A stretch of DNA of 64,000 nucleotides, from positions 141,981 through 205,980 of the forward strand of contig KL197712.1 of assembly GCA_000697665.1 (NCBI GenBank). Direction: 5' to 3'. Source of the DNA: Jaapia argillacea MUCL 33604. Its lineage: Eukaryota > Basidiomycota > Agaricomycetes > Jaapiales > Jaapiaceae. This document shows positions 1-64,000 of the stretch, one piece after another; position 1 is the stretch's first letter, and the number at the start of each line of letters is the position of its first letter. Below the pieces are notes generated by a model that saw nothing but the letters and a program-made list of their open reading frames with translations, made no database searches and was not told where the DNA came from. Made by a program: the position numbers and the translations under genes.

Positions 1-24
1 TCCTCGCCTGATATTTCGCCCTAG

Positions 25-1611
25 GAACATACCAGAGTGGCCGGCCTATTATCAAGATTACGAGCTTCGCGACAAAGTTTACGGTGATATCCTCCAAGCA
101 ACGACCTCGCCGTTTCTCGCTTAAAGGTAGCGATGGTAGAGACTATCAATACCTTCTGAAAGGTTTGTTAGTGGCCCTCTCGCATAGAACGCCCATTCTG
201 ACAGTGATTCAGGACATGAGGATCTCCGCCAAGACGAGAGAGTGATGCAACTCTTTAGCTTGGTCAACACATTACTTTCTATTGATACAAACAGCTACAA
301 ACGTCGGCTGCACATTCAACGATACTCTGTCATCCCTTTGGCTCCGAACGCAGGCCTATTAGGATGGGTGCAAGACAGCGACACTTTACATGTCCTTGTA
401 CGGGACTATCGCGATTCTCGGAAAGTCCTACTAAACATTGAGTATCGCTTGATGCTGCAGGTGAGGTGTTGATTTTGAATGAGGATGCAAGAGTCCCGCT
501 AATACCGTTGCTCAGATGGCACCTGACTACGAGAATCTCATCCTCCTCCAGAAAGTAGAAGTGTTCGAGTATGCCCTTGAAAACACCACAGGCCAGGATC
601 TCTACCGGGTGCTCTGGTTAAAGAGTGCAAACTCCGAGCATTGGTTGGAGCGCCGCGCCACATATACCCGGTCGCTGGCTGTGAACAGCATGGTCGGTCA
701 CATCCTAGGTCTCGGGGATCGCCACCCTTCCAATATCCTGCTTGAACGCAAGACGGGCAAAGTTGTACACATCGACTTCGGCGACTGTTTTGAAGTGGCT
801 ATGCATCGTGAAAAATTCCCAGAGAAGATCCCTTTCCGCCTAACGAGAATGCTTACGCATGCTATGGAGGTAAAGCTTTTTGATGGTCGTAATATTACTA
901 GAAGTTGACTTGTCTCTAGGTCAGTGGGATTGAAGGAAGTTTCAGGAACACTTGCGAGATCACAATGCAAGTACTTCGTGACAACAAGGAGTCGCTCATG
1001 GCCGTTTTGGAAGCTTTCGTTTATGACCCTCTCATCAACTGGAGGCTGATGCAGCACGATGTCGAAGGTCGCCGTGGAGAAGGTATGGATGCTGTGTCCT
1101 TCCAGTATCTCTCCTAATATCCGCCCTCCCCATCTTCAGAAAACAGTAGCGATCCTGCCCGTGTGGCTGAACTAGCTCGGGTGACTGCTTATCCACAAGG
1201 TCCAACCCGGAAATTAAAGGCAGATGAAAATGACATCTTCAATGGTATGCCCGCATTTCTCAACCTCCTTCCATCCTCATGTCCACTCGACAGAGACTAT
1301 CGGCGAGCCTGGAGCAAAACAGGAAGTGCGCAACGAGCGGGCATTGTTTGTGTACAATCGAGTACAGAACAAGCTCACAGGTAATATGCTCTGCTTCTCC
1401 GCAATTTGTTTCTGTTTTCATCGGTTTTGCCTCTCCTAGGCCGCGACTTCACCCCGGACGTCGTCCTCACTGTGCCAGCTCAGGTGGACAAGTTGATTTT
1501 GCAGGCGACATCGCTTGAAAACCTGTGTCAATGCTTCTCTGGCTGGTACGTAATATCCGTCATGATTGTTCCAGCATCAATCTGATCTCGAGCAGGTGTG
1601 CATTCTGGTGA
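25..1611 (+). CDS. TOR: TOR serine/threonine kinase, C-terminal part (kinase domain and FATC)
   Basis: This is the 3' end of a Target of Rapamycin kinase, the PI3K-related kinase that heads TORC1/TORC2 and couples nutrients to growth. The gene enters from the left edge. Exons read as 25-162, 213-460, 516-869, 920-1082, 1140-1244, 1294-1380, 1440-1545 and 1596-1611, joined in frame. Visible motifs are [16 protein letters not shown], the [15 protein letters not shown] stretch, the catalytic loop [20 protein letters not shown] as the DFG-type metal site, and the FATC end [14 protein letters not shown]. The last exon has only 16 bases and supplies the terminal CAFW, so it is easily missed. Bases 1-24 are intron. 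The family assignment is firm. Which TOR paralog it is cannot be told from this part. Confidence 0.96.
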
Positions 1612-1730
1612 TTTGACAAGGACTATGGATGTAGACGTGGACTTCCTTTTGTATAGTACCCATAGTGTAATATCCAGCAGTAGGAAAGGCCTCAAACAAT
1701 TTTATAGCTTTTAAAAGACTATCATTCACC

Positions 1731-1814
1731 GGCCTGGTGGTCTAGTAGTATGATTCCTTCTTAGGGCGTTCAGTCAATTGGAGGAGGTCCCGGGTTCAAT
1801 TCCCGGCCAGGCCC
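1731..1814 (+). tRNA. tRNA-Pro(AGG) with intron
   Basis: A full cloverleaf can be drawn. The acceptor arms are GGCCTGG and CCAGGCC, the T arm is CCGGG-TTCAATT-CCCGG, and the anticodon stem CCTTC pairs with GGAGG. The loop TTAGGG... gives anticodon AGG at 1763-1765. A 12-base intron (1767-1778) sits one base 3' of the anticodon, the canonical place. A T-run at about 1851-1857 may end Pol III transcription. The mature sequence is the same as the tRNA at 59102-59186. Confidence 0.95.
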
Positions 1815-2016
1815 TAATCAAGTGGCATATTGATCATTTTGTTCTCTTCGTCTTTTTTTGAACTTTTACCATGATTATCCATGGCGAAGATCCTGTGAGT
1901 ACTACCCACAACGCGGAGCACTCCAGATGCACTGAAACGCCAGACATCGATTGATATATTTCTGGCGCATAGATACATGAGTCAAGAAGGACCCACACAA
2001 GCATGTCTAAGTAACC

Positions 2017-2471
2017 CTACCCAGCCCTCACGCGGTGGACTGGTTTAATTTCCATTGGCGGTCCGACACGCGAGTGGTCTGAGGATGCTTTGACGACGAT
2101 GAATGCCAAATCCTGCCCAAAAAAATGACAGAGGGGCAAATGAGAAGTTAACGTCAGGGGTTACAGTTGCAGATACTCACAATGACGAGTGAAGAAAAGC
2201 TCAAGAACGTAAAATCGCGCTTTGGAGAACAGATCACCTCGGATTGTAAGGCCGCGTAGAGGCTTGATGCTTCTTCGTAGCGTTGGTCGGCAGAGTTATC
2301 GCCATGTACCTGCTTTAAGTTGAGCTACGACTTGATACCGCGGTATGCAGCGGATGGATACCCAGTAAATTGCCTCCGTCAGCCATATATCTTCTTTGCG
2401 GACACCAATCTGATAGAGTCTCGTGATGAGTCGAACGAAAGGATCGACGCGGATAGAAAGGCACTGACCAT
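2017..2471 (-). CDS. Orphan family, short member A (91 aa)
   Basis: This is an unrecognised small gene placed in a family by architecture and sequence. Coding exons are 2469-2471 (ATG only), 2362-2409, 2181-2309 and 2017-2112, all split in phase 0. The ATG is followed at once by a GTCAGT donor, as the ATG-only first exons of members D and E are followed by GT. Exon 3 ends FLSFSSLVI and exon 4 starts DLAF, matching the family core. Exon 2 begins IGVRKEDIW, comparable to GGVKLREAT in member E. There is no signal peptide, membrane segment or known domain. It is the most diverged member and lacks the upstream CGTGAC/GTCAC palindrome seen with the other five. It could be a decayed copy, but no stop interrupts the spliced frame. 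The structure is inferred by analogy. Confidence 0.55.
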
Positions 2472-4534
2472 GATGACCTGCGGGGGTCCTCAGATGAAGG
2501 GTATCAAGCCGCTGGGGGGGGCTAGTGAAATATTGCCCAAGCTCGGGCAGCCCTCCAGCGCGTGGACGGTGAGCTTGGTCAAAATATTACAAGCGAAGGC
2601 GTGTACGATTCCAGCCAAGCAACATGACAGGCGGAAATGACTGCCGTCAACCAAGTGGAGCAAGAAGAAATCGATTGAAAAATGGACATTTATTGGCTGT
2701 CGGAGATGTAGGACGCAGGAGGCGGCGAGGCTGCGGAGTGAGGAATTTAGCCTTCGAGGTGATCGACAGGAATCCTGAAAGGGGACCTGTCCATTTTCTG
2801 CGCAAAAAGTCCCGTCGGTAGACGCCTTGATGGTGGAACTAGTCCCAGTCAGACCTGAACTTGGTCGATCGCGATGCTCGCCACAGCTGCCATCAACAGG
2901 ATACCCATCTGGCCGCCCCAACACTCACAGTCGCAAGGCTCCCCCTTGGGTTTGGTTTCCATCGCCAACTCCACGAGCCTACACAACCCAGTGGCCACGA
3001 GGTGTCCCTGGGGGCTGAGGTGAATCACTCGTAAAGCAAGCCTGGAGATCGACGGGCGCTACATATCCTCGCGGAAATTTGGCTCAAGCCTGCAGCCGTA
3101 GCACCTGACCGTGGATTATTTGGATATCTATCCTCCACCGCCTTGAGGGTACTGTCGCCACGCAAGCGATTAACCCATAAAAGAAGAAACAAGGGGTAGT
3201 GGGAAATCGGTCCATCCTATCCATGTGATGTTTCCCCTCGACGTCCCTTACGCCATTGTTTCATAACTGTCTCTGGTGGCCCGCCTACCTTCAGGTCTGT
3301 GAAGTTGATGTGGAGTTTCAAAGCTCCTGTACGACAATGCGGATCCTGGCCCACATTTATTAGCTCCGGGCAATACCAAGAAGGGCGACCGAGAAACCTT
3401 ACTCTTGGCCGACGATAAGTACTTGGTCCCCTTTGTCCATCCCTCAATCGCAGACCCTGAAAGATGGAATTGAGTTAATACTAGGTCCTTAAGCTTCTAG
3501 CGGATGTACTCACCCGCACCGTCGCTCAAAGCCTCTGCTGGGGTTAGCCTACCCATCACACCGCCTACACCAACCCAGCGCCCTCAATCCGGAGATCTTG
3601 TACTTAATCGAGGAACGGCAGGCACACCAGGAGAAGTTTCAAGCTCGAAAAGATCACTATAGTCGCCAACGATCGCGTCAATATAACAAAATTGTAGGTG
3701 TATACGATGCAGCCATCGTGATCCAGATCGAAACCTTCTGCTGGCGATGAGAAGGATCCTTTACCGAGTGGTCCGTACGTAACCCAGGATTCGGATCGTC
3801 GTTCCAAGTTCTCAACCTGGTTCTCAACCACCCGAGACTTCAAGCTTCATGGTACCTCCTTATACCCCATCAGGTTTGCCCTGGCTTTCGGAGCACTCCT
3901 GATCGAGGTGAACCTGTATTCCTCTTTCAATAACCTTCAAAGCCACACAACCTTATCGAATACCCACCAGCCGCCTCACTACACAAGGAAGTGGGGGTTA
4001 TCCGCGTCAAGGTCCCCGTCAACATCAACAACTCGCCCTCTACTATGTTTCCCCCCTTCGTATCTACCTCTCAACCTTGCGCGGCCCACCTCTCGGCGCA
4101 CTCGCAGGACTTCTGGTCAATACACGCCCAGTCTGCATTTTGGATGGTATTGAAGACAGGGTCGCCCTCCTCAACTACTCCATACCAAGTCCAAACATGC
4201 ATATGATAGTTTATAACAATACATTTATCATTGCACTTTCGCTATCCCTCGACTCCCAACACTCTAACCAGCTCGGACTCAACTACACATTCCTTCATCA
4301 ACTGTGAGAGTTGTAATTCACCACTAAGTATCGGTTGCCATCGCTCTCAACAGCACTGCGAGGGAGTCGGAATTGACTCGGACGGCGAGGGATATCAGAC
4401 AATCAAAGTGATTACAGCCAGAGGAGACTTCTCCAGTCATACAATCTAATCACAACAAAAAAAGTATTTAAAAAAACATCAACAACGAAAATCGTCCTTC
4501 GTCGAACCCACAAAAACAATCATCACCAGATCCC
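2472..4534. other. Stretch without a recognised gene
   Basis: About 2 kb between orphan gene A and the gene ending at 4535. It has several open frames of 60-144 codons on both strands, but none shows a known motif or a supported exon chain. The part next to 2472 should hold the promoter of gene A. The part near 4430-4530 is A-rich and is probably 3' flank of the neighbouring minus-strand gene. Confidence 0.5.
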
Positions 4535-6596
4535 CTACCCTCGATACCTACCCGTACTACTCTTACTCCGTCCATACCGTCTTTCCATCTCCCTCGCCCT
4601 CATCCGCTGCTCCCTCACACTAATCATCATATCTCGCGCCACAGGTGACAGCTCTGAGGACGATGCAGTAGAGGGTCGATCAGGGACTTGTAGAGCAGAA
4701 CGAGTCCGCATGGGTGTCATGGGCGGAAGGTCTCCTAACTGTTTAGTATTCATAATTGTGCCTAGGAAACAAATCGTTCATTAAGATGCACAGATCAAAA
4801 TAAGTCGCGAAATAGATATACTCACGGATATGACGCCTGGTCGTAGGAACGTTCTCAGGTGACGGTGTGTTTTCCTTATCGTATCGCTGTCCTACAACGT
4901 CCAACCGTTGTTGACCTAGTTGGTTCTGCGTTGTAGAAGAGAGTTTCGACGTCGAGGCATAATTGGTATGCAACTCCTTCACCTCGGACCGTCGATGCGA
5001 AGGACGACGCGGCATCTTCGTGAAAATATCACTCGACTCCGACAAATCCTCAATAGTCTCCATCCTCCTCTTAACATCCGCTTGCAACTGCGTCGGCACG
5101 GATTTGAGCGGTGGGCGAGGACCGCGAGGAATTCGACTACTCGCATTCGAGTTCGATTTAGAAATGGAAACAGACGGCTGATGTGAATCGTAAATGGAAG
5201 ACATGTCGAATGCAGCTGGGTTGAGAATGGTAGACATGGAGATCGTATCTGGTTCTGCTTCTTGAGAAGTGGGGAAAATCTGAAGCTGGGTATCATCATG
5301 GAGGGGTATCGCAATATCGGGAGATTCGGATCGAGAAGGTAAACTCTCCGACTCGGAGGAGGTTGATTGTAAAGTGCTTCCTGTGGATGAAGGAATGAGA
5401 GGAGGAAGTGGTTTTTCCTCGGGTGGAGGTGGAGGCGCCAACGGTGCGCTGGGTTTTCGTTTTTCGGTCAGGAATCCGAAAACTTGAGAAGCTGGAAGAG
5501 GGGTCTTCGGATCCGCAAGACGAGCACCATCATGTGAATCTTGGGAAGTCTCGGTTTCAGAGCTTAGTTCTACTCTCAATGAAGATATAGAAGGGTAGTT
5601 TTCGGATCCGTTCATGGCGTCTGAAAGATCGTGGGTCGTAGAGAATGAATTGTTCATGGTCGTGTGGTGGAAAGGAGGGTGGGGTAAGAGAGGGTTGAAT
5701 GTCATGTCGAAAGTCGCAGATAATGCGGATTGCAAGGACGTCGTGCTCTGGGCTCCTTCCCTATAATCATGAAGCAGTTCAGTATCAATCCATTCACATG
5801 ACAGATGCCACCCACTCTAGGAAACGCTCAGCCCATGAGATATCACCTTCAAATGTTTCATCGTGTTCATTTGAAGAAGGTTCGCCAAGAAGTTGACGAA
5901 GCGTCGACCCCGTCCGTTTAACCTGTTCCCGCCCAACACCACGATCACGATCTTCAATGTGATTTTCAGGAGGTGTATTCGAAAAGGCCTGTGAACTAAC
6001 TCGTCCGTCTTCATCGTACCAGTTCAACAAACTGGCAACTGAAGGATCACGACGAAGCGCTGATAACCTGTTCTTATCTCGTGGTGTGACGGGAACATCC
6101 TTGGGATTGACTGGCTTTCGCCGCACTCTTCTTCGAGGAGTCTTCGCATCGTCGTCCTCAGCGGGTTTAGGAGGGGTGGAGAACTCGGCGGGTTTAAGGA
6201 CTTCACGACCGTGGACGGTAACAACGTAAGTTCCTGAACGTTGTACGGCGGCAGAGCGGGGAGGAGGAGTAGCGCAGGGTGTAGTTGTGAGACTGTTAAT
6301 GGGATGGGCTAAATTTGGAATCAGACCGAGAAACCAAGGAAAGGAAGTGAACTGGGCGACTCACGCAAGGGTGGCATAGATGTATAGTCTAGCTCTGTAA
6401 CGACAGAAAAATGAGCGGAAGAGGAGCGCAGTAAGCGACTGGCAGCATCCTCCGGGTCCTGCTCTAGTTGGAGTCCTCGCCGAGTCTGCTCATAAGGTTG
6501 AGCAAACTCCACGTCGAATTCGGGAGGAGTAGACTTTTTGCCGTTCTTCTTGCCCTTTCTGCTAGCGATGGAGAAAAAACGCTGAAAGAAACCCAT
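4535..6596 (-). CDS. Low-complexity Ser/Pro-rich protein with KEN box (628 aa)
   Basis: Four exons join in frame: 6365-6596, 5816-6308, 4826-5760 and 4535-4761 (1,887 bases). The N-terminus MGFFQRFFSIASRKGKKNGKK is basic. A middle stretch, TPRDKNRLSALRRDPSVASL, looks more conserved than the rest and is followed by NWYDEDG. Long Ser/Pro/Thr-rich segments follow, including a poly-Pro run. A KEN box sits in YDKENTPSPENVP, which also offers SP/TP sites. The C-terminus is highly charged (REQRMRAREMERRYGRS). I do not recognise a named family. The KEN box and SP/TP sites would suit a cell-cycle-regulated protein, but that is inference. The 5' leader probably lies in 6597-6780, between this gene and the divergent DUF202 gene. 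Confidence 0.75.
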
Positions 6597-6985
6597 TGCA
6601 GCTGTCGTGATCCTTGCAGGGGAGTGCTTGAGATATTATCGTAGGGACCGCGATAGAATATATCTGAGAACAACGGAAAGGATGCAAGTCACTTGGTCTC
6701 CTTGGTAAATCACGAACCACGACCAAATAGCCGACAACAACGCGTCGCGTTCGTGACGTAATAATGTGACACTCCACCAGATGATGTGACAGTGTGATGC
6801 TAAATTTCCGATAGCCCCGCCCAGCCGCCTCTTCGCCCTTCGATCGACCCTGACAATGGTGACAAATGTCTTGAGGTATTACTTAAAAATACTCCCTCGG
6901 ATCCGTCAAATGGAATACCGGGATAGCCAGTTGGTCTTGACGCTCATCTACGATTCTTCACGAAGATAACGACCAACAACGAAAT
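6597..6985. promoter_or_regulatory. Divergent intergenic region, two head-to-head genes
   Basis: These 389 bases separate the minus-strand gene starting at 6596 from the DUF202 gene starting at 6986, so they should carry both promoters. A TGACGTAA site resembling a CRE/ATF element lies near 6751-6758. Both transcripts need leaders here. No further gene is seen. Confidence 0.45.
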
Positions 6986-7415
6986 ATGCCCTTGGAAGTC
7001 CATAACGTGGGCAGCGCCGCCAGAGACTTTTGCATGATCGAGCGCAACCTCCTATCTCACTTCAAACTCGCCCTCCTCTTATCACTCATATCTTCATCTG
7101 TCCTGCTTCGTGCGAAGTTGACTTCAGATGAGGCGCCCGCAAGTGGTTCAGGGAAAGACGCAGCGTTACCTATGGCCACTCTCCAAATGGTAGCTGCATT
7201 GATATCGGTCGGGGCAGGCTTATGGGAGTATCAGACGAGTTGTCAGGACTTGAGAGATGAAAGGGCTTTTTTGGCTGCGACAAAGTAAGTTTCCCTTTGA
7301 AACTTTTAGCCTGGCTGACACCATATTCAGGCCACATTTCGCAATCATGACCATCGTAGCTGGAGTCGTTTTAACGACTTGTGTCCTATTGCTCGCCGAA
7401 CCCACCGAGTTATGA
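6986..7415 (+). CDS. DUF202 family membrane protein (127 aa)
   Basis: Two exons, 6986-7284 and 7331-7415, are joined by a 46-base intron in phase 2. The protein has the DUF202 layout: a conserved N-terminal block (SAARDFCMIERNLLSHFKLAL, matching RD-x-LA-x-ER-x-FLA-x-x-R of the family) leading into membrane segment 1 (about residues 27-45), segment 2 (about 63-82, LQMVAALISVGAGLW) and segment 3 (about 104-124, AIMTIVAGVVLTTCVLLLA). Its length is normal for the family. Fungal DUF202 proteins include vacuolar or ER membrane proteins related to part of the VTC chaperones. The exact role here is unknown. Family assignment is good. Confidence 0.85.
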
Positions 7416-7622
7416 TGGATAATCATGGACATATCAACCAGAAGCGACGCTTTCCAGCGCCCATCCTATCACACCACCCAGCGTTCTCAGCCCTCCCAAT
7501 TTCCCTAGACCGCAATTCTCCCTGTAGCCTTACTCTCCAATGTACATCAATAGCATTACTATAGACGCGCACTCATGTACTCCAAAAAGCCTTCAACGGG
7601 CAGGGTATGAAATCCAAAGCTA

Positions 7623-9403
7623 TCAACCAAAACACTTGTCCCAATCCCCCTTTCCATCATGCCTAGCATACGACTGACTCTTCACAAACTTCTTCAACGT
7701 ACATAACCCGTTTCCCTTTCCACAAAACTCCAAAGGTTGCAACGCATCGTTCACCAACACCCTCACCCATTCCTTCTTCACCAACCCTCTCCCCTTCCCC
7801 TTCGCACACTGCAACTTCTCCACAACCATCCGTGCGGAGAACGGTACCATACGACTAGCTATCCACGTCCTACCATGCTCATCTGCCAAGGCAGTGGGAT
7901 CTAAGTCTTTGTCCTGTTTGAACAAGCCCATCGCAGAATATATCGCAATCATGGTATTTTCATGCGAAAAGTCGGCGTAGACGCTCCGACCGAGAGGGAA
8001 CGTTTCTGGCGACGAATCGAGGGTGTGGTTGGTTTGTGTATTGTCGCGGACTGGTTTCCCCATGAGCCGTGCCAGAAGTTCGTTGAGGTATCCAACGCCT
8101 TGAACCGGGCCCAGTTCTTGTCCGTACCTATATCACACACAAGCCCGCCATAATCGTCATGAGCAGCAGAAACACGGATAAAGTGATACAGAACGCACCC
8201 TGTCCTGTAATACTTCTGTAAATCCCCATAATACTCAAACCCCTCCCATTCCTCCTCACCAAACAACGCGCAAAAATCACTCTTGGGCAGATCAACACCC
8301 AAGGCTACAGTTTCTAACGGACACAAGGCCATTAACTTGAAAGCATCTTCGTCATTCAAATCCGCTCCTGGCGCCGCTGCATTCAGACGGGCAGTGGTGT
8401 TGGGTAAGAAGACTGAACGCCATGTCTTGAGGTATTTGCTTTCTGAGCCGACATTAGGGCACATGGCGTTTTGGAGAGTGTCGTTCGACTGTGGGAAGAG
8501 GGAGAGATTAGACTATATGTGAGGTGAAGATGATGAAGAGACTTGCTTTTTCTGAGATGACCACGGAGAGAGATGGCAAGTATTTGTAGCGGCTTGCAAC
8601 GGCGAACCCTGAAGAAACCATTGACGACAGTCGAATTTCAGACAAGAAAACATTTCTTACCAGCCGTCCAGTTCATAGCAGAGTCAACAACTCGTTCCGA
8701 ACCAGAAGCTCGGACGAACGGAAGGTTCTCACCACTGACTAGAGAAGAGTATCGGCTAAAAGCCACCATTCCCGCTTCAAAAGACCTACGAAACAGTGAG
8801 CCCTCCGAGTTGAACGACAATCTAACGAAAACTTACTGCTCAGCTCCAAGCGGTACAAGATCATCCGCTCCCAAGAAATATGAATGATTTCGCAAGAAGT
8901 TAAGACGCGGGTCCTTGAACTCGTCCGCTCGTTGCATCTTTGCAATGGCTTGTTTGAAATCAGGAGGGTCGTCGGCTGTGGGATACCGTGCTCCATGCCG
9001 TTGCAACTGTGATCATGTCAACGCAAGGCCGAGGTAGTAATGGAGCTGAACTCACGATATGGACCTACAAAGTCCCATCTTTCTTAGCCCTGCCAGGGTG
9101 CACGGGTAAGTGCGGAGCGAAACTCACCTGCTTCACTTCACAGCCTTTGGGTGGCGGCGCATACTCTGCCATAGGCGTATACGGGCGATATTGTGCCCAG
9201 TACTTCTGTATGTCGCCTCCATCGACGTTCTGTGTAGACAACTGCGGAACCTGACGGCCAAGGGCAACATTCCACGCCGAAAGGAGCAGCAGCGAAGCGA
9301 CGACAAGACTGAACCTCAATAGGGACCACGATTTGCTAGAGGTGGATTCACGAAGTCGAGTATGAGTTTCGACCGGAAGGAGTGGTTGCTTTTCTCCATC
9401 CAT
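7623..9403 (-). CDS. Phytase-type histidine acid phosphatase (478 aa)
   Basis: Clade-2 histidine phosphatase of the fungal phytase type, releasing phosphate from phytate or other phosphomonoesters. Exons are 9128-9403, 9056-9064, 8837-9006, 8661-8785, 8547-8608, 8199-8488 and 7623-8127, totalling 1,437 bases in frame. The catalytic motif RHGARYP is at residues 98-104. Family blocks FVRASGSERVVDSA, LGPVQGVGYLNELLARL and YADFSHEN follow. The proton-donor pair, HD in Aspergillus PhyA, reads His366-Glu367 here. Exon 2 has 9 bases and restores CEVKQVHILQRHG. The intron after 8547 is GC-AG. The start at 9403 is the first ATG. The N-terminus (MDGEKQPLLP... then a hydrophobic stretch at about 27-50) looks like a type II signal-anchor rather than a plain signal peptide, so the enzyme may be membrane-tethered or cleaved later. 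Confidence 0.92.
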
Positions 9404-9793
9404 TGAACAGTATCGTATGCGGGGGTAGGTAGATGGCAACGGTGGAGCGTGAATACCGAGGTTTTATACCAGCTATGCGGTTTAGTTTGCGACGACAATG
9501 CTGGAGACATGCAGCAGGCATGCATGTCATCATAGATAAGGTAGAAGACAGAGATAGAGTTGGCAGGTATCCAAGTCCACCGTGCATCATGATCGGCGTC
9601 ATGGCTTTGTGCTTGTGTGACCGGAAATTGCGAGCCTTCAATCATTCGCATCGTGCACCCTGGTAGGACCAACGAAAATTAAGGCTACATATCCTGTACA
9701 TATATATCCTACCCCTTACCATCTCATACCAAACGACCACTAGGCCGCCATCGTCTGTACCATTAATATTCTCTGTATTCATCCAAGCTCAGA

Positions 9794-9877
9794 ATGGAAG
9801 CTCCTCAGCCTCTTCAGGACACTTTGCCAACTACCGTAGCTCATTCGGTGTTCCACCGTCCAGCTCACCCAACATGA
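9794..9877 (+). CDS. Possible 27-codon upstream ORF
   Basis: This short ORF starts MEAPQPLQDTL and its stop codon overlaps the start of the next ORF as ATGA at 9874-9877. Such an overlap is compatible with re-initiation on one transcript, or it may be chance. No family was recognised. It lies about 390 bases from the divergent phytase start. Confidence 0.25.
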   Translation: MEAPQPLQDTLPTTVAHSVFHRPAHPT

Positions 9878-10224
9878 TCCTGATAATGGCTGAATACCTT
9901 CTCACCTACGGAGAATCACAACGATGGGCGAAGAGACGTGGAATCAAACTTAAGAAAGCCTCGCTTTGCACCTCTATGAACGATCTATTCAAACGCATGC
10001 ACCTCGACCACGCCTTTGATGCCACCCCAGTTGATTGGCCTCGTGGTCACCGGACTGCAGGAGTTAAACGTCGTGCCATGATCCTATTGACTGGGGTGAC
10101 ATTGAAGGACCCAAAAGCCAATATTTATCGATGGGATGAAGTAGAGGAATCGTGTTCGCTCTTGTGTCCTTATCTATCCAAGACTGAGGGTCGTTCAAAT
10201 CCCCAGCGTGTGAGAGTCAAATAG
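9874..10224 (+). CDS. Small hypothetical protein (116 aa)
   Basis: A single open frame beginning MILIMAEYLLTYGESQRWAK and ending NPQRVRVK. It is basic and moderately helical, with no membrane segment after residue 12 and no motif I can name. It ends exactly where homology to the unit 1 repeat begins (about 10225), so it was probably not part of the duplicated unit. No intron is needed. It could be an orphan gene or the broken end of an older one. Confidence 0.4.
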   Translation: MILIMAEYLLTYGESQRWAKRRGIKLKKASLCTSMNDLFKRMHLDHAFDATPVDWPRGHRTAGVKRRAMILLTGVTLKDPKANIYRWDEVEESCSLLCPYLSKTEGRSNPQRVRVK

Positions 10225-10386
10225 ATCTATTGATCAACAGGAGCAGGACCGGATGACATAGGGTGCGCAACCAGGATGAAGAAAGGAACGAGTGAAGGAA
10301 GCAAATGGATAGGTCTTTTTAGAAAACAATCGCGGACGAATAATCCATCAAACAGGAGTCGACCAGCGGCATGGCAAACACCAAGG

Positions 10387-10992
10387 CTAATTCGATAAGT
10401 CCACGGAGGACAAAGTAGGAAGAGGTTTGGAAGGTCTGCTAGAACCTGCCATCGCTCCCTGACATTTTCTCTTGATAGCGAGAGCCAGGTCCTAGAGACA
10501 TGACATTAGTACATGAAAAAGACGATTAAAAGTAGGAACTCACAATGACGAGGGTCGAAAATCGCTTCCGACTATGACGCGACGGAGGCCGCGTCCCTTC
10601 CTCTGCAGCTAGGCTGTCGAGAGCTACCTGAAGATTGATAACGTCCGTGTTGTCTGCGACTTCGGGGGCAATCTCTGGCTGAAATGCGACACGACGTTGA
10701 GTACAAAGACGGTATGAGAGTGTGTCGACAACATACCCAAGTCAAAGTCGGGAAGAACATTGGGTCGTCGTATGGATAGTCCACAGTCATCTGCGCATAC
10801 AATCAACTTACCGCCAAGATCGCGAACAAGAAATAAAGGGGGACTGACAGTGACAGGATCCACCGGCCTCGTTGGAGACGACCTTGCATACGTATGATTG
10901 TAAGAGCGGCGATCAGGGGCTACATCTCGCGTATTCTGCGTCTGGGTAACAACCAAGGTGAACGCTGGCAAAGACTCCTCAAGAACACGCAT
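10387..10992 (-). CDS. Orphan family, long member 1 (145 aa)
   Basis: Exons 10849-10992, 10737-10790, 10544-10678 and 10387-10491 (48+18+45+35 codons) are all joined in phase 0. The protein starts MRVLEESLPAFTLVVTQTQ; exon 2 encodes MTVDYPYDDPMFFPTLTW; exon 3 carries the family core NLQVALDSL and ends RKRFSTLVI; exon 4 begins DLALAIKRKCQG. The first intron starts GTCAGT, has 58 bases and ends after a CTGAT-like branch site. Reading through it would put exon 2 in another frame, but the three copies differ there only at positions that are synonymous in the spliced frame. No known domain, signal peptide or membrane segment. A TATTTAA box lies about 110 bases upstream. Whole in all three units. 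Function unknown. Confidence 0.7.
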
Positions 10993-11096
10993 GGGGGCTA
11001 AGGAGGGAGTCTCGAGAGAAAATTGTGGAGTAAGAGAGAGCAGAAACGAGAAGCGAGCGGTCGAAAAAAAACGAAGGGGTAAAGAAACATGCTCCC

Positions 11097-11112
11097 CGGT
11101 TAAATAAGCTGC
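11097..11112 (-). promoter_or_regulatory. TATA-type core promoter of long member 1
   Basis: On the minus strand the sequence reads GCTTATTTAACCGGGGAGC, followed by a pyrimidine-rich leader up to the ATG at 10992. The same box and leader precede the copies in units 2 and 3. Confidence 0.6.
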
Positions 11113-13981
11113 GATATGTTGGAAATTGCATCAGACGGCGTTCAGGGTTCGAGAGCTAGTTTGTCGGAGAGGAGAGGGTGTTGCCCGTTTTGGAGTTTCG
11201 GAGGCAGCCAATAGGGGAGAGGAATTAGAGTGGGTGCGCTTTACCACTCTCCGCGGCGACAAAAGAAAGTCGTCATCCACTGGAAACCAACCGTCAAGCC
11301 ATTCGTGCTTGCATTTGGACATCTGGGAATAGTCGGCCAATCGAATTCCTTCCCAGTGCATTCTCGTCGATACGCGGATACCCCGTGGCATCGAGGTGAA
11401 GATGGGTCGACCAGCAACAACCTATATGCACACGCCTCTATCCATTTACTGAGGGAAATCTCAGCTGTTGACGCCATGGGCTGTTTGCAAGATGCAAACG
11501 GAACTGGATACGGGACAGCGCGCCTTGGAAACCGACCACCACATCTCGTTTTCAGGGCTACCTGAACGATGGGATTCCTCCAGTACTCGGTGCACCCGGT
11601 TGGCCTCCCTAGCGGAGAATCCCCAAAGAGCGCATAGCTTTAGGTTCAGGGTGTAGGACAGACTCCTTCACCTCAATGTCTTCAATTCCACTCCAAAGCA
11701 GATTTGCTTCCGTGTTCCCACATGGGTCGATCGTCTTGCAGGAGGGAGTGATGGCTCCGGTCCCTACTAGGACAGTCACTATCGAGGGAAATATCAGTAT
11801 GTATCCATCAAAAACCTCCTCAATGAAATAAAACGCTTCCTCCGTATCCTGCTTCCAACCCCCAAGGCTCCTGAACTCGTTTTCCGTGTGTCACAATGTG
11901 TGACGAAAGCGTGACGTTTGTCACGCAGGCTCATGCAGCCGCCAAAGAGGCAAGTTAACATCAGCCAACTCGTCCATGGAGCTCAACTGAACCGTCAAAC
12001 AATCCAGCTCAAGAACAAGATCCAATATTTGGTGTGATCAAGCCTCATTTGCGACAGAGAGCCATCGCAGTCCAGACGGACCCCACGCGAGCAGCTGTGG
12101 ACCACAAGCAGCGACTATCCACCCACAAATTTTCCAACACATACAAGCGGCGCAAAAGTCCCAACAACTTCCATATATTGGTCTGGGAAGGACTCACCGC
12201 TCAAGGTTCTCCGTCTGATTTCGGAAGGGTCGCCATGCGCCCTCCTGAGTCCTGCCATTTGGCCTGAAGGCGGCAAATTCAAGTCGTGAATGAATCGCAG
12301 TTCCACAGCGAGCTTGGGCAGAAGGAAATTGCTTGCAATCCCGTTGGGGGCGTATCGACAGACGAATACCGACAGCAAGAAACGGTGAAGAAGACACCAG
12401 AAGATAGCAGTCATTTGCGCAGAGGATGTGTTGGGAGCCTGGCAGATATTCTGGTGGAAATTGGAGATTGATGCTCTGACGGAGCTGGTCGGTCTCCTGC
12501 CAGCCTTGGATCATAATTGCACCGTCAAAAGGGGGTTAAACGGCCAGCCCGTTCAGCCCATTGTCGCTGGTGATAGGTGCTGGTCCTGTGGCAGAATGTT
12601 CGAAGAAGGGATGGTGCAAGGGCCCTGCCCCATCGGGAACTCGGCAACACGTTTCGCAAGTCCGCGAGGCGGCGACGGCGGCGACAACGCAACCACTCGA
12701 CGATTTTCTGGCTCCAGCATATACACCTTTCGAGTTTTATGTCTGCTGGCCTACAGTTTCTTTCCCGAGAACTCATCTCTGAATTTGCGACGGTGCAATC
12801 CCAGAACTCCTTCATGCGCCAAGAACTCGTTCAACGGATATAACCCTACACCAAGCTTTGCGCCAAAAACAAACCGCTTTACGCTCAAAGCAATTTAAGT
12901 CCCCGCCCATCCACAATTATTCTTTTCCAACGTGATGGTCCCAATTCTTGTGCTTCCAGGACACCCGGCGGAGGATCTGTCGTGGTTGTGGAGCAGGTTT
13001 GGTGGTCTGTGGTCGGTCAATATCCAGGGTACCAGCGCAGCTTCGGGTGAATGTCCTCGCAACAGGTTCGCCTTACTTTGTGCACTCACCTTCCGTTGGA
13101 GTTGACGACGAGAGCTGACTCTTACAGCCAGATCGCAGCTCATCACCACGGTCAATATCTCGCCCGAGACTTGTCCACGCTACGTCGTCCGCTGGCCTTG
13201 TCCACTCGAACGCCGCCGCTCTGTCTCACACCTTGGACGCTTTCGTCAACTTCCCCACACCTGATGGGAGATCCCGCCGTATTGCACACTACCCAGGCCT
13301 TTCCTGGTACCCTCGCATTTCTCTCCAACGATATCTCCGCCTGTCTCTCCGAAAATGCTAAATACAACTTACACCCCTTCGTCCACCATACCTCTTTGCT
13401 ATTCTTCCACTCTGCGAGCCGAGGTTTCGTCATGTCGCAATTATCGTCTCAGCCCCATGGTATATGAAACCGCCATGAATACTAGTCAAATCCCCCCAGA
13501 CTGAACTCCGAAACTTGCCCTGGGAGCGGGTCGCATTACGGACCGAGCCTCCCTTGCGCATCTCTGAATCATTCCATTCAGGACCGGCACATTTCGATGG
13601 GCCGAATACGGTTCCTTTACTGCTGGGACCTCACCAACGACAGGATGTCACAAGATCCAAATCGAAGGACACTATGCCAAGGCGCACTCCCTTCCAGAGC
13701 TGAAACACCTCTGTCACGGCTATATCGGATCCCGCATACGCCTAGTTCCTTGACAAGGATTTGGGCTTAGGCTGACAAGTGTCTCACTTGAGACCTCGCC
13801 GATGTTTGGTATCAGAGGGCAACCTGCCCGCTCAGTCGCGTCCGCGATCACTCCAATACATCAGTTGTGTGGAGCGATATACAGTCCGTGAAGCAAACCC
13901 ACGAACGGCCCCATTGGACACCTGGTATAAAGCCTTTTGCCTGGTTGACACAGATTGCTAGATAATCCTATAGTCACGCCG
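11113..13981. other. Middle of unit 1, no supportable gene
   Basis: This segment is similar to 16720-19588 and, inverted, to 47548-50410. Both strands hold open stretches, but frames do not agree between the three copies and the differences are not biased to third positions in the frames I compared. A few short stretches keep a shared reading, for example VLPGHPAEDL near 12950 and EGHYAKAHSLPELKHLCHG near 13660, which may be remnants of an old gene. It also carries the CGTGAC/GTCAC palindrome at 11910-11925. Confidence 0.5.
11910..11925. promoter_or_regulatory. Palindrome CGTGAC-N4-GTCACG
   Basis: The sequence CGTGACGTTTGTCACG is a 6+6 inverted repeat with a 4-base spacer, flanked by further GTGAC/GTCAC half-sites (about 11889-11906). 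It lies about 925 bases upstream of the ATG of long member 1. Equivalent palindromes precede four other family members. Confidence 0.5.
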
Positions 13982-15330
13982 AACCTCCCTCTTGCGAACC
14001 GGGCCAGACCCCCCGGCGATCATCTCCTCAATCTCGCGTCAGGCAACAGGCAAGGGAATATGTCCATCGACAATCTCCAAAACACTATTGTGAGTTACAT
14101 ATGCTTGCTATGGAAGATATCCCTCCTAGCCTTCGGTAGTATGGAACCAGCATCACGCTCGGTGGTGTCGGTGGGTTTTCAAGCATCTTTTTCCAACTGC
14201 GTGCTCACCTGTTTGTTTCAGACATGATCGTCGTCATCGACAGTGGCTCCTCCGATCTTTGGGTATACCCGCCCTCGAAGCTTCAACTGATCAACCGAAC
14301 GTCCATCCACGGCAACCTATCGTGCGGTGAAGGCACTGTCCAGGTCTCTATCAAAGGCACTGTCCAGGTCTCTATCAAAGGCACTGTCCAGGTCTCTATC
14401 AACTTTGCAAAACTGAAGAATAGGTCTTGTACGGTTCCATCTCAAGGTGGGCGTCATGACTTTCTCTGGGATCTTTAGAACTCATGGTGCCATAACGACA
14501 ACAGCCTTCATCAACGTCCAAAATGTGAGCCAAAAGCCCTGCCTCACGAGTTTCCCTCTAAATTGATTCCTATGTGCACAGCATACCGAAGCGGACGGGC
14601 TTTTCGAGCAAGGAATATACGGCGTCCTCGGCCTTGCCTTCGATAACTCCTCCACAGCTTACGTCTTACTCAAGCAAGCGTATGGATCGAACGACACTCG
14701 GTCTGACGCCCCTCACCAACATTTTCCAACAAAACGCCTCTACTGCCAACTTCATAGTCATTCAATTTCGTCGTGTAGATGATCTTGCAAGCACTCCAGA
14801 GGGAGAATTCACCATTTCCGAGTATATTCCGCGGTTCTCAAACATTTTCAACGCCCCCAAGTTGTCGCGGGTACGCCGAAAGGAAGCAGCGTAGCTGTTC
14901 TCGACACGGGATACACGCTACCCCCCTTAACGCGACCTCTGGTCTGTTTACGATAAAGAAGAGGGTGTATGGATAGTGCCGTGCTTGAACACCACTGATC
15001 TTGAATTCACTCTTGGGTAAGTCATGATCACCAGCTTTCTGACGCGATCAATATCTCATCGTTATCCACAGCGGTGACGCCTTCTTCATTCATCCTGTGG
15101 ACATTACCAACCTTACCACCATCGAACTTCCGAATGGCTCTTCGGTGACATTCTGTTTCAATACATGTCAGCCCTTCACACTCGACCCGAAAGGTTTTTT
15201 GGGCTTTGACATGATCCTAGGAGATGCTTTCTTAAGAAATGTATGTGCACTGTGAGTAAACTGGAACGGAGACCATTCCATAGATTCGATTATGGGGATT
15301 ATAATAACAGTGATGGTTTCAGCAACCGAT
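13982..15330 (+). pseudogene. Aspartic protease, broken copy in unit 1
   Basis: Homologous along its length to the whole gene at 45883-47547. It keeps the first active-site block VVIDSGSSDLWV (near 14230-14265) and the second, AVLDTGYT (near 14893-14918). It has lost the initiator and signal peptide: similarity starts at the propeptide NLPLANRARPPGDHLLNLAS. It also lacks about 100 bases of exon 5 before the second Asp and about 30 bases after it, and the 3' exon is cut short. A 24-base in-frame triplication (14332-14403) sits in the flap region. It cannot make a secreted protease. Confidence 0.85.
14332..14403 (+). repeat. 24-base tandem repeat, three copies
   Basis: The 24-mer beginning GGCACTGTCCAGG is present three times without a break, adding repeats of GTVQVSIK to the protease frame. 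Units 2 and 3 have one copy, so the expansion is private to unit 1 and probably recent. Confidence 0.9.
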
Positions 15331-15999
15331 CCACCTCGACCTCACTTAACCGCGAGCTAATTAGCTTGTATATCAAATGTAATTGCTACCGGCTCTCTCT
15401 GTTATTTTTATCATGTTGTTGTATCTGATGGAATGGGAAGTACGTGTATTCGAGAGAATCTGACGAGGGTTTTCGAAATATAATGTCTACCGTGATGAAG
15501 AGACGCTGCAGCAGTGGGTGAAGGTGGTGGATTGTGACGAGTTTACTTACGATTACTATGAATTGTGGTTAAACCACCAGTGACCGGGAGTGTAACATAC
15601 GGGGGCGAGGACTCGCGCGAACGAGGGTGGCGCTTCCTTCCCTTGATCTATTATCTCAGGTTGAGCTTTCATTTATTATAATGGAAATTGTCGAACCTGA
15701 GCTCGGTTTGGGGAACGTCACACATTGCCTGTTTCCCATGGTCTCTCTGTATCATACGGCACTCTCACTTGTCTCCTTACTTTTCCCGTGAGGAGACGAT
15801 CATTCAGATCTCCCGCATGCAAGAGTTAAGCAGATGTATTGATCGAAAGGGGAGCAGGACCGAGACTGGGAAGATGACATAGGGTGTGCGCAACCAGGAT
15901 GAGCAAAGGAATGAGTGAAGATACATCTTTTTAGAAAACAATTATGGACGAATAATCAATCCAACGGGAGTCGACAGCGGCACGACAAACAACCCAAGG

Positions 16000-16603
16000 C
16001 TAAGCCAACATGTCCACGGAGGACAAAGTAGGAGAAGCTTTGGGAGGACTGCTGGAGCCTGTCAACACTCCCTGACATTTTCTCTTGATAGCGAGAGCCA
16101 GGTCCTAGAGGTATGACATAAGTACATAAAAAAAGACGATGAAAAGGAGGAATTCACAATGACGAGGGTCGAAAATCGCTTCCGACTATGACGCGACGGA
16201 GGCCGGGTCCCTTCCTCTGCAGCGAGGCTCAGAGCTACCTGCAGATTAACAGCATCCATATTGTCCGCCACTTCCGGGGCAAACTCGGGCTGAAACGTGA
16301 CACGATGTTGAGCACGAAGACGGTATGGGAGTGAGTTGACAACATACCCAAGTCAAAGTCGGGAAGAACATCGGGTCGTCGTATGGATAGTCCCCAGTCA
16401 TCTGCGCATACAATCAGCTTGTCGCCGAAAGCGCGAACAAGAAACAAAGGGGGACTGACAGTGAAGGAATCCACCGGCCTCGTTGGAGACGACCTTGCAT
16501 ATATATGGTTGGAGGAGCGGCGATCAGGGGCTACGTCTCGCGTATTCTGCGCCTGGGTAACAACCAGGGTGAAGGCAGGGAAAGGCTCCTCAAAAACACG
16601 CAT
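16000..16603 (-). CDS. Orphan family, long member 2 (144 aa)
   Basis: Exons 16460-16603, 16348-16401, 16158-16289 and 16000-16104, all phase 0, match members 1 and 3. Exon 3 is one codon shorter through an in-frame 3-base loss after LQVAL. The protein starts MRVFEEPFPAFTLVVTQAQ; exon 2 reads MTGDYPYDDPMFFPTLTW; the core RKRFSTLVI then DLALAIKRKCQG is kept. The donor of intron 3 is GTGAAT rather than GTGAGT. The frame is fully open although the protease in the same unit is broken. Function unknown. Confidence 0.7.
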
Positions 16604-16703
16604 GGTGACAACGGAGGAGTATCGAGAGAATTGTTGAGTAGGAGAGTGTACAAACGAGAAGAGAGCGGTCGAAAAAAAGCGAAGGGGTAAAGAAACATGC
16701 TCC

Positions 16704-16719
16704 CCGGTTAAATAAGCTG
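16704..16719 (-). promoter_or_regulatory. TATA-type core promoter of long member 2
   Basis: On the minus strand it reads GCTTATTTAACCGGGGAGC, identical to the box in unit 1, about 110 bases upstream of the ATG at 16603. Confidence 0.6.
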
Positions 16720-19588
16720 CGATATGTTGGATATTGCATCAGACGGCGTTCAGGGTTCGAGAGCTAGTTTGTCGGACGGAGAGGAGAGGGTGTTGCCCGT
16801 TTTGGAGTCTCGGAGGCAGCCAATAGGGAGGCGGAACTAGAATGGGTGCGCTCTACCACTCTCCGCGGCGACAAAAGAAAGTCTTGATCCACTGGACACC
16901 AACCGTCAAGACATTCGTGCTTGCATCTAGACATCTGGAAGTAGTCAGCGAATGGAATTCCTCGCTTGAGAATTCTCTCAATCCGAGGGGTGCCCGTGGC
17001 ATCGAGGCGAAGATGGCGAGTCGACGAGCAACAGCCTATATGCTCATGCCCTTTATCCATTTGCCGCGGGAAGTTCCTGCTGTCGACGCCAAGGGAACTT
17101 CGCAAGACGAAACCAGAGCTGGATGTGGGGCAGCGCGGGTTGGAAATCGACCACCACATCTCACTTTCAGGGCTACCTGAACGATAGGATTCCTCCAGTA
17201 CTCGATGTGCCCGGCTGGCCTCCTCAGCGAAAGATCCCCAAAGAGCGTATAACTTGAGGTTCAGGGTGCAGGACAAACTCCTTGACCTCAATGTCTTCAA
17301 TTCCACTCCAAAGCAGATTTGCTTCCGTGTTCCCACACGGGTCGATCGTCTTACAGGAGGGAATGATGGCGCCGGTCTCCACTAGGACAGACACTATCGA
17401 GACGAATATCAGTATGTATCCCATCAGAAACCTCCTCAATGAAATAAAACGCTTCGTCCATATCCTGCTTCCAACCCCCCAAGGCTCCCGAGCTCGTCTC
17501 CCATGCGTCACAATGCGTGACGAAAGCGTGACGTTTGTCACGCAGGCTTATGCAGCCGCCAAGGAGGCAAGTCGACATCAGCCAACTCGTCCATGGAGCT
17601 CAACTGAACCGTCAAACAATCCAGCTCAAGAACAAGATCCAAGTTTTGGTGTGATCAAGCTTCATTTGCGACACAGAGCCATCGCAGCCCAGATGGACCC
17701 CGCGCGAGCAGCCGTGGACCACAAGCAACGACTATCCGCCCCCAAATTTTCCAACACATCCAAGCGGCGTAGAAGTCCGAACAACTTCCATACATTGGTC
17801 TGGGAGGGACTCACCGTCTACGGTTCTCCGTCTGATTTCGGAAGGGTCGCCATGCGCCCTCCTGAGTCCTGCCATTTGGCCTGAAGGCGGCAAATTCAAG
17901 TCGTGAATGAATCACAGTTCCACAGCGAGCTTGGGCAGATGGAAATTGCTTGCAATCTCGTTGGGGGCATATCGACAGACGATTACCGACAGCAAGAAGC
18001 GGTGAAGAAGACACTAGAAGACAGCAGTCATTTGCGCAAAGGATGTGGTGCGAGCCTGGCAGATATCCAGATGGAAATTGGATATTGACGCTCTGACGGA
18101 GCTCGTCGGTCTCCTGTCAGCCTTGGATAATAATTGCACCGTCAAAAGGGGGCCAAACGGTCAGCCCGTCCAGCCCATTGTCGCTGGTGATAGGTTGTGG
18201 TCCTGTGGCAGAATGTTCGAAGGGATGGTGCAAGGGCCCTGCCCCATCGGGAACTCGGCAACACGTTTCGCAAGTCCGCGAGGCGGCGACGGCGACTACA
18301 CAACCACTGGACGATTTTCTGGCTCCAACATATACGCTGCTTCACCAGTTTTGTGTCTACTGGCGTACGAATTCTCTCCCGAGGACTCATCTCTGAATTT
18401 TTTACGGTGCAATCCGTGGAACACCTTCAGTGCGCCAAGAACTCGTTCAACGGATATACCCCCACACCAAGCTTTACACCTCAAAAAAATCGCTTTACGC
18501 CTTGAAAGCAATTCAAGAATTATTCTCCCCCAACGTGATGGTTGCAATTCTTGTTCTTCCAGGACACCCAGCGGAGGACCTGGCGTAGTCGTGGAGCAGG
18601 TTTGGTGGTCTGTGGTCGGTCGATATCCAGGGTGCCAGTGCAGCTTGGGGCGAATTTCCTCGCAAAAGGTTCACCTTACTTTGTGCACTCACCCTCCGTT
18701 GGAGCTGACGACGAGAGATGACTCTTTCAGCCAGATCACACCTCATTATAATTGTCAATATCTCGCCCGAGACTTGCCCGCGCTACGTCGTCTGCTGGCC
18801 TTCTCTTCGCTCGGACGCCGCCGCTCTGCATCACCCCTTGGGAAGCTTTTGTTGACTGCCCCACACCTACTGGGAGTACTCTATTCCACACTGCCCAGGC
18901 ATTTCCCGTTATCCTCGCATATCTCCCCAAGGATGTCTCGCCTCGTCTTCGCCGTCCTCTCAAAATGAATATGAGCCACGTCCCTTTGTCCACCATACCT
19001 CTTTTCTATTCTACCACCCCGCCCGCCAAGCTTCCGTCGCGTCAGACATACGGTCTCGGCCCCGTGGTATATGAAATCGCCATGAATCCTAGTCAACTTC
19101 CTCAGACTGAAATCCGAAACTTGTCCTAGGGGCGGGTCGCATTACAAACCGAGCCCCCCCCTTCTCTGAATCATTCCATTCAGGACCGTCACATTTCGGA
19201 TGGGCCGAGTACGGCCCCTTTACTGCTGGGACCTCACCAACGGAAGGGCGTCAAAAGGTCCAAATCGAAGGAAACTATGCCAAGGCGCATTCCCTCCCAG
19301 AGCTGAAATACCTCTGTCACGGATGTATCAGATCCCGCATACACCTAGTTCCTTGACAAGGATTTGGGTATAGACTAACAAGTGTCTCACTTGAGACCTC
19401 GCCGATGGCTCGGTATGAGAGGGCACCCTACCCGCCGCTCAGTCACGTTCGCGATTACTGCAACACATCAGTTGTGTCGAGCAATGTACAGTCGGTGAAG
19501 CATGCCGACGAACAGCGCCATTGGAGGCCTGGTATAAGGCCTTTTGCCTGGTCGGCACAGATTGCCAGGTGGTCCGACAGTCGCACTG
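16720..19588. other. Middle of unit 2, no supportable gene
   Basis: The equivalent of 11113-13981. The longest open frames here (200 codons from 17282 and 307 codons from 18045, plus strand) are interrupted or shifted in the other two copies, so I do not call them genes. The palindrome CGTGACGTTTGTCACG is at 17527-17542, about 930 bases upstream of long member 2. Confidence 0.5.
17527..17542. promoter_or_regulatory. Palindrome CGTGAC-N4-GTCACG
   Basis: Same 16 bases as in unit 1, with extra GTCAC and GTGAC half-sites just upstream (about 17506-17521). Confidence 0.5.
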
Positions 19589-21068
19589 AACCTCCCTCTT
19601 GCGAACCGGGCGAGACCCCGTGGTAATGATCTCCTCGATCTCGCGTCAGTGTAACAAAAAGTGGGAATCTATCCATCGACAATCTCCAAAACACTATTGT
19701 GAGTTACATATGCTTGCTATGGAAGATGTCCCGCTTAACCTTCGGTGTTACGGAACCAGTATCACGTTCGGTGGTGTTGGTGAGCTTCAGCTATCTTTTT
19801 CCAATTGCGCGCTCACCTGTTTGTTTCAGACATGATCGTTGGCATTGACAGTGGCTCCTCCGATGTTTGGGTATACCCACCCTCGAAGCTTCAACTGACC
19901 AACCGAACGTCCATCCACGGCATCCTATCGTACGGTGAAGGTTTTGTCCAGGGATTTATCGACTTTGCAGAACTGAAGATTGGGCCTTATACTGTCCCAT
20001 CTCAAGGTACGCGTCATGACTTCTTTCAAAGTCCAGGGTCTTTGGAACTCATGGTGCCATATTGACAACAGCCTTCATCAACGTCCAAAATGTAAGTCAA
20101 AAGCCCTGATTCACCAGTTTCCCTCAATTAATTCGTATATGCACAGTATACCGAAGAGGACGGGCATTTCGAGCAGGGAATATACGGCATCCTCGGCCTT
20201 GCCTTCGATAACTCCTCCACAGCTGACGTCTTACTCAAGCCAGCGTATGAACGGACAACACTCTCGGTCTGACGCCCCTGACCAACATTTTCCAACGAAA
20301 CGCCTCTATTCCCAACTTCATAATCATCCAGCTTCGTCGTGCAGATGATCTTGCAAGCACCCCGGAGGGAGAATTCCCCATATTCCACGGTTTTCAAACA
20401 TTTCCAGCGCCCCCAAGTTGTCGCGCTTTCCTCCGACTTCACTCCACTGTCGCGAGTACGCCGAAAGGAAGCAACGTAGCTGTCCTCGACACGGGATACA
20501 CGCTGCCTCCCTTACCGCGACCTCTGGTAGACTTCATATATGGCAACATCTCCGGAGCTGTTTACGATAAAGAAGAGGATGTTTGGATAGTGCCGTGCTT
20601 GAACACCACTGATCTTGAATTCACTCTTGGGTGGGTCACTGGCTTTCTCGCGCAATCAATATCTCATCGTTATCCACAGCGGCGACGCCTTCGTCATTCA
20701 TCCAGCGGACATTATGAAGCTTACCACGATCGAACTTCCGAATGGCTCTTCGGTGACATACTGTTTCAATACATATTAGCTTTTCACGCTCGACCCGAAA
20801 GGTTTTTCAGGCTTTGACATGATCCTAGGAGACGCTTTCTTAAGGAATGTTTGTCACTGAGTAAACTGTAACGGAGACCATTCCATAGATTCAATTATGG
20901 GGAATATAACAACACCAATGGTTTCAGCAACCAATCTTGTCTTCGGTTGCTTTCCACCACGAATGGATCGACCGCATATAGCAGTAGCCGAAACCAGACA
21001 CCAGCATTGCCCACCTGAACTGCCTCGAGTCACTCAAAGCCCTCGGAGACAAGAAAAGGTCCTTGTAG
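19589..21068 (+). pseudogene. Aspartic protease, broken copy in unit 2
   Basis: Homologous to the whole gene at 45883-47547 from the propeptide (NLPLANRARP) to the C-terminal KKRSL and stop. The signal-peptide start is missing, as in unit 1. The propeptide frame runs into a stop (DLLDLASV then TAA) near 19655, and exon 5 has deletions upstream of the second active-site block. The first active-site block reads GIDSGSSDVWV and the second AVLDTGYTLPP. The many small deletions indicate a pseudogene. Confidence 0.85.
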
Positions 21069-21353
21069 TTTCGCCTGAGCCAATAGAGATTAATCAACAG
21101 AAGTAAAATCTAAATGTGCCACATCGTGGAATTTATATCGAATCAATGTGATTTGGTGCGCCATACGAACCAGGTCCGAGTAACAGCTGGGATGATCTCT
21201 GGGCACAAGTGCACTCCTTGTTGTAACGTAACACAAACCAATCATACGATGAGAGTCGGGGATGGTTTTGCACTGGTTGTCACCAGAAATTGCGAAGGCA
21301 TTCCATCGTGCACAGAACAAGCAAAAAATAAGGCTACAAATCCTACACATATC

Positions 21354-24048
21354 CTACCCCTTCAAAGCCCTCGCCACCATACTCTCCAAACTCACAGCCC
21401 TAAACTCCTCCCCACCAGGCTCAGGCGCCCAAACCGCGTCATCCAACACATAAACCAACAACCCACCCTTCCCATCCACCCTCTGTGAAACCCTATACAA
21501 AGGCATCCTCGAAGTCTCATTAACCTTCCCAGTCGGTATGAACAACAAGTTGTGCGAAGCCGCATATTCCTCCACGATCGACCTGAACGTGATTTCTTGC
21601 GTCCGCGAAGCTCGAGGCGGCTTCGGCGTTCCTTGTCTCGAAGGGACCTGCTTCGGCGAAGACGGAAGATGATGTGACGGACGATACTCGGGTCTCGGTA
21701 ACCGAGTGGGCGCGTCAGGACCCAATTCAATAGCCGTGTTCATCAACTGCAAACCCCTCGTGAAACCCTCCTGTACACGCGGCATCTCCTGAACACTCTC
21801 CGGGAAACTCCCCTTCCAGAACGTATACCACTGAACAACCTCTTCAAAACTTGCATTAGGCTGGATAAGCCATATATGCAGGACGTCCAGCCATTTGGGG
21901 AAGAACTCGGCTTCGAGGAGTTGGGAGATGATAGTGGGTCGGAGGAGGGGTGTCCAAGCGAGAACGGAAGTGAATGGTTCCATTTGTTGATCTCGTGGAT
22001 TAACACGGAATTCGTCGCGCAGCGTCGAGGCGAGCTTAGGCACGACATATTTGAGCATCATGGCATCCCATTCGCTCGCGTCGAACACCTGACACAAAAA
22101 TGAACCAAAAGCATCAGAATCAGGATGCTTGAAGGCTGAATCGATCCAACTCACATTCTTCCAAACCGCAAAATCCTTCGGAACCCCATCCCTGACAGCC
22201 CACCCCTTCAACAAACCCCTAACTTTCCTCTTCGCATCCCCAAGCACTTCCTCAATCCTTAAACCAATATGAGGTAACCAAGGAAACACCACAGCCTGCA
22301 AACTAACACCATCCCTCTTCCCGTTCCAATCACCCACCACCTTCTTAACCTTCGGTAACACCAATTGATCGAAAAAGTTGTCCCTGATGAATGGAGGGAG
22401 GAAGGACGACCAGGATTCGTATAAATTGACTAAGGGCGTGGGGGATAGAGGTGACCAGTCGTTATTTATGACCGACCGGATCTTGGGAAGCCAGATCGTC
22501 CAGAGGAGGCTTTCGAAAGGCGTCATGGTCCTGTCGGTCGCAGCAGCACTAGGCGCTCGTATACCAGAGCCAGCCATCCCATAGACATCCACCTGATTCT
22601 GCACCTTCTCCTCCGGTACAACGATCTTCAGCGCCCTTCTCCATCTCTTAAAAATCGCCGTAAATGCTGTCGGATCTTCCAATGGGCGCCATTGCGTGAC
22701 CAAACGTCGGAATATGGGGGCGATAGCGGCTACGACGATCTCGTCCAACCCATACCTATCAAACTCACTACCAAACTGGCCGAGTAGCTTCTCGATAGAA
22801 GGCGAGAACGAATCGAGGGAAGCTTCGTATTGCGATGCTAGGTCCTTGGCGAGAGCGGAGATTTCGTCTGCGACGAGATGGACTTGTTGCAGTCGTTTTA
22901 TCACTGAGTCAACACAACAAAAATCAACCATTAGTATCTGTGAGTTGATTATAGGGGAAGATGATGGCTTACGTTCAGCTTCGTCCCCTACCCTCTTTGT
23001 CAGCCTTGTGCTCTCGCTGGCTACGAACTTCTTCCTCTCCTCTAAAGCCTTGGCTTCCTTTGCAAGTCCGTCTAGATCAACCTTGCACGCGTCGGCGATC
23101 AATCGAATGTTGTGTCGGACCTCTGGTATTCGCGCTGCGTCAGTTGAAGGCGTCCAAGAAGCCATGGACACTTCCGCAAGTGAAGACACTTCCCGAGGCT
23201 GGAATTCACCAAGAAAATTTGTTAGTAAAAAGCTTAGAGGGAAAAGTAGTCGAATGAGACCTACAGTTGCTCCAGTCGCGTCGATAATCTGACCAATACC
23301 TTGATACTGAGGTTGTTCACCAGCTTCGGCCAGTATCTCCTCATAAGTCTTGTGCTCGACCCTCGTCTTGACCTTCTTCGGTTTCTTCCATGCATCCTCC
23401 CTCTTCCCTTTCTCCTTCTCCGCCCTTGCGGCCCTTCCCTTCCCTCGCTTCCGCTTCCCCTCGTCGTCTTCTTCATCACTAATGGCCTCTCCTCTCCTCT
23501 TCGCCTCCATCTTCGACTGTTCCGTCTTCTCCTTAAACCCCTTGAACGCAATACCCATCTTCTGCGGCCTTAACTTACTCTCAACAGGAGTGACGATACC
23601 TTCTCCAGAAACACCGAGACCAGTACCAGCTTGCCAACCCATCTTTTCCAACATACGAGCACCGAACGTGCCAGAAAGTTTAGAAAAGTGTAGACGTTCG
23701 TGTGCGGGGAGAGGAGTCGCCGATCGGCTGTTACTCGCTGAGCTAGAGGCATGTCGGACGAATGAGCGTTGAGCTCGAGGAGCGCCGCCGAATGCGGTGG
23801 GGAACTGTGAAGTGGGAGGATGGGGAGGCGAGGGAGGTGTGGAGATTGATGCAGGACGAGTGGCACCGATACCTCCTCGACTGAAACCGGCAAATGCCGA
23901 TGGTTGAGCGGGTGTTGAGGAGGGTGGCTTGGATGCCCCGAGTCCAAGACCACCCCGAGGTCTTTGTTCGACCTCTTCTTCTTCCTCTCTGACTCGAGGT
24001 GAAGGTGGTTTTGAGGGTTCGGAATCAGATTGGTCCATCGCGTCTTCT

Positions 24049-24080
<32 letters not shown>

Positions 24081-24485
24081 AACTCCATCCTCTTCAACTC
24101 CTTCCATAGCCTCCTCCCCCTCCTCCCCACTCTCATCTTTCACCGTTTCATCCTCCACTCCCTCCTTCCCTTTCCCACCAGTCTTGTTCCCACTCACAAA
24201 CGCAGGTGCCTTCGCCCAATCACTCTTCTTCTTCGGAGCCGGCTTCCCCTTCGGCGCACCAAACCCCTCATCCTCACTATCCTCTCCAAAAACACCGTAG
24301 ATAGCATCCTCTCTCCCATCTTGTTTCCGTTGTCGTTTGCGTTTGTAAGGGTTTTCGAATAGGGCACGTTCATCTCGGAGGTCTGGGTCAGTCTCCTGGA
24401 GTTCACGAGTGTCGTCTAGGTCTGAACCATCGTAGGAATCCGAATCGTCGTCGTCTTCGAGTAGAGCGCGCTTTCTGCGGGCCAT
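21354..24485 (-). CDS. TFIP11: TFIP11/Ntr1-type G-patch splicing factor (976 aa)
   Basis: Homolog of tuftelin-interacting protein 11 (yeast Ntr1/Spp382), which activates the helicase Prp43 to take apart the spliceosome after splicing. Exons are 23265-24485, 22973-23198, 22155-22903 and 21354-22088. The introns (66, 69 and 66 bases) are multiples of three and lack stops, so the unspliced frame is open too (1,043 codons). Order: acidic N-terminus with an NLS-like KRKRQRK; a Glu/Asp run coded by a CTC-rich microsatellite near 24046-24085; a G-patch at about residues 270-315 (GTFGARMLEKMGWQAGTGLG); a Lys-rich stretch; a GCFC/TIP domain with DATGAT and FDASEWDAMMLKYVVPKL; and a C-terminal domain with LYRVSQRVDGKGGLLVY. 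A branch-site ACTAAC is visible in intron 1. High confidence. Confidence 0.93.
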
Positions 24486-26399
24486 GGGGGTCAGGAGGGG
24501 GACAAGGAGGAGGTTAACGTTAGAAAGTTATGAACATTGCATGTGTCAGGCCGACTCGACTCTGCTTACTTACATCCAGTGGCTGTGCAATTCGCCTTTT
24601 CCGGCCAAATATTCTGGTTTGCCTTCAAGCTTCAAGTTGAACACAGCTGCAGAAAACGATATTAGTGCTCGGAAGACGGCAAAGGGTGCAACATCTCTCA
24701 GAGCTTCAGGTGAACTGCAGACCATAGAATTTGCAACGATTATCAGGTTGCAAGTACTCCGTCTGGCATCTCAAAGTGGAAAAGGTCATATTGCGGACGG
24801 AACTTCCATTGTTACAAAAGTTTTACAGAAAAAAAACTTGTGGATCAGCAATGTAGAAAATGGGGGAGCACAGTCCATCGCACAGACGACTTTCAGACTT
24901 GAAAGCATCTTGTTCACGAGGGAGGAAGAGACGAATCACACTCTGCTTGGCAGGCCGATTCGGACCCCGTCTTCGTCATCGCGACATCGGGATCGGCTTC
25001 GGTGAGTTTAACCCAGGGATCCAGGTTGTAGGCCGCTCTTCCATCGCGATAAGACCATTATCGATCCAAGGAGCAGAACAAGCACCCCACCTACGCGGTA
25101 GGCGAGCGCAAGTGAGATAGGGAGGGTCCAGCGTGGAAGAGTCATGGGAGCTGACCATGGGGCGGCGACTCTCGCGTACGAAGCGGTTAATCGGGTGAAT
25201 GGATTGTGGTGTACCAGGTAACGAGACGGCAGGGCGAGGTGGGTTGGGCAAACATAGGGAAGGGTCCGCCCAGATAGCCTGAAAAATCTCAATACAAACA
25301 CGTCAAAGTCGCGATGGAAAATTACGCGGGTCCGTCGATGGCAAACAGGAAGAAGCGACAGACCTGACGTATAAAAAGAAAATATTTCCCGCGTGGTAGA
25401 TGCCCTCCGTCGCACTCCCTTGAAAACAATTTGCCACAGCGCGACGCCACTGACCAGAGAAGGAACTGATGGATAAAGTCTCGCGCGATCAAGTATCGAA
25501 ACGACCCTTCGGATCTCCAACCGACGACGGGGTACCACGTCCGCTAACTTCGCTTGATATGAGAGCGGGGGAGTGCTCAGCAGCGGGGCCAAGGCGAAGA
25601 AAAACACTCGTTCAAAGCCCAAACGTTCTTCGAGCCCAAGCGAAACACATCATCCAAGAATCGACTGCCATGTCCTCAAATGTGACCGTCCAGAGGCGAT
25701 GGGTGGCGGGTATGGAACAGCCGTGCTTGGGGAGGAAACACAATATTGGAGCAAATTCGAGGGAGGGACTGGGAGGGGGGAAAGTGGAGATGGAGAAAGT
25801 TGCTCGAAGAGGCGGAGAGAGGTCAAGAAGGGGGTCCGAATTTAGCCGCCGCCTGGAGGCGGACTTTGGATTTTGGGGGAAGACCCTTGACATGTTCTCC
25901 AGGCGACGGGCGACCACAACAAATTATCGACGATTTCGCCAGTGACAAATCCACCCAGAACTTTTGACATCTCGTTTCTGCTCTGGAGATCGGAGATTCC
26001 ATCCCGGACCAAAGGTACTTGGGCAAGAAATACCACCCCCCATCGCTCCACTCTCGACAATACCAGCCGCGAAATCTCCCGGTCGTTGGGATAGACTGGG
26101 CGACACAAGGGAATCTCAGAACGACGCTTGTCCAGAACCAATCGGTGCCAGTGACCAGGAGGGGTAACCGAGGTGTCGCTGTAGCTCTTTCCAATCCATG
26201 GGGGTCTAGCAAGACCATCGCACATAAAAGCGTCTTCCCGTACACCACACACAGCCGACCTGCTTGCCTGTGGGCTCCTCCTGACGCCACAATTCGCATC
26301 GTCGTGCAGGCTGCATGGTCTTCCTTGGGCTTGCAGCCACCGGGGGTCGTATACGGCGCAATGAATACACAACGACGCCCACTCAGGACCAGACTTCGG
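24486..26399. other. Stretch without a recognised gene
   Basis: Upstream of the TFIP11 start. Open frames of 170-226 codons exist on both strands (24484-25005 plus; 25008-25622 and 25842-26522 minus) but show no known motif, no agreement with copies elsewhere and a composition like their shadows. I do not support a gene here. Confidence 0.45.
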
Positions 26400-26659
26400 A
26401 CTTGAATATCTTGGCGACCCAATATTTTGTGGAGTCATGTTTGTCGATTTCCGTCTCGTTGGGTACGTCTGTTGTCGACCCAAGGGGATGACAGTCGAAA
26501 CATACAAGCTGGCGGGATGCAAACCTTCTGGCAGCTAGACTGGTTTGCCCCTTCTTTCTCATGAACCTTGTCGGAATCGTCTCGGTCAAACGAATGCCCA
26601 TGTTGATTGGCTTGGGCCCATCTTGCCTCGTTTGTGGCGAACACACGAAGAGTCACAAC

Positions 26660-26672
26660 CGTGACTGTCACC
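26660..26672. promoter_or_regulatory. Palindrome CGTGAC-N1-GTCAC
   Basis: CGTGACTGTCACC at 26660-26672 is an inverted repeat with a 1-base spacer, followed by GCGTCACGTCACGG. It lies about 875 bases upstream of the ATG of orphan gene D. Confidence 0.45.
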
Positions 26673-27539
26673 CATGCGCGTCACGTCACGGACTTGGTGA
26701 TGTATCCCGCCGACGCTAGCGATGGAGTGCTGCCAGATACATTGGGATTGAATGCGCGAGGATAGGACCAAGCAACCGGTGACCCGAGGAGGATGCTTTC
26801 CATGTCCCGAACGCCAGGCCATGGACCCGATCTGCCTTGCCAGACTCCCAAAATGCGAGAAAAACCACCGACATCGATTGACGGCGTGAATGCAGGTGGT
26901 GTACGAGATCCCGGCGGCCAGTTTATCCAGGTGAAGCAGTGGTTTTTCAATATCGCATACCGGGCCTTGGGGGCTGGCAAGCCTGAACCCAGACGAATAG
27001 TGGTCGGTCATGACGACAAGACTAGTATTCCTGGGCGCCTATCCCATCGGCCATTTTCAAAATATTCTCGCGCCCTCCTTCTCCACGACCTCGTTCACCA
27101 CCATTGCCTATTCAAACTCCCCAACCGTCTCATTCAAGTCCACTTTTAAGTTGATCTCATTTGACTTCTGACGAGTTCTCGGAAACTCACTTTTCCAAAT
27201 ACTCTGTGGCCTTGGTCGTTAGTCGCTTCCCGGACGGCAACCTTCCGAACGGCCACTTTCAATACATAACGCCGTCTTCTTAAAAGATGACCGTGTCCCA
27301 ATAATTTTTTCGACCGCCGCCCCTTGCTCTCAGATATCCCTCGCCTTGAGGCTGGCCCCAAACGTCGCCGTCGTTGTGGACAGGACCCAGATTATTTCCT
27401 ATAAAACGCTACGTCCTCTATCCCTTTCTCTTTGGTCATTCTTGGTCACGTATAACACAACCCTTGCGATAATTCTCGTTTGTCTGCCGTCATCGAACGT
27501 TGCCGGAGGTATTGAGCAGCCGCGAAAGTTCTGGTTATC

Positions 27540-27946
27540 ATGGTAAGTCCCATTAGCCGTTCGCGACCTTGGGTCGGCCCACTGACCCTTGGTCATGTTC
27601 AGGGCGGCTTTACGCGACGAGAAATTACCCTATCGCAGTCTCAAAATGTATCCACCATGGTACACAGTTCAAGGTTTGGTACTATCAGCTGGGACACCCA
27701 ACTGACATTAGTTCAGCTCAGTGGCGGCTCGGTTAGATTGAGCTCCGATGATCTCTTCAGCCTTCAAGTCGCTCTAGGATCCAAAAACTATGCCGGTTCC
27801 CCGGGTTTCAGGTTCATTCGGTTCTCGACCCTCGTAATTGTGAGCTCCTTCTTTGTTTGCTTGTCTACCAATTGTTTACGGTCGTCGGGCAGGACTTGGC
27901 ATTCAAAATACACCATCAGAATATTGCTTCACGCCGGTTCCGTTGA
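27540..27946 (+). CDS. Orphan family, short member D (78 aa)
   Basis: Exons 27540-27542 (ATG only), 27603-27659, 27717-27839 and 27893-27946 are joined in phase 0. Exon 2 begins GGFTRREI; exon 3 contains the core DLFSLQVALGSKNYAGS and ends FRFIRFSTLVI; exon 4 reads DLAFKIHHQNIASRRFR. Exons 2 and 4 are the same lengths as in member E (57 and 54 bases), and exon 3 differs by one codon. The second intron uses a GTACAC donor and is short (57 bases). No recognised domain, signal peptide or membrane segment. The protein is small and basic. Function unknown. Confidence 0.6.
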
Positions 27947-28449
27947 GGGACTCTACCGTGAAGCTCTGTTGATGACTCTCGACAATGGCTTCCAGTGGAT
28001 CCCGTGTCGCCCTATGTACTCGAGAAGGTGTTTTCCTTAGACCGTTGACCGTGACCCTTCCATACACAATACTATTAGATTGGTTGGCGTGCTTGTCCGG
28101 CTACTTTTACTGCATCTGAGACGCTGCGTACGCATGATATATTATGTATGAATGCCTTCCCCACTCGTGATAATCACCGTAAAGTGTCTCAGCACTTCTT
28201 GGTCGCCTCCCCCTTGGCCGTTTGAGTACAGAAAGCAGACCTGTGCCCTGCACTGGCAGAACTGCTAGTAAGTAGTAAGTACCTCCCACAGATTTTGATG
28301 TTTCCGTTTTAGGAAATTCGGTTTAACAAACCAAGTCATATATCTCCGATCGTTGGCCTCATATGTCGCCCTAAAAGACCGTCTTGAAATTTATATCAGG
28401 CCTTCATCCTCCCTGCAGCCCCCTTGCTGTCCCTCACTGCCATCTCCCG

Positions 28450-29714
28450 ATGCCACCGCTTCCACCGAACGATTACGCCAATGACAGCCTCTGGCACCGA
28501 GCTTATGATCGCTGTCAACGCCTGGAACAAGTCAGCGGGAACGTTGACCTGAAAACCATACTCGCGAGACTTCTGGGCTACATGGTCCGCGAGGCGCCGA
28601 CCGACATAGGTCGCACCAATATATCCCAGGACATCATTGGTTGTTCCGACGAAAGTGAACTATACATCTTAGCTGACATGTATATGAACCACTTCGTTCG
28701 CTGCCGTGAGTATTAAGTATTGCCCATTACGACGCACCTTCCTGCCGCCGATTGCATGTCACTCACATTAATATTTTTTGTCTGGGTAGTCCGATCAAAG
28801 AGACCTGAACCGTCGTTTCACCTTTTCAGGCCGTTCTTAGACGATGAGCAGACCCGAGTGTCCTATTCACTGGAAGAGGCACCGAAGAATCCTAGCGCTG
28901 CCAGAGAGAAGGTAACTGAACTTCCTCCTTGTCACTTGGGCGAGTGGCTACTATATATTGTCAGGCGCTCATCAGGGATGGTTATCGATGTATTCTCTCT
29001 GGCAAGTTGGACGCAGAATCATATATTACAAGACCGGCCGCCCTCCAGATTTATGAGGCTTCGCCCTCTGCTGTGAGTGCCACACAGGCAGCATATATAT
29101 TCCCTGATTTGACAAATCGGGGGATTACAGGCGACAATGAGGGGGCCCCGAAGGTATCCTTTTGTCATCTGCTCTGAAATGCAACGCGTTGAACATTCCA
29201 TTTCTAGAATCAACATTCCTCCACGGTTTGGACTGTAATGGAACGCTTTGGCCAGGTGTATGGCGAGGAAGAACTCGATGGTTCTAATATTCACCGTCTC
29301 GAAAACGTTATGACCTTGAATCCCGACCTCTATGAATTTTTTGATACTCTCCACATGTGGCTGGAACCCACGGTGGGTTTGGTTGTCATACCCCACCTAC
29401 AACTACAATCGTGAGCTGACATGTTCCAGGACAAACCGAATCAATATAAGATCACTGCCACCAGTGACGTGTTCCTTATTGGTTTACCCCAGCTCGTCAC
29501 GTTCACCACTTCAGATGCGAAGAATCTTCCGCTCCCGTCTCCAAGATACCTCGCCTTACACGCAGCCTGTGTTCGGGTCCTCAATCTTTCCGGCGCGGCC
29601 AAGCGTATCGACGCAATCGAAGTGGAAATGGAGAAGCTGTCCGTCTTGGCAAGTGATGGATCTTCAGCAGATGTACTTTCTTTCGCTTTGGGCCAGCTAG
29701 CGATTGTCGTCTAA
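28450..29714 (+). CDS. HNH-type (HNH_2-like) protein, 338 aa
   Basis: Five exons join in frame: 28450-28705, 28790-28911, 28965-29153, 29208-29372 and 29430-29714 (1,017 bases). It has the layout of a large Agaricomycete family with an HNH_2-like domain: an N-terminal helical part with LLGYMVREAP, then ALIRDGYRCILSGKLD (the Cys-containing first strand), AAYIFPD where the family normally has A-A-H-I-F/I-P, then STVWTVMERFG and NIHRLENVMTL, then a final segment beginning DKPNQYKI. The usual His of the AHIFP motif is Tyr here, so nuclease activity is doubtful. It sits between orphan genes D and E. Roles of this family are unknown. Family assignment is good. Confidence 0.85.
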
Positions 29715-31549
29715 TGCTTCGTGGTCCGCGGATAACCCGTTGTATGCCGTATCGATTGAGGAAGTATGCCACCACCCGACTGCACTCACTGGCATTCGGC
29801 GGCCTTTGGGACTTTCTATCAGGTGCCATTGAGCCAGCTCAGGCTCCGTGGTCACTTGCCTACAACTACGACTATCCTTCGGCCCTCAGCACGAATACCC
29901 ACGTTCCTCTTTGCCAACTTGGATGGGGATTGTACGGGTGCTGTCGTGAGCATCCATCGATTCTTCTCAAGCGAAGCAAACCTGTCTTCCGGCTTCCTCT
30001 CAACCTTCCTGCTCTAATCATCGCTTCGTGGCGTATTCTCTGGTATGTGTTTATCTTGACTGGTATTAGTCGCTGTTAACGCCAGATGTTTCATTGAATT
30101 CAGTGCCTCTTCAGTAATCGTTATCGCCTTGGTGCCTTCTTCCACGATGGTCCATACACTTTCCAGATTCTGTCAATTGGCCCACATGTGTCAACTATAC
30201 GACCGTCATGTAGAGTAGCGAAGAATATTCATAGATACGGTGAACGCGAAGTCACATGATTTAAGAAAAGTTCATCACCCATCTTGGCATCACGATGAAG
30301 AGGTAACTGAAAAACGGGTCACCCTTGCGTGTACACTTGTGACTGTCAACGGTGCGTGGGGATACTTCACACAACTTCATCAAGGATACTCGACACCTCA
30401 ATCTCCAATCATCGACACCTCCGCACCACGCCCCCTTGACCTCCCCACCAGTGTCTCACTCTTCCAGTATCACTTCCTCCAGAGGGAAATATTAAACGAG
30501 ATAACCGTGGACGATGCAGTCCTTTTCAGTGCCCATTGAGCGGAGGCCAGAGAATCAGCGCGAGTCAACAAACCAGAAGACCCAATGGTAACTCACATTG
30601 GGTAAGCGCGCTCCTCTGAAACGATCATGTTGGGATAGGGGTGTGGGCGTAGATACGGGTCAGACGTTGTCAGAAGTTTGCCACGGGACGGGGGCCTCAT
30701 GGGATGAGGATGGCTTGCACAATACGAGTAGTTCGACAGAAATGGGATGGGGTTCAAGCGCCCGGAAAAATAGGGCTGGACCAACCGAGATGAGATGAGG
30801 TAGGGGCGTCAAAGAGATAGCTGGCCGCGACGTCCACCGTGCTGGAGCACCTACACTCCCGGCTTTGGGTATTAGGAAAGCGCACCAAATGGACGGGGAC
30901 GCATAGTGCCACCATGGCACTTCGATACAAGAGCGTGTCGACGCTATTGAGAACGGCGTAGAGGATCCGCGACTGGAAAAGGGCCAAAAAGCGCGTCATA
31001 GCGTGAAGTTAATCCACTCCGTTGCTCGAATATCGAAGAAAAATGGTAACGTCCCCTTGCAGTTTCTTTCTGGCCAAACGCCGCCACGAAATAACGCTGT
31101 GAAATCCTACATACGCGACGAGTGGAAGGAACGGGTCCAATTTATCAGGAGTAATAGACGGAGAACGGCCGCTGGGGTTTGGAGGATATCAACACGATTA
31201 AACCTGGATAAACTGTGGCGGGGAAGGGCGATGAGGTGATGTGGGCCAAATTGGCAAGAGTTGGGCAAGAGACGACTATCCGGCACCATCGGCTAGGATG
31301 GGCGGACTTCCGAAAAGTCTCTCCGCTCATTCGGCACGTCCACCCACCTCCTGGCATTTGAAAACTTGACAATTAGCTGGGGGTTTCACGTCTTGTTTCT
31401 TGAAGGTTGCATCGTCGAGCGACTGTACTTCAAACAATCTTGCTCGTTCGCCGATCGATCCCCTTCCCGTCTCGACAACCGGGAAATACACAAGGCAGAT
31501 CGATGTGGTCGAAGAGACACGCAAACGCACGCTTTCCAGGGGTCCTTCA
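29715..31549. other. Stretch without a recognised gene
   Basis: About 1.8 kb between the HNH gene and the second diverged duplication. One frame at 29766-30017 and another at 30240-30539 stay open for 83-99 codons but match nothing I know. Near 30340 lies a weak half-palindrome, TTGTGACTGTCAACG, resembling the sites upstream of the orphan genes, so a decayed further copy is possible. Confidence 0.4.
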
Positions 31550-31925
31550 GGTCACAGGGGCCAGTATCCCAATCCCAGCCATGCATTGGAGGAGAGCCAT
31601 TGAGGGTTCCTTTGGTTATCATTGCTTAACGGGATATTATTGGACGGCACCCGTGGATCCCAACGGCGCCCGAGCCGTCTTGTCCTAGATCTTGAATATT
31701 CAGGTGAGTCAGTGCTTTGGGGGGGCGGTACTCTTCTGCAGGCTGCTGGGTTCCTAGCATGGAGCTGGATGTTGAGGTGAGATCGCTTCCAAGGCCGCGG
31801 GACGCTGTTTTTCTGTCCCCTGTCTCTCCTTGTGCATTTTTGAATGGTTCTTCGATCTCGTAAACCTTGTCGGGGTCGACTTGTGCAGTGAATGATTGTG
31901 CACACCCCAGGCGTTGGAAAACGAG

Positions 31926-31938
31926 CGTGACAGTCACG
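31926..31938. promoter_or_regulatory. Palindrome CGTGAC-N1-GTCACG
   Basis: CGTGACAGTCACG is a perfect 6+6 inverted repeat with a 1-base spacer. It runs into GTCACGTGTGAC, which contains an E-box CACGTG. It is about 770 bases upstream of the ATG of orphan gene E. Confidence 0.5.
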
Positions 31939-32701
31939 TGTGACGCGACCAAGCGACCAAGCGTTACTCAGGATACAGTATCAAGGATCTACAGAAGGAT
32001 GCTATCGTTAGGCGCGCTGATACTGAAGGAGCAGGGATACCTATGGAGTGCCTCCCCGTTATTCATATCATAACCGGACGGACAAAAGGACGGTGGTTTG
32101 TCACTGGTAGATTCCCTCGTGTGGGCGAGCCCGTCGACTACATCATGGCGGCCAGTCGCCCATTCGGGAGAAGCAGCGATATTTCAGTCGCGAAGAATGC
32201 CAGTACTGGTCTTGCAGGGTTGGAAGCCATCGAACGACCGACGAATCCAGGTGATCATGCTGACTAGGCTGGAGGTTTGGGCGCCTGTTGCATCGGCCAT
32301 CTCCAAAAATAATCTTCTCGCGCCATCATCTCCTGCTCTACCTCCTCCGAATCGCGTCCAGACTTCTTCTGACGTGGTTATCGCTCGACCCTCCCACCGG
32401 GTTTCGGAAACTCTCATATCCAAAATACTCAGCGATCATGGCCTCCAGTCACTTTAGAGACGGCAACCTTCCGAACCTGCACATTAATACATAACGCCGC
32501 TCTTGTGGACTAATTTCTTGGCCACCAGTACTCGCAGCTATCCGTGCCTCGAGGCTGCATATGCGTCACCGAGCCTCTCCAGTTCTTTCCCCATAATTCA
32601 CCACATCCTCTATTCCTCTCTGTCCGACTTGAGCGAATATTTTGATTCTCGTTCACCTGTCACCATCGAACGGCTCTTGAAGCCCAGAAGTTCTAGTCAT
32701 C

Positions 32702-33108
32702 ATGGTGTGTTCGTTTTCCCGTGGGCAGTTTTTGTTAATCCACTGATACTCTGTCGCGTTCAGGGTGGTGTCAAGCTACGAGAAGCTACTATGTTACAGC
32801 CGCAAGTTTTGGCCTCTACGGTACTCAGCTAGAGGTCTACTGGGCTCAAGGGCTCAACTAATATCGGCTCAGGTTCCGACCTCCTCCTTTGGATTGAGTT
32901 CTCAAGATGTTTTGAACCTTCACGTCGCTCTTGGACCTGGAAATTACGCCAATACCTCTGGGGGTTTCAAGTTCATTCGATTGTCGACTCTGGTGATTGT
33001 GAGTCGTCTCCTTGTCATCCGTCTGATATTAATTATCATCCATGCGTTGATCAGGACTTGGCATTCACGAAACACCATCAGAATCTCGCTATGTTCAGTG
33101 TCCGCTGA
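32702..33108 (+). CDS. Orphan family, short member E (79 aa)
   Basis: Exons 32702-32704 (ATG only, followed by GTGTGT), 32764-32820, 32873-32998 and 33055-33108 are joined in phase 0. Exon 2 reads GGVKLREATMLQPQVLAST. Exon 3 holds DVLNLHVALGPGNYANT and ends FKFIRLSTLVI. Exon 4 reads DLAFTKHHQNLAMFSVR. The close match to member D in exon sizes and the shared HHQN motif support the model. No recognised domain or targeting signal. Function unknown. Confidence 0.62.
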
Positions 33109-33559
33109 ACGAGGGTCGTCGAATCTTCGTCGAGGAACTTTCCTTCAAATGAATTTCAGCGTCATGCCTCTCCACTCGCGAGGTGGGGTTTTCCCGGATT
33201 CTCGATTTCTGTGCTCTATTCTATATGCCCAGCATACTTGTTCTCAATCATTAATCTACTACCCCGTTACATTGGCAATGTATTTCTGCTCGACTTTCAA
33301 CCTGCTGATCACCGAGTGATGATCCGGTCCGTGGTCCCAACCCCGTGTGACTCGAGGTCGCCAGCAAGGCCGTGTACGTAATCCCGTTTCGGTCGTGTCT
33401 CTCCACGCACCCTGCCTGCCCTCCAACATTATTAGGCCGCTATCTCAGGCGTGCACATGTAACGGACTTCCTCCTGGGTATATCAATTATCTCCTAGACT
33501 GTCCGCAGACAGGTTAATCTTCAACCACATTGTTCGATCACGACGAGGAATCGTACGAA
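33109..33559. other. Intergenic stretch
   Basis: About 450 bases between orphan gene E and the amino-acid transporter. No gene is seen. It should hold the transporter promoter. Confidence 0.5.
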
Positions 33560-35502
33560 ATGGTGCAGACGTACGGAGCAACTCCTGATGCTGGCCACGA
33601 GCCAACCGCCATGGCACCTGGGGAGGATGAGTCGACAACTCTGTTGGATGGTGCGCCTCGTACGAAACATCTTCGTGAGGGACATGCCTCGTTATCGAGT
33701 AGCGTGAGCAATCTGGCGAATACTATCATTGGAAGCGGTGAGTGGCTTGATACACTTCGTCCATGTAGTCCCTCGCTAATACTTTCCCGTCGAAAGGCAT
33801 GTTGACGTTCCCTCTGGTACGTTCCTTTGAAGTGCCATGAACTATGGATCTCACAGGTTTCGTGGTTAGGCTATGGCGTCTGCCGGCATTATTCCTGGGA
33901 TCATTACATGTGTCTTCTCCGGAGGGGTGGCCGCCTTTGGATTATGGCTTTTGTCGCTTTGTGCTGTCCATGCTCCACACCGGAGAGCGTCTTTCTTTGC
34001 CGTGGCGAATCTCACATTCCCTAAGGCAGCTGTATTCTTTGATGCCGCCATTGCGATCAAATGTTTCGGTGTATCTATCAGGTATCCCAACTACTTTCCT
34101 TCCCTACATTCACTCTATAACTTCATCCCTTACAGCTATCTTATTATCATCAAAGGACTTATGCCCAATGTTGTCGCGTCTTTGTACCATGACCTGACAT
34201 CGCCCTCCACTAACCCACCCGCATGGGCGCTCTCTGGTCGCAATTGGATCACATTATTTATGCTTGTTCTGGTTCCTCTGGCCTTTCTGAGACGATTAGA
34301 CAGTCTTCGACACACCAGCTATGTCGCCCTATTCGCCGTCGGTCGGTCCCACCTCGCTCGTCCATCCTGTCGTGACTGACAGGCCTCTTTTAGGATATCT
34401 CGTTCTTATCGTCATCATATGCTACTTCAATCCACTAGACAACATGCCCGTCCGGGGTGAGGTGCATCTCGTCCACTTCACTCCAAATTTCATCTCGACA
34501 TTCCCGGTGCAAGTATTTGCCTTCACATGTGCACAAAACGTGAGGAGTAACAGCCCTTGTCGTCACTCGCAATCTAAATCTGACCTTCCCCAGCTCTTCC
34601 CCATCTTCAACGAGTTGGCCTCTAACTCGCAGGCGAGAATGAATACGGTGATCGCTAGTGCCATTGGATCAGCAACTATCACATATGAGATCATTGCTGT
34701 TTTCGGTTACCTAACGTTCGGATCCAAGGTAAGTTTCCCCACAGAATGCCTTCGCCCACCTCGTTGACCATAATAATGTGCAATATCAGGTCGGAGCCAA
34801 CATCATCGCTATGTACCCCTCAACTTCTCTTTTCATTGCGATTGGTCAACTTGCCATCGTCATCCTGGTTCTATTCTCGTACCCGCTTCAAGTACACCCA
34901 TGTCGAAATTGCCTGGATAAAGTATTCCATGCTGGGGATGTGGCCGCATACAAGCCGGCGCCCACCAATGACGACGAGAGCGATGAGGAAGGAGATGCCG
35001 ATGAAGATCACTCTGGCGGTGATATGAGCCCCTTGAAGCACACCGTACTTACGGCCGCTATCATTGCCAGCGGTTTTAGCATTGCATATGTAGTTGATGA
35101 TCTGCAGCTAGGTAGGGCTTCTTCCTGCACATCCTTGTTCCAGAGTGTTGAGCTTGAATATCTTTATTACAGTGTTGTCCTTCGTTGGATCCACTGGTTC
35201 AACGACAATCTCATTTATCCTCCCTGGTTTATTCTATTGGCAGGTCAGTATCTACGGCAGCTTCTCAGCGTCCCTATCTCACGATTGCGGTTGAATAGTT
35301 GAAGCGTAATGACCCCAATGCCAACAAGACTCTAACCCGTGCAGCCCTTGGTTTGGCTGCCTATGGCATGTTCATATTCGTGTTCTGGTGCGACCTCGTT
35401 TCATTGCTTATCCCTCGAGAACTCCCATTTACATTATAAACCAGTCTGGCCTTCAACATCTACAACGTCGTCAAACCTTCCCCTGCGGGTTTAGGCAAAT
35501 AG
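33560..35502 (+). CDS. Vacuolar amino-acid transporter of the AAAP family (Avt-type), 478 aa
   Basis: Ten exons join in frame: 33560-33737, 33797-33816, 33870-34081, 34136-34341, 34394-34539, 34594-34728, 34790-35111, 35173-35243, 35299-35387 and 35445-35502. After a hydrophilic N-terminus the protein enters the AAAP signature SSVSNLANTIIGSGMLTFPLAMASAGIIPG, followed by about ten more membrane segments; VQVFAFTCAQNLFPIFNEL and GYLTFGSKVGANII are typical. A loop between late segments is very acidic (DDESDEEGDADEDHSGGD). This pattern fits fungal Avt5/6/7-like exporters or importers of the vacuole, driven by protons. The exact substrate cannot be read from the sequence. Exon 2 is only 20 bases. 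Start at 33560 is the first ATG in frame. Confidence 0.9.
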
Positions 35503-37184
35503 ATTGTCAATCGCTTGGAGGACACGACCCGTTGCTGGACATGTATTTGTGAATATTCCTTGTTGTGTAGTTTTGATCTTAATGCTATCGCTCGTTGTAA
35601 GTACACGTCTCGGTTTGAGTCCTGTTGAGTTTCCTATTCGATCGCCGTTCGAGCGGAGTTGGCAACCGCAATCCTTATTGCACAACCTTCACCATCACCC
35701 ATGGCACACTGGCATGCACGGCTTGACACCCAACATCGGATGCTGGGACTCTTCGTCGCGAACCATGGGGGCATTCTCGAAGACATCGTTTCTAGTTCTA
35801 GTCGAAATCCACGGGACACCGCCAATCTAACCCCTGCTGTCAGATTCTTCCAAAATCAACCATCTGTTTCACTGTGGCACTGATGTCGTGCTCGGGGTCT
35901 GATTTTCCTGGTATCCCGACCGTTACAGGCCTTCAGGCTTCACCAACCCACGGTACTAGTAGGTCACAACGTGCATATAAGTATCTGAACGCGACCGGAG
36001 ACTTGGCTGACAACGGAAGCTGACCATCCCAGCCTCCAGGTACTATCGCGCCGCTGGCAAACCCAACGCCGATGCCAGAGGTCCACTATGCCTACTTCTC
36101 TAGTTGGTCAACATACTTGGCGCCCGTGAGTCTGACGATCAAACCCAGCAATTCTTGTTTCGTGGAACTCTTAAAACGGAAGCTGAGCGCTTCCCCAGAG
36201 CTCGCCACCCTCAAGCGTCTATAACGCCATTCATGATAATTTTTTCCACCAGTCCGAAGACACTGAGACCTTTTCGAAGATTTTGAACGTCAGTACAACA
36301 TCATTCACCACTGGTACTGATGAGTAGACTTTGGTCAAGCTACACTCGCATACTGCAGGTCAGTCTAATTGGACAACGCGCACTTTGTTCCCTCATTTAT
36401 TTATAATTCAGTATGGCTCAGGCTGCCGCCTTTCGGATGCGATTAGATAGCTATCGTGAAGGCATCTATCGATGGAACCGACCGCCCATCCCCTGTACTG
36501 GCTTCGATCGCCGTCTACATATCCCGGGACATGATCACGCACTCGAACTTCCATTCGCTTTGTGAGGCGTCCCTCTCGTACCCACAATGTCAATTCGACC
36601 GGGTTGTCTGAATGGGCTGGCAAGCAGACGCAAAGATTCCTTTCTGCGTTTCTTAGGTTCTCGGACCGCGTTAACCTTTTCGATGAGGCTCGGTCACGAT
36701 GGAGTGATCAACCAATTCGCTCATCGGTCGAGGATCTTGGTGGATTCCCCGCAAGGGGGCTCTCCGGTCGACATCCATCGTTACCAGGAGGCAGGCTGGC
36801 ACTGTTTCGAAGGTTTCCTGAAACACGTCTTATCCCTATCGTACCGTTTACGAGATAAATTACGATTCATTGTGTACTCTCAGGCTCAGGTGTTCCCCAG
36901 CAACCCATTCTGATGTGAATTTGACAGCAGTGGGTATTCCAAATGGATCGCAGGTGAAGTGTAAAATATGAGGCGCAAGCAGTGCTACTGGAAAGTACCG
37001 ATGGTACCGTGAGCCGTAAGCCCCGTTGGGTGTCAGCGTGGCCACTTCACGACTTGAACTCGTACTGTTAGCTCCCTACCCGGCCTGATGTCGTCGGCGT
37101 CGTTTTCAACGTTTTCCTCCTAGATTCTGTATCTTTCGTTCATCGTACACTCGCTAGACGCCAAGAAACTGCAAACTTTCGTCA
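35503..37184. other. Stretch without a recognised gene
   Basis: About 1.7 kb. Open frames of up to 108 codons occur (for example 36587-36913 plus), and a stretch from 36414 reads MAQAAAFRMRLDSYREGIYR for about 50 codons before a stop. These may be remains of one multi-exon gene, but I could not build a consistent exon chain or name a family. The right end should contain the promoter of the R3H gene. Confidence 0.4.
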
Positions 37185-40100
37185 ATGTCGTTTGGTGAGT
37201 GAAGATAACACCGGCTCTCTTACCCAGCGCTGCTCTTCATCTCGTATCGCCTTGCTGAGTCTCTCCCTCCGAATCATAACCATATTTGTCTTTCGACTAT
37301 ACAGAAACTCCTACGCTACTCTCTCCAGCCCCCTTTTCGCCCATGTCCAACTTTCGCAGACGTCCCACTTCACCCTCTCCGTCAACCACCCCGGGCCTTT
37401 TAGCCATATCCACCACTATCAACGCACCCACTGAAGCGCGGGACTCTCAATCGTCTAGCCCATCTGTTGATGATTTCCAAGCTCCTTCTCCCCGCGATGG
37501 GTCGTCAGTCGTTGACGGCGACTCCGACAGTGTCAAGAATGAGACGACGAGTTCTCAGGACTCCAGTACCGACGCTGATCCCTCAATCGTTGAAGCTCTG
37601 CGGAGTAAGGACCGGCTGTTTGTGCTCAAACTGGGCGAACAAATGGAGAGACTGTTAATGGAGCGTTTGTGAGTGATCGTTTCTATATCATTTTTCACCC
37701 TCCTTTCTCTGCATCACACGAGCTGAGAATGTCGCTCGATCCCTGCGTCACTCGCTATTTCCATGTGGCGCATGCTGTGCATGATCGTTATGATTGATGG
37801 TGCTCACTTCTAATCCCTACGCATACAGACCACAAATCGATGTTCTCCCAAGTACATCGTACCAACGATTGCTCGTCCATCGATGTGCGGCGTATTATAA
37901 GTTACGGCCGGAAAATGATCCAACTTCGAAAGGACTCATCGTTACTGCCACTATTGAGAGCAAGGTGTAAGTCTGCTTGTGTTTTCATCTTCGGACGCTA
38001 ATTTATTTGCCAACTTGTAGCCCTTGTCGGCGCCTCTGCGACCTTGTTCCGGTTGAGCCTCCTCCCCAACCGGCGTTCAAGATAATGCGAAGAGCATCGC
38101 GAGAGCGCTTCAGGTCCAAACCGCACTCTCAGGCTGGCTCTGTCACAGGAGACGACGCTGACTTTTCCGACATCGAGGCGTCAGAGAATGGCAGTCTCGG
38201 AGGTCGTAGTAACATGACTGGTACCAGCAAGAAGCACATGACCATCGAAGAGCGGGAAGCTGCCTACAATGAAGCCCGCTCAAGGATCTTTATGGATTTT
38301 GAGGAGAAGGAGAAGAAGGAAAAAGACATGAGCGCTAGCTCGTCCACTCGCAGCCTTGTTTCTGGCTCTGCCTCGACCAGTGGTGGAGGGGAGACCAGCA
38401 GTGTTGGTGACATGGACGACTCGGTGAGCACGGCGGCTACCGAAAGCGAATGGTCTGGCCCTGCTACGACGCAGAAGAGGGAGGGGAGACGAGGAGCTAA
38501 CTCTGCCTCTTCCTCAAGATCGTTGCGATCGTCCGCTCGTGGGTCGCGAGCGACGTCACCGTCCTTCACTTTTCCAACACTGTATGAACCCACCCCTGCG
38601 ACGGGTCTCGACGCGTCGCAAGTCCCACCGCCTCCTGGGTACATTGCTCACTATGTTTACCCTTACCATCCCGCGCAAGGACAAACCTCCCCACAAGGTT
38701 ACCTTGCGCCTTACGGCTATTATCCGCCTTTCTCTTATCAGCAACATCCTCACCCACAGGCGTATCCGATGTCGCATTCCGATCCCACGAGCCCTGCTGG
38801 TCCGGAAATGTATGCCCACCAACACCAACACCCACCCCCTCAACCTCTCCCTTATCCAAATCCAAATCCTTATATGTGGCCCCAACAACAACCCCCACCA
38901 ACCAACATCCATCACCCTCAACCCCCAAATCCTCACCAAGGTTCTCAACCCCCTTCAAGTCAGCCCAATCCTATGGGCCACCCTTCTCTACAAAACTCTC
39001 CATACCCTCCCCAAAATACGTCACATTTTCCTCCACCTTACGGCCCTACCTCGCCGAATCCATATAATCCCTACACCATACCGTATTACCCTCCCCATCC
39101 ACCTCACCCTCAGGCTGGTATGCCACCTATCCCAACTCATATGCAGGGACAGCCCATGTTCACCGTCGAAGGCCAGGTCCCGTTTCCCAGCAGCCTCCCT
39201 AACAATTCCAATAGGGTAAATAGTGCTGGTAATATGAACGGTAGTAACAATCACAGTCGCACATCATCGCGGAATAGCAATGGCGGCAATAATGGTGTTG
39301 TGGCAAGTGGCAGAGGAAGAGGCGCACTTCCTAATGGCAGGCCTCCGAATGGTCATGCATGGACATATGGACCTGGTATTGGGTTTGGATATGGTGGGGC
39401 GTCGAGTGGCGGAGAAACCGTTGGTCCCCGGCTGAGTTCGAGTATGAGAAGAACATCGGGAACGTCAAGTGGAAGTGCAAGCACCGGAAACCGAACGCCA
39501 GGAGATGAGGCGTCTTCGACTGCGGTGAGTTTCCTTTGTCTGTCGTTCGGACATCTCCTTTGTTTGCGTTTGTCACTGACTGAACTTTCATTTCTTCTAC
39601 CCAGTCATCTTCGACTTCGTCATCTTCGCGGCGGACATATACGTCAACATCGACGACCTCGAAGCACCCACTACCGGCAAGGCCTGACTGGGCGGTGGGT
39701 CTCAAGCCACAGCACCATCGCCACCATGACCATTCAACCAATGGCTCATCACCGATTTCACCTGCACGCAATGGTGTCCAATCACAACCAAACCAGAACA
39801 CACCTTCCTCTCTACAGGCGACAGACTTCCCTCCATTGTCAACTATGTCGCCTCCCCCGAAGCAGCCCACAGCAAGTGGCGCCTGGACAAACCCGTCTTC
39901 GACACGGTTGATTCTCCAACCGGGACCTGGACAGGCTGTGCCGTCCGGTTCCTATGCCAGCGCCCTCGTTCAGCCGCCTTCTGCTCACGGACAAGCCACG
40001 AATACGAGCCCACGACTTGACGAGGGGGATCGTGGGTTTGAAAGGCCGCCGCCGAAAAGTTCCGCGGAACTCTTCAATCCCAAAGGCGCTTTGCGACGGC

Positions 40101-40312
40101 CTAATAGCAATTCGAGCGGAAAAGGATCGCCGCAAATTCACGAGAAGGGTGAGAAGGAGCGAGCTCGGGGTGAGGCAATCGCTAGCGCCATTCTTGTCGA
40201 GAAGGTTGCGGCTATGAGTCTAGAAGGAGGAGATGGATTCAGGAATGGGACCGAGGGAGTTCCCGCTGTGATGATGGAGAGTTTTGGCGGGGGTAGTGGG
40301 TTGGCTACATAG
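37185..40312 (+). CDS. R3H/SUZ-domain RNA-binding protein (907 aa)
   Basis: Five exons in frame: 37185-37194, 37305-37668, 37829-37966, 38021-39524 and 39605-40312. After a Ser-rich N-terminus comes an R3H domain (about residues 100-185): DRLFVLKLGEQMERLL, then TSYQRLLVHRCAAYYKL and GLIVTATIESKVPCRRL. The Arg-x3-His core is RLLVHR. A SUZ motif follows: KHMTIEEREAAYNEARSRIF. The rest is low complexity: a long Pro/Gln/His/Tyr-rich stretch, Asn/Gly runs, and a C-terminal part with ATDFPPLS and a charged helix. R3H-SUZ proteins such as yeast Rbs1 and fly Encore bind RNA and act in mRNA or Pol III-linked regulation. The first exon has only 10 coding bases (MSF plus one base). Family call is strong; the target is unknown. 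Confidence 0.88.
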
Positions 40313-40574
40313 CATTGATCGATGACAGGACGTTACACTTTTCTATCTTGTCGCACTGTCGCATCTTGTTTGTTCTTTCGCATTTGTGGTGTCTTGCTGT
40401 GCATTTGCCTGTTGTAACTCAGTGTAAGGGTGTCTTATAGTATTAGAGTGAAGGCACGAGGACACATTCATTTCTTGGTACAAATATTTGGAAGGACACA
40501 ACACCCAATGAGTGAAGCGCTTGGTAAGGAATACAATGAGGTGACTGCTCAATGCCTTTGTACGAAGGGAAGGT

Positions 40575-42372
40575 TCACGCATGGCCAATAACCCTCTGGG
40601 GAACATATGGCTCTTCAAGATACTTTTTGTCTTCCTCGGTGAGTTCCAAATGTACGGCATCTACGAACAACCCGAGAGTCAGTTCTCCGACAGTGAAGAA
40701 TCGCGGTGAACAAACCAATGATTTCCTGTAAATTCTTCAAGCTCGTCGTACCCACGATGGGGGCGGTTACACCTGAATTCCAAGGTCAAGTTAGCATGGA
40801 GCGGGAAGTAAAGATCGAACACAGACCGTCTTTGCCCATACTCCACGCTACAGCGATCTGAGCCATGCTGACACCCTTTTTCTTGGCGAGTTCTTCAACG
40901 CTGGAGGGGGACAAAGGAGAGTGAGTACAACGCCATAAGATACACGGACTGTGACAGGGCGGTCTGACCGTTTGATGATCTCATTCGATGAAGAGTCCTG
41001 GCTGTAATTCGCCAAGAACCTAACATCGGGAGCGTCAGAAAGTTGAATGCAACGAGCCAATAAAATGCAACTATCACCTATCTGTTTCGGCCCGCTTCGT
41101 CTTTTCCTGGAGAGGTCTGGTAAGAAGTCCTCTGGCCAGAGGAGACCATGGGATAGCCCCCACGCCGAAATACTGCGAGAGAGGATTCAGTCATTCGTAC
41201 TCATAGCAATATGCGGGGTGAAACTGCCTTCAAGGTCGGGAACATCTCCCGTTCCTCTTCTCGGTAGAGAAGGCTATGATGGTTTTGCATCGAGATGAAA
41301 GGGGTGAGTTTATTGGCAATGGCGTAGTTCTGCATCGCATGGACTACAAGAGTATCGTCAGGGGATCAGTTAAGAAGAGGACAACGAAGGAAAGACTTGC
41401 ATTGCCATGCCCAGCAGGAGCTCATCCCGATATACCGCACCCAACCGGCTTGCACGACATCGTGGAGGGCCTGCATCTAAACAGTCGCCACGAGGGCCCG
41501 TTTGGCGTCAGGGAAATGGAATCAAAAACAGCGAGAATCGTACTGTCTCTTCAATGGGAGTTTCAGGATCAGCGCGATGACCTGGAGGAGCTTGGTCAGA
41601 GCGTCCCCAACAACGAAGTCAGTGCTGCTTACATTGCAAGACGTCGATGTATTCTAAATTCAACCGCTCCAAACTGTGTTTCACAGAATCAAAGATATGC
41701 TGGAAGGGCATTAGAGCAGGGGCGTTCGGACGATTTGGAGTTGAGCTTACCTTGCGACTCAGCCCATGCTGGTTCACGTATCCCCTGGAGTCAGGATCGG
41801 GGTACGCGAACCCATTCTCGTGAATCTCTCGTCCGACAGTGAAATACAACTGACTCGGGATGGGTGATCAATATGACTTGCTACTAATGTGGGGGGATCT
41901 TGGAAATACCTTCGTCATGATTACGATCTCATCCCTGGGGAGTTTCAGTTCCTTGATGGCCTTGCCGAGAATGACCTCTGAGAGACCATTGGAGTATGCC
42001 TGTGTGAGGGGCTCGAGGTTAGAGTAGTCTGCTGAATAACTGAGAGGGGACCTACGTTGGCAGTATCGAAAGTATTAATCCCTGCGCCATAACTGGGACG
42101 AATGAGGGGGGTATTTGGCACTCAAAATTCGCGTCAACTCACGCAGCCTTGATGTGCTTGATGGCTTCCTCCTCGCCCAATACCCATCCTTGCCATTCAG
42201 GAGTTCCGTAAGACATCGTTCCCAAGATCACCCTCGAGACTTTGAGGCCGGATTTGCCCAGACGGACTGTGCTCAGGTGAGATATAGATTAGAGTCATAG
42301 GCTCCCGATCCTAGATCTTAACTCACCATAGGGCATTTTCTTCTGAGGGGGTCCTGGAGATGGGTTGGCCAT
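40575..42372 (-). CDS. Aldo/keto reductase (351 aa)
   Basis: NADPH-dependent (beta/alpha)8 barrel oxidoreductase. Fourteen exons join in frame: 42327-42372, 42143-42266, 42056-42092, 41910-41999, 41751-41849, 41633-41699, 41544-41581, 41401-41476, 41228-41343, 41078-41172, 40969-41019, 40827-40900, 40716-40772 and 40575-40660. Motifs: RLGKSGLKVSRVILGTMSYG; catalytic Asp and Tyr in NTFDTANAYSNG; Lys in IVIMTK; His in VLQCHRADP; YIGMSSCWAWQ; IPWSPLARG; and a C-terminal cofactor segment GVTAPIVGTTSLKNLQE. It resembles the YakC / versiconal-acetate-reductase-like group. The intron after 41401 begins GCAAGT (GC-AG). The one after exon 9 could use either a GC donor (as given) or GTTTCA three bases further on. 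Substrate unknown. Confidence 0.92.
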
Positions 42373-42599
42373 GATGGGGTGAAAGAGGTAAAGTGCTGAG
42401 CGAGGTCAAATCCACAGAACGTCCCTTATATCAGGAGTTTGCAAATGGATTTCTCATCTCTAGTCATTTCTGCTTCGCAAACCGATAGCATCGCGGAGTA
42501 TCGTTAGCACAATCTCCAACAAACCTCTCGGCAATGACTTTCACGACGATCACGAGGCTTGGAGGCTTTGCACTGATTACCATTTTCGGAAGCTCTTGA
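42373..42599. promoter_or_regulatory. Divergent promoter region (reductase / PUS1)
   Basis: 227 bases separate the minus-strand reductase start from the plus-strand PUS1 start, so both promoters must share this interval. No clear TATA box is seen. If translation of PUS1 starts at 42705, the interval is 332 bases. Confidence 0.4.
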
Positions 42600-44849
42600 A
42601 TGCTACGGTTGCTCTATCGCTCAGGCTGGTATAAACCTCCAAGACTCAGCCAACGGCGATCCAATTACCCAATTCTCAGCTTTCTTACATTTCATTCGCA
42701 AGATATGGAACTTGATAACATGGTCGTCGCCTCTGAAGGCCCCCAAACCGCTACAGGCCTTGACGAAACTATGGTTGACAATTCCGAACCCCCCGCCAAG
42801 CGAGTTAAAGTGGATCAGGATGCTGAATTCGCGCCTGGCAATCTAGATGGTGGGGATCAGAGGAGAAGGAATGGCGGGAAGGAGAAACACAAATCAAAAT
42901 CATCACGAGCCCGCGCTCCAGGGAAAGCCAAGGATAAGGACGGGAAGCCCAAAGATCGGCGACGGGGAACGCGCCGCGATACAGAGGAAGACGATCCGAC
43001 AGCGTCGAAGGTTCCTCGCCTGCCGAAAAGACAGTGTGCGCTACTCATTGGGTTTTGTGGTACTGGGTGTAACGGGATGCAGATGTGCGTACACGGGTCT
43101 TCGGTTCTCGTCGATTGCTTATACTACGGTGTCCTTCTGTCGAACCCTATTTCTCATGTGAATCTAGTCAACCCGACGTTCGTACCATTGAGGGTGTGTT
43201 GTTTGACGCAATGGTGAAAGCTGGTGCCGTTTCGCAAGACAATGCAGATGATCCCGTCAAGGTACTTTGGCCGAGCCACATTTGTGATCCATTAGTGACG
43301 TTTGGTTCAAGGTAAATCTTGGCCGTGCGGCTCGTACAGACGCGGGTGTACATGCGGCTGGTAACCTCGTCTCCATCAAGATGATTACTGCCATACCTGG
43401 CGTGCCAGATATTACAACTCACATCAACGAACTGTTACCCCCAGAGATCAGGCTGTGGAGTTTTGTGAGCAGTGACTCCTCCTTTTCGCGACCAGTCGTT
43501 GACATATCATCATCTTCAAGCTTCGCGTACAAAATTCATTCAGTGCTCGAACGTAAGTTCTTTCCCCTCCCTCTGTCCAGGCCTATACCTTCAGTCTTTC
43601 CTGCCTCTAGAAATTGTGACAGCCGGAAGTACACATATACGTTCCCCTCGTATGTGCTTCTCCCTCCCAAACCGGGAAGTGGTTTGTACAAGGCGTTCCG
43701 CTCGCAAAAAACAGCGGATGCAGATCAAGCAGATCACTCCTTCTGGGCGGACGCCCCGTCACCTTCTACAAAGGAGGAAGACCTACACCGAAAACGTCTG
43801 TGGAGAATTTCTCCCGAGCAACTGCAAGCTCTCCGAGACACTGCGAAGAAGTTCGAAGGCTCGCATAACTTCCATAATTTCACCGTGGGCAGAGATTTCG
43901 GAGACAGGAGTAACTTGAGGTATATGAAAGAGATCGAGGTACGCTGTATGTATTTCGTTGAATAGATGTGATCTCACATCAACAGATTGAAGACCCGGTG
44001 GTGCTCGGTGATACGGAGTGGATTAGCGCGAGGTGGCATGGCCAAAGTTTTATGTTGCATCAAGTATGTGTCGAGGAACTTCGCTTTACAGCTTTTGTAC
44101 TGATCAAGTGACCTTGTAGATCGTACGTCGTGCACCACATTGACCCGATCTATCACAAACTCATTCTCCGCAGCGTAAAATGATGGCTGCCATGATATTA
44201 TCGTGCCGAACAGGAACCCCAGCTCAGATCATAGACGAGGTGCGCCCTCCTCGCTCTTCCAACCTGGAACATGCTATTCTCAAAGGTTTTCTCTATGTAG
44301 ATGTATGGACCACGAGTGGTGTTCGTGCCAAAAATGCCTTCGCTGGGTCTCCTCCTGGAGTATCCTGTATTCGAAGGATACAACCGAAAAGTGGAGGCGG
44401 TGAATGAGAAATTTACCCCAGAAGATCCTGATTATCGACCACCTATCGACTTTGAAGCGCACCGCGAAGAAATGGAGAAATTCAAGATGCAGTATATCTA
44501 TAAGAATATTCGTGAGGTGGAGGACCAAGACGGCTTGTGAGTCACCCTACTTCCTTCGGACCCCCGACAAAAAAAAACTTAATGATGATATGCAAGATTC
44601 GACGCGTGGATCCGATACATCGATTCCTACTCTGGAAACGACTTGTTGTATCTCAATCCCAAAGGTATCATACCACCTGTCGCGGTCTTGAAAAGGGGGG
44701 AGAAGCGGGAGAATCCTTTCAGGGAGAAAAAGAAGTTCGATGTGACGGGTAAGCTGAGTGAGAGTAAGATAAAGGTAGACCTTGAGGATGAGGAAGAGGC
44801 GGAGGAGGAAACACTGGATAAAGCCAAGTTGGCGGACACAGAAGGTTGA
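42600..44849 (+). CDS. PUS1: tRNA pseudouridine synthase Pus1 (575 aa from first ATG)
   Basis: TruA/Pus1 family enzyme that converts uridine to pseudouridine in tRNAs and other RNAs. Exons: 42600-43084, 43168-43261, 43312-43464, 43521-43552, 43611-43938, 43986-44063, 44120-44122, 44174-44239, 44301-44536 and 44597-44849. Motifs: LIGFCGTGCNGMQ; the catalytic Asp in GRAARTDAGVHA; RVQNSFSARTNCDSRKY; NFTVGRDF; HGQSFMLHQIRKM; and VPKMPSLGLLLEYPVF. Exon 7 is three bases (ATC) and restores Ile in HQIRKM. Two in-frame starts exist. The first (42600) adds MLRLLYRSGWYKPPRLSQRR, basic and without acids like a mitochondrial presequence. The second (42705) gives a 540-residue form whose N-terminus has basic NLS-like clusters. 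The tail is acidic. High confidence in identity. Confidence 0.95.
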
Positions 44850-45015
44850 CCGTCTTTGTCTTGGGAGGTGTCGTTTCGGTACACTCTGGACTGTTCTGCT
44901 TAAATTGTCGCTCAGAATCAAAATTCAGAACAGAAACTTGCTGATTTCTAGGTCGACCTCGTGGGCAAGGAATTAGAGACGGGTAAAAATACATAGGATA
45001 TGGATACAGGCATGA

Positions 45016-45646
45016 TCATGACTGGAACTTGCGCATCGTTTGTATCTCCTCAAGTAGGGCCTGTAGTCGGTCATCATCGATCTTAACAAGGCTGAGGAAA
45101 GAGTTACCGCGTTACAATGACGGTATGAGCGGATGCTATGCCATAACACACCTGGGTACGATACTCTTTGCTTCTTCAGCAGTGGCAGGACAAAGGTTCG
45201 CTATCTGAGCGGTTTCAAATTGCGTCAGGGCTGGCTCTCGTCGTAACGTCCTGGGATCAGATGAAGTTCAGGATACATAAAGCCACTAGAGAATTGCAAC
45301 GCACTCTCGGACGGCACTAGCAGAGTCTGTCGTGTTGAATTTGGTAAAGGTCTTCACGTATTCCAGAGTCTTGTTGTACACGCTGCGAAGAAGAATAAGC
45401 TAATCCTCTAAGTACCAAGAAGCCGCGCTACGTACGCTGTATCAGGGGCGTCCTTGTCTCGATTTTCCAGGAGATACTTGACTTCAGAAATGAGGAGACA
45501 ACCAGCGTTGTTAAAGGCTACATTGGAAAGGGGAATAGTTGAGAGCCAGGAACACTGGGTAACCTGAAGGTCTAACCTGCGCCTAGTTTCAGTACCGAGG
45601 CATCCTCTTCCTCGTTCTGCGGACGATGTCGAAGTCGAGTGGTCAT
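45016..45646 (-). CDS. RPB4: RNA polymerase II subunit Rpb4 (134 aa)
   Basis: Small dissociable stalk subunit that pairs with Rpb7 and acts in initiation, mRNA export and decay. Exons 45577-45646, 45436-45517, 45305-45382, 45152-45250 and 45016-45091 close in frame (405 bases). Typical stretches: EEDASVLKLGAAFNNAGCLLISEV; YNKTLEYVKTFTKFNT; LTQFETAQIANLCPATAEEAKSIVPSL; DDRLQALLEEIQTMRKFQ. Its length equals that of metazoan Rpb4, without the long insertion of yeast Rpb4. It converges on PUS1 with 166 bases between the stop codons. Start at 45646 is chosen because it directly precedes the conserved EEDAS region. Confidence 0.93.
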
Positions 45647-45882
45647 GATATTTTCGTTGCCGGGTGCACCAGTTATTCAATGCCAATGAGACAAGACCGA
45701 CGAAGCTGGAGAAAGAGAACCTTCTTGGGACTTACGTAAACAAGTGCTTAGTGTTGAGGTCGAATTCAACTAGTACTTGGGCTGCGAGCTAGTGCGAGGT
45801 CAAATCGCATTGCTTCGGCATAAATTCTACGATATCGTACATTTGACTTTCATTTCTGTTACTTCTATTGGTTCAGGAGAAA

Positions 45883-47547
45883 CTACAAGGACCTTTTCTT
45901 GTCTCCGAGGGCTTTGAGTAACTCGGAAGGAGGCAACTCAGGTGGGTAATGCTGGAGCGTCTGGTTTCGGCTACTGACGAAGTCACTGTATGCTGTCGAT
46001 CCATTCGTGGTGGAAAGCAACCGAACATAAGATTGGTCACTGAACCCATCAGTGTTGTTATATTCCCCATAATCGAATCTGTCGAAGGCGTCAATGAGAT
46101 GGAGATATGATCACGTTCCGGTTTACTCACAGTGCATAAACATTTCTTAAGAAAGCGTCTCCTAGGATCATATCAAAGCCTGAAAAACCCTTCGAGTCGA
46201 GGGTGAAGGGCTGATATGTATTGAAACAGAATGTCACCGATGAGCCATTTGGAAGCTCGATCGTGGTTAGGTTGGTAATGTCCAGGGGATGAATGACAAA
46301 GGCGTCGCCGCTGTGGATAACGATGAGAATTTGATCGCGCGAAAAAACTGGTGACTTACCCGAGAGTGAATTCAAGATCAGTGGTGTTCAAGCACGGTAC
46401 TATCCAAACATCCTCTTCTTTATCATAAACAGCGCCAGAGATGTTGCCATATATGAAGTCGACCAGAGGTCGCGGTAAGGGAGGCAACGTGTATCCAGTG
46501 TCGAGAACAGCTACGCTGCTTCCTTTCGGCGTACCCGCGACAGTGGAGTTCAACGGGTAAGACTTTCCATGTACGGTGACACCATCGACAAGGACTGTCC
46601 ATCGCTCAAAGTTTGACGTTGGAGGAAAGCGCGGCAACTTGGGGGCGTTGGATATGTTTGAGAAACGTGGAATATACTCGGAAATGGTGAACTCTCCCTC
46701 CAAAGTGCTTGCAAGATCATCTGCACGACCAAGTTGGATGGATATGAAGTTGGGAATAGAGCCGTTTTGTTGGAAAATATTGGACAGAGGCGTCAGACCG
46801 AGAGTGTTGTTCACTCCATACGCTTGCTTGAGTAAGATGTCAGCTGTGGAGGAGTTGTCGAAGGCAAGGCCGAGGATGCCGTATATTCCTTGCTCGAAAA
46901 GCCCACCCTCTTCGGTATACTGTGCACATAGGAATCAATTTAGAGGGAAACTCGTGAGGCAGGGCCTTTGACTTACATTTTGGACGTTGATGAAGGCTGT
47001 TGTCAATATGGTACCATGAGTTCCAAAGACCCTGGAATTTGAAAGTCATGGCGCCTACCTTGAGATGGAATAGTATAAGACCCGATCTTCAGTTCTGCAA
47101 AGTCGATAGAGCCCTGGACAGAGCCTTCACCGTACGACAGGTTGCCATGGATGGACGTTCGGTTGGTCAGTTGAAGCTTCGAGGGTGGGTATACCCAAAG
47201 ATCGGAGGAGCCACTGTCGATGACGACGATCATGTCTGAAACAAACGGGTGAGCACGCAATTGAAAAAAGATATTTGAAAACTCACCGACACCACCGAGC
47301 GTAATACTGGTTCCATACTACCGAAGGCTAAGCAGGGCATCTTCCATAGCAAGCAGATACAACTTACAATAGTGTTTTGGAGATTGTCGATGGACAAATT
47401 CCCACTTGCTTGTTGCGCTGACGCAAGATTGAGGAGATGATTGCCGGGGGGTCTCGCCCGTTTCGCGAGAGGGAGATTCATCGCTGTTGTGGGACTACCT
47501 AGCATGAGTCCCAAGATACAGAATTGGAGTAACACCGATTGCTTCAT
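45883..47547 (-). CDS. Secreted pepsin-type aspartic protease (447 aa)
   Basis: A1-family endopeptidase. Seven exons in frame: 47368-47547, 47287-47317, 47059-47235, 46977-46996, 46360-46919, 46131-46310 and 45883-46078 (1,344 bases). The N-terminus MKQSVLLQFCILGLMLG is a signal peptide, followed by a propeptide with LAKRARPP (Kex2-like KR). The mature part has YGTSITLGGVDMIVVIDSG, the first catalytic Asp in DSGSSDLWV, flap region LSYGEGSVQGSIDF, IYGILGLAFDN, the second catalytic Asp in AVLDTGYTLPPLP, and FDMILGDAFLRNVYALFDY near the end. Several NxT/S glycosylation sites are present. Exon 2 needs the acceptor ending TTCGGTAG to give YGTSITLGG. The two other copies in the window are broken, so this is the only working gene of the set here. 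Confidence 0.93.
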
Positions 47548-50410
47548 GTTGTTTGGGATTTGGATGGGTTATAGCCATCTACATCGACCAGGCCAAAGTT
47601 TTATACCAGGCATCCAATGGGGCTGTTCGTCGGCATGCTTCACGGATCGTACCTTGCTCGACACAACCGAAGTGCTGGAGTGAGCGGATGTGAGTGAGCG
47701 GGCAGTGTGCACCCTGGTAGCCATCCACCGGCGAGCTCTCAAGTGAGACACCTGTCAGTCCACACCCAAATCCTTGCCGAGAAACCAGGCAAATGCGGAA
47801 TCTGATACATCCATCGCGAAAGAATTTCAACTTTGGAAGGGAATGCGCCTTGGCATAAGTAGTACCCTTCGATTTGAGCCTTTTGACGCCCTTCCGTTAG
47901 TGAGGTCCCAGCGGTCGAGGGATGACACTCGGCACATCTGAAATGTGACGGTCTTGAAAGGAATGATTCAGAGAAGGGAAAGGGAGGGGGACTCGGTTTG
48001 GAATGCGACCCGCTCCCTGGGCAATTTTCGGAATGGAAGTTGAGGAGGATTACATGGCGGTTTCATATAGCACGAGGGACCGTATGTCTGACACGACGAA
48101 AGCTTGGCTAGGGGCCGAGAAGAAGAGCAAAGAGGTATGTTGGACGAAGGGGCGTAGCTTAAATTTAGCATTTTCGGAGAACGGCGAAGACAAGTAGAGA
48201 TCCCTGGAGAGAGATGGGAGGATAGAGAGAAAGGCCTGGGTAGGGTGGAATAGGGTGGAATCTCCGAGTAGTTGCGGGGCAGTCAAGGAAAGCTTCCCAA
48301 AGGGTGAGGTGTAGCGACGCCGTCCGAGTGAAGAAGAAGGCTAGTAGACGATGAGCACAGAGAAGTCTCGGGCGAGATATTGGCAGTTGTGATGAGGTGT
48401 GATCTGGCTGTAAGAGTCATCTCTCGTCGTCGGCTACGACGGAGGGTGAGGACACAAAGCAAGACGAACCTGGAGAGGAAATTCGCACCAAGCTGCACCG
48501 GTACCCTGGATATTGACCGACCACAGGCCACCAAACTCGCTCCACGACTACGCCAGGTCCTCCGCTGCGTGTCCTGGAAGAACAAGAATTGCAACCATCA
48601 CGTTGGGGGAGAATAATTCTGGATATGCGGTGACTTAAATTGCTTTCAAGGCGTAAAGCGATTTTTTTGAGGCGTAAAGCTTGATGTAGGGGTATATCCG
48701 TTGAACGAGTTCTTGGCGCACTGAAGGTGTTCCACGGATTGCACCGTACAAAATACAGAGATGAGTCCTCGGGAGAGAAATCGTAAGCCAGTAGACACAA
48801 AACTGGTCAAGCAGCGTATATGCTGGAGCCAGAAAATCGTCGAGTGGTTGTGTAGTCGCCGTCGCCGCCTCGCGGACTTGCGAAACGTGTTGCCGAGTTC
48901 CCGATGGGGCAGGGCATCCCTTCTTCGAACATTCTGCCACAGGACCACCACCTATCACCAGCGACGACAGGCTGCATGGGCTGACCGTTTGGCCCCCTTT
49001 TGACGGTGCAATTATTATCCAAGGCTGGCAGGGGACTGACGAGCTCCGTCAGACCGTCAATCTCCAATTTCCATCTGGATATCTGCCAGGCTCGCACCAC
49101 AACTTCCCCACAAATGATTGCTGTCTTCTAGTGGATTCTTCACCGTTTCTTGCTGTCGGTAATCGTCTGTCGACATGCCCTCAAACGGGATTGCAAGCAA
49201 TTTCCATCTGCTCGGGCTCCCTGTGGAACTGTGATTCATTCACGACTTGAATTTGCCGCCTTCAGTCCAAGTAGCAGGAGGGCGTTTAGCGACCCTTCCG
49301 AAATCAGACGGAGAATCATGGACGGTGAGTCCCTCCCAGACCAATGTATGAAAGTTGTTGGGACTTCTGCGCCGCTTGGATGTGTTGGAAAATTTGGGAG
49401 TGGATAGTCGTTGCTTGTTGTCCACGACTGCTCGCGCGGGGTCCATCTGGACCGCGATGGCTCTGTGTCGCAAATGAGGCTTGATCACACCAAATCTTGG
49501 ATCTTGTTCTTGAGCTGGATTCCTTGATGGTTCAGTTGAGCTCCATGGACGAGTTGGCTGATGTTAACTTGCCTCCTTGCGGGCGCATGAGCCTGCGTGA
49601 CGTGTCACGCTTATCGTCACACATTGTGACGCATGGGAGACGAGCTCGGGAGCCTTGGGGGTTGGAAGCAGGATATGGAAGAAGCGTTTTATTTCATTGA
49701 GGAGGTTTCTGATGGGATACATACTGATATTCGCCTCGATGGTGTCTGTCCTAGTAGGGACCGGAGCCATCGTTCCCTCCCGCAAGACGATCGACCCATG
49801 TGGGAACACGGAAGCAAATCTGCTTTGGAGTGGAATTGAAGATATTGAGGTCAAGGAGTCTGTCCTGCACCCTGAACCTCAACTTATGCGCTCTTTGGGG
49901 ATCCTTCGCTAAGGAGGCCAGCCGGGCGTATCGAGTACTGGAAGAATCCTATCGTCCAGGTAGCCCTGAAAATGAGATGTGGTGGTCGATTTCCAAGCCG
50001 CGCTGCCCCACATCCAGCTCTGGTTTCGTCTTGCGAAGTTCCCTTGGCGTCGACAGCAGGAACTTCCCGCGGCAAATGGATCAAGGGCATGAGCATATAG
50101 GCTGTTGCTCGTCGACTCGCCATCTTCGCCTCGATGCCACGGGCACCCCTCGGATTGAGAGAATTCTCTAGCGAGGAATTCCATTGGCTGACTACTTCCA
50201 GATGTATAGATGCGAGCGCGAATGTCTTGGCGGTTGGTGTCCAGTGGATCAAGACTTTCTTTTGTCGCCGCGGAGAGTGGTAGAGCGCACCCAGTCTAGT
50301 TCCGCCTCCCTATTGGCTGCCTCCGAGACTCCAAAACGGGCAACACCCTCTCCTCTCCGACAAACTAGCTCTCGAACCCTGAACGCCGTCTGATGCAATT
50401 TCCAACATAT
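47548..50410. other. Middle of unit 3, no supportable gene
   Basis: The inverted equivalent of 11113-13981 and 16720-19588. Open frames are not conserved between copies. It contains the palindrome CGTGACGTGTCACG at 49596-49609, 930 bases upstream of long member 3. Part of it is the upstream region of the protease gene and should hold that promoter (47548-47900). Confidence 0.5.
49596..49609. promoter_or_regulatory. Palindrome CGTGAC-N2-GTCACG
   Basis: CGTGACGTGTCACG is an inverted repeat with a 2-base spacer, followed by CGTCACACATTGTGACG, a second loose palindrome (49616-49632). It is 930 bases upstream of the ATG at 50532. Confidence 0.5.
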
Positions 50411-50414
50411 CGCA

Positions 50415-50430
50415 GCCTATTTAACCGGGG
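50415..50430 (+). promoter_or_regulatory. TATA-type core promoter of long member 3
   Basis: GCCTATTTAACCGGGGAGC precedes a C/T-rich leader (about 50450-50525) running to the ATG at 50532. Units 1 and 2 have the same element with one base changed. Confidence 0.6.
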
Positions 50431-50531
50431 AGCATGTTTCTTTACCCCTTCGCTTTTTTTCGACCGCTGTCTTCTCGTTTCTGCTCTCTCCTACTCCACA
50501 AATTTCTCTGGAGACTCTCTCCGCAGTCCCC

Positions 50532-51136
50532 ATGCGTGTTCTTGAAGAGCCTTTCCCTGCCTTCACCTTGGTTGTTACCCAGGCGCAGAATATGCGAGAT
50601 GTAGCCCCTGATCGCCGCTCTTACAACCATACGTATGCAAGGTCGTCTCCAACGAGGCCGGTGGATCCCTTGACCGTCAGTTCCCATTTATTTCTTGTTC
50701 GCGCTCTTGACGGTGAGCTGATTGTATGCGCAGATGACTGTGGACTACCCATACGACGACCCAATGTTTTTCCCAACTTTGACTTGGGTATGTTGTCGAC
50801 ATACCCATGCCGTCTTTTTTCTCAACGTCGTGTCGCATTTCAGCCCGAGATTGCCCCCGAAGTGGCGGACAATACAGACGCTGTCAATCTGCAGGTAGCT
50901 CTCGACAGCCTCGCTGCAGAGGAAGGGACCCGGCCTCCGTCGCGTCATAGTCGGAAGCGATTCTCGACCCTCGTCGTTGTGAGTTCCTCCTTTTGATCAT
51001 CTTCTTTTATGTACTCATGTCATTTCTCTAGGACCTGGCTCTCACTATCAAGAGAAAATGTCAGGGAGTTTTGACAGGCTCCAGCAGGCCTCCCAAAGCT
51101 TCTCCTTCTTTGTCCTCCGTGGACAAGTTGGCTTAG
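50532..51136 (+). CDS. Orphan family, long member 3 (145 aa)
   Basis: Exons 50532-50675, 50734-50787, 50844-50978 and 51032-51136 (48+18+45+35 codons) are all in phase 0. Starts MRVLEEPFPAFTLVVTQAQ; exon 2 MTVDYPYDDPMFFPTLTW; exon 3 PEIAPEVADNTDAVNLQVAL and ending RKRFSTLVV; exon 4 DLALTIKRKCQGVLTG. Against member 1, exon 2 has three differences, all synonymous. Exon 3 has nine synonymous and three conservative changes. Exon 4 is much freer after KRKCQG. So the middle of the protein, not the tail, is under constraint. No known domain. Function unknown. Confidence 0.72.
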
Positions 51137-51791
51137 ACTTGGGTTGTTTGTCGTTCCGCTGTCGACTCCCGTTGGAAGGATCATTCGTCCATAATTGTTT
51201 TCTAAAAAGATCTATCCATTGTCTTCACTCGTTCCTTTGCTCATGCTCACCCCATGTCGTCTTCCCAGTTTCAGTCCTGCTCCTTTCGATCAATATATTT
51301 GCTTAACTCTTACATGCCGGAGATCTGAATAATCGTCGCTCGCCACCGGGGCAAACAAGGAGACGAGAGAACACCATATGAGAAGTATGGAGAAAACTTG
51401 GGAGACGGGCCATGTATGACGTGCGCAACAACGAGCCCAGGATGACACCATTGAAGGAAACGGGTGGGCGTTGAAATATTGAAAGGTGAACCCGGTAGCC
51501 CACAATTACCAAGCTGAGATGGGGAAGGGTCTGTCCCATTACTTTCCCGATCACTGGTGGTTTGACCGCGATTCACATTAATCTCGTCGCAATCTACCTC
51601 GACCACACCTTCACCAACTGCTATACACGCATTTTCCACTCCATCAGATACGAAACCATGCCAAGATAAATAGGGAGATCCAGTAGTGATTACACTTGAT
51701 ATACACATAACTAGAAAATGAATAGCAGGAAGCGCATATACACAGTCCAACCCTAAAGTACACCCAAGATCCATACAGTCAAGCTCCCAAC
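51137..51791. other. Flank of unit 3
   Basis: The 3' flank of long member 3, similar in part to 15690-16000 of unit 2. A minus-strand open frame of 154 codons (51310-51774) covers the region but has no match in unit 2 at the protein level. I see no gene. Confidence 0.45.
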
Positions 51792-52937
51792 TCAGCGAAC
51801 CGTTCTAACAAGAGCTCCCAACGACCCTCTCTCCCTCTTAAGAGCCTCCCTCTCCCTCCACTTTTCCTCCGCCGTCTTCAAAATCGGCACCACATATCTC
51901 TTCCAAAACCCAGGATCCTTCTCCCATATATCCTCTCCACTAATCCCCACCACCAAATCCCCTCTCCTCGAGGTCATATTTACGAAATCTGCGAAATGGC
52001 CCGCGGCGGGGTTTGGTGGTGTTGTTGGGACGTTGTCGCCGTCGCCTAGGAGGATGAGGGCTTCACGGTCGTATTGTTTTGCTACGCGCATCATGGTGCT
52101 AAGGGTTGGGAGGAAGTGGATTCGACCCTTTTTGGTGTAGAGTTGGATTGCGCCGAAGAAGTTGCGGGGGACGAAGAGGACTATCGTGCCTACGCGGAGT
52201 GTGGGTGATTAATGGAAAGCGGAGACGAAATAACCACGAGTGCATACCTTTCCGAGAGTAACAAACCAAGTTAATGTTCTTTCCCGGTCGGATGGCATGC
52301 TAGATCGAAAGGCTCATTAACACCTGAAACCATACTCGCGTATCAAGGAACACGCACCACATCAACGTTTACATCCCCATGCCTAGCCGAAACTTCCACA
52401 TAACTCAAACACTTATTCGCACTCGTACCATCTGTCGACAATTTCAAGTCGATATTCCCATGTCGACATTCGAATGAAGCGTTCAAGGGAGCTTCGCGGG
52501 ACTTGGCTCGACGGCGAAGTTCTTTGGGTGAGAGACGGGGTTGGTTTGGGATGGTATGTTCGGGGAGTTCGGGGTTAATCTTGTAGGTCCCTTCATGCAT
52601 ATGAATGTTAGATCGCTAGCGCGAGCAAGAGACGAGGATGGCGTACCGTAAATGGGGCTGTGTCGGGTGTGGACACAGATAAAGTTGGAGGCGGCTACAT
52701 CTGCTATGCTATATGTCCTTGCAGGAGCTTGCGCGGGGTCGCTTAATGTAGAAGAACCTCCTTCAAAGGCCCGCGTCGGTGGTGCATACGGCGGTGGTAG
52801 CTGTTCGTTCTCAGCCTGGGGTCAATCATATCAGTATCGGCCTACACTGCAATCGAGACGTGACCAACGAGTGTACGCTTCTCATCGGCAGCGGTGGGGA
52901 GCGCTGGTAATGGCTGGTCTTTGTCTGGGATGATCAT
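51792..52937 (-). CDS. DUF7330-type protein (306 aa)
   Basis: Five exons in frame: 52869-52937, 52647-52815, 52358-52590, 52248-52299 and 51792-52189 (921 bases). An N-terminal Pro-rich part (LPPPYAPPTRAF) leads into two short beta-rich repeats: ADVAASNFICVHTRHSPIYG, and FECRHGNIDLKLSTDGTSAN with VEVSARHGDVNVDV. A second half follows with INLVCYSRKGTIVLFVPRNFF, IQLYTKKGRIHFLPTLS and a C-terminal segment with LILLGDGDNVP and FWKRYVVPILKTAEEKWRER. This arrangement is that of the basidiomycete DUF7330 family, whose role is unknown. The repeated RxGDI/RHGxVxV pattern suggests a beta-solenoid-like sheet. No signal peptide. The first donor (GTTGGT) is weak, so the N-terminal 23 residues are less certain. 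Confidence 0.8.
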
Positions 52938-53264
52938 GTTGACTCGCGCTTGGCTGGAGAGGGATAGGGAAAAAGATGCCTGAGAGGAAAGTAGAGGACA
53001 ACCTTATAGAAGGCGAGCATATGATGGTGCTGCGGTTGCACAGCCGAGCTTCCGGTATACACGCAAACTGTGCTTTGCTGATTTCATTCTTTTGGCTGCG
53101 GGTTCAGAATCGAGCCTTGAGGCCTCACTGCCTGGAGCAAAGCGGTTTCGATAGCTTGAATAGTTGGGATTAGCGAAAACTTAGTCGGTATCGGTGTTCT
53201 CTTCAAAGTTCAGGTATTGCAAGCGACTCAGCCGCAGCCTGACTTATCCTTCAAGTTCCTCCTC

Positions 53265-53435
53265 ATGGCAAAGTTCGGACCCGCTCATTTCTTAGCACCT
53301 GCTGCGGCTTTTACAATGGCTATTACTGTTGTCTTTTACGTTCGATATACGATCAGAACAACGCGTTTGGAAGCTCAGGTTCGCCGTGAGGAAGAACTCG
53401 AGAGGACACATGCCGTAAACTCGAAAATGTCTTGA
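53265..53435 (+). CDS. Small single-pass membrane protein (56 aa)
   Basis: A compact ORF starting MAKFGPAHFLAPAAAFTMAI, with one membrane segment at about residues 9-27 and then a charged helix (TTRLEAQVRREEELERTH). Size and layout recall small mitochondrial inner-membrane or respiratory-complex accessory proteins, but I cannot name it. The start at 53265 is the only ATG before the membrane segment. Confidence 0.5.
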   Translation: MAKFGPAHFLAPAAAFTMAITVVFYVRYTIRTTRLEAQVRREEELERTHAVNSKMS

Positions 53436-53992
53436 GGGGTATCGCAGGAGGGCAGGAAACAGATCCTTGTATGTCATGTTATGGATTTTCAGGAATTGTG
53501 TTGAGTACCCACACAGACTACGTCCACTCGTTGATAAAGTCAAAAGGCATGGTCAGGTCAAAGCCTCCAGTACGCCTCCTTACCGCCCCACCAACAATGG
53601 ATTCCATGGAACTGCTGGGTACTCATCGAGCAGCTGAGGAACATGTTGAAGGGTGGAGGGTTTTGCATTTTGGTGGATCTGCGCAAAATTAATGTTGGGT
53701 GGCGGTTGTCAGTGAATCTACTATGAATCTGCCCCTTCAAAGTGCATGAAAGCCGTTCAAGGGTGCTCTAATGGTCGATGTCTCAGGGCCAGTTTTGTTG
53801 AAGTCAGTCGTTGACCTTGAAATAAATATTCTGCCCGACGCCAGCAACAGCGCCAAGACCAGCTAAAATAGGCGAAGCTGATACGGAATTCTGTATGTCA
53901 TCGGGGCGCACCATCAACGCCCTTGGCTATAACATACCACTCAGCTTGCTGTTCTCTTTTCCCGCTCAGTTTTTCACTCATTGCAGTCTACA
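53436..53992. other. Intergenic stretch before SEC1
   Basis: No gene is seen in these 557 bases. The last 100 bases are pyrimidine-rich, as expected of a fungal promoter and leader. Confidence 0.45.
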
Positions 53993-56900
53993 ATGCCCTC
54001 GCTCATCGCAACAGTCCGAACAAGTCCGTAAACTAAACAATCGCCGTTGTTAACCTCCTCCTGACGGTCGGTTGCAGAGTTCCTAGATGCTATACGATCA
54101 GTCAACCCTCCAGGCCGATGGAAAATCCTGGTCGTAGACGAACATTCCCAGAAGTTACTGGGCTCAGTTCTCAAGCAATTCGATATCCTCGAGGAGAATG
54201 TAACCCGTAAGTACTTACATCACCCCTCAACCTTTCATGTCCATGCATCCTCGGGGTGATCGCTGAAACGAATGGGCGTCAACAGTGATTGAATCAATAA
54301 CGAGCAACCGCGATCCCCAACCGCAATTTGAAGCTGTGTACATCTTGATGTCAACCTCGCAAAATATCGACCGTATCATCAAAGATTACTCGGATGGGAA
54401 GCAACAATACGCTGTCGCCCATCTGTTCTTCATCGACGGTACGTCCCTGCCTTTATCTTATCCTTGAACACCATTGGATGGAGTGGAACCGTTGAGTTGA
54501 CGAAGGGTGTCCCAGGGTTGGCCGAGCATTTATTCGAGAGGTTGACTTCCTCCCCTGCTGAACCACATCTCAAGACTCTCCAAGAACTGTACATTAACTT
54601 CTGGCGTACGTTCCTTACTTCCCCACCCCCTTCCTAACCTAATTTGGACGACCCATTCACACAGCAATCGAATCCCAAGCATTCTCTCTCAAACTCCCCC
54701 ACTTCTTCTTCACCCTCTACTCCCCTCCCCGCACCGAATCCGCCTACCCCATCGCCCGCGCCCGTCTACTCTCTGACATATCCTTCCTCTCACGCCAACT
54801 CGCCAACGTTCTAATAACCCTAAATGAATACCCCTTCATTCGCTATTACCTCCCTTCCCACCACTCTCCCCTCGGCCCATTGAAACCACACGCGACTACA
54901 AGACCACCCCCGCCCAAAGAAGAGGGCAGTGCGAGGTGGAGGACTAGTTTGGCTAGGGGTGACCAGGCTAGGGCGTATGAGAGTGTCGAGACAGATTTTT
55001 GTTCAAAGTTGATTGCATTTGAGCTGCAGTCGGTGTTGGATGAGTATAAGAAGGCTAACCCTGAATTCCCTGTGAGTTGTTCGGTCGATTTTGGAGTTGA
55101 TTGTGAGGCTGATAGAAGATGTTGTGTTTTGGGTGTTGATAGAAAAAGGAGAACCCACCGAGACCGAGGTCGACGTTTATCGTTACTGATCGAGCGATGG
55201 ATATGGTTGCACCTTTTGTTCATGAATTTACTTATCAAGCTATGGTGAACGATTTGCTACCTGTAGAGGATGGGACGAAATACACGTACGTCTCTTTACT
55301 CGTCTTAAATCCAACTCCAATCCGCATGACTTATCCCGCCGTTCGTTGGGAATATACAGATACAAATTCCAGTCCTCAATGGGCACCTTCGAGAACAAGA
55401 CAGCAACTCTGTCGGACGATGACAGTGTCTGGACCGGAGTGCGACATATGCATATGAGAGAAGCTATTGATAAACTTATGGAGGACTTTAACAAGTTCTT
55501 GCAGGATAATGCAGGGTTCAAAGGGTTAGTCATCCCTTTTGGTTTTGGATCCGCCACTGAGCGCTGATGTTTTGTTCCGGGCTACAGAGAAGGAGCTGCG
55601 AGTTTGAATGATATGAAAGACATGTTGGCGAGCTTACCTCAATATCAAGAACAGCGAGAGAAGGTCAGTTCCATCCCACATTCTTAAACACAAGCTAGCA
55701 ACGGGGCTTACAAGGAGGCGATGTGGTTGTCCTTGTAGTTCTCCTTGCATCTGAACATGGCGCAAGATTGTATGAGTATATTCGAGGGTGACAAGTTGCC
55801 TGCCGTGGCTGAAATTGAACAGGTGCGTGCGTTTGTTGACTTTGTTTGTCACAACCTCATTTTCAATGTCTATATGCCATTGTTGTCTGGGATGCTCTGA
55901 TCGCTATCAGAAATGTGCGACTGGTTTGACAACAGAAGGAAAGACGCCCAAGACTCTGGTGGAAGAAATGGTCCCCATACTGGACAGCCGAGAAGTCATG
56001 TAAGTTTATCCTTCAATTTGGATCGTTTCTCCCAAAACCAACGTATTATTCTTTAGAAACTTGAACAAAGTTCGCATCGTGGCGTTGTACATCCAATTCC
56101 GAGAGGGAGTACCAGATGAAGATCGGAGGAGATTGTATCAGCATGCTAGGCTGTCTATCCCTGAACAGGATGCTGTCAATGCTTTGACGCTGCTCGGAGT
56201 TAGGATCAGCAGGGTAAGTCGGATCTGGTTCGGTTGTGGTAGGGTTACATCTATGGTACTGACGGTTGGCTGATGTTTAGGGTCCTAATGATAAGGATAT
56301 CAAGAAGAAGCTGAAACAGAAGTCTGGAAATTCGACTGAGGAAGAGTACGAGCTTTCACGATTCAAGCCTCTACTCCGAACTCTACTTGAGGTATGGCTC
56401 ATCTCCTTGCGTTGACATTCATACATTTACTAAACACCTCCCCTCTCTTTCAGGAACAAGTCTCTGGAAAACTAGATGCTACCCTCTTCCCTTACGTCAA
56501 AGATGCACCATCAGCTTTCTCCCCAACCGTTAGTGTGAAGGCTCCTCCTCCTCAAGCAACGTCGTTGCGTAGTGCGAAACCTAGTTGGCATCGAGCTCCT
56601 AAACCTGGCCCTTCGCCCGCTGATGCGAGGGAGAGGATCATCGTGTTTATGGCTGGTGGAATGACATATTCCGAGATGAGAGAAGTGTATCAACTGACGA
56701 ATAGTTTGAACAAGGAGATCATCATCGGTTCGTCCGTCTCTCTTCTCTCTACGAAATACAATCTCAAGGTCGGGTGGTTCGCTTTCTATCTCAGGATCGA
56801 CTCATGCCATGCCACCCAGTGCATTCGTTGACGATCTCAAAGTTCTCGAACTCGGAGGTGTCGGATCCAAAGCCCTTCCAAATGGCCTTCGCGACAGCGA

Positions 56901-57123
56901 CAAACAGCGATCATACCAAGAGTACTACGATGAGAAGTATTTCACTCGAGACGCACCACCCCCTCAGAAAGTAGTGGCTCCACCAATCACGCATAGCCAT
57001 TCAGATAGCAACAAGCTCCTTCGTCCCAACCACGGCTCCTCTGGCGGTTCGTCTCTTTCGTTGAATAGTATTGGTGGTGGAAAGGATAAGGAGAAGAAAA
57101 AGAAGGGGTTGTTCCGATTTTGA
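53993..57123 (+). CDS. SEC1: Sec1/Munc18 family protein (743 aa)
   Basis: SM protein that binds SNAREs and drives fusion of secretory vesicles with the plasma membrane. Fourteen exons in frame: 53993-54023, 54078-54206, 54286-54438, 54516-54605, 54665-55071, 55149-55285, 55360-55524, 55588-55663, 55739-55822, 55911-55999, 56057-56213, 56281-56391, 56454-56727 and 56795-57123. Motifs: FLDAIRSVNPPGRWKILVVD; SRDPQPQFEAVYILMSTSQN-like domain 1 (read here as TSNRDPQPQFEAVY); STFIVTDRAMDMVAPFVHEF; FTYQAMVNDLL; KVRIVALYIQFREGVPDEDR; RERIIVFMAGGMTYSEMREVY. The C-terminus is Lys-rich (DKEKKKKGLFRF). It matches fungal Sec1 better than Vps33, Vps45 or Sly1 through the VAPFVHEFTYQAM region. High confidence. 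Confidence 0.94.
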
Positions 57124-57368
57124 TCGAAGGGTGCTCGATGGGTGAGCTGGTTTTGTTGAGCCATGCAGAGTGGACATTTATGTATTGTAAAACTTGGATC
57201 TCTTTGTTAATGATACCTCGAGTTGACGGCGATTGTCAGGGCGACAGAGGAGACATGCTTGATGAAAAATGAATGCCCCGAGTTGTGTCTGTCTACAATA
57301 AGGTCCATATGGTACAGGAGATGCGATTAAACGGTATATTCCAACTTGGCTATGGGAGAAAAGGTTGA

Positions 57369-58971
57369 TTAGCAACTGGTGGTGGGCACTTCGGAGATGG
57401 AGGACATACTCTCATGCTTCTTGGCCTCTCCGACTTTCCTCACGGCCTTCATGAAGTCGTCGTGGGTGACGTACTCCCTAAGGAAACAATCTCGGTCAGC
57501 AAGCGGTTGAGCGTCAGTTGGTAAAAAGGTCCCACCTGTCATCTCGGATGGCAAACATCCCTGACTCGGTCACGACGTTTCGTAAATCAGCACCGTTGAA
57601 TCCATCGGACAGCTGAGTTGCAAAACAAGCAAACTCAATGTCGAAGACAAAAAGTGAGAAATTCGAGTGACCATACCTTAACGACAGCCTCATAATCAAT
57701 CTCACCAGACTTGTTCACGGGAGCAGAATGAATTTTGAGGATTTCTAATCTTGCTTGTTCGTTGGGGAGGGGAATCTCGATCTTGCGATCAAGTCGTCCT
57801 GGTCGAAGGAGAGCGGGGTCAAGGGTATCTGGTCGGTTAGTGGCCATGATGATCTTTGTCTTTCCTAGAGAATCGAAACCATCCATTTGATTGAGGAGCT
57901 AATGCGATCGGCATTCCTGTTAGTTAGAAATGAGACCACAAGACCCAAGTAGGAGAGAACCGACCTCCATCAAGGTTCTCTGAATTTCTCGATCAGCACT
58001 GGTACCCTCTGAGAACCTTCTTCCACCAATCGCGTCGATTTCGTCCATGAAGATAACACAAGGTTCGTGTTCCTTTGCATAACCGAACATTTCGCGGACT
58101 ACTCTTGCAGATTCACCAATGTATTTGTCGACGATCGCGGATGAGACGACCTTTAAGAAATTGGTGTTCAACGTCGCTGCTACGGCCCTCGCTAGTAATG
58201 TCTTTCCAGTTCCTGGGGGACCGTACAGGAGGACTCCTTTCGGTGGTGTGATGCCGACCCGAAGGAAGAGTTCGGGATTGAGTAGGGGCAGTTCGATAAC
58301 CTGAGAAATGTCAGGAATATACTCTAGAAGAAGGTCAGAATAGGTATACTCACCTCACGCAGTTCTCGGACTTGCTCGCCCAAACCGCCAATACCGGCGA
58401 ACGAAGCACCTCCAGGATCCTCCAAGCTCATCTTATAAACCATAGGATCGACTTCTCTGGGTAATATTCGCATGATGGTGAGAGTTGTCATGTCCAAACT
58501 GACTCGAACGCCAGCCTTTAGCTTCGCCACTGGGAGAGTGGGTCGATAGGAAACGACGTATCGAGGGCCGGACGAAGCTTTCACAATGACTGCGAAGGCA
58601 GGGTTATATAGGGGAGTTGGGGGAGGGGTTAGGTCACTTACATCGTTCGTCATCAAGCTGTTTCATTACTTCTCCAATGATTTGGCCGACGGACTGAACG
58701 GCCTTGATATCATCCTCCGTCTTTTCGTAGTCCCTTTCCAAGTCCTTCAAAGAGAAACGTACTGCAGAAGATGAGAAGATGGGATAATTGGAGATCGAAA
58801 TACACTCACGATTCTTCAAGTTCTCGCTCGCCGTTTCATGATTCCGCATTTTCTGGACCATGATATGAGTACTGCTGTCAATATATTTGTAGCGCGACGC
58901 ACCTCTCTGTAGCTTTTGAATGCATCTTTTCTGCGCTGTTCCATGGCACCAGATGAAGTTGAAGCTTCCAT
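57369..58971 (-). CDS. RPT4: 26S proteasome regulatory ATPase Rpt4 (403 aa)
   Basis: AAA+ subunit of the proteasome base that unfolds substrates. Exons 58903-58971, 58810-58852, 58642-58761, 58354-58589, 57965-58300, 57677-57898, 57536-57612 and 57369-57477 sum to 1,212 bases in frame. N-terminal coiled coil ([20 protein letters not shown]), OB-fold part ([19 protein letters not shown]), Walker A GPPGTGKT, Walker B IFMDEIDA, second region of homology [19 protein letters not shown], and DFMKAVRKV near the end. [22 protein letters not shown] is diagnostic for Rpt4 rather than the other five Rpt subunits. No C-terminal HbYX motif, as expected for Rpt4. Tail-to-tail with SEC1. Confidence 0.96.
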
Positions 58972-59101
58972 GTCGAGACACGGCCGGGGGGTAAGAGCAA
59001 GCTGATCGAGAAGGAGACGCGTACAACGACAAGGAACGCGACGCGTAAGCGTGCTATAAATCCAATGCCTAAATATAAGCCTGTCATAAAGATCCTTTAT
59101 C

Positions 59102-59186
59102 GGCCTGGTGGTCTAGTAGTATGATTCCTTCTTAGGGCATTTATGTCAATTGGAGGAGGTCCCGGGTTCAATTCCCGGCCAGGCCC
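59102..59186 (+). tRNA. tRNA-Pro(AGG) with intron, second copy
   Basis: The exons are identical to those of the tRNA at 1731-1814. Anticodon AGG is at 59134-59136. The intron (59138-59150, 13 bases) differs in sequence and length from that of the first copy. A short T-run follows at about 59206-59211. Confidence 0.95.
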
Positions 59187-60760
59187 GAATTCACTTTGGA
59201 GATCCCCTTTTTGTTGTCCTGCTTTCTGAAACCTGCCGCTGACTGGTTAAGCCTCGTTCGCTCACTACGACGTATACTGTGCATGGAAAATGTCTCTTCC
59301 TGCACTACTTACCACCCTTGCAACGCCTACGCTGACTCCTGAGCGCTGAGCAGTCATGACAACAGGGTCGCTTCCCCCATGACTGGGACTTCAAGCTTCA
59401 AGCCTCTTGCAACATACTCGATCCAATTGGGCTCTCTGTACCAGGTCGAAAACATTGATGTTAGATTGTTTTAACATCTATTGAGCTTTGATCGAACCGT
59501 TGCAATCACCCGGTATTGCATTTGGAGAGCAAGCCCCATCCGTGTCGAGGTTACCCGGCAGACTGACCTCTACCTGCCCTAGATTGCTGGAGAAAGGCAA
59601 CCTTCGTCGCAGAGGGTCATCCTTCACCGCTCTCAGTGCGATTCGAAGCTGGGAATCCTTCCCCGCCGCCACGAACCTCGAGCGTGTTGGTTGGATTTGA
59701 ACACAACGTTAGGTACGACCATAAGTACTTACTTTCCGTCGGAGCTGTGGTTTACTAGTCCCCAAAGGTTGCTTCGCATCTGCCTGGTCGCAAATGGTCA
59801 CAGACTTCTTTTGATCCAGTGCAGGGACCATCAACTTCGAGTTCCAAGATCCGGACATTAACAATTCAAAGACCTTGCCAGTTTACTACGTCAAGCCAAG
59901 TTGTCGTCGAGGTGCTCACTTTAGTTACGTCAGGGAAGGGAATGCGGTGGAACTCAATCCCATCTCTTGGAGAATCTTGGTGATTTGATGCCGGTACTAC
60001 ACTGATTCGCGAACTGTGCTCGAAATTTGGAATACATGACATCTATCCCAAAGAGACATGCAGCATGTTTGCGGTGCGCATAGCAAGTCATCTGTTTCTG
60101 TGCCTGGACCCGTTTCTTGACGGTGCAGCAGCCTATGGAACGTAAGGGATTGTCGGGTCTCTGCCCAAGACGTGTTTATACGCAAGGGTATAGCTTGGAT
60201 AAAGCCGTACGAATGCACGAACGTGGATCCATAACGACGCATGGTTTCTCAGGGCTGGGACTTCGCATGTATTTGTGTTTCGATATCACGATTCCGTGTC
60301 GAATACTGTCCGCTAGTGCGATGTCATCCGACATGACCGAGCAATCCAACTGTCGAACTGTTGGGCTATCAGTCAGAGTGCATCCCTTCGACGAGATGCC
60401 CTAATCCGCTCAGCATCTTCTATCTCGGTGGGAGACGCATGATCAGGTGCATCATATCGGTCCCGCGATGTTCGCAGAAGCCTCGTATGTTGCTATGGCC
60501 TCGGTGTTTCTCTACAAATCTTGTTTCGGGTGACGCAACCTGATCCAGCTATCGTGTAGTAGTGACGTTGTATACTGGAATATCGTGGATGAGAAAGAAC
60601 TTGTGAAAGATAGGCGATGGGAGACAGGCACAGAAATTGGGAGAGTAACAAGTAACGGTCCATATGTAACGGACTTGTAACGGGTTTTGACTGTCGCCTC
60701 GTTCCGAGAGAGTGGTGCCTCAGCGCCAAAAGTGCTTTCGCTTAGTACCAGTGCGCGCAG
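59187..60760. other. Stretch without a recognised gene
   Basis: About 1.6 kb between the tRNA and the Rho GEF gene. Only short open frames (up to 95 codons) occur, without motifs. Upstream sequences or leader exons of the GEF gene may lie in its right part. Confidence 0.5.
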
Positions 60761-63700
60761 ATGGCGATGGACAGGCCTCTTGGTCCAAGACAACCCACAG
60801 ACAAGCGCCATACCGCATACGAGTCCATCTTTGGCCGCCCAAATGCCCCCCAGCAGCCCCCACCAAACGGACCATACTCGACCCCTGCCTACCCATCTAC
60901 CCCCTACCAGCCTGTAAATGGCTACCAGTATGCATATCCACCCCAACAGTATCAGATTGATGCACGGCATTCGTATCCAGCACAGATGTACAATGGCCAA
61001 CAAGTCTATGTTCAACCGCAGCCAGCCCCTCCAACCTCCTACCGCCAATCGTACTACCCCTCGTCCTCGGTGCATCCAAATCAACTACCCCCACAGCAGC
61101 TCTATCAGTATCAGCCAGGTCCATACGCCCAACAGGCCAATTTTGCCCCTTCCGTGCACTCTCGTGCACGATCTGTGGCTAGTTCTACACACGCTCATGG
61201 AACCGTTGCACCTGAGCCCCAAGAACCCCCAGATCCCGCCTTGGAGTCTTTGACACGCGCAGGCCTCACACCTGCACAGGCCTATCAGGCGCAGGTTTAC
61301 TACAATAGCCCCATGGGTCAACAGGGAGCCTTCATACCCCCTCCACAATCCAATCACTCCCATCAGTCTCACCGGACGAATCGGAGTCCTCGACACTCCC
61401 TTTCTCAAAACGGCGGGTCGAATCAGCATACTCCAGAACCTCCACGGATAGGTGTTGACATTGTCAACGATAATGGGCGTCTTGGGATTGATTTTGCGGA
61501 TGATGGACTGGATGGAGCGGATAACGATAGTTCGGAGCTTCCCTATGTTTCTGGCTCCAATCTCACTCGTGCGTGCTGCTGTTCGTATTTCCTGACTTGA
61601 TGCCGATTGTCCGCTTGTTGGGACTTAGCCATGCCATCCTTGCCGCATATGCATGGGTCAATCGACCACTCGACCACTCATACAGCTGCTGCCGGACCGT
61701 CTTCAATCCAAGCCCCGATCCCATCGTCTTCTTCGCGTCCCTATCCCCTTCAATTAGACACCGCCCTCAAATCCGTCCCAAATCGACCCACCAGCAGTTC
61801 TCCGGCATCTTCAACGCTATGCGACATATCCGACAGGGATACTCCCCCCTACCATCCTTCAGCGTCTCGTCGTTCCTCAGAATCGGTTCGAACAACTCCC
61901 GGATCTGCATATCGTAGGGAACGCTCCGCCCAGGATCGGTCCCGATCTATGTCCGCGGCCATGAGCCCACAGGTTCGCGCCTTGTTAGATACGAGTTCCA
62001 CTCGGACGACGAGACCGCCAATCCCACCGATCCCTGGGATAGCGGGCGGCCGTCACTCGCCTACGAATCACCGAGGTCATGCACCGAGAAGAACTCCTAT
62101 TGTGTACCCTGCTCTGCTTTCGCGTGTCGCTGCCGCCTTTCGGGATCGTATCCAGGTCTCCGACAGGGTCAAGGATGGATTGACGTACAAGGATGCTTTT
62201 GATGGAAGAGAAGCTGTTGACAAGATAGCATATATCATCAAGACCACTGACCGCAATCTTGCGTTGCTGTTGGGGAGAGCTTTGGACGCGCAGAAGTTCT
62301 TTCACGATGTCACCTACGATCATCGTCTGAGAGACAGTTCGAACGAGCTGTATCAGTTCCAGACGAAACTGAGTCCTTTCACGAGTGGAGAATTAGCGCA
62401 CATGGACGGCAAACTACCCGGGGACGAGGCGACCGCTCAAGGTGCGAATTTGGAGCGCAAAGACACTGGTCCCTCCGTCGAGGGATCCATAAAGTCTCCA
62501 GACACTGCTTCCACTCTACCTGAACCGTCACCCGATAACCGAGAAACCAGCCCGCCTCCCACTTCCCCCGCAACGCCTGCCCCTGCAACCGCCCCGGAGT
62601 TTCCATCCACTGAAACGGACGAGATATATCTTCCTTCTGGCGTGTTCACCTTGTTGACGGATTGCTATTCACCGACATGCTCGAGGGATCAGCTGTGTTA
62701 CAGCATTGCATGCCCAAGGCGCTTGGAACAGCAAGCTAGACTTAACATGAAACCTCAACCTGGGCTGAAGAAGCAGATTAGTAAGGAGAGTTTAGGCGAT
62801 CTCGTGGTGAGTGCTCCTTCCGGATTCTGGCCACAGCCTGGGACTAGTGAGATGGGGAGTAGGTTGTGCTGACTTTGATCACTTTTTCGTTCATAGGAAC
62901 CTGGAACACTTTGGATCCACTCCGTGCCGAAGGAGATCGTAGATAGTGTATCAGATACTGAGAAGAAACGACAAGAGGCAATCAACGAAGTGATCTACAC
63001 CGAACGCGACTTTGTGCGAGATATGGAATACCTTCGAGATGTGAGTTAATCATCCATCTGATGTCCCATCAAAAATTTTGAATGTTTTGGTCTCTTTTTC
63101 AGGCTTGGATCAATCCACTCAAGGTTTCTGACGTTGTTCCCGAATCTCGTCGGACAGACTTCCTAGAACAAGTCTTTTGGAATATCCACGATATCATTGC
63201 TGTGAATACGCGGCTAAGGGATGCTCTGAACAAGCGCCAAAAGTCGTATGCTGTCGTCGAGCGCATTGGCGACATTTTGTTGGATGCGGTCCCTCACTTC
63301 AGTCCGTTCGTGTCTTATGGCTCACATCAGTTGTATGGGAAGTATGAGTTTGAGAAGGAGAAGAGTTCGAATCCTGATTTCGCTCAATTTGTTGAGGTAT
63401 GGTTTTGACCCATCAATTGTGTTGTCCTGATTTATGGAATTTAACGAATGAATGTTTCGTAGACGACCGAACGCCTGCCGGAATCTCGCAAACTCGAGTT
63501 GAACGGTTACCTCACAAAGCCTACCACTCGTCTCGCTCGATATCCTCTGCTACTCGAGGCCGTGTTGAAGCACACCTCTGAGGACAATCCGGATAAGCAG
63601 GTTCTACCACAAGTAATCGGCATCATCCGAGGATTCTTGACAAAAGTCAACATCGAATCCGGTCGAACGGAGAATCGTTTCAATCTCTTGCAGTTGGATC

Positions 63701-64000
63701 AGCAACTAGTTTTCCGTCCTGGAGAGGAAGTGGACTTGCGTTTGAAGGAAGAGGGGCGTGAACTAGTTTTTAAAGGTGCGCTGAAGAAGAGGGGATCTGC
63801 TCAGGGAGATCATGGAGAGCTCTTGGTGTTCTTGTTCGATCATGCCCTCGTTATGGTCAAGCAGAAGACGAAGCATGAGCAGTACAAGGTCTATCGAAGA
63901 GTACGTCGAGTATCCCCCAACTTGAGTTTTCTCTGGCAACCTCTTATACATTTCTCTCTAGCCAATACCCTTGGAGCTGCTCTTGATATCCGCTGCGGAC
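60761..64000 (+). CDS. Rho1 guanine nucleotide exchange factor, Rom1/Rom2 type (5' part)
   Basis: The gene runs off the right edge. Exons: 60761-61568, 61629-62806, 62897-63040, 63103-63396, 63463-63900 and 63962-64000 onward, in frame. A long disordered N-terminus rich in Pro/Gln/Tyr/Ser comes first. Then a DEP domain (about residues 430-515: YPALLSRVAAAFRDRIQVSD through KFFHDVTYDHRLRDSSNELYQF), then a RhoGEF (DH) domain starting KRQEAINEVIYTERDFVRDM and including TRLARYPLLLEAVLKHT, then the start of a PH domain (GALKKRG, LLVFLFDHALVMVKQKTK). A C-terminal CNH domain is expected beyond the window. Such proteins activate Rho1 in the cell-wall integrity pathway, which links to TOR signalling in yeasts. 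Start at 60761 is the first suitable ATG; an upstream leader exon is possible. Confidence 0.9.

What the first reader, a model, noticed from the sequence alone, without database searches (positions are those of the whole stretch)
2017..51136. Six-member orphan gene family with a shared phase-0 exon architecture
Seen: small genes at 2017-2471 (-), 10387-10992 (-), 16000-16603 (-), 27540-27946 (+), 32702-33108 (+) and 50532-51136 (+). Each ends with an exon closing in FS(T/S)LV(I/V) or LSTLVI, a phase-0 intron, and a last exon opening DLA(F/L). The preceding exon always carries (L/V)xVAL or LYAAL. All introns in all six are phase 0. Three long members (144-145 aa) add a 48-codon N-terminal exon; three short ones (78-91 aa) begin with an ATG-only exon. 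I know no family with this signature. Six members in one 64 kb window suggests recent lineage-specific expansion. Function is unknown; a conserved small intracellular protein is the modest inference.
Basis: partly seen in the sequence, partly recalled or inferred. Interest (0 to 1): 0.78.

Follow-up and report, generated by a model that had tools for sequence, protein, structure and literature searches.

The report
Small orphan fungal gene family
A fungus carries a family of small genes of unknown role, all cut by introns at the same places; most look like real working genes, and many share upstream switch-like DNA seen only in front of this family.

Summary
All six loci carry the described exon pattern at the stated coordinates. 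The same genome holds eleven more copies, 17 in all on contigs C2, C4, C5, C7, C15: A (long, 7), B (short, 4), C (long, 5) and the lone 2017-2471 gene. All 51 introns are GT-AG, 49-68 nt, at equivalent sites. Most coding pairs show purifying selection; three copies are damaged. Of 11 readable long genes, 10 carry promoter element E1 and 9 a good E2; genome searches listed these elements only in front of family genes. The four short genes share another element. Nothing above noise was found in Pfam, NCBIfam, PDB, prokaryote genomes or viral contigs, but no fungal collection could be searched. Recent expansion fits only the 10.4k, 16.0k and 50.5k genes, part of a triplicated 5-kb block; the family is older. 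Best reading: co-regulated, non-secreted small proteins with a conserved C-terminal docking segment, (F/L)(S/T)(S/T)LV(I/V)DLA; partner and process unknown.

The parts
2017..2471 (-). member m2 (91 aa): exons 2471-2469, 2409-2362, 2309-2181, 2112-2017
   Evidence: profile from 15 other members scores 30.7 bits against at most 10.9 in 5000 shuffles
10387..10992 (-). member m10, subfamily A (145 aa): exons 10992-10849, 10790-10737, 10678-10544, 10491-10387
16000..16603 (-). member m16, subfamily A (144 aa): exons 16603-16460, 16401-16348, 16289-16158, 16104-16000
27540..27946 (+). member m27, subfamily B (78 aa): exons 27540-27542 (ATG only), 27603-27659, 27717-27839, 27893-27946
32702..33108 (+). 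member m32, subfamily B (79 aa): exons 32702-32704 (ATG only), 32764-32820, 32873-32998, 33055-33108
50532..51136 (+). member m50, subfamily A (145 aa): exons 50532-50675, 50734-50787, 50844-50978, 51032-51136
11101..11194 (-). proximal promoter of m10: E1 11194-11180, E2 11142-11123, TATA-like 11107-11101 (one mismatch); the same order lies before m16 and m50
27233..27276 (+). upstream element pair of m27: GACGGCAACCTTCCGAAC from -307 and ATAACGCCGTC from -274; the first also at -243 before m32
10191..15331 (.). duplicated 5.1-kb block, copy 1 (family gene plus divergent aspartyl protease); copies 2 and 3 at 15800-20936 and 46031-51329 (inverted)

Best explanation
A multigene family of small (intact copies 78-145 aa), non-secreted, probably nuclear or cytosolic proteins with at least 17 copies in this genome. 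Shown: the gene models are consistent, most copies are kept by selection on the protein, copies arose partly by segmental and tandem duplication, and most A and C genes share proximal promoter elements seen nowhere else in this genome. Inferred: they work as co-regulated adaptor or regulator proteins. The conserved C-terminal segment, an LxxAL stretch, a variable loop and then (F/L)(S/T)(S/T)LV(I/V)DLA, binds one common partner, while the variable N-terminal arm (basic RRKRQR-like in C, absent in B) sets location or a second contact.
For: 17 copies with the same four-exon plan and 51 of 51 GT-AG introns of 49-68 nt. dN/dS mostly 0.1-0.4, with third codon positions changing most, clearly in A and C and more weakly in B. 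Between distant copies exons outlast introns: m50-c4c 63-80% against 43-48%, c5a-c2a 60-81% against 40-45%, c2a-c2b 60-70% against 38-52%. 27 of 51 introns have a CTRAY-like branch site 6-40 nt upstream of the acceptor against 20% of 5000 random window segments. Columns invariant in 10 aligned members: M1, A84, L85, L107, V108, D110, L111, A112. Promoter elements: 8 of 8 listed genome hits for E2 (up to 1 mismatch), 8 of 8 for E1 (exact) and 4 of 4 for the B element (all exact) lie upstream of family genes. In 6 of 7 proteins computed the best 19-residue hydropathy is 0.85-1.18, low for a membrane helix.
Against: No transcript data. Three of 17 copies look damaged (c4a start codon GTG, c4b 1-nt insertion in exon 2, c7 no start codon and an altered exon 1 frame), and c4a-c4b exon 1 has dN/dS 0.66. 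Exons do not outlast introns in every pair: in close pairs they are alike, and in m32-c15a intron 2 is 73% identical while the exons are 63-65%. c15a-c15b dN/dS is 0.59. The helical hydrophobic moment of the core segment does not stand out from shuffles (fraction as high 0.07-0.41 in 7 proteins). m2 reaches a hydropathy of 1.89, which could pass for membrane-associated. Nothing identifies a partner, compartment or process; compartment and adaptor role are guesses.
Confidence: 0.5

Rival explanations
1. The conserved V-(I/V)-D-L core is a SUMO-interacting motif, so the proteins bind SUMO or sumoylated partners, with the preceding Ser/Thr as a phospho-switch.
For: V-(I/V)-D-L is in all 17 copies. 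A passage of PMC8616421 describes a four-residue hydrophobic core (VVVI) in the motif of PML (one passage seen); the VIDLT form of the motif is recalled.
Against: [quoted passage not shown] here the flanks in A and C are basic (RKRFST...KRK, VKRLSL...RRR). Short motifs of this kind arise by chance.
Confidence: 0.12
2. The copies are decaying duplicates or hitch-hikers of a larger duplicated block and have no function of their own.
For: Window A copies lie in a 5-kb duplicated block with an aspartyl protease; three distant copies are damaged.
Against: Purifying selection in most pairs of all subfamilies. The protease copies in blocks 1 and 2 look interrupted while the small genes there stay open. 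No protease match was seen in the stretches fetched around the C4 278-288k and C7 copies.
Confidence: 0.1
3. The proteins are secreted or membrane-bound effectors or toxins.
For: Small, multi-copy, partly clustered; m2 has one hydrophobic stretch.
Against: N-termini are polar (MRVLEE..., MRPLEP..., MGGVKLRE...) with no obvious signal peptide (read by eye, no predictor run). 0-2 cysteines in 7 of 7 and low hydropathy in 6 of 7 proteins computed.
Confidence: 0.06

Closest known systems
Lineage-restricted small multigene families of fungi (general kind, recalled)
   Same: Small, no Pfam match, several copies, partly tandem and segmental duplication
   Different: Conserved intron sites and promoter elements private to the family; few cysteines, no obvious export signal. 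Lineage restriction itself was not testable
SUMO-interacting motifs (PMC8616421, one passage seen)
   Same: Hydrophobic V-I-D-L core
   Different: Basic rather than acidic flanks; resemblance only
RAMP4/SERP1-like gene at C2:707919 (name recalled; pattern hit, read)
   Same: Also appears to begin with an ATG-only first exon followed by an intron, and its DNA matches the exon-end pattern
   Different: Unrelated protein; suggests that ATG-only exons are not peculiar to this family

Membership tests
This orphan family | Exon ending in (F/L)(S/T)(S/T)LV(I/V), intron, exon opening DLA(F/L) | tested here: met
   17 of 17 copies
This orphan family | Three GT-AG introns at equivalent sites, phase 0 | tested here: met
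   51 of 51 GT-AG; phase 0 in 15 of 17 copies, the frames of c4b exon 2 and c7 exon 1 being broken; sites were placed by homology
SUMO-interacting motif proteins | Hydrophobic four-residue core | tested here: met
   V-(I/V)-D-L in 17 of 17
SUMO-interacting motif proteins | Serine/acid-rich flank | tested here: not met
   Flanks basic in A and C
SUMO-interacting motif proteins | Binding to SUMO | not testable with these tools
   needs a binding assay
Any Pfam family | Score above the curated cut-off | tested here: not met
   No match above cut-off for the members scanned (4, 4, 10); best is CENP_C_N, E 0.066, 13.1 bits against a cut-off of 27
Basidiomycete mating pheromone precursors (considered, recalled) | C-terminal CAAX box | tested here: not met
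   none of the 17 C-termini has it (read by eye)

The most novel reading that the evidence does not exclude
The ATG just before intron 1 is in 14 of 17 copies: it is the last codon of exon 1 in 9 of 12 long genes and the whole exon 1 in the 5 short ones. It may be an ancestral second start giving a short form of the protein. If so, the short genes are duplicates that kept only that form, four of them with their own private promoter element, and the window A copies, which have ACT or ACC there, kept only the long form: isoforms parted between duplicates.
Probability: 0.2. Interest if true: 0.55.

Novelty: new member of a known kind. Interest (0 to 1): 0.42.

Why it matters
Small multi-exon genes like these, with a three-base first exon in some, are easily missed by gene finders. 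This family is an uncharacterised set of fungal proteins under selection, with promoter elements seen only in front of the family that could be used to find its regulator, and many paralogs for testing how isoforms and promoters are split between duplicates.

Tried and rejected
Chance motif: rejected (and eleven further copies). Non-coding RNA: no Rfam match at gathering scores in the window, and the codon-position pattern favours coding. Transposon: not systematically examined; no mobile-element family was among the Pfam matches of the ten window ORFs scanned. The conserved blocks far upstream (12610-12674, 11961-12199) could not be assigned to a gene: the first reads open on both strands, the second has stops in some copies. 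Pattern hits at C2:707919 and C28:87478 are not family members. Helix amphipathicity gave no clear support. Prokaryote genomes: 45 pattern matches, none a relative; viral contigs: 7 pattern matches, none a relative; both scans used one peptide that spans the third intron site, so an intron-bearing relative would be missed. PDB profile search gave three hits at E 0.1, taken as noise. Identifying the organism by a paper search was not conclusive. Paper searches, of which I saw titles and abstract beginnings, list nothing that describes this family, and a search for four core peptide strings found 0 papers; that library lacks most subscription journals.

In one search intron 1 of c15a was cut wrongly (11 nt), which also spoils its intron 1 identities there; one search corrects it (60 nt), so 27 and not 26 of 51 introns have the branch site. 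c4b was left out of the profile, the tree and the exons 2-4 dN/dS; c7 and c4b were left out of the full alignment, and c7 of the exon 1 dN/dS.

Full report
Observation. The window is C4:141981-205980 of a 43.7-Mb, 95-contig assembly; short introns and gene content suggest a basidiomycete fungus, which I did not establish. The six loci were read and their splice models enumerated (the printout was cut in the middle). With one consistent set of exons, every locus gives an open protein with three GT-AG introns. A pattern for the exon end plus donor, up to one mismatch, hits the window six times, all at these loci, against a mean of 0.00 in 100 shuffles.

More copies. DNA and protein searches of the same genome found four more A copies (C4 at 278.7k, 283.4k, 287.5k, named c4a, c4b, c4c; C7 at 318.7k, named c7) and two more B copies (C15 at 56.2k and 61.6k, named c15a, c15b). 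A degenerate pattern search gave 15 hits, of which 13 are family members and 2 are not (the two were read); the reversed control pattern gave 4, and four family copies (m16, m27, c15a, c2b) are not among the hits. It uncovered subfamily C at C2:1284k (c2a), C4:517k (c4d), C5:1012k (c5a) and C5:1060k (c5b), and protein searches added C2:983k (c2b). The gene at 2017-2471 finds only itself by tblastn at E up to 10, but a profile of exons 2-4 from 15 other members gives it 30.7 bits against 10.9 for the best of 5000 shuffles. Its splice model had been chosen to include the motif, so that score is somewhat favoured. These searches score only the best candidates, so 17 is a lower bound.

Are they genes? 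All 51 introns are GT-AG and 49-68 nt long, and 42 of 51 would break the frame if retained. Sites were placed by homology, so shared phase is partly by construction; the independent evidence is divergence. In A, exons 2-4 give dN/dS of 0.08-0.37 in 14 of 15 pairs, one pair being saturated (c4b left out). Exon 1 of A, without c7, gives 0.15-0.66 in 14 of 15 pairs. B gives 0.27-0.59 in 6 pairs, with a weaker third-position excess. C shows a third-position excess in exon 1 and exons 2-4 (10 pairs each). Of 14 pairs compared, distant long pairs keep exons better than introns (m50-c4c 63-80% against 43-48%; c5a-c2a 60-81% against 40-45%), but close pairs do not differ and some B comparisons go the other way (m32-c15a: intron 2 73%, exons 63-65%). 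Three copies are damaged: c4a has GTG in place of the start codon, c4b has an extra base in exon 2, c7 lacks the start codon and has a shifted exon 1.

History. A tree of 16 copies (c4b left out) puts A together (98/100) and B together (96/91), and parts A plus C from B plus m2 (99/97), with midpoint rooting only; C does not come out as one clade (one clade in 17% of bootstrap trees) and m2 has a long branch. The three window A copies belong to a 5-kb block present twice in tandem and once inverted, which also carries an aspartyl protease. The protease reading frame is long in the 46.4k copy and looks interrupted in the other two, though unrecognised introns are not excluded; the small genes are open in all three. 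The stretches fetched around the C4 278-288k array and the C7 copy showed no protease match, with the 15.5-21.2k block as query. So recent expansion is true for one branch of an older family.

Promoter. Upstream of the long genes lie, in constant order, E1 (TCCAAAACGGGYAAY, starting at -175 to -233), E2 (AACGCCGYCNNATGNAATTT, -138 to -179) and a TATA-like CTATTTA (-112 to -143). Of 12 long copies, c4b is masked there. Among the other 11, E1 is present with 0-1 mismatches in 10 (not in c2a), E2 with 0-2 mismatches in 9; c4a and c2b give E2 only with 4 and 5 mismatches, and such weak matches also occur before B genes and m2, so they count for little. CTATTTA with 0-1 mismatches is in all 11. Genome-wide, E2 with up to one mismatch has 8 listed hits and E1 exactly has 8, all upstream of family genes, with 0 hits for the reversed control patterns. 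The patterns were written from family sequence; the information is that no other place matches. The short genes share GACGGCAACCTTCCGAAC, with 4 hits, all exact and all before the 4 B genes; the reversed control also gave 4 hits at up to 2 mismatches, so the strength lies in the exactness. AACGCCGTC, the E2 core, also lies upstream of 3 of 4 B genes. The m2 gene has no good match to E1, E2 or the B element.

What it does. No relative above noise was found in Pfam, NCBIfam or PDB, nor in prokaryote or viral contigs by one peptide pattern. No fungal collection was on hand, so orphan means orphan to these tools. The protein is small and mostly non-hydrophobic (7 proteins computed, m2 the exception). 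Invariant in 10 aligned members are the start Met, the AL of LxxAL and the L, V, D, L, A of LV(I/V)DLA. The most likely use of such a segment is docking to a shared partner, with the N-terminal arm as a variable extra; this is inference, held at 0.5. The V-I-D-L core recalls SUMO-interacting motifs, but the basic flanks speak against that.

A point worth testing. In 14 of 17 copies the codon just before intron 1 is ATG. In the five short genes it is the only start in the model; in 9 of 12 long genes it is an internal codon. This could be a second start, later parted between duplicates.

Noticed in passing
13.8-15.3k (+), 19.4-20.9k (+), 46.0-47.6k (-): Three copies of an aspartyl protease gene in the duplicated block (PF00026 above cut-off for the 46.4k ORF, below it for the 14.1k ORF); two look interrupted relative to the 46.4k copy.
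   Followed up: partly
12610-12674 and 11961-12199: Blocks upstream of the A genes conserved at 88-90% and about 72% in the distant C4 and C7 copies; regulatory or an unrecognised exon.
   Followed up: partly
C2:707919 (L046): RAMP4/SERP1-like gene (name recalled) that seems to have an ATG-only first exon, unrelated to the family.
   Followed up: no
L033 (C7:314000-323999), about 47-1490 and 9314-10000: Inverted and direct repeats on both sides of the C7 family copy.
   Followed up: no
window 1731-1814 and 59102-59186: Two near-identical tRNA genes, called tRNA-Lys (ctt); a 94-98% identical copy just upstream of the window is called tRNA-Arg (tct) on the other strand, so one of the calls is doubtful.
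   Followed up: partly
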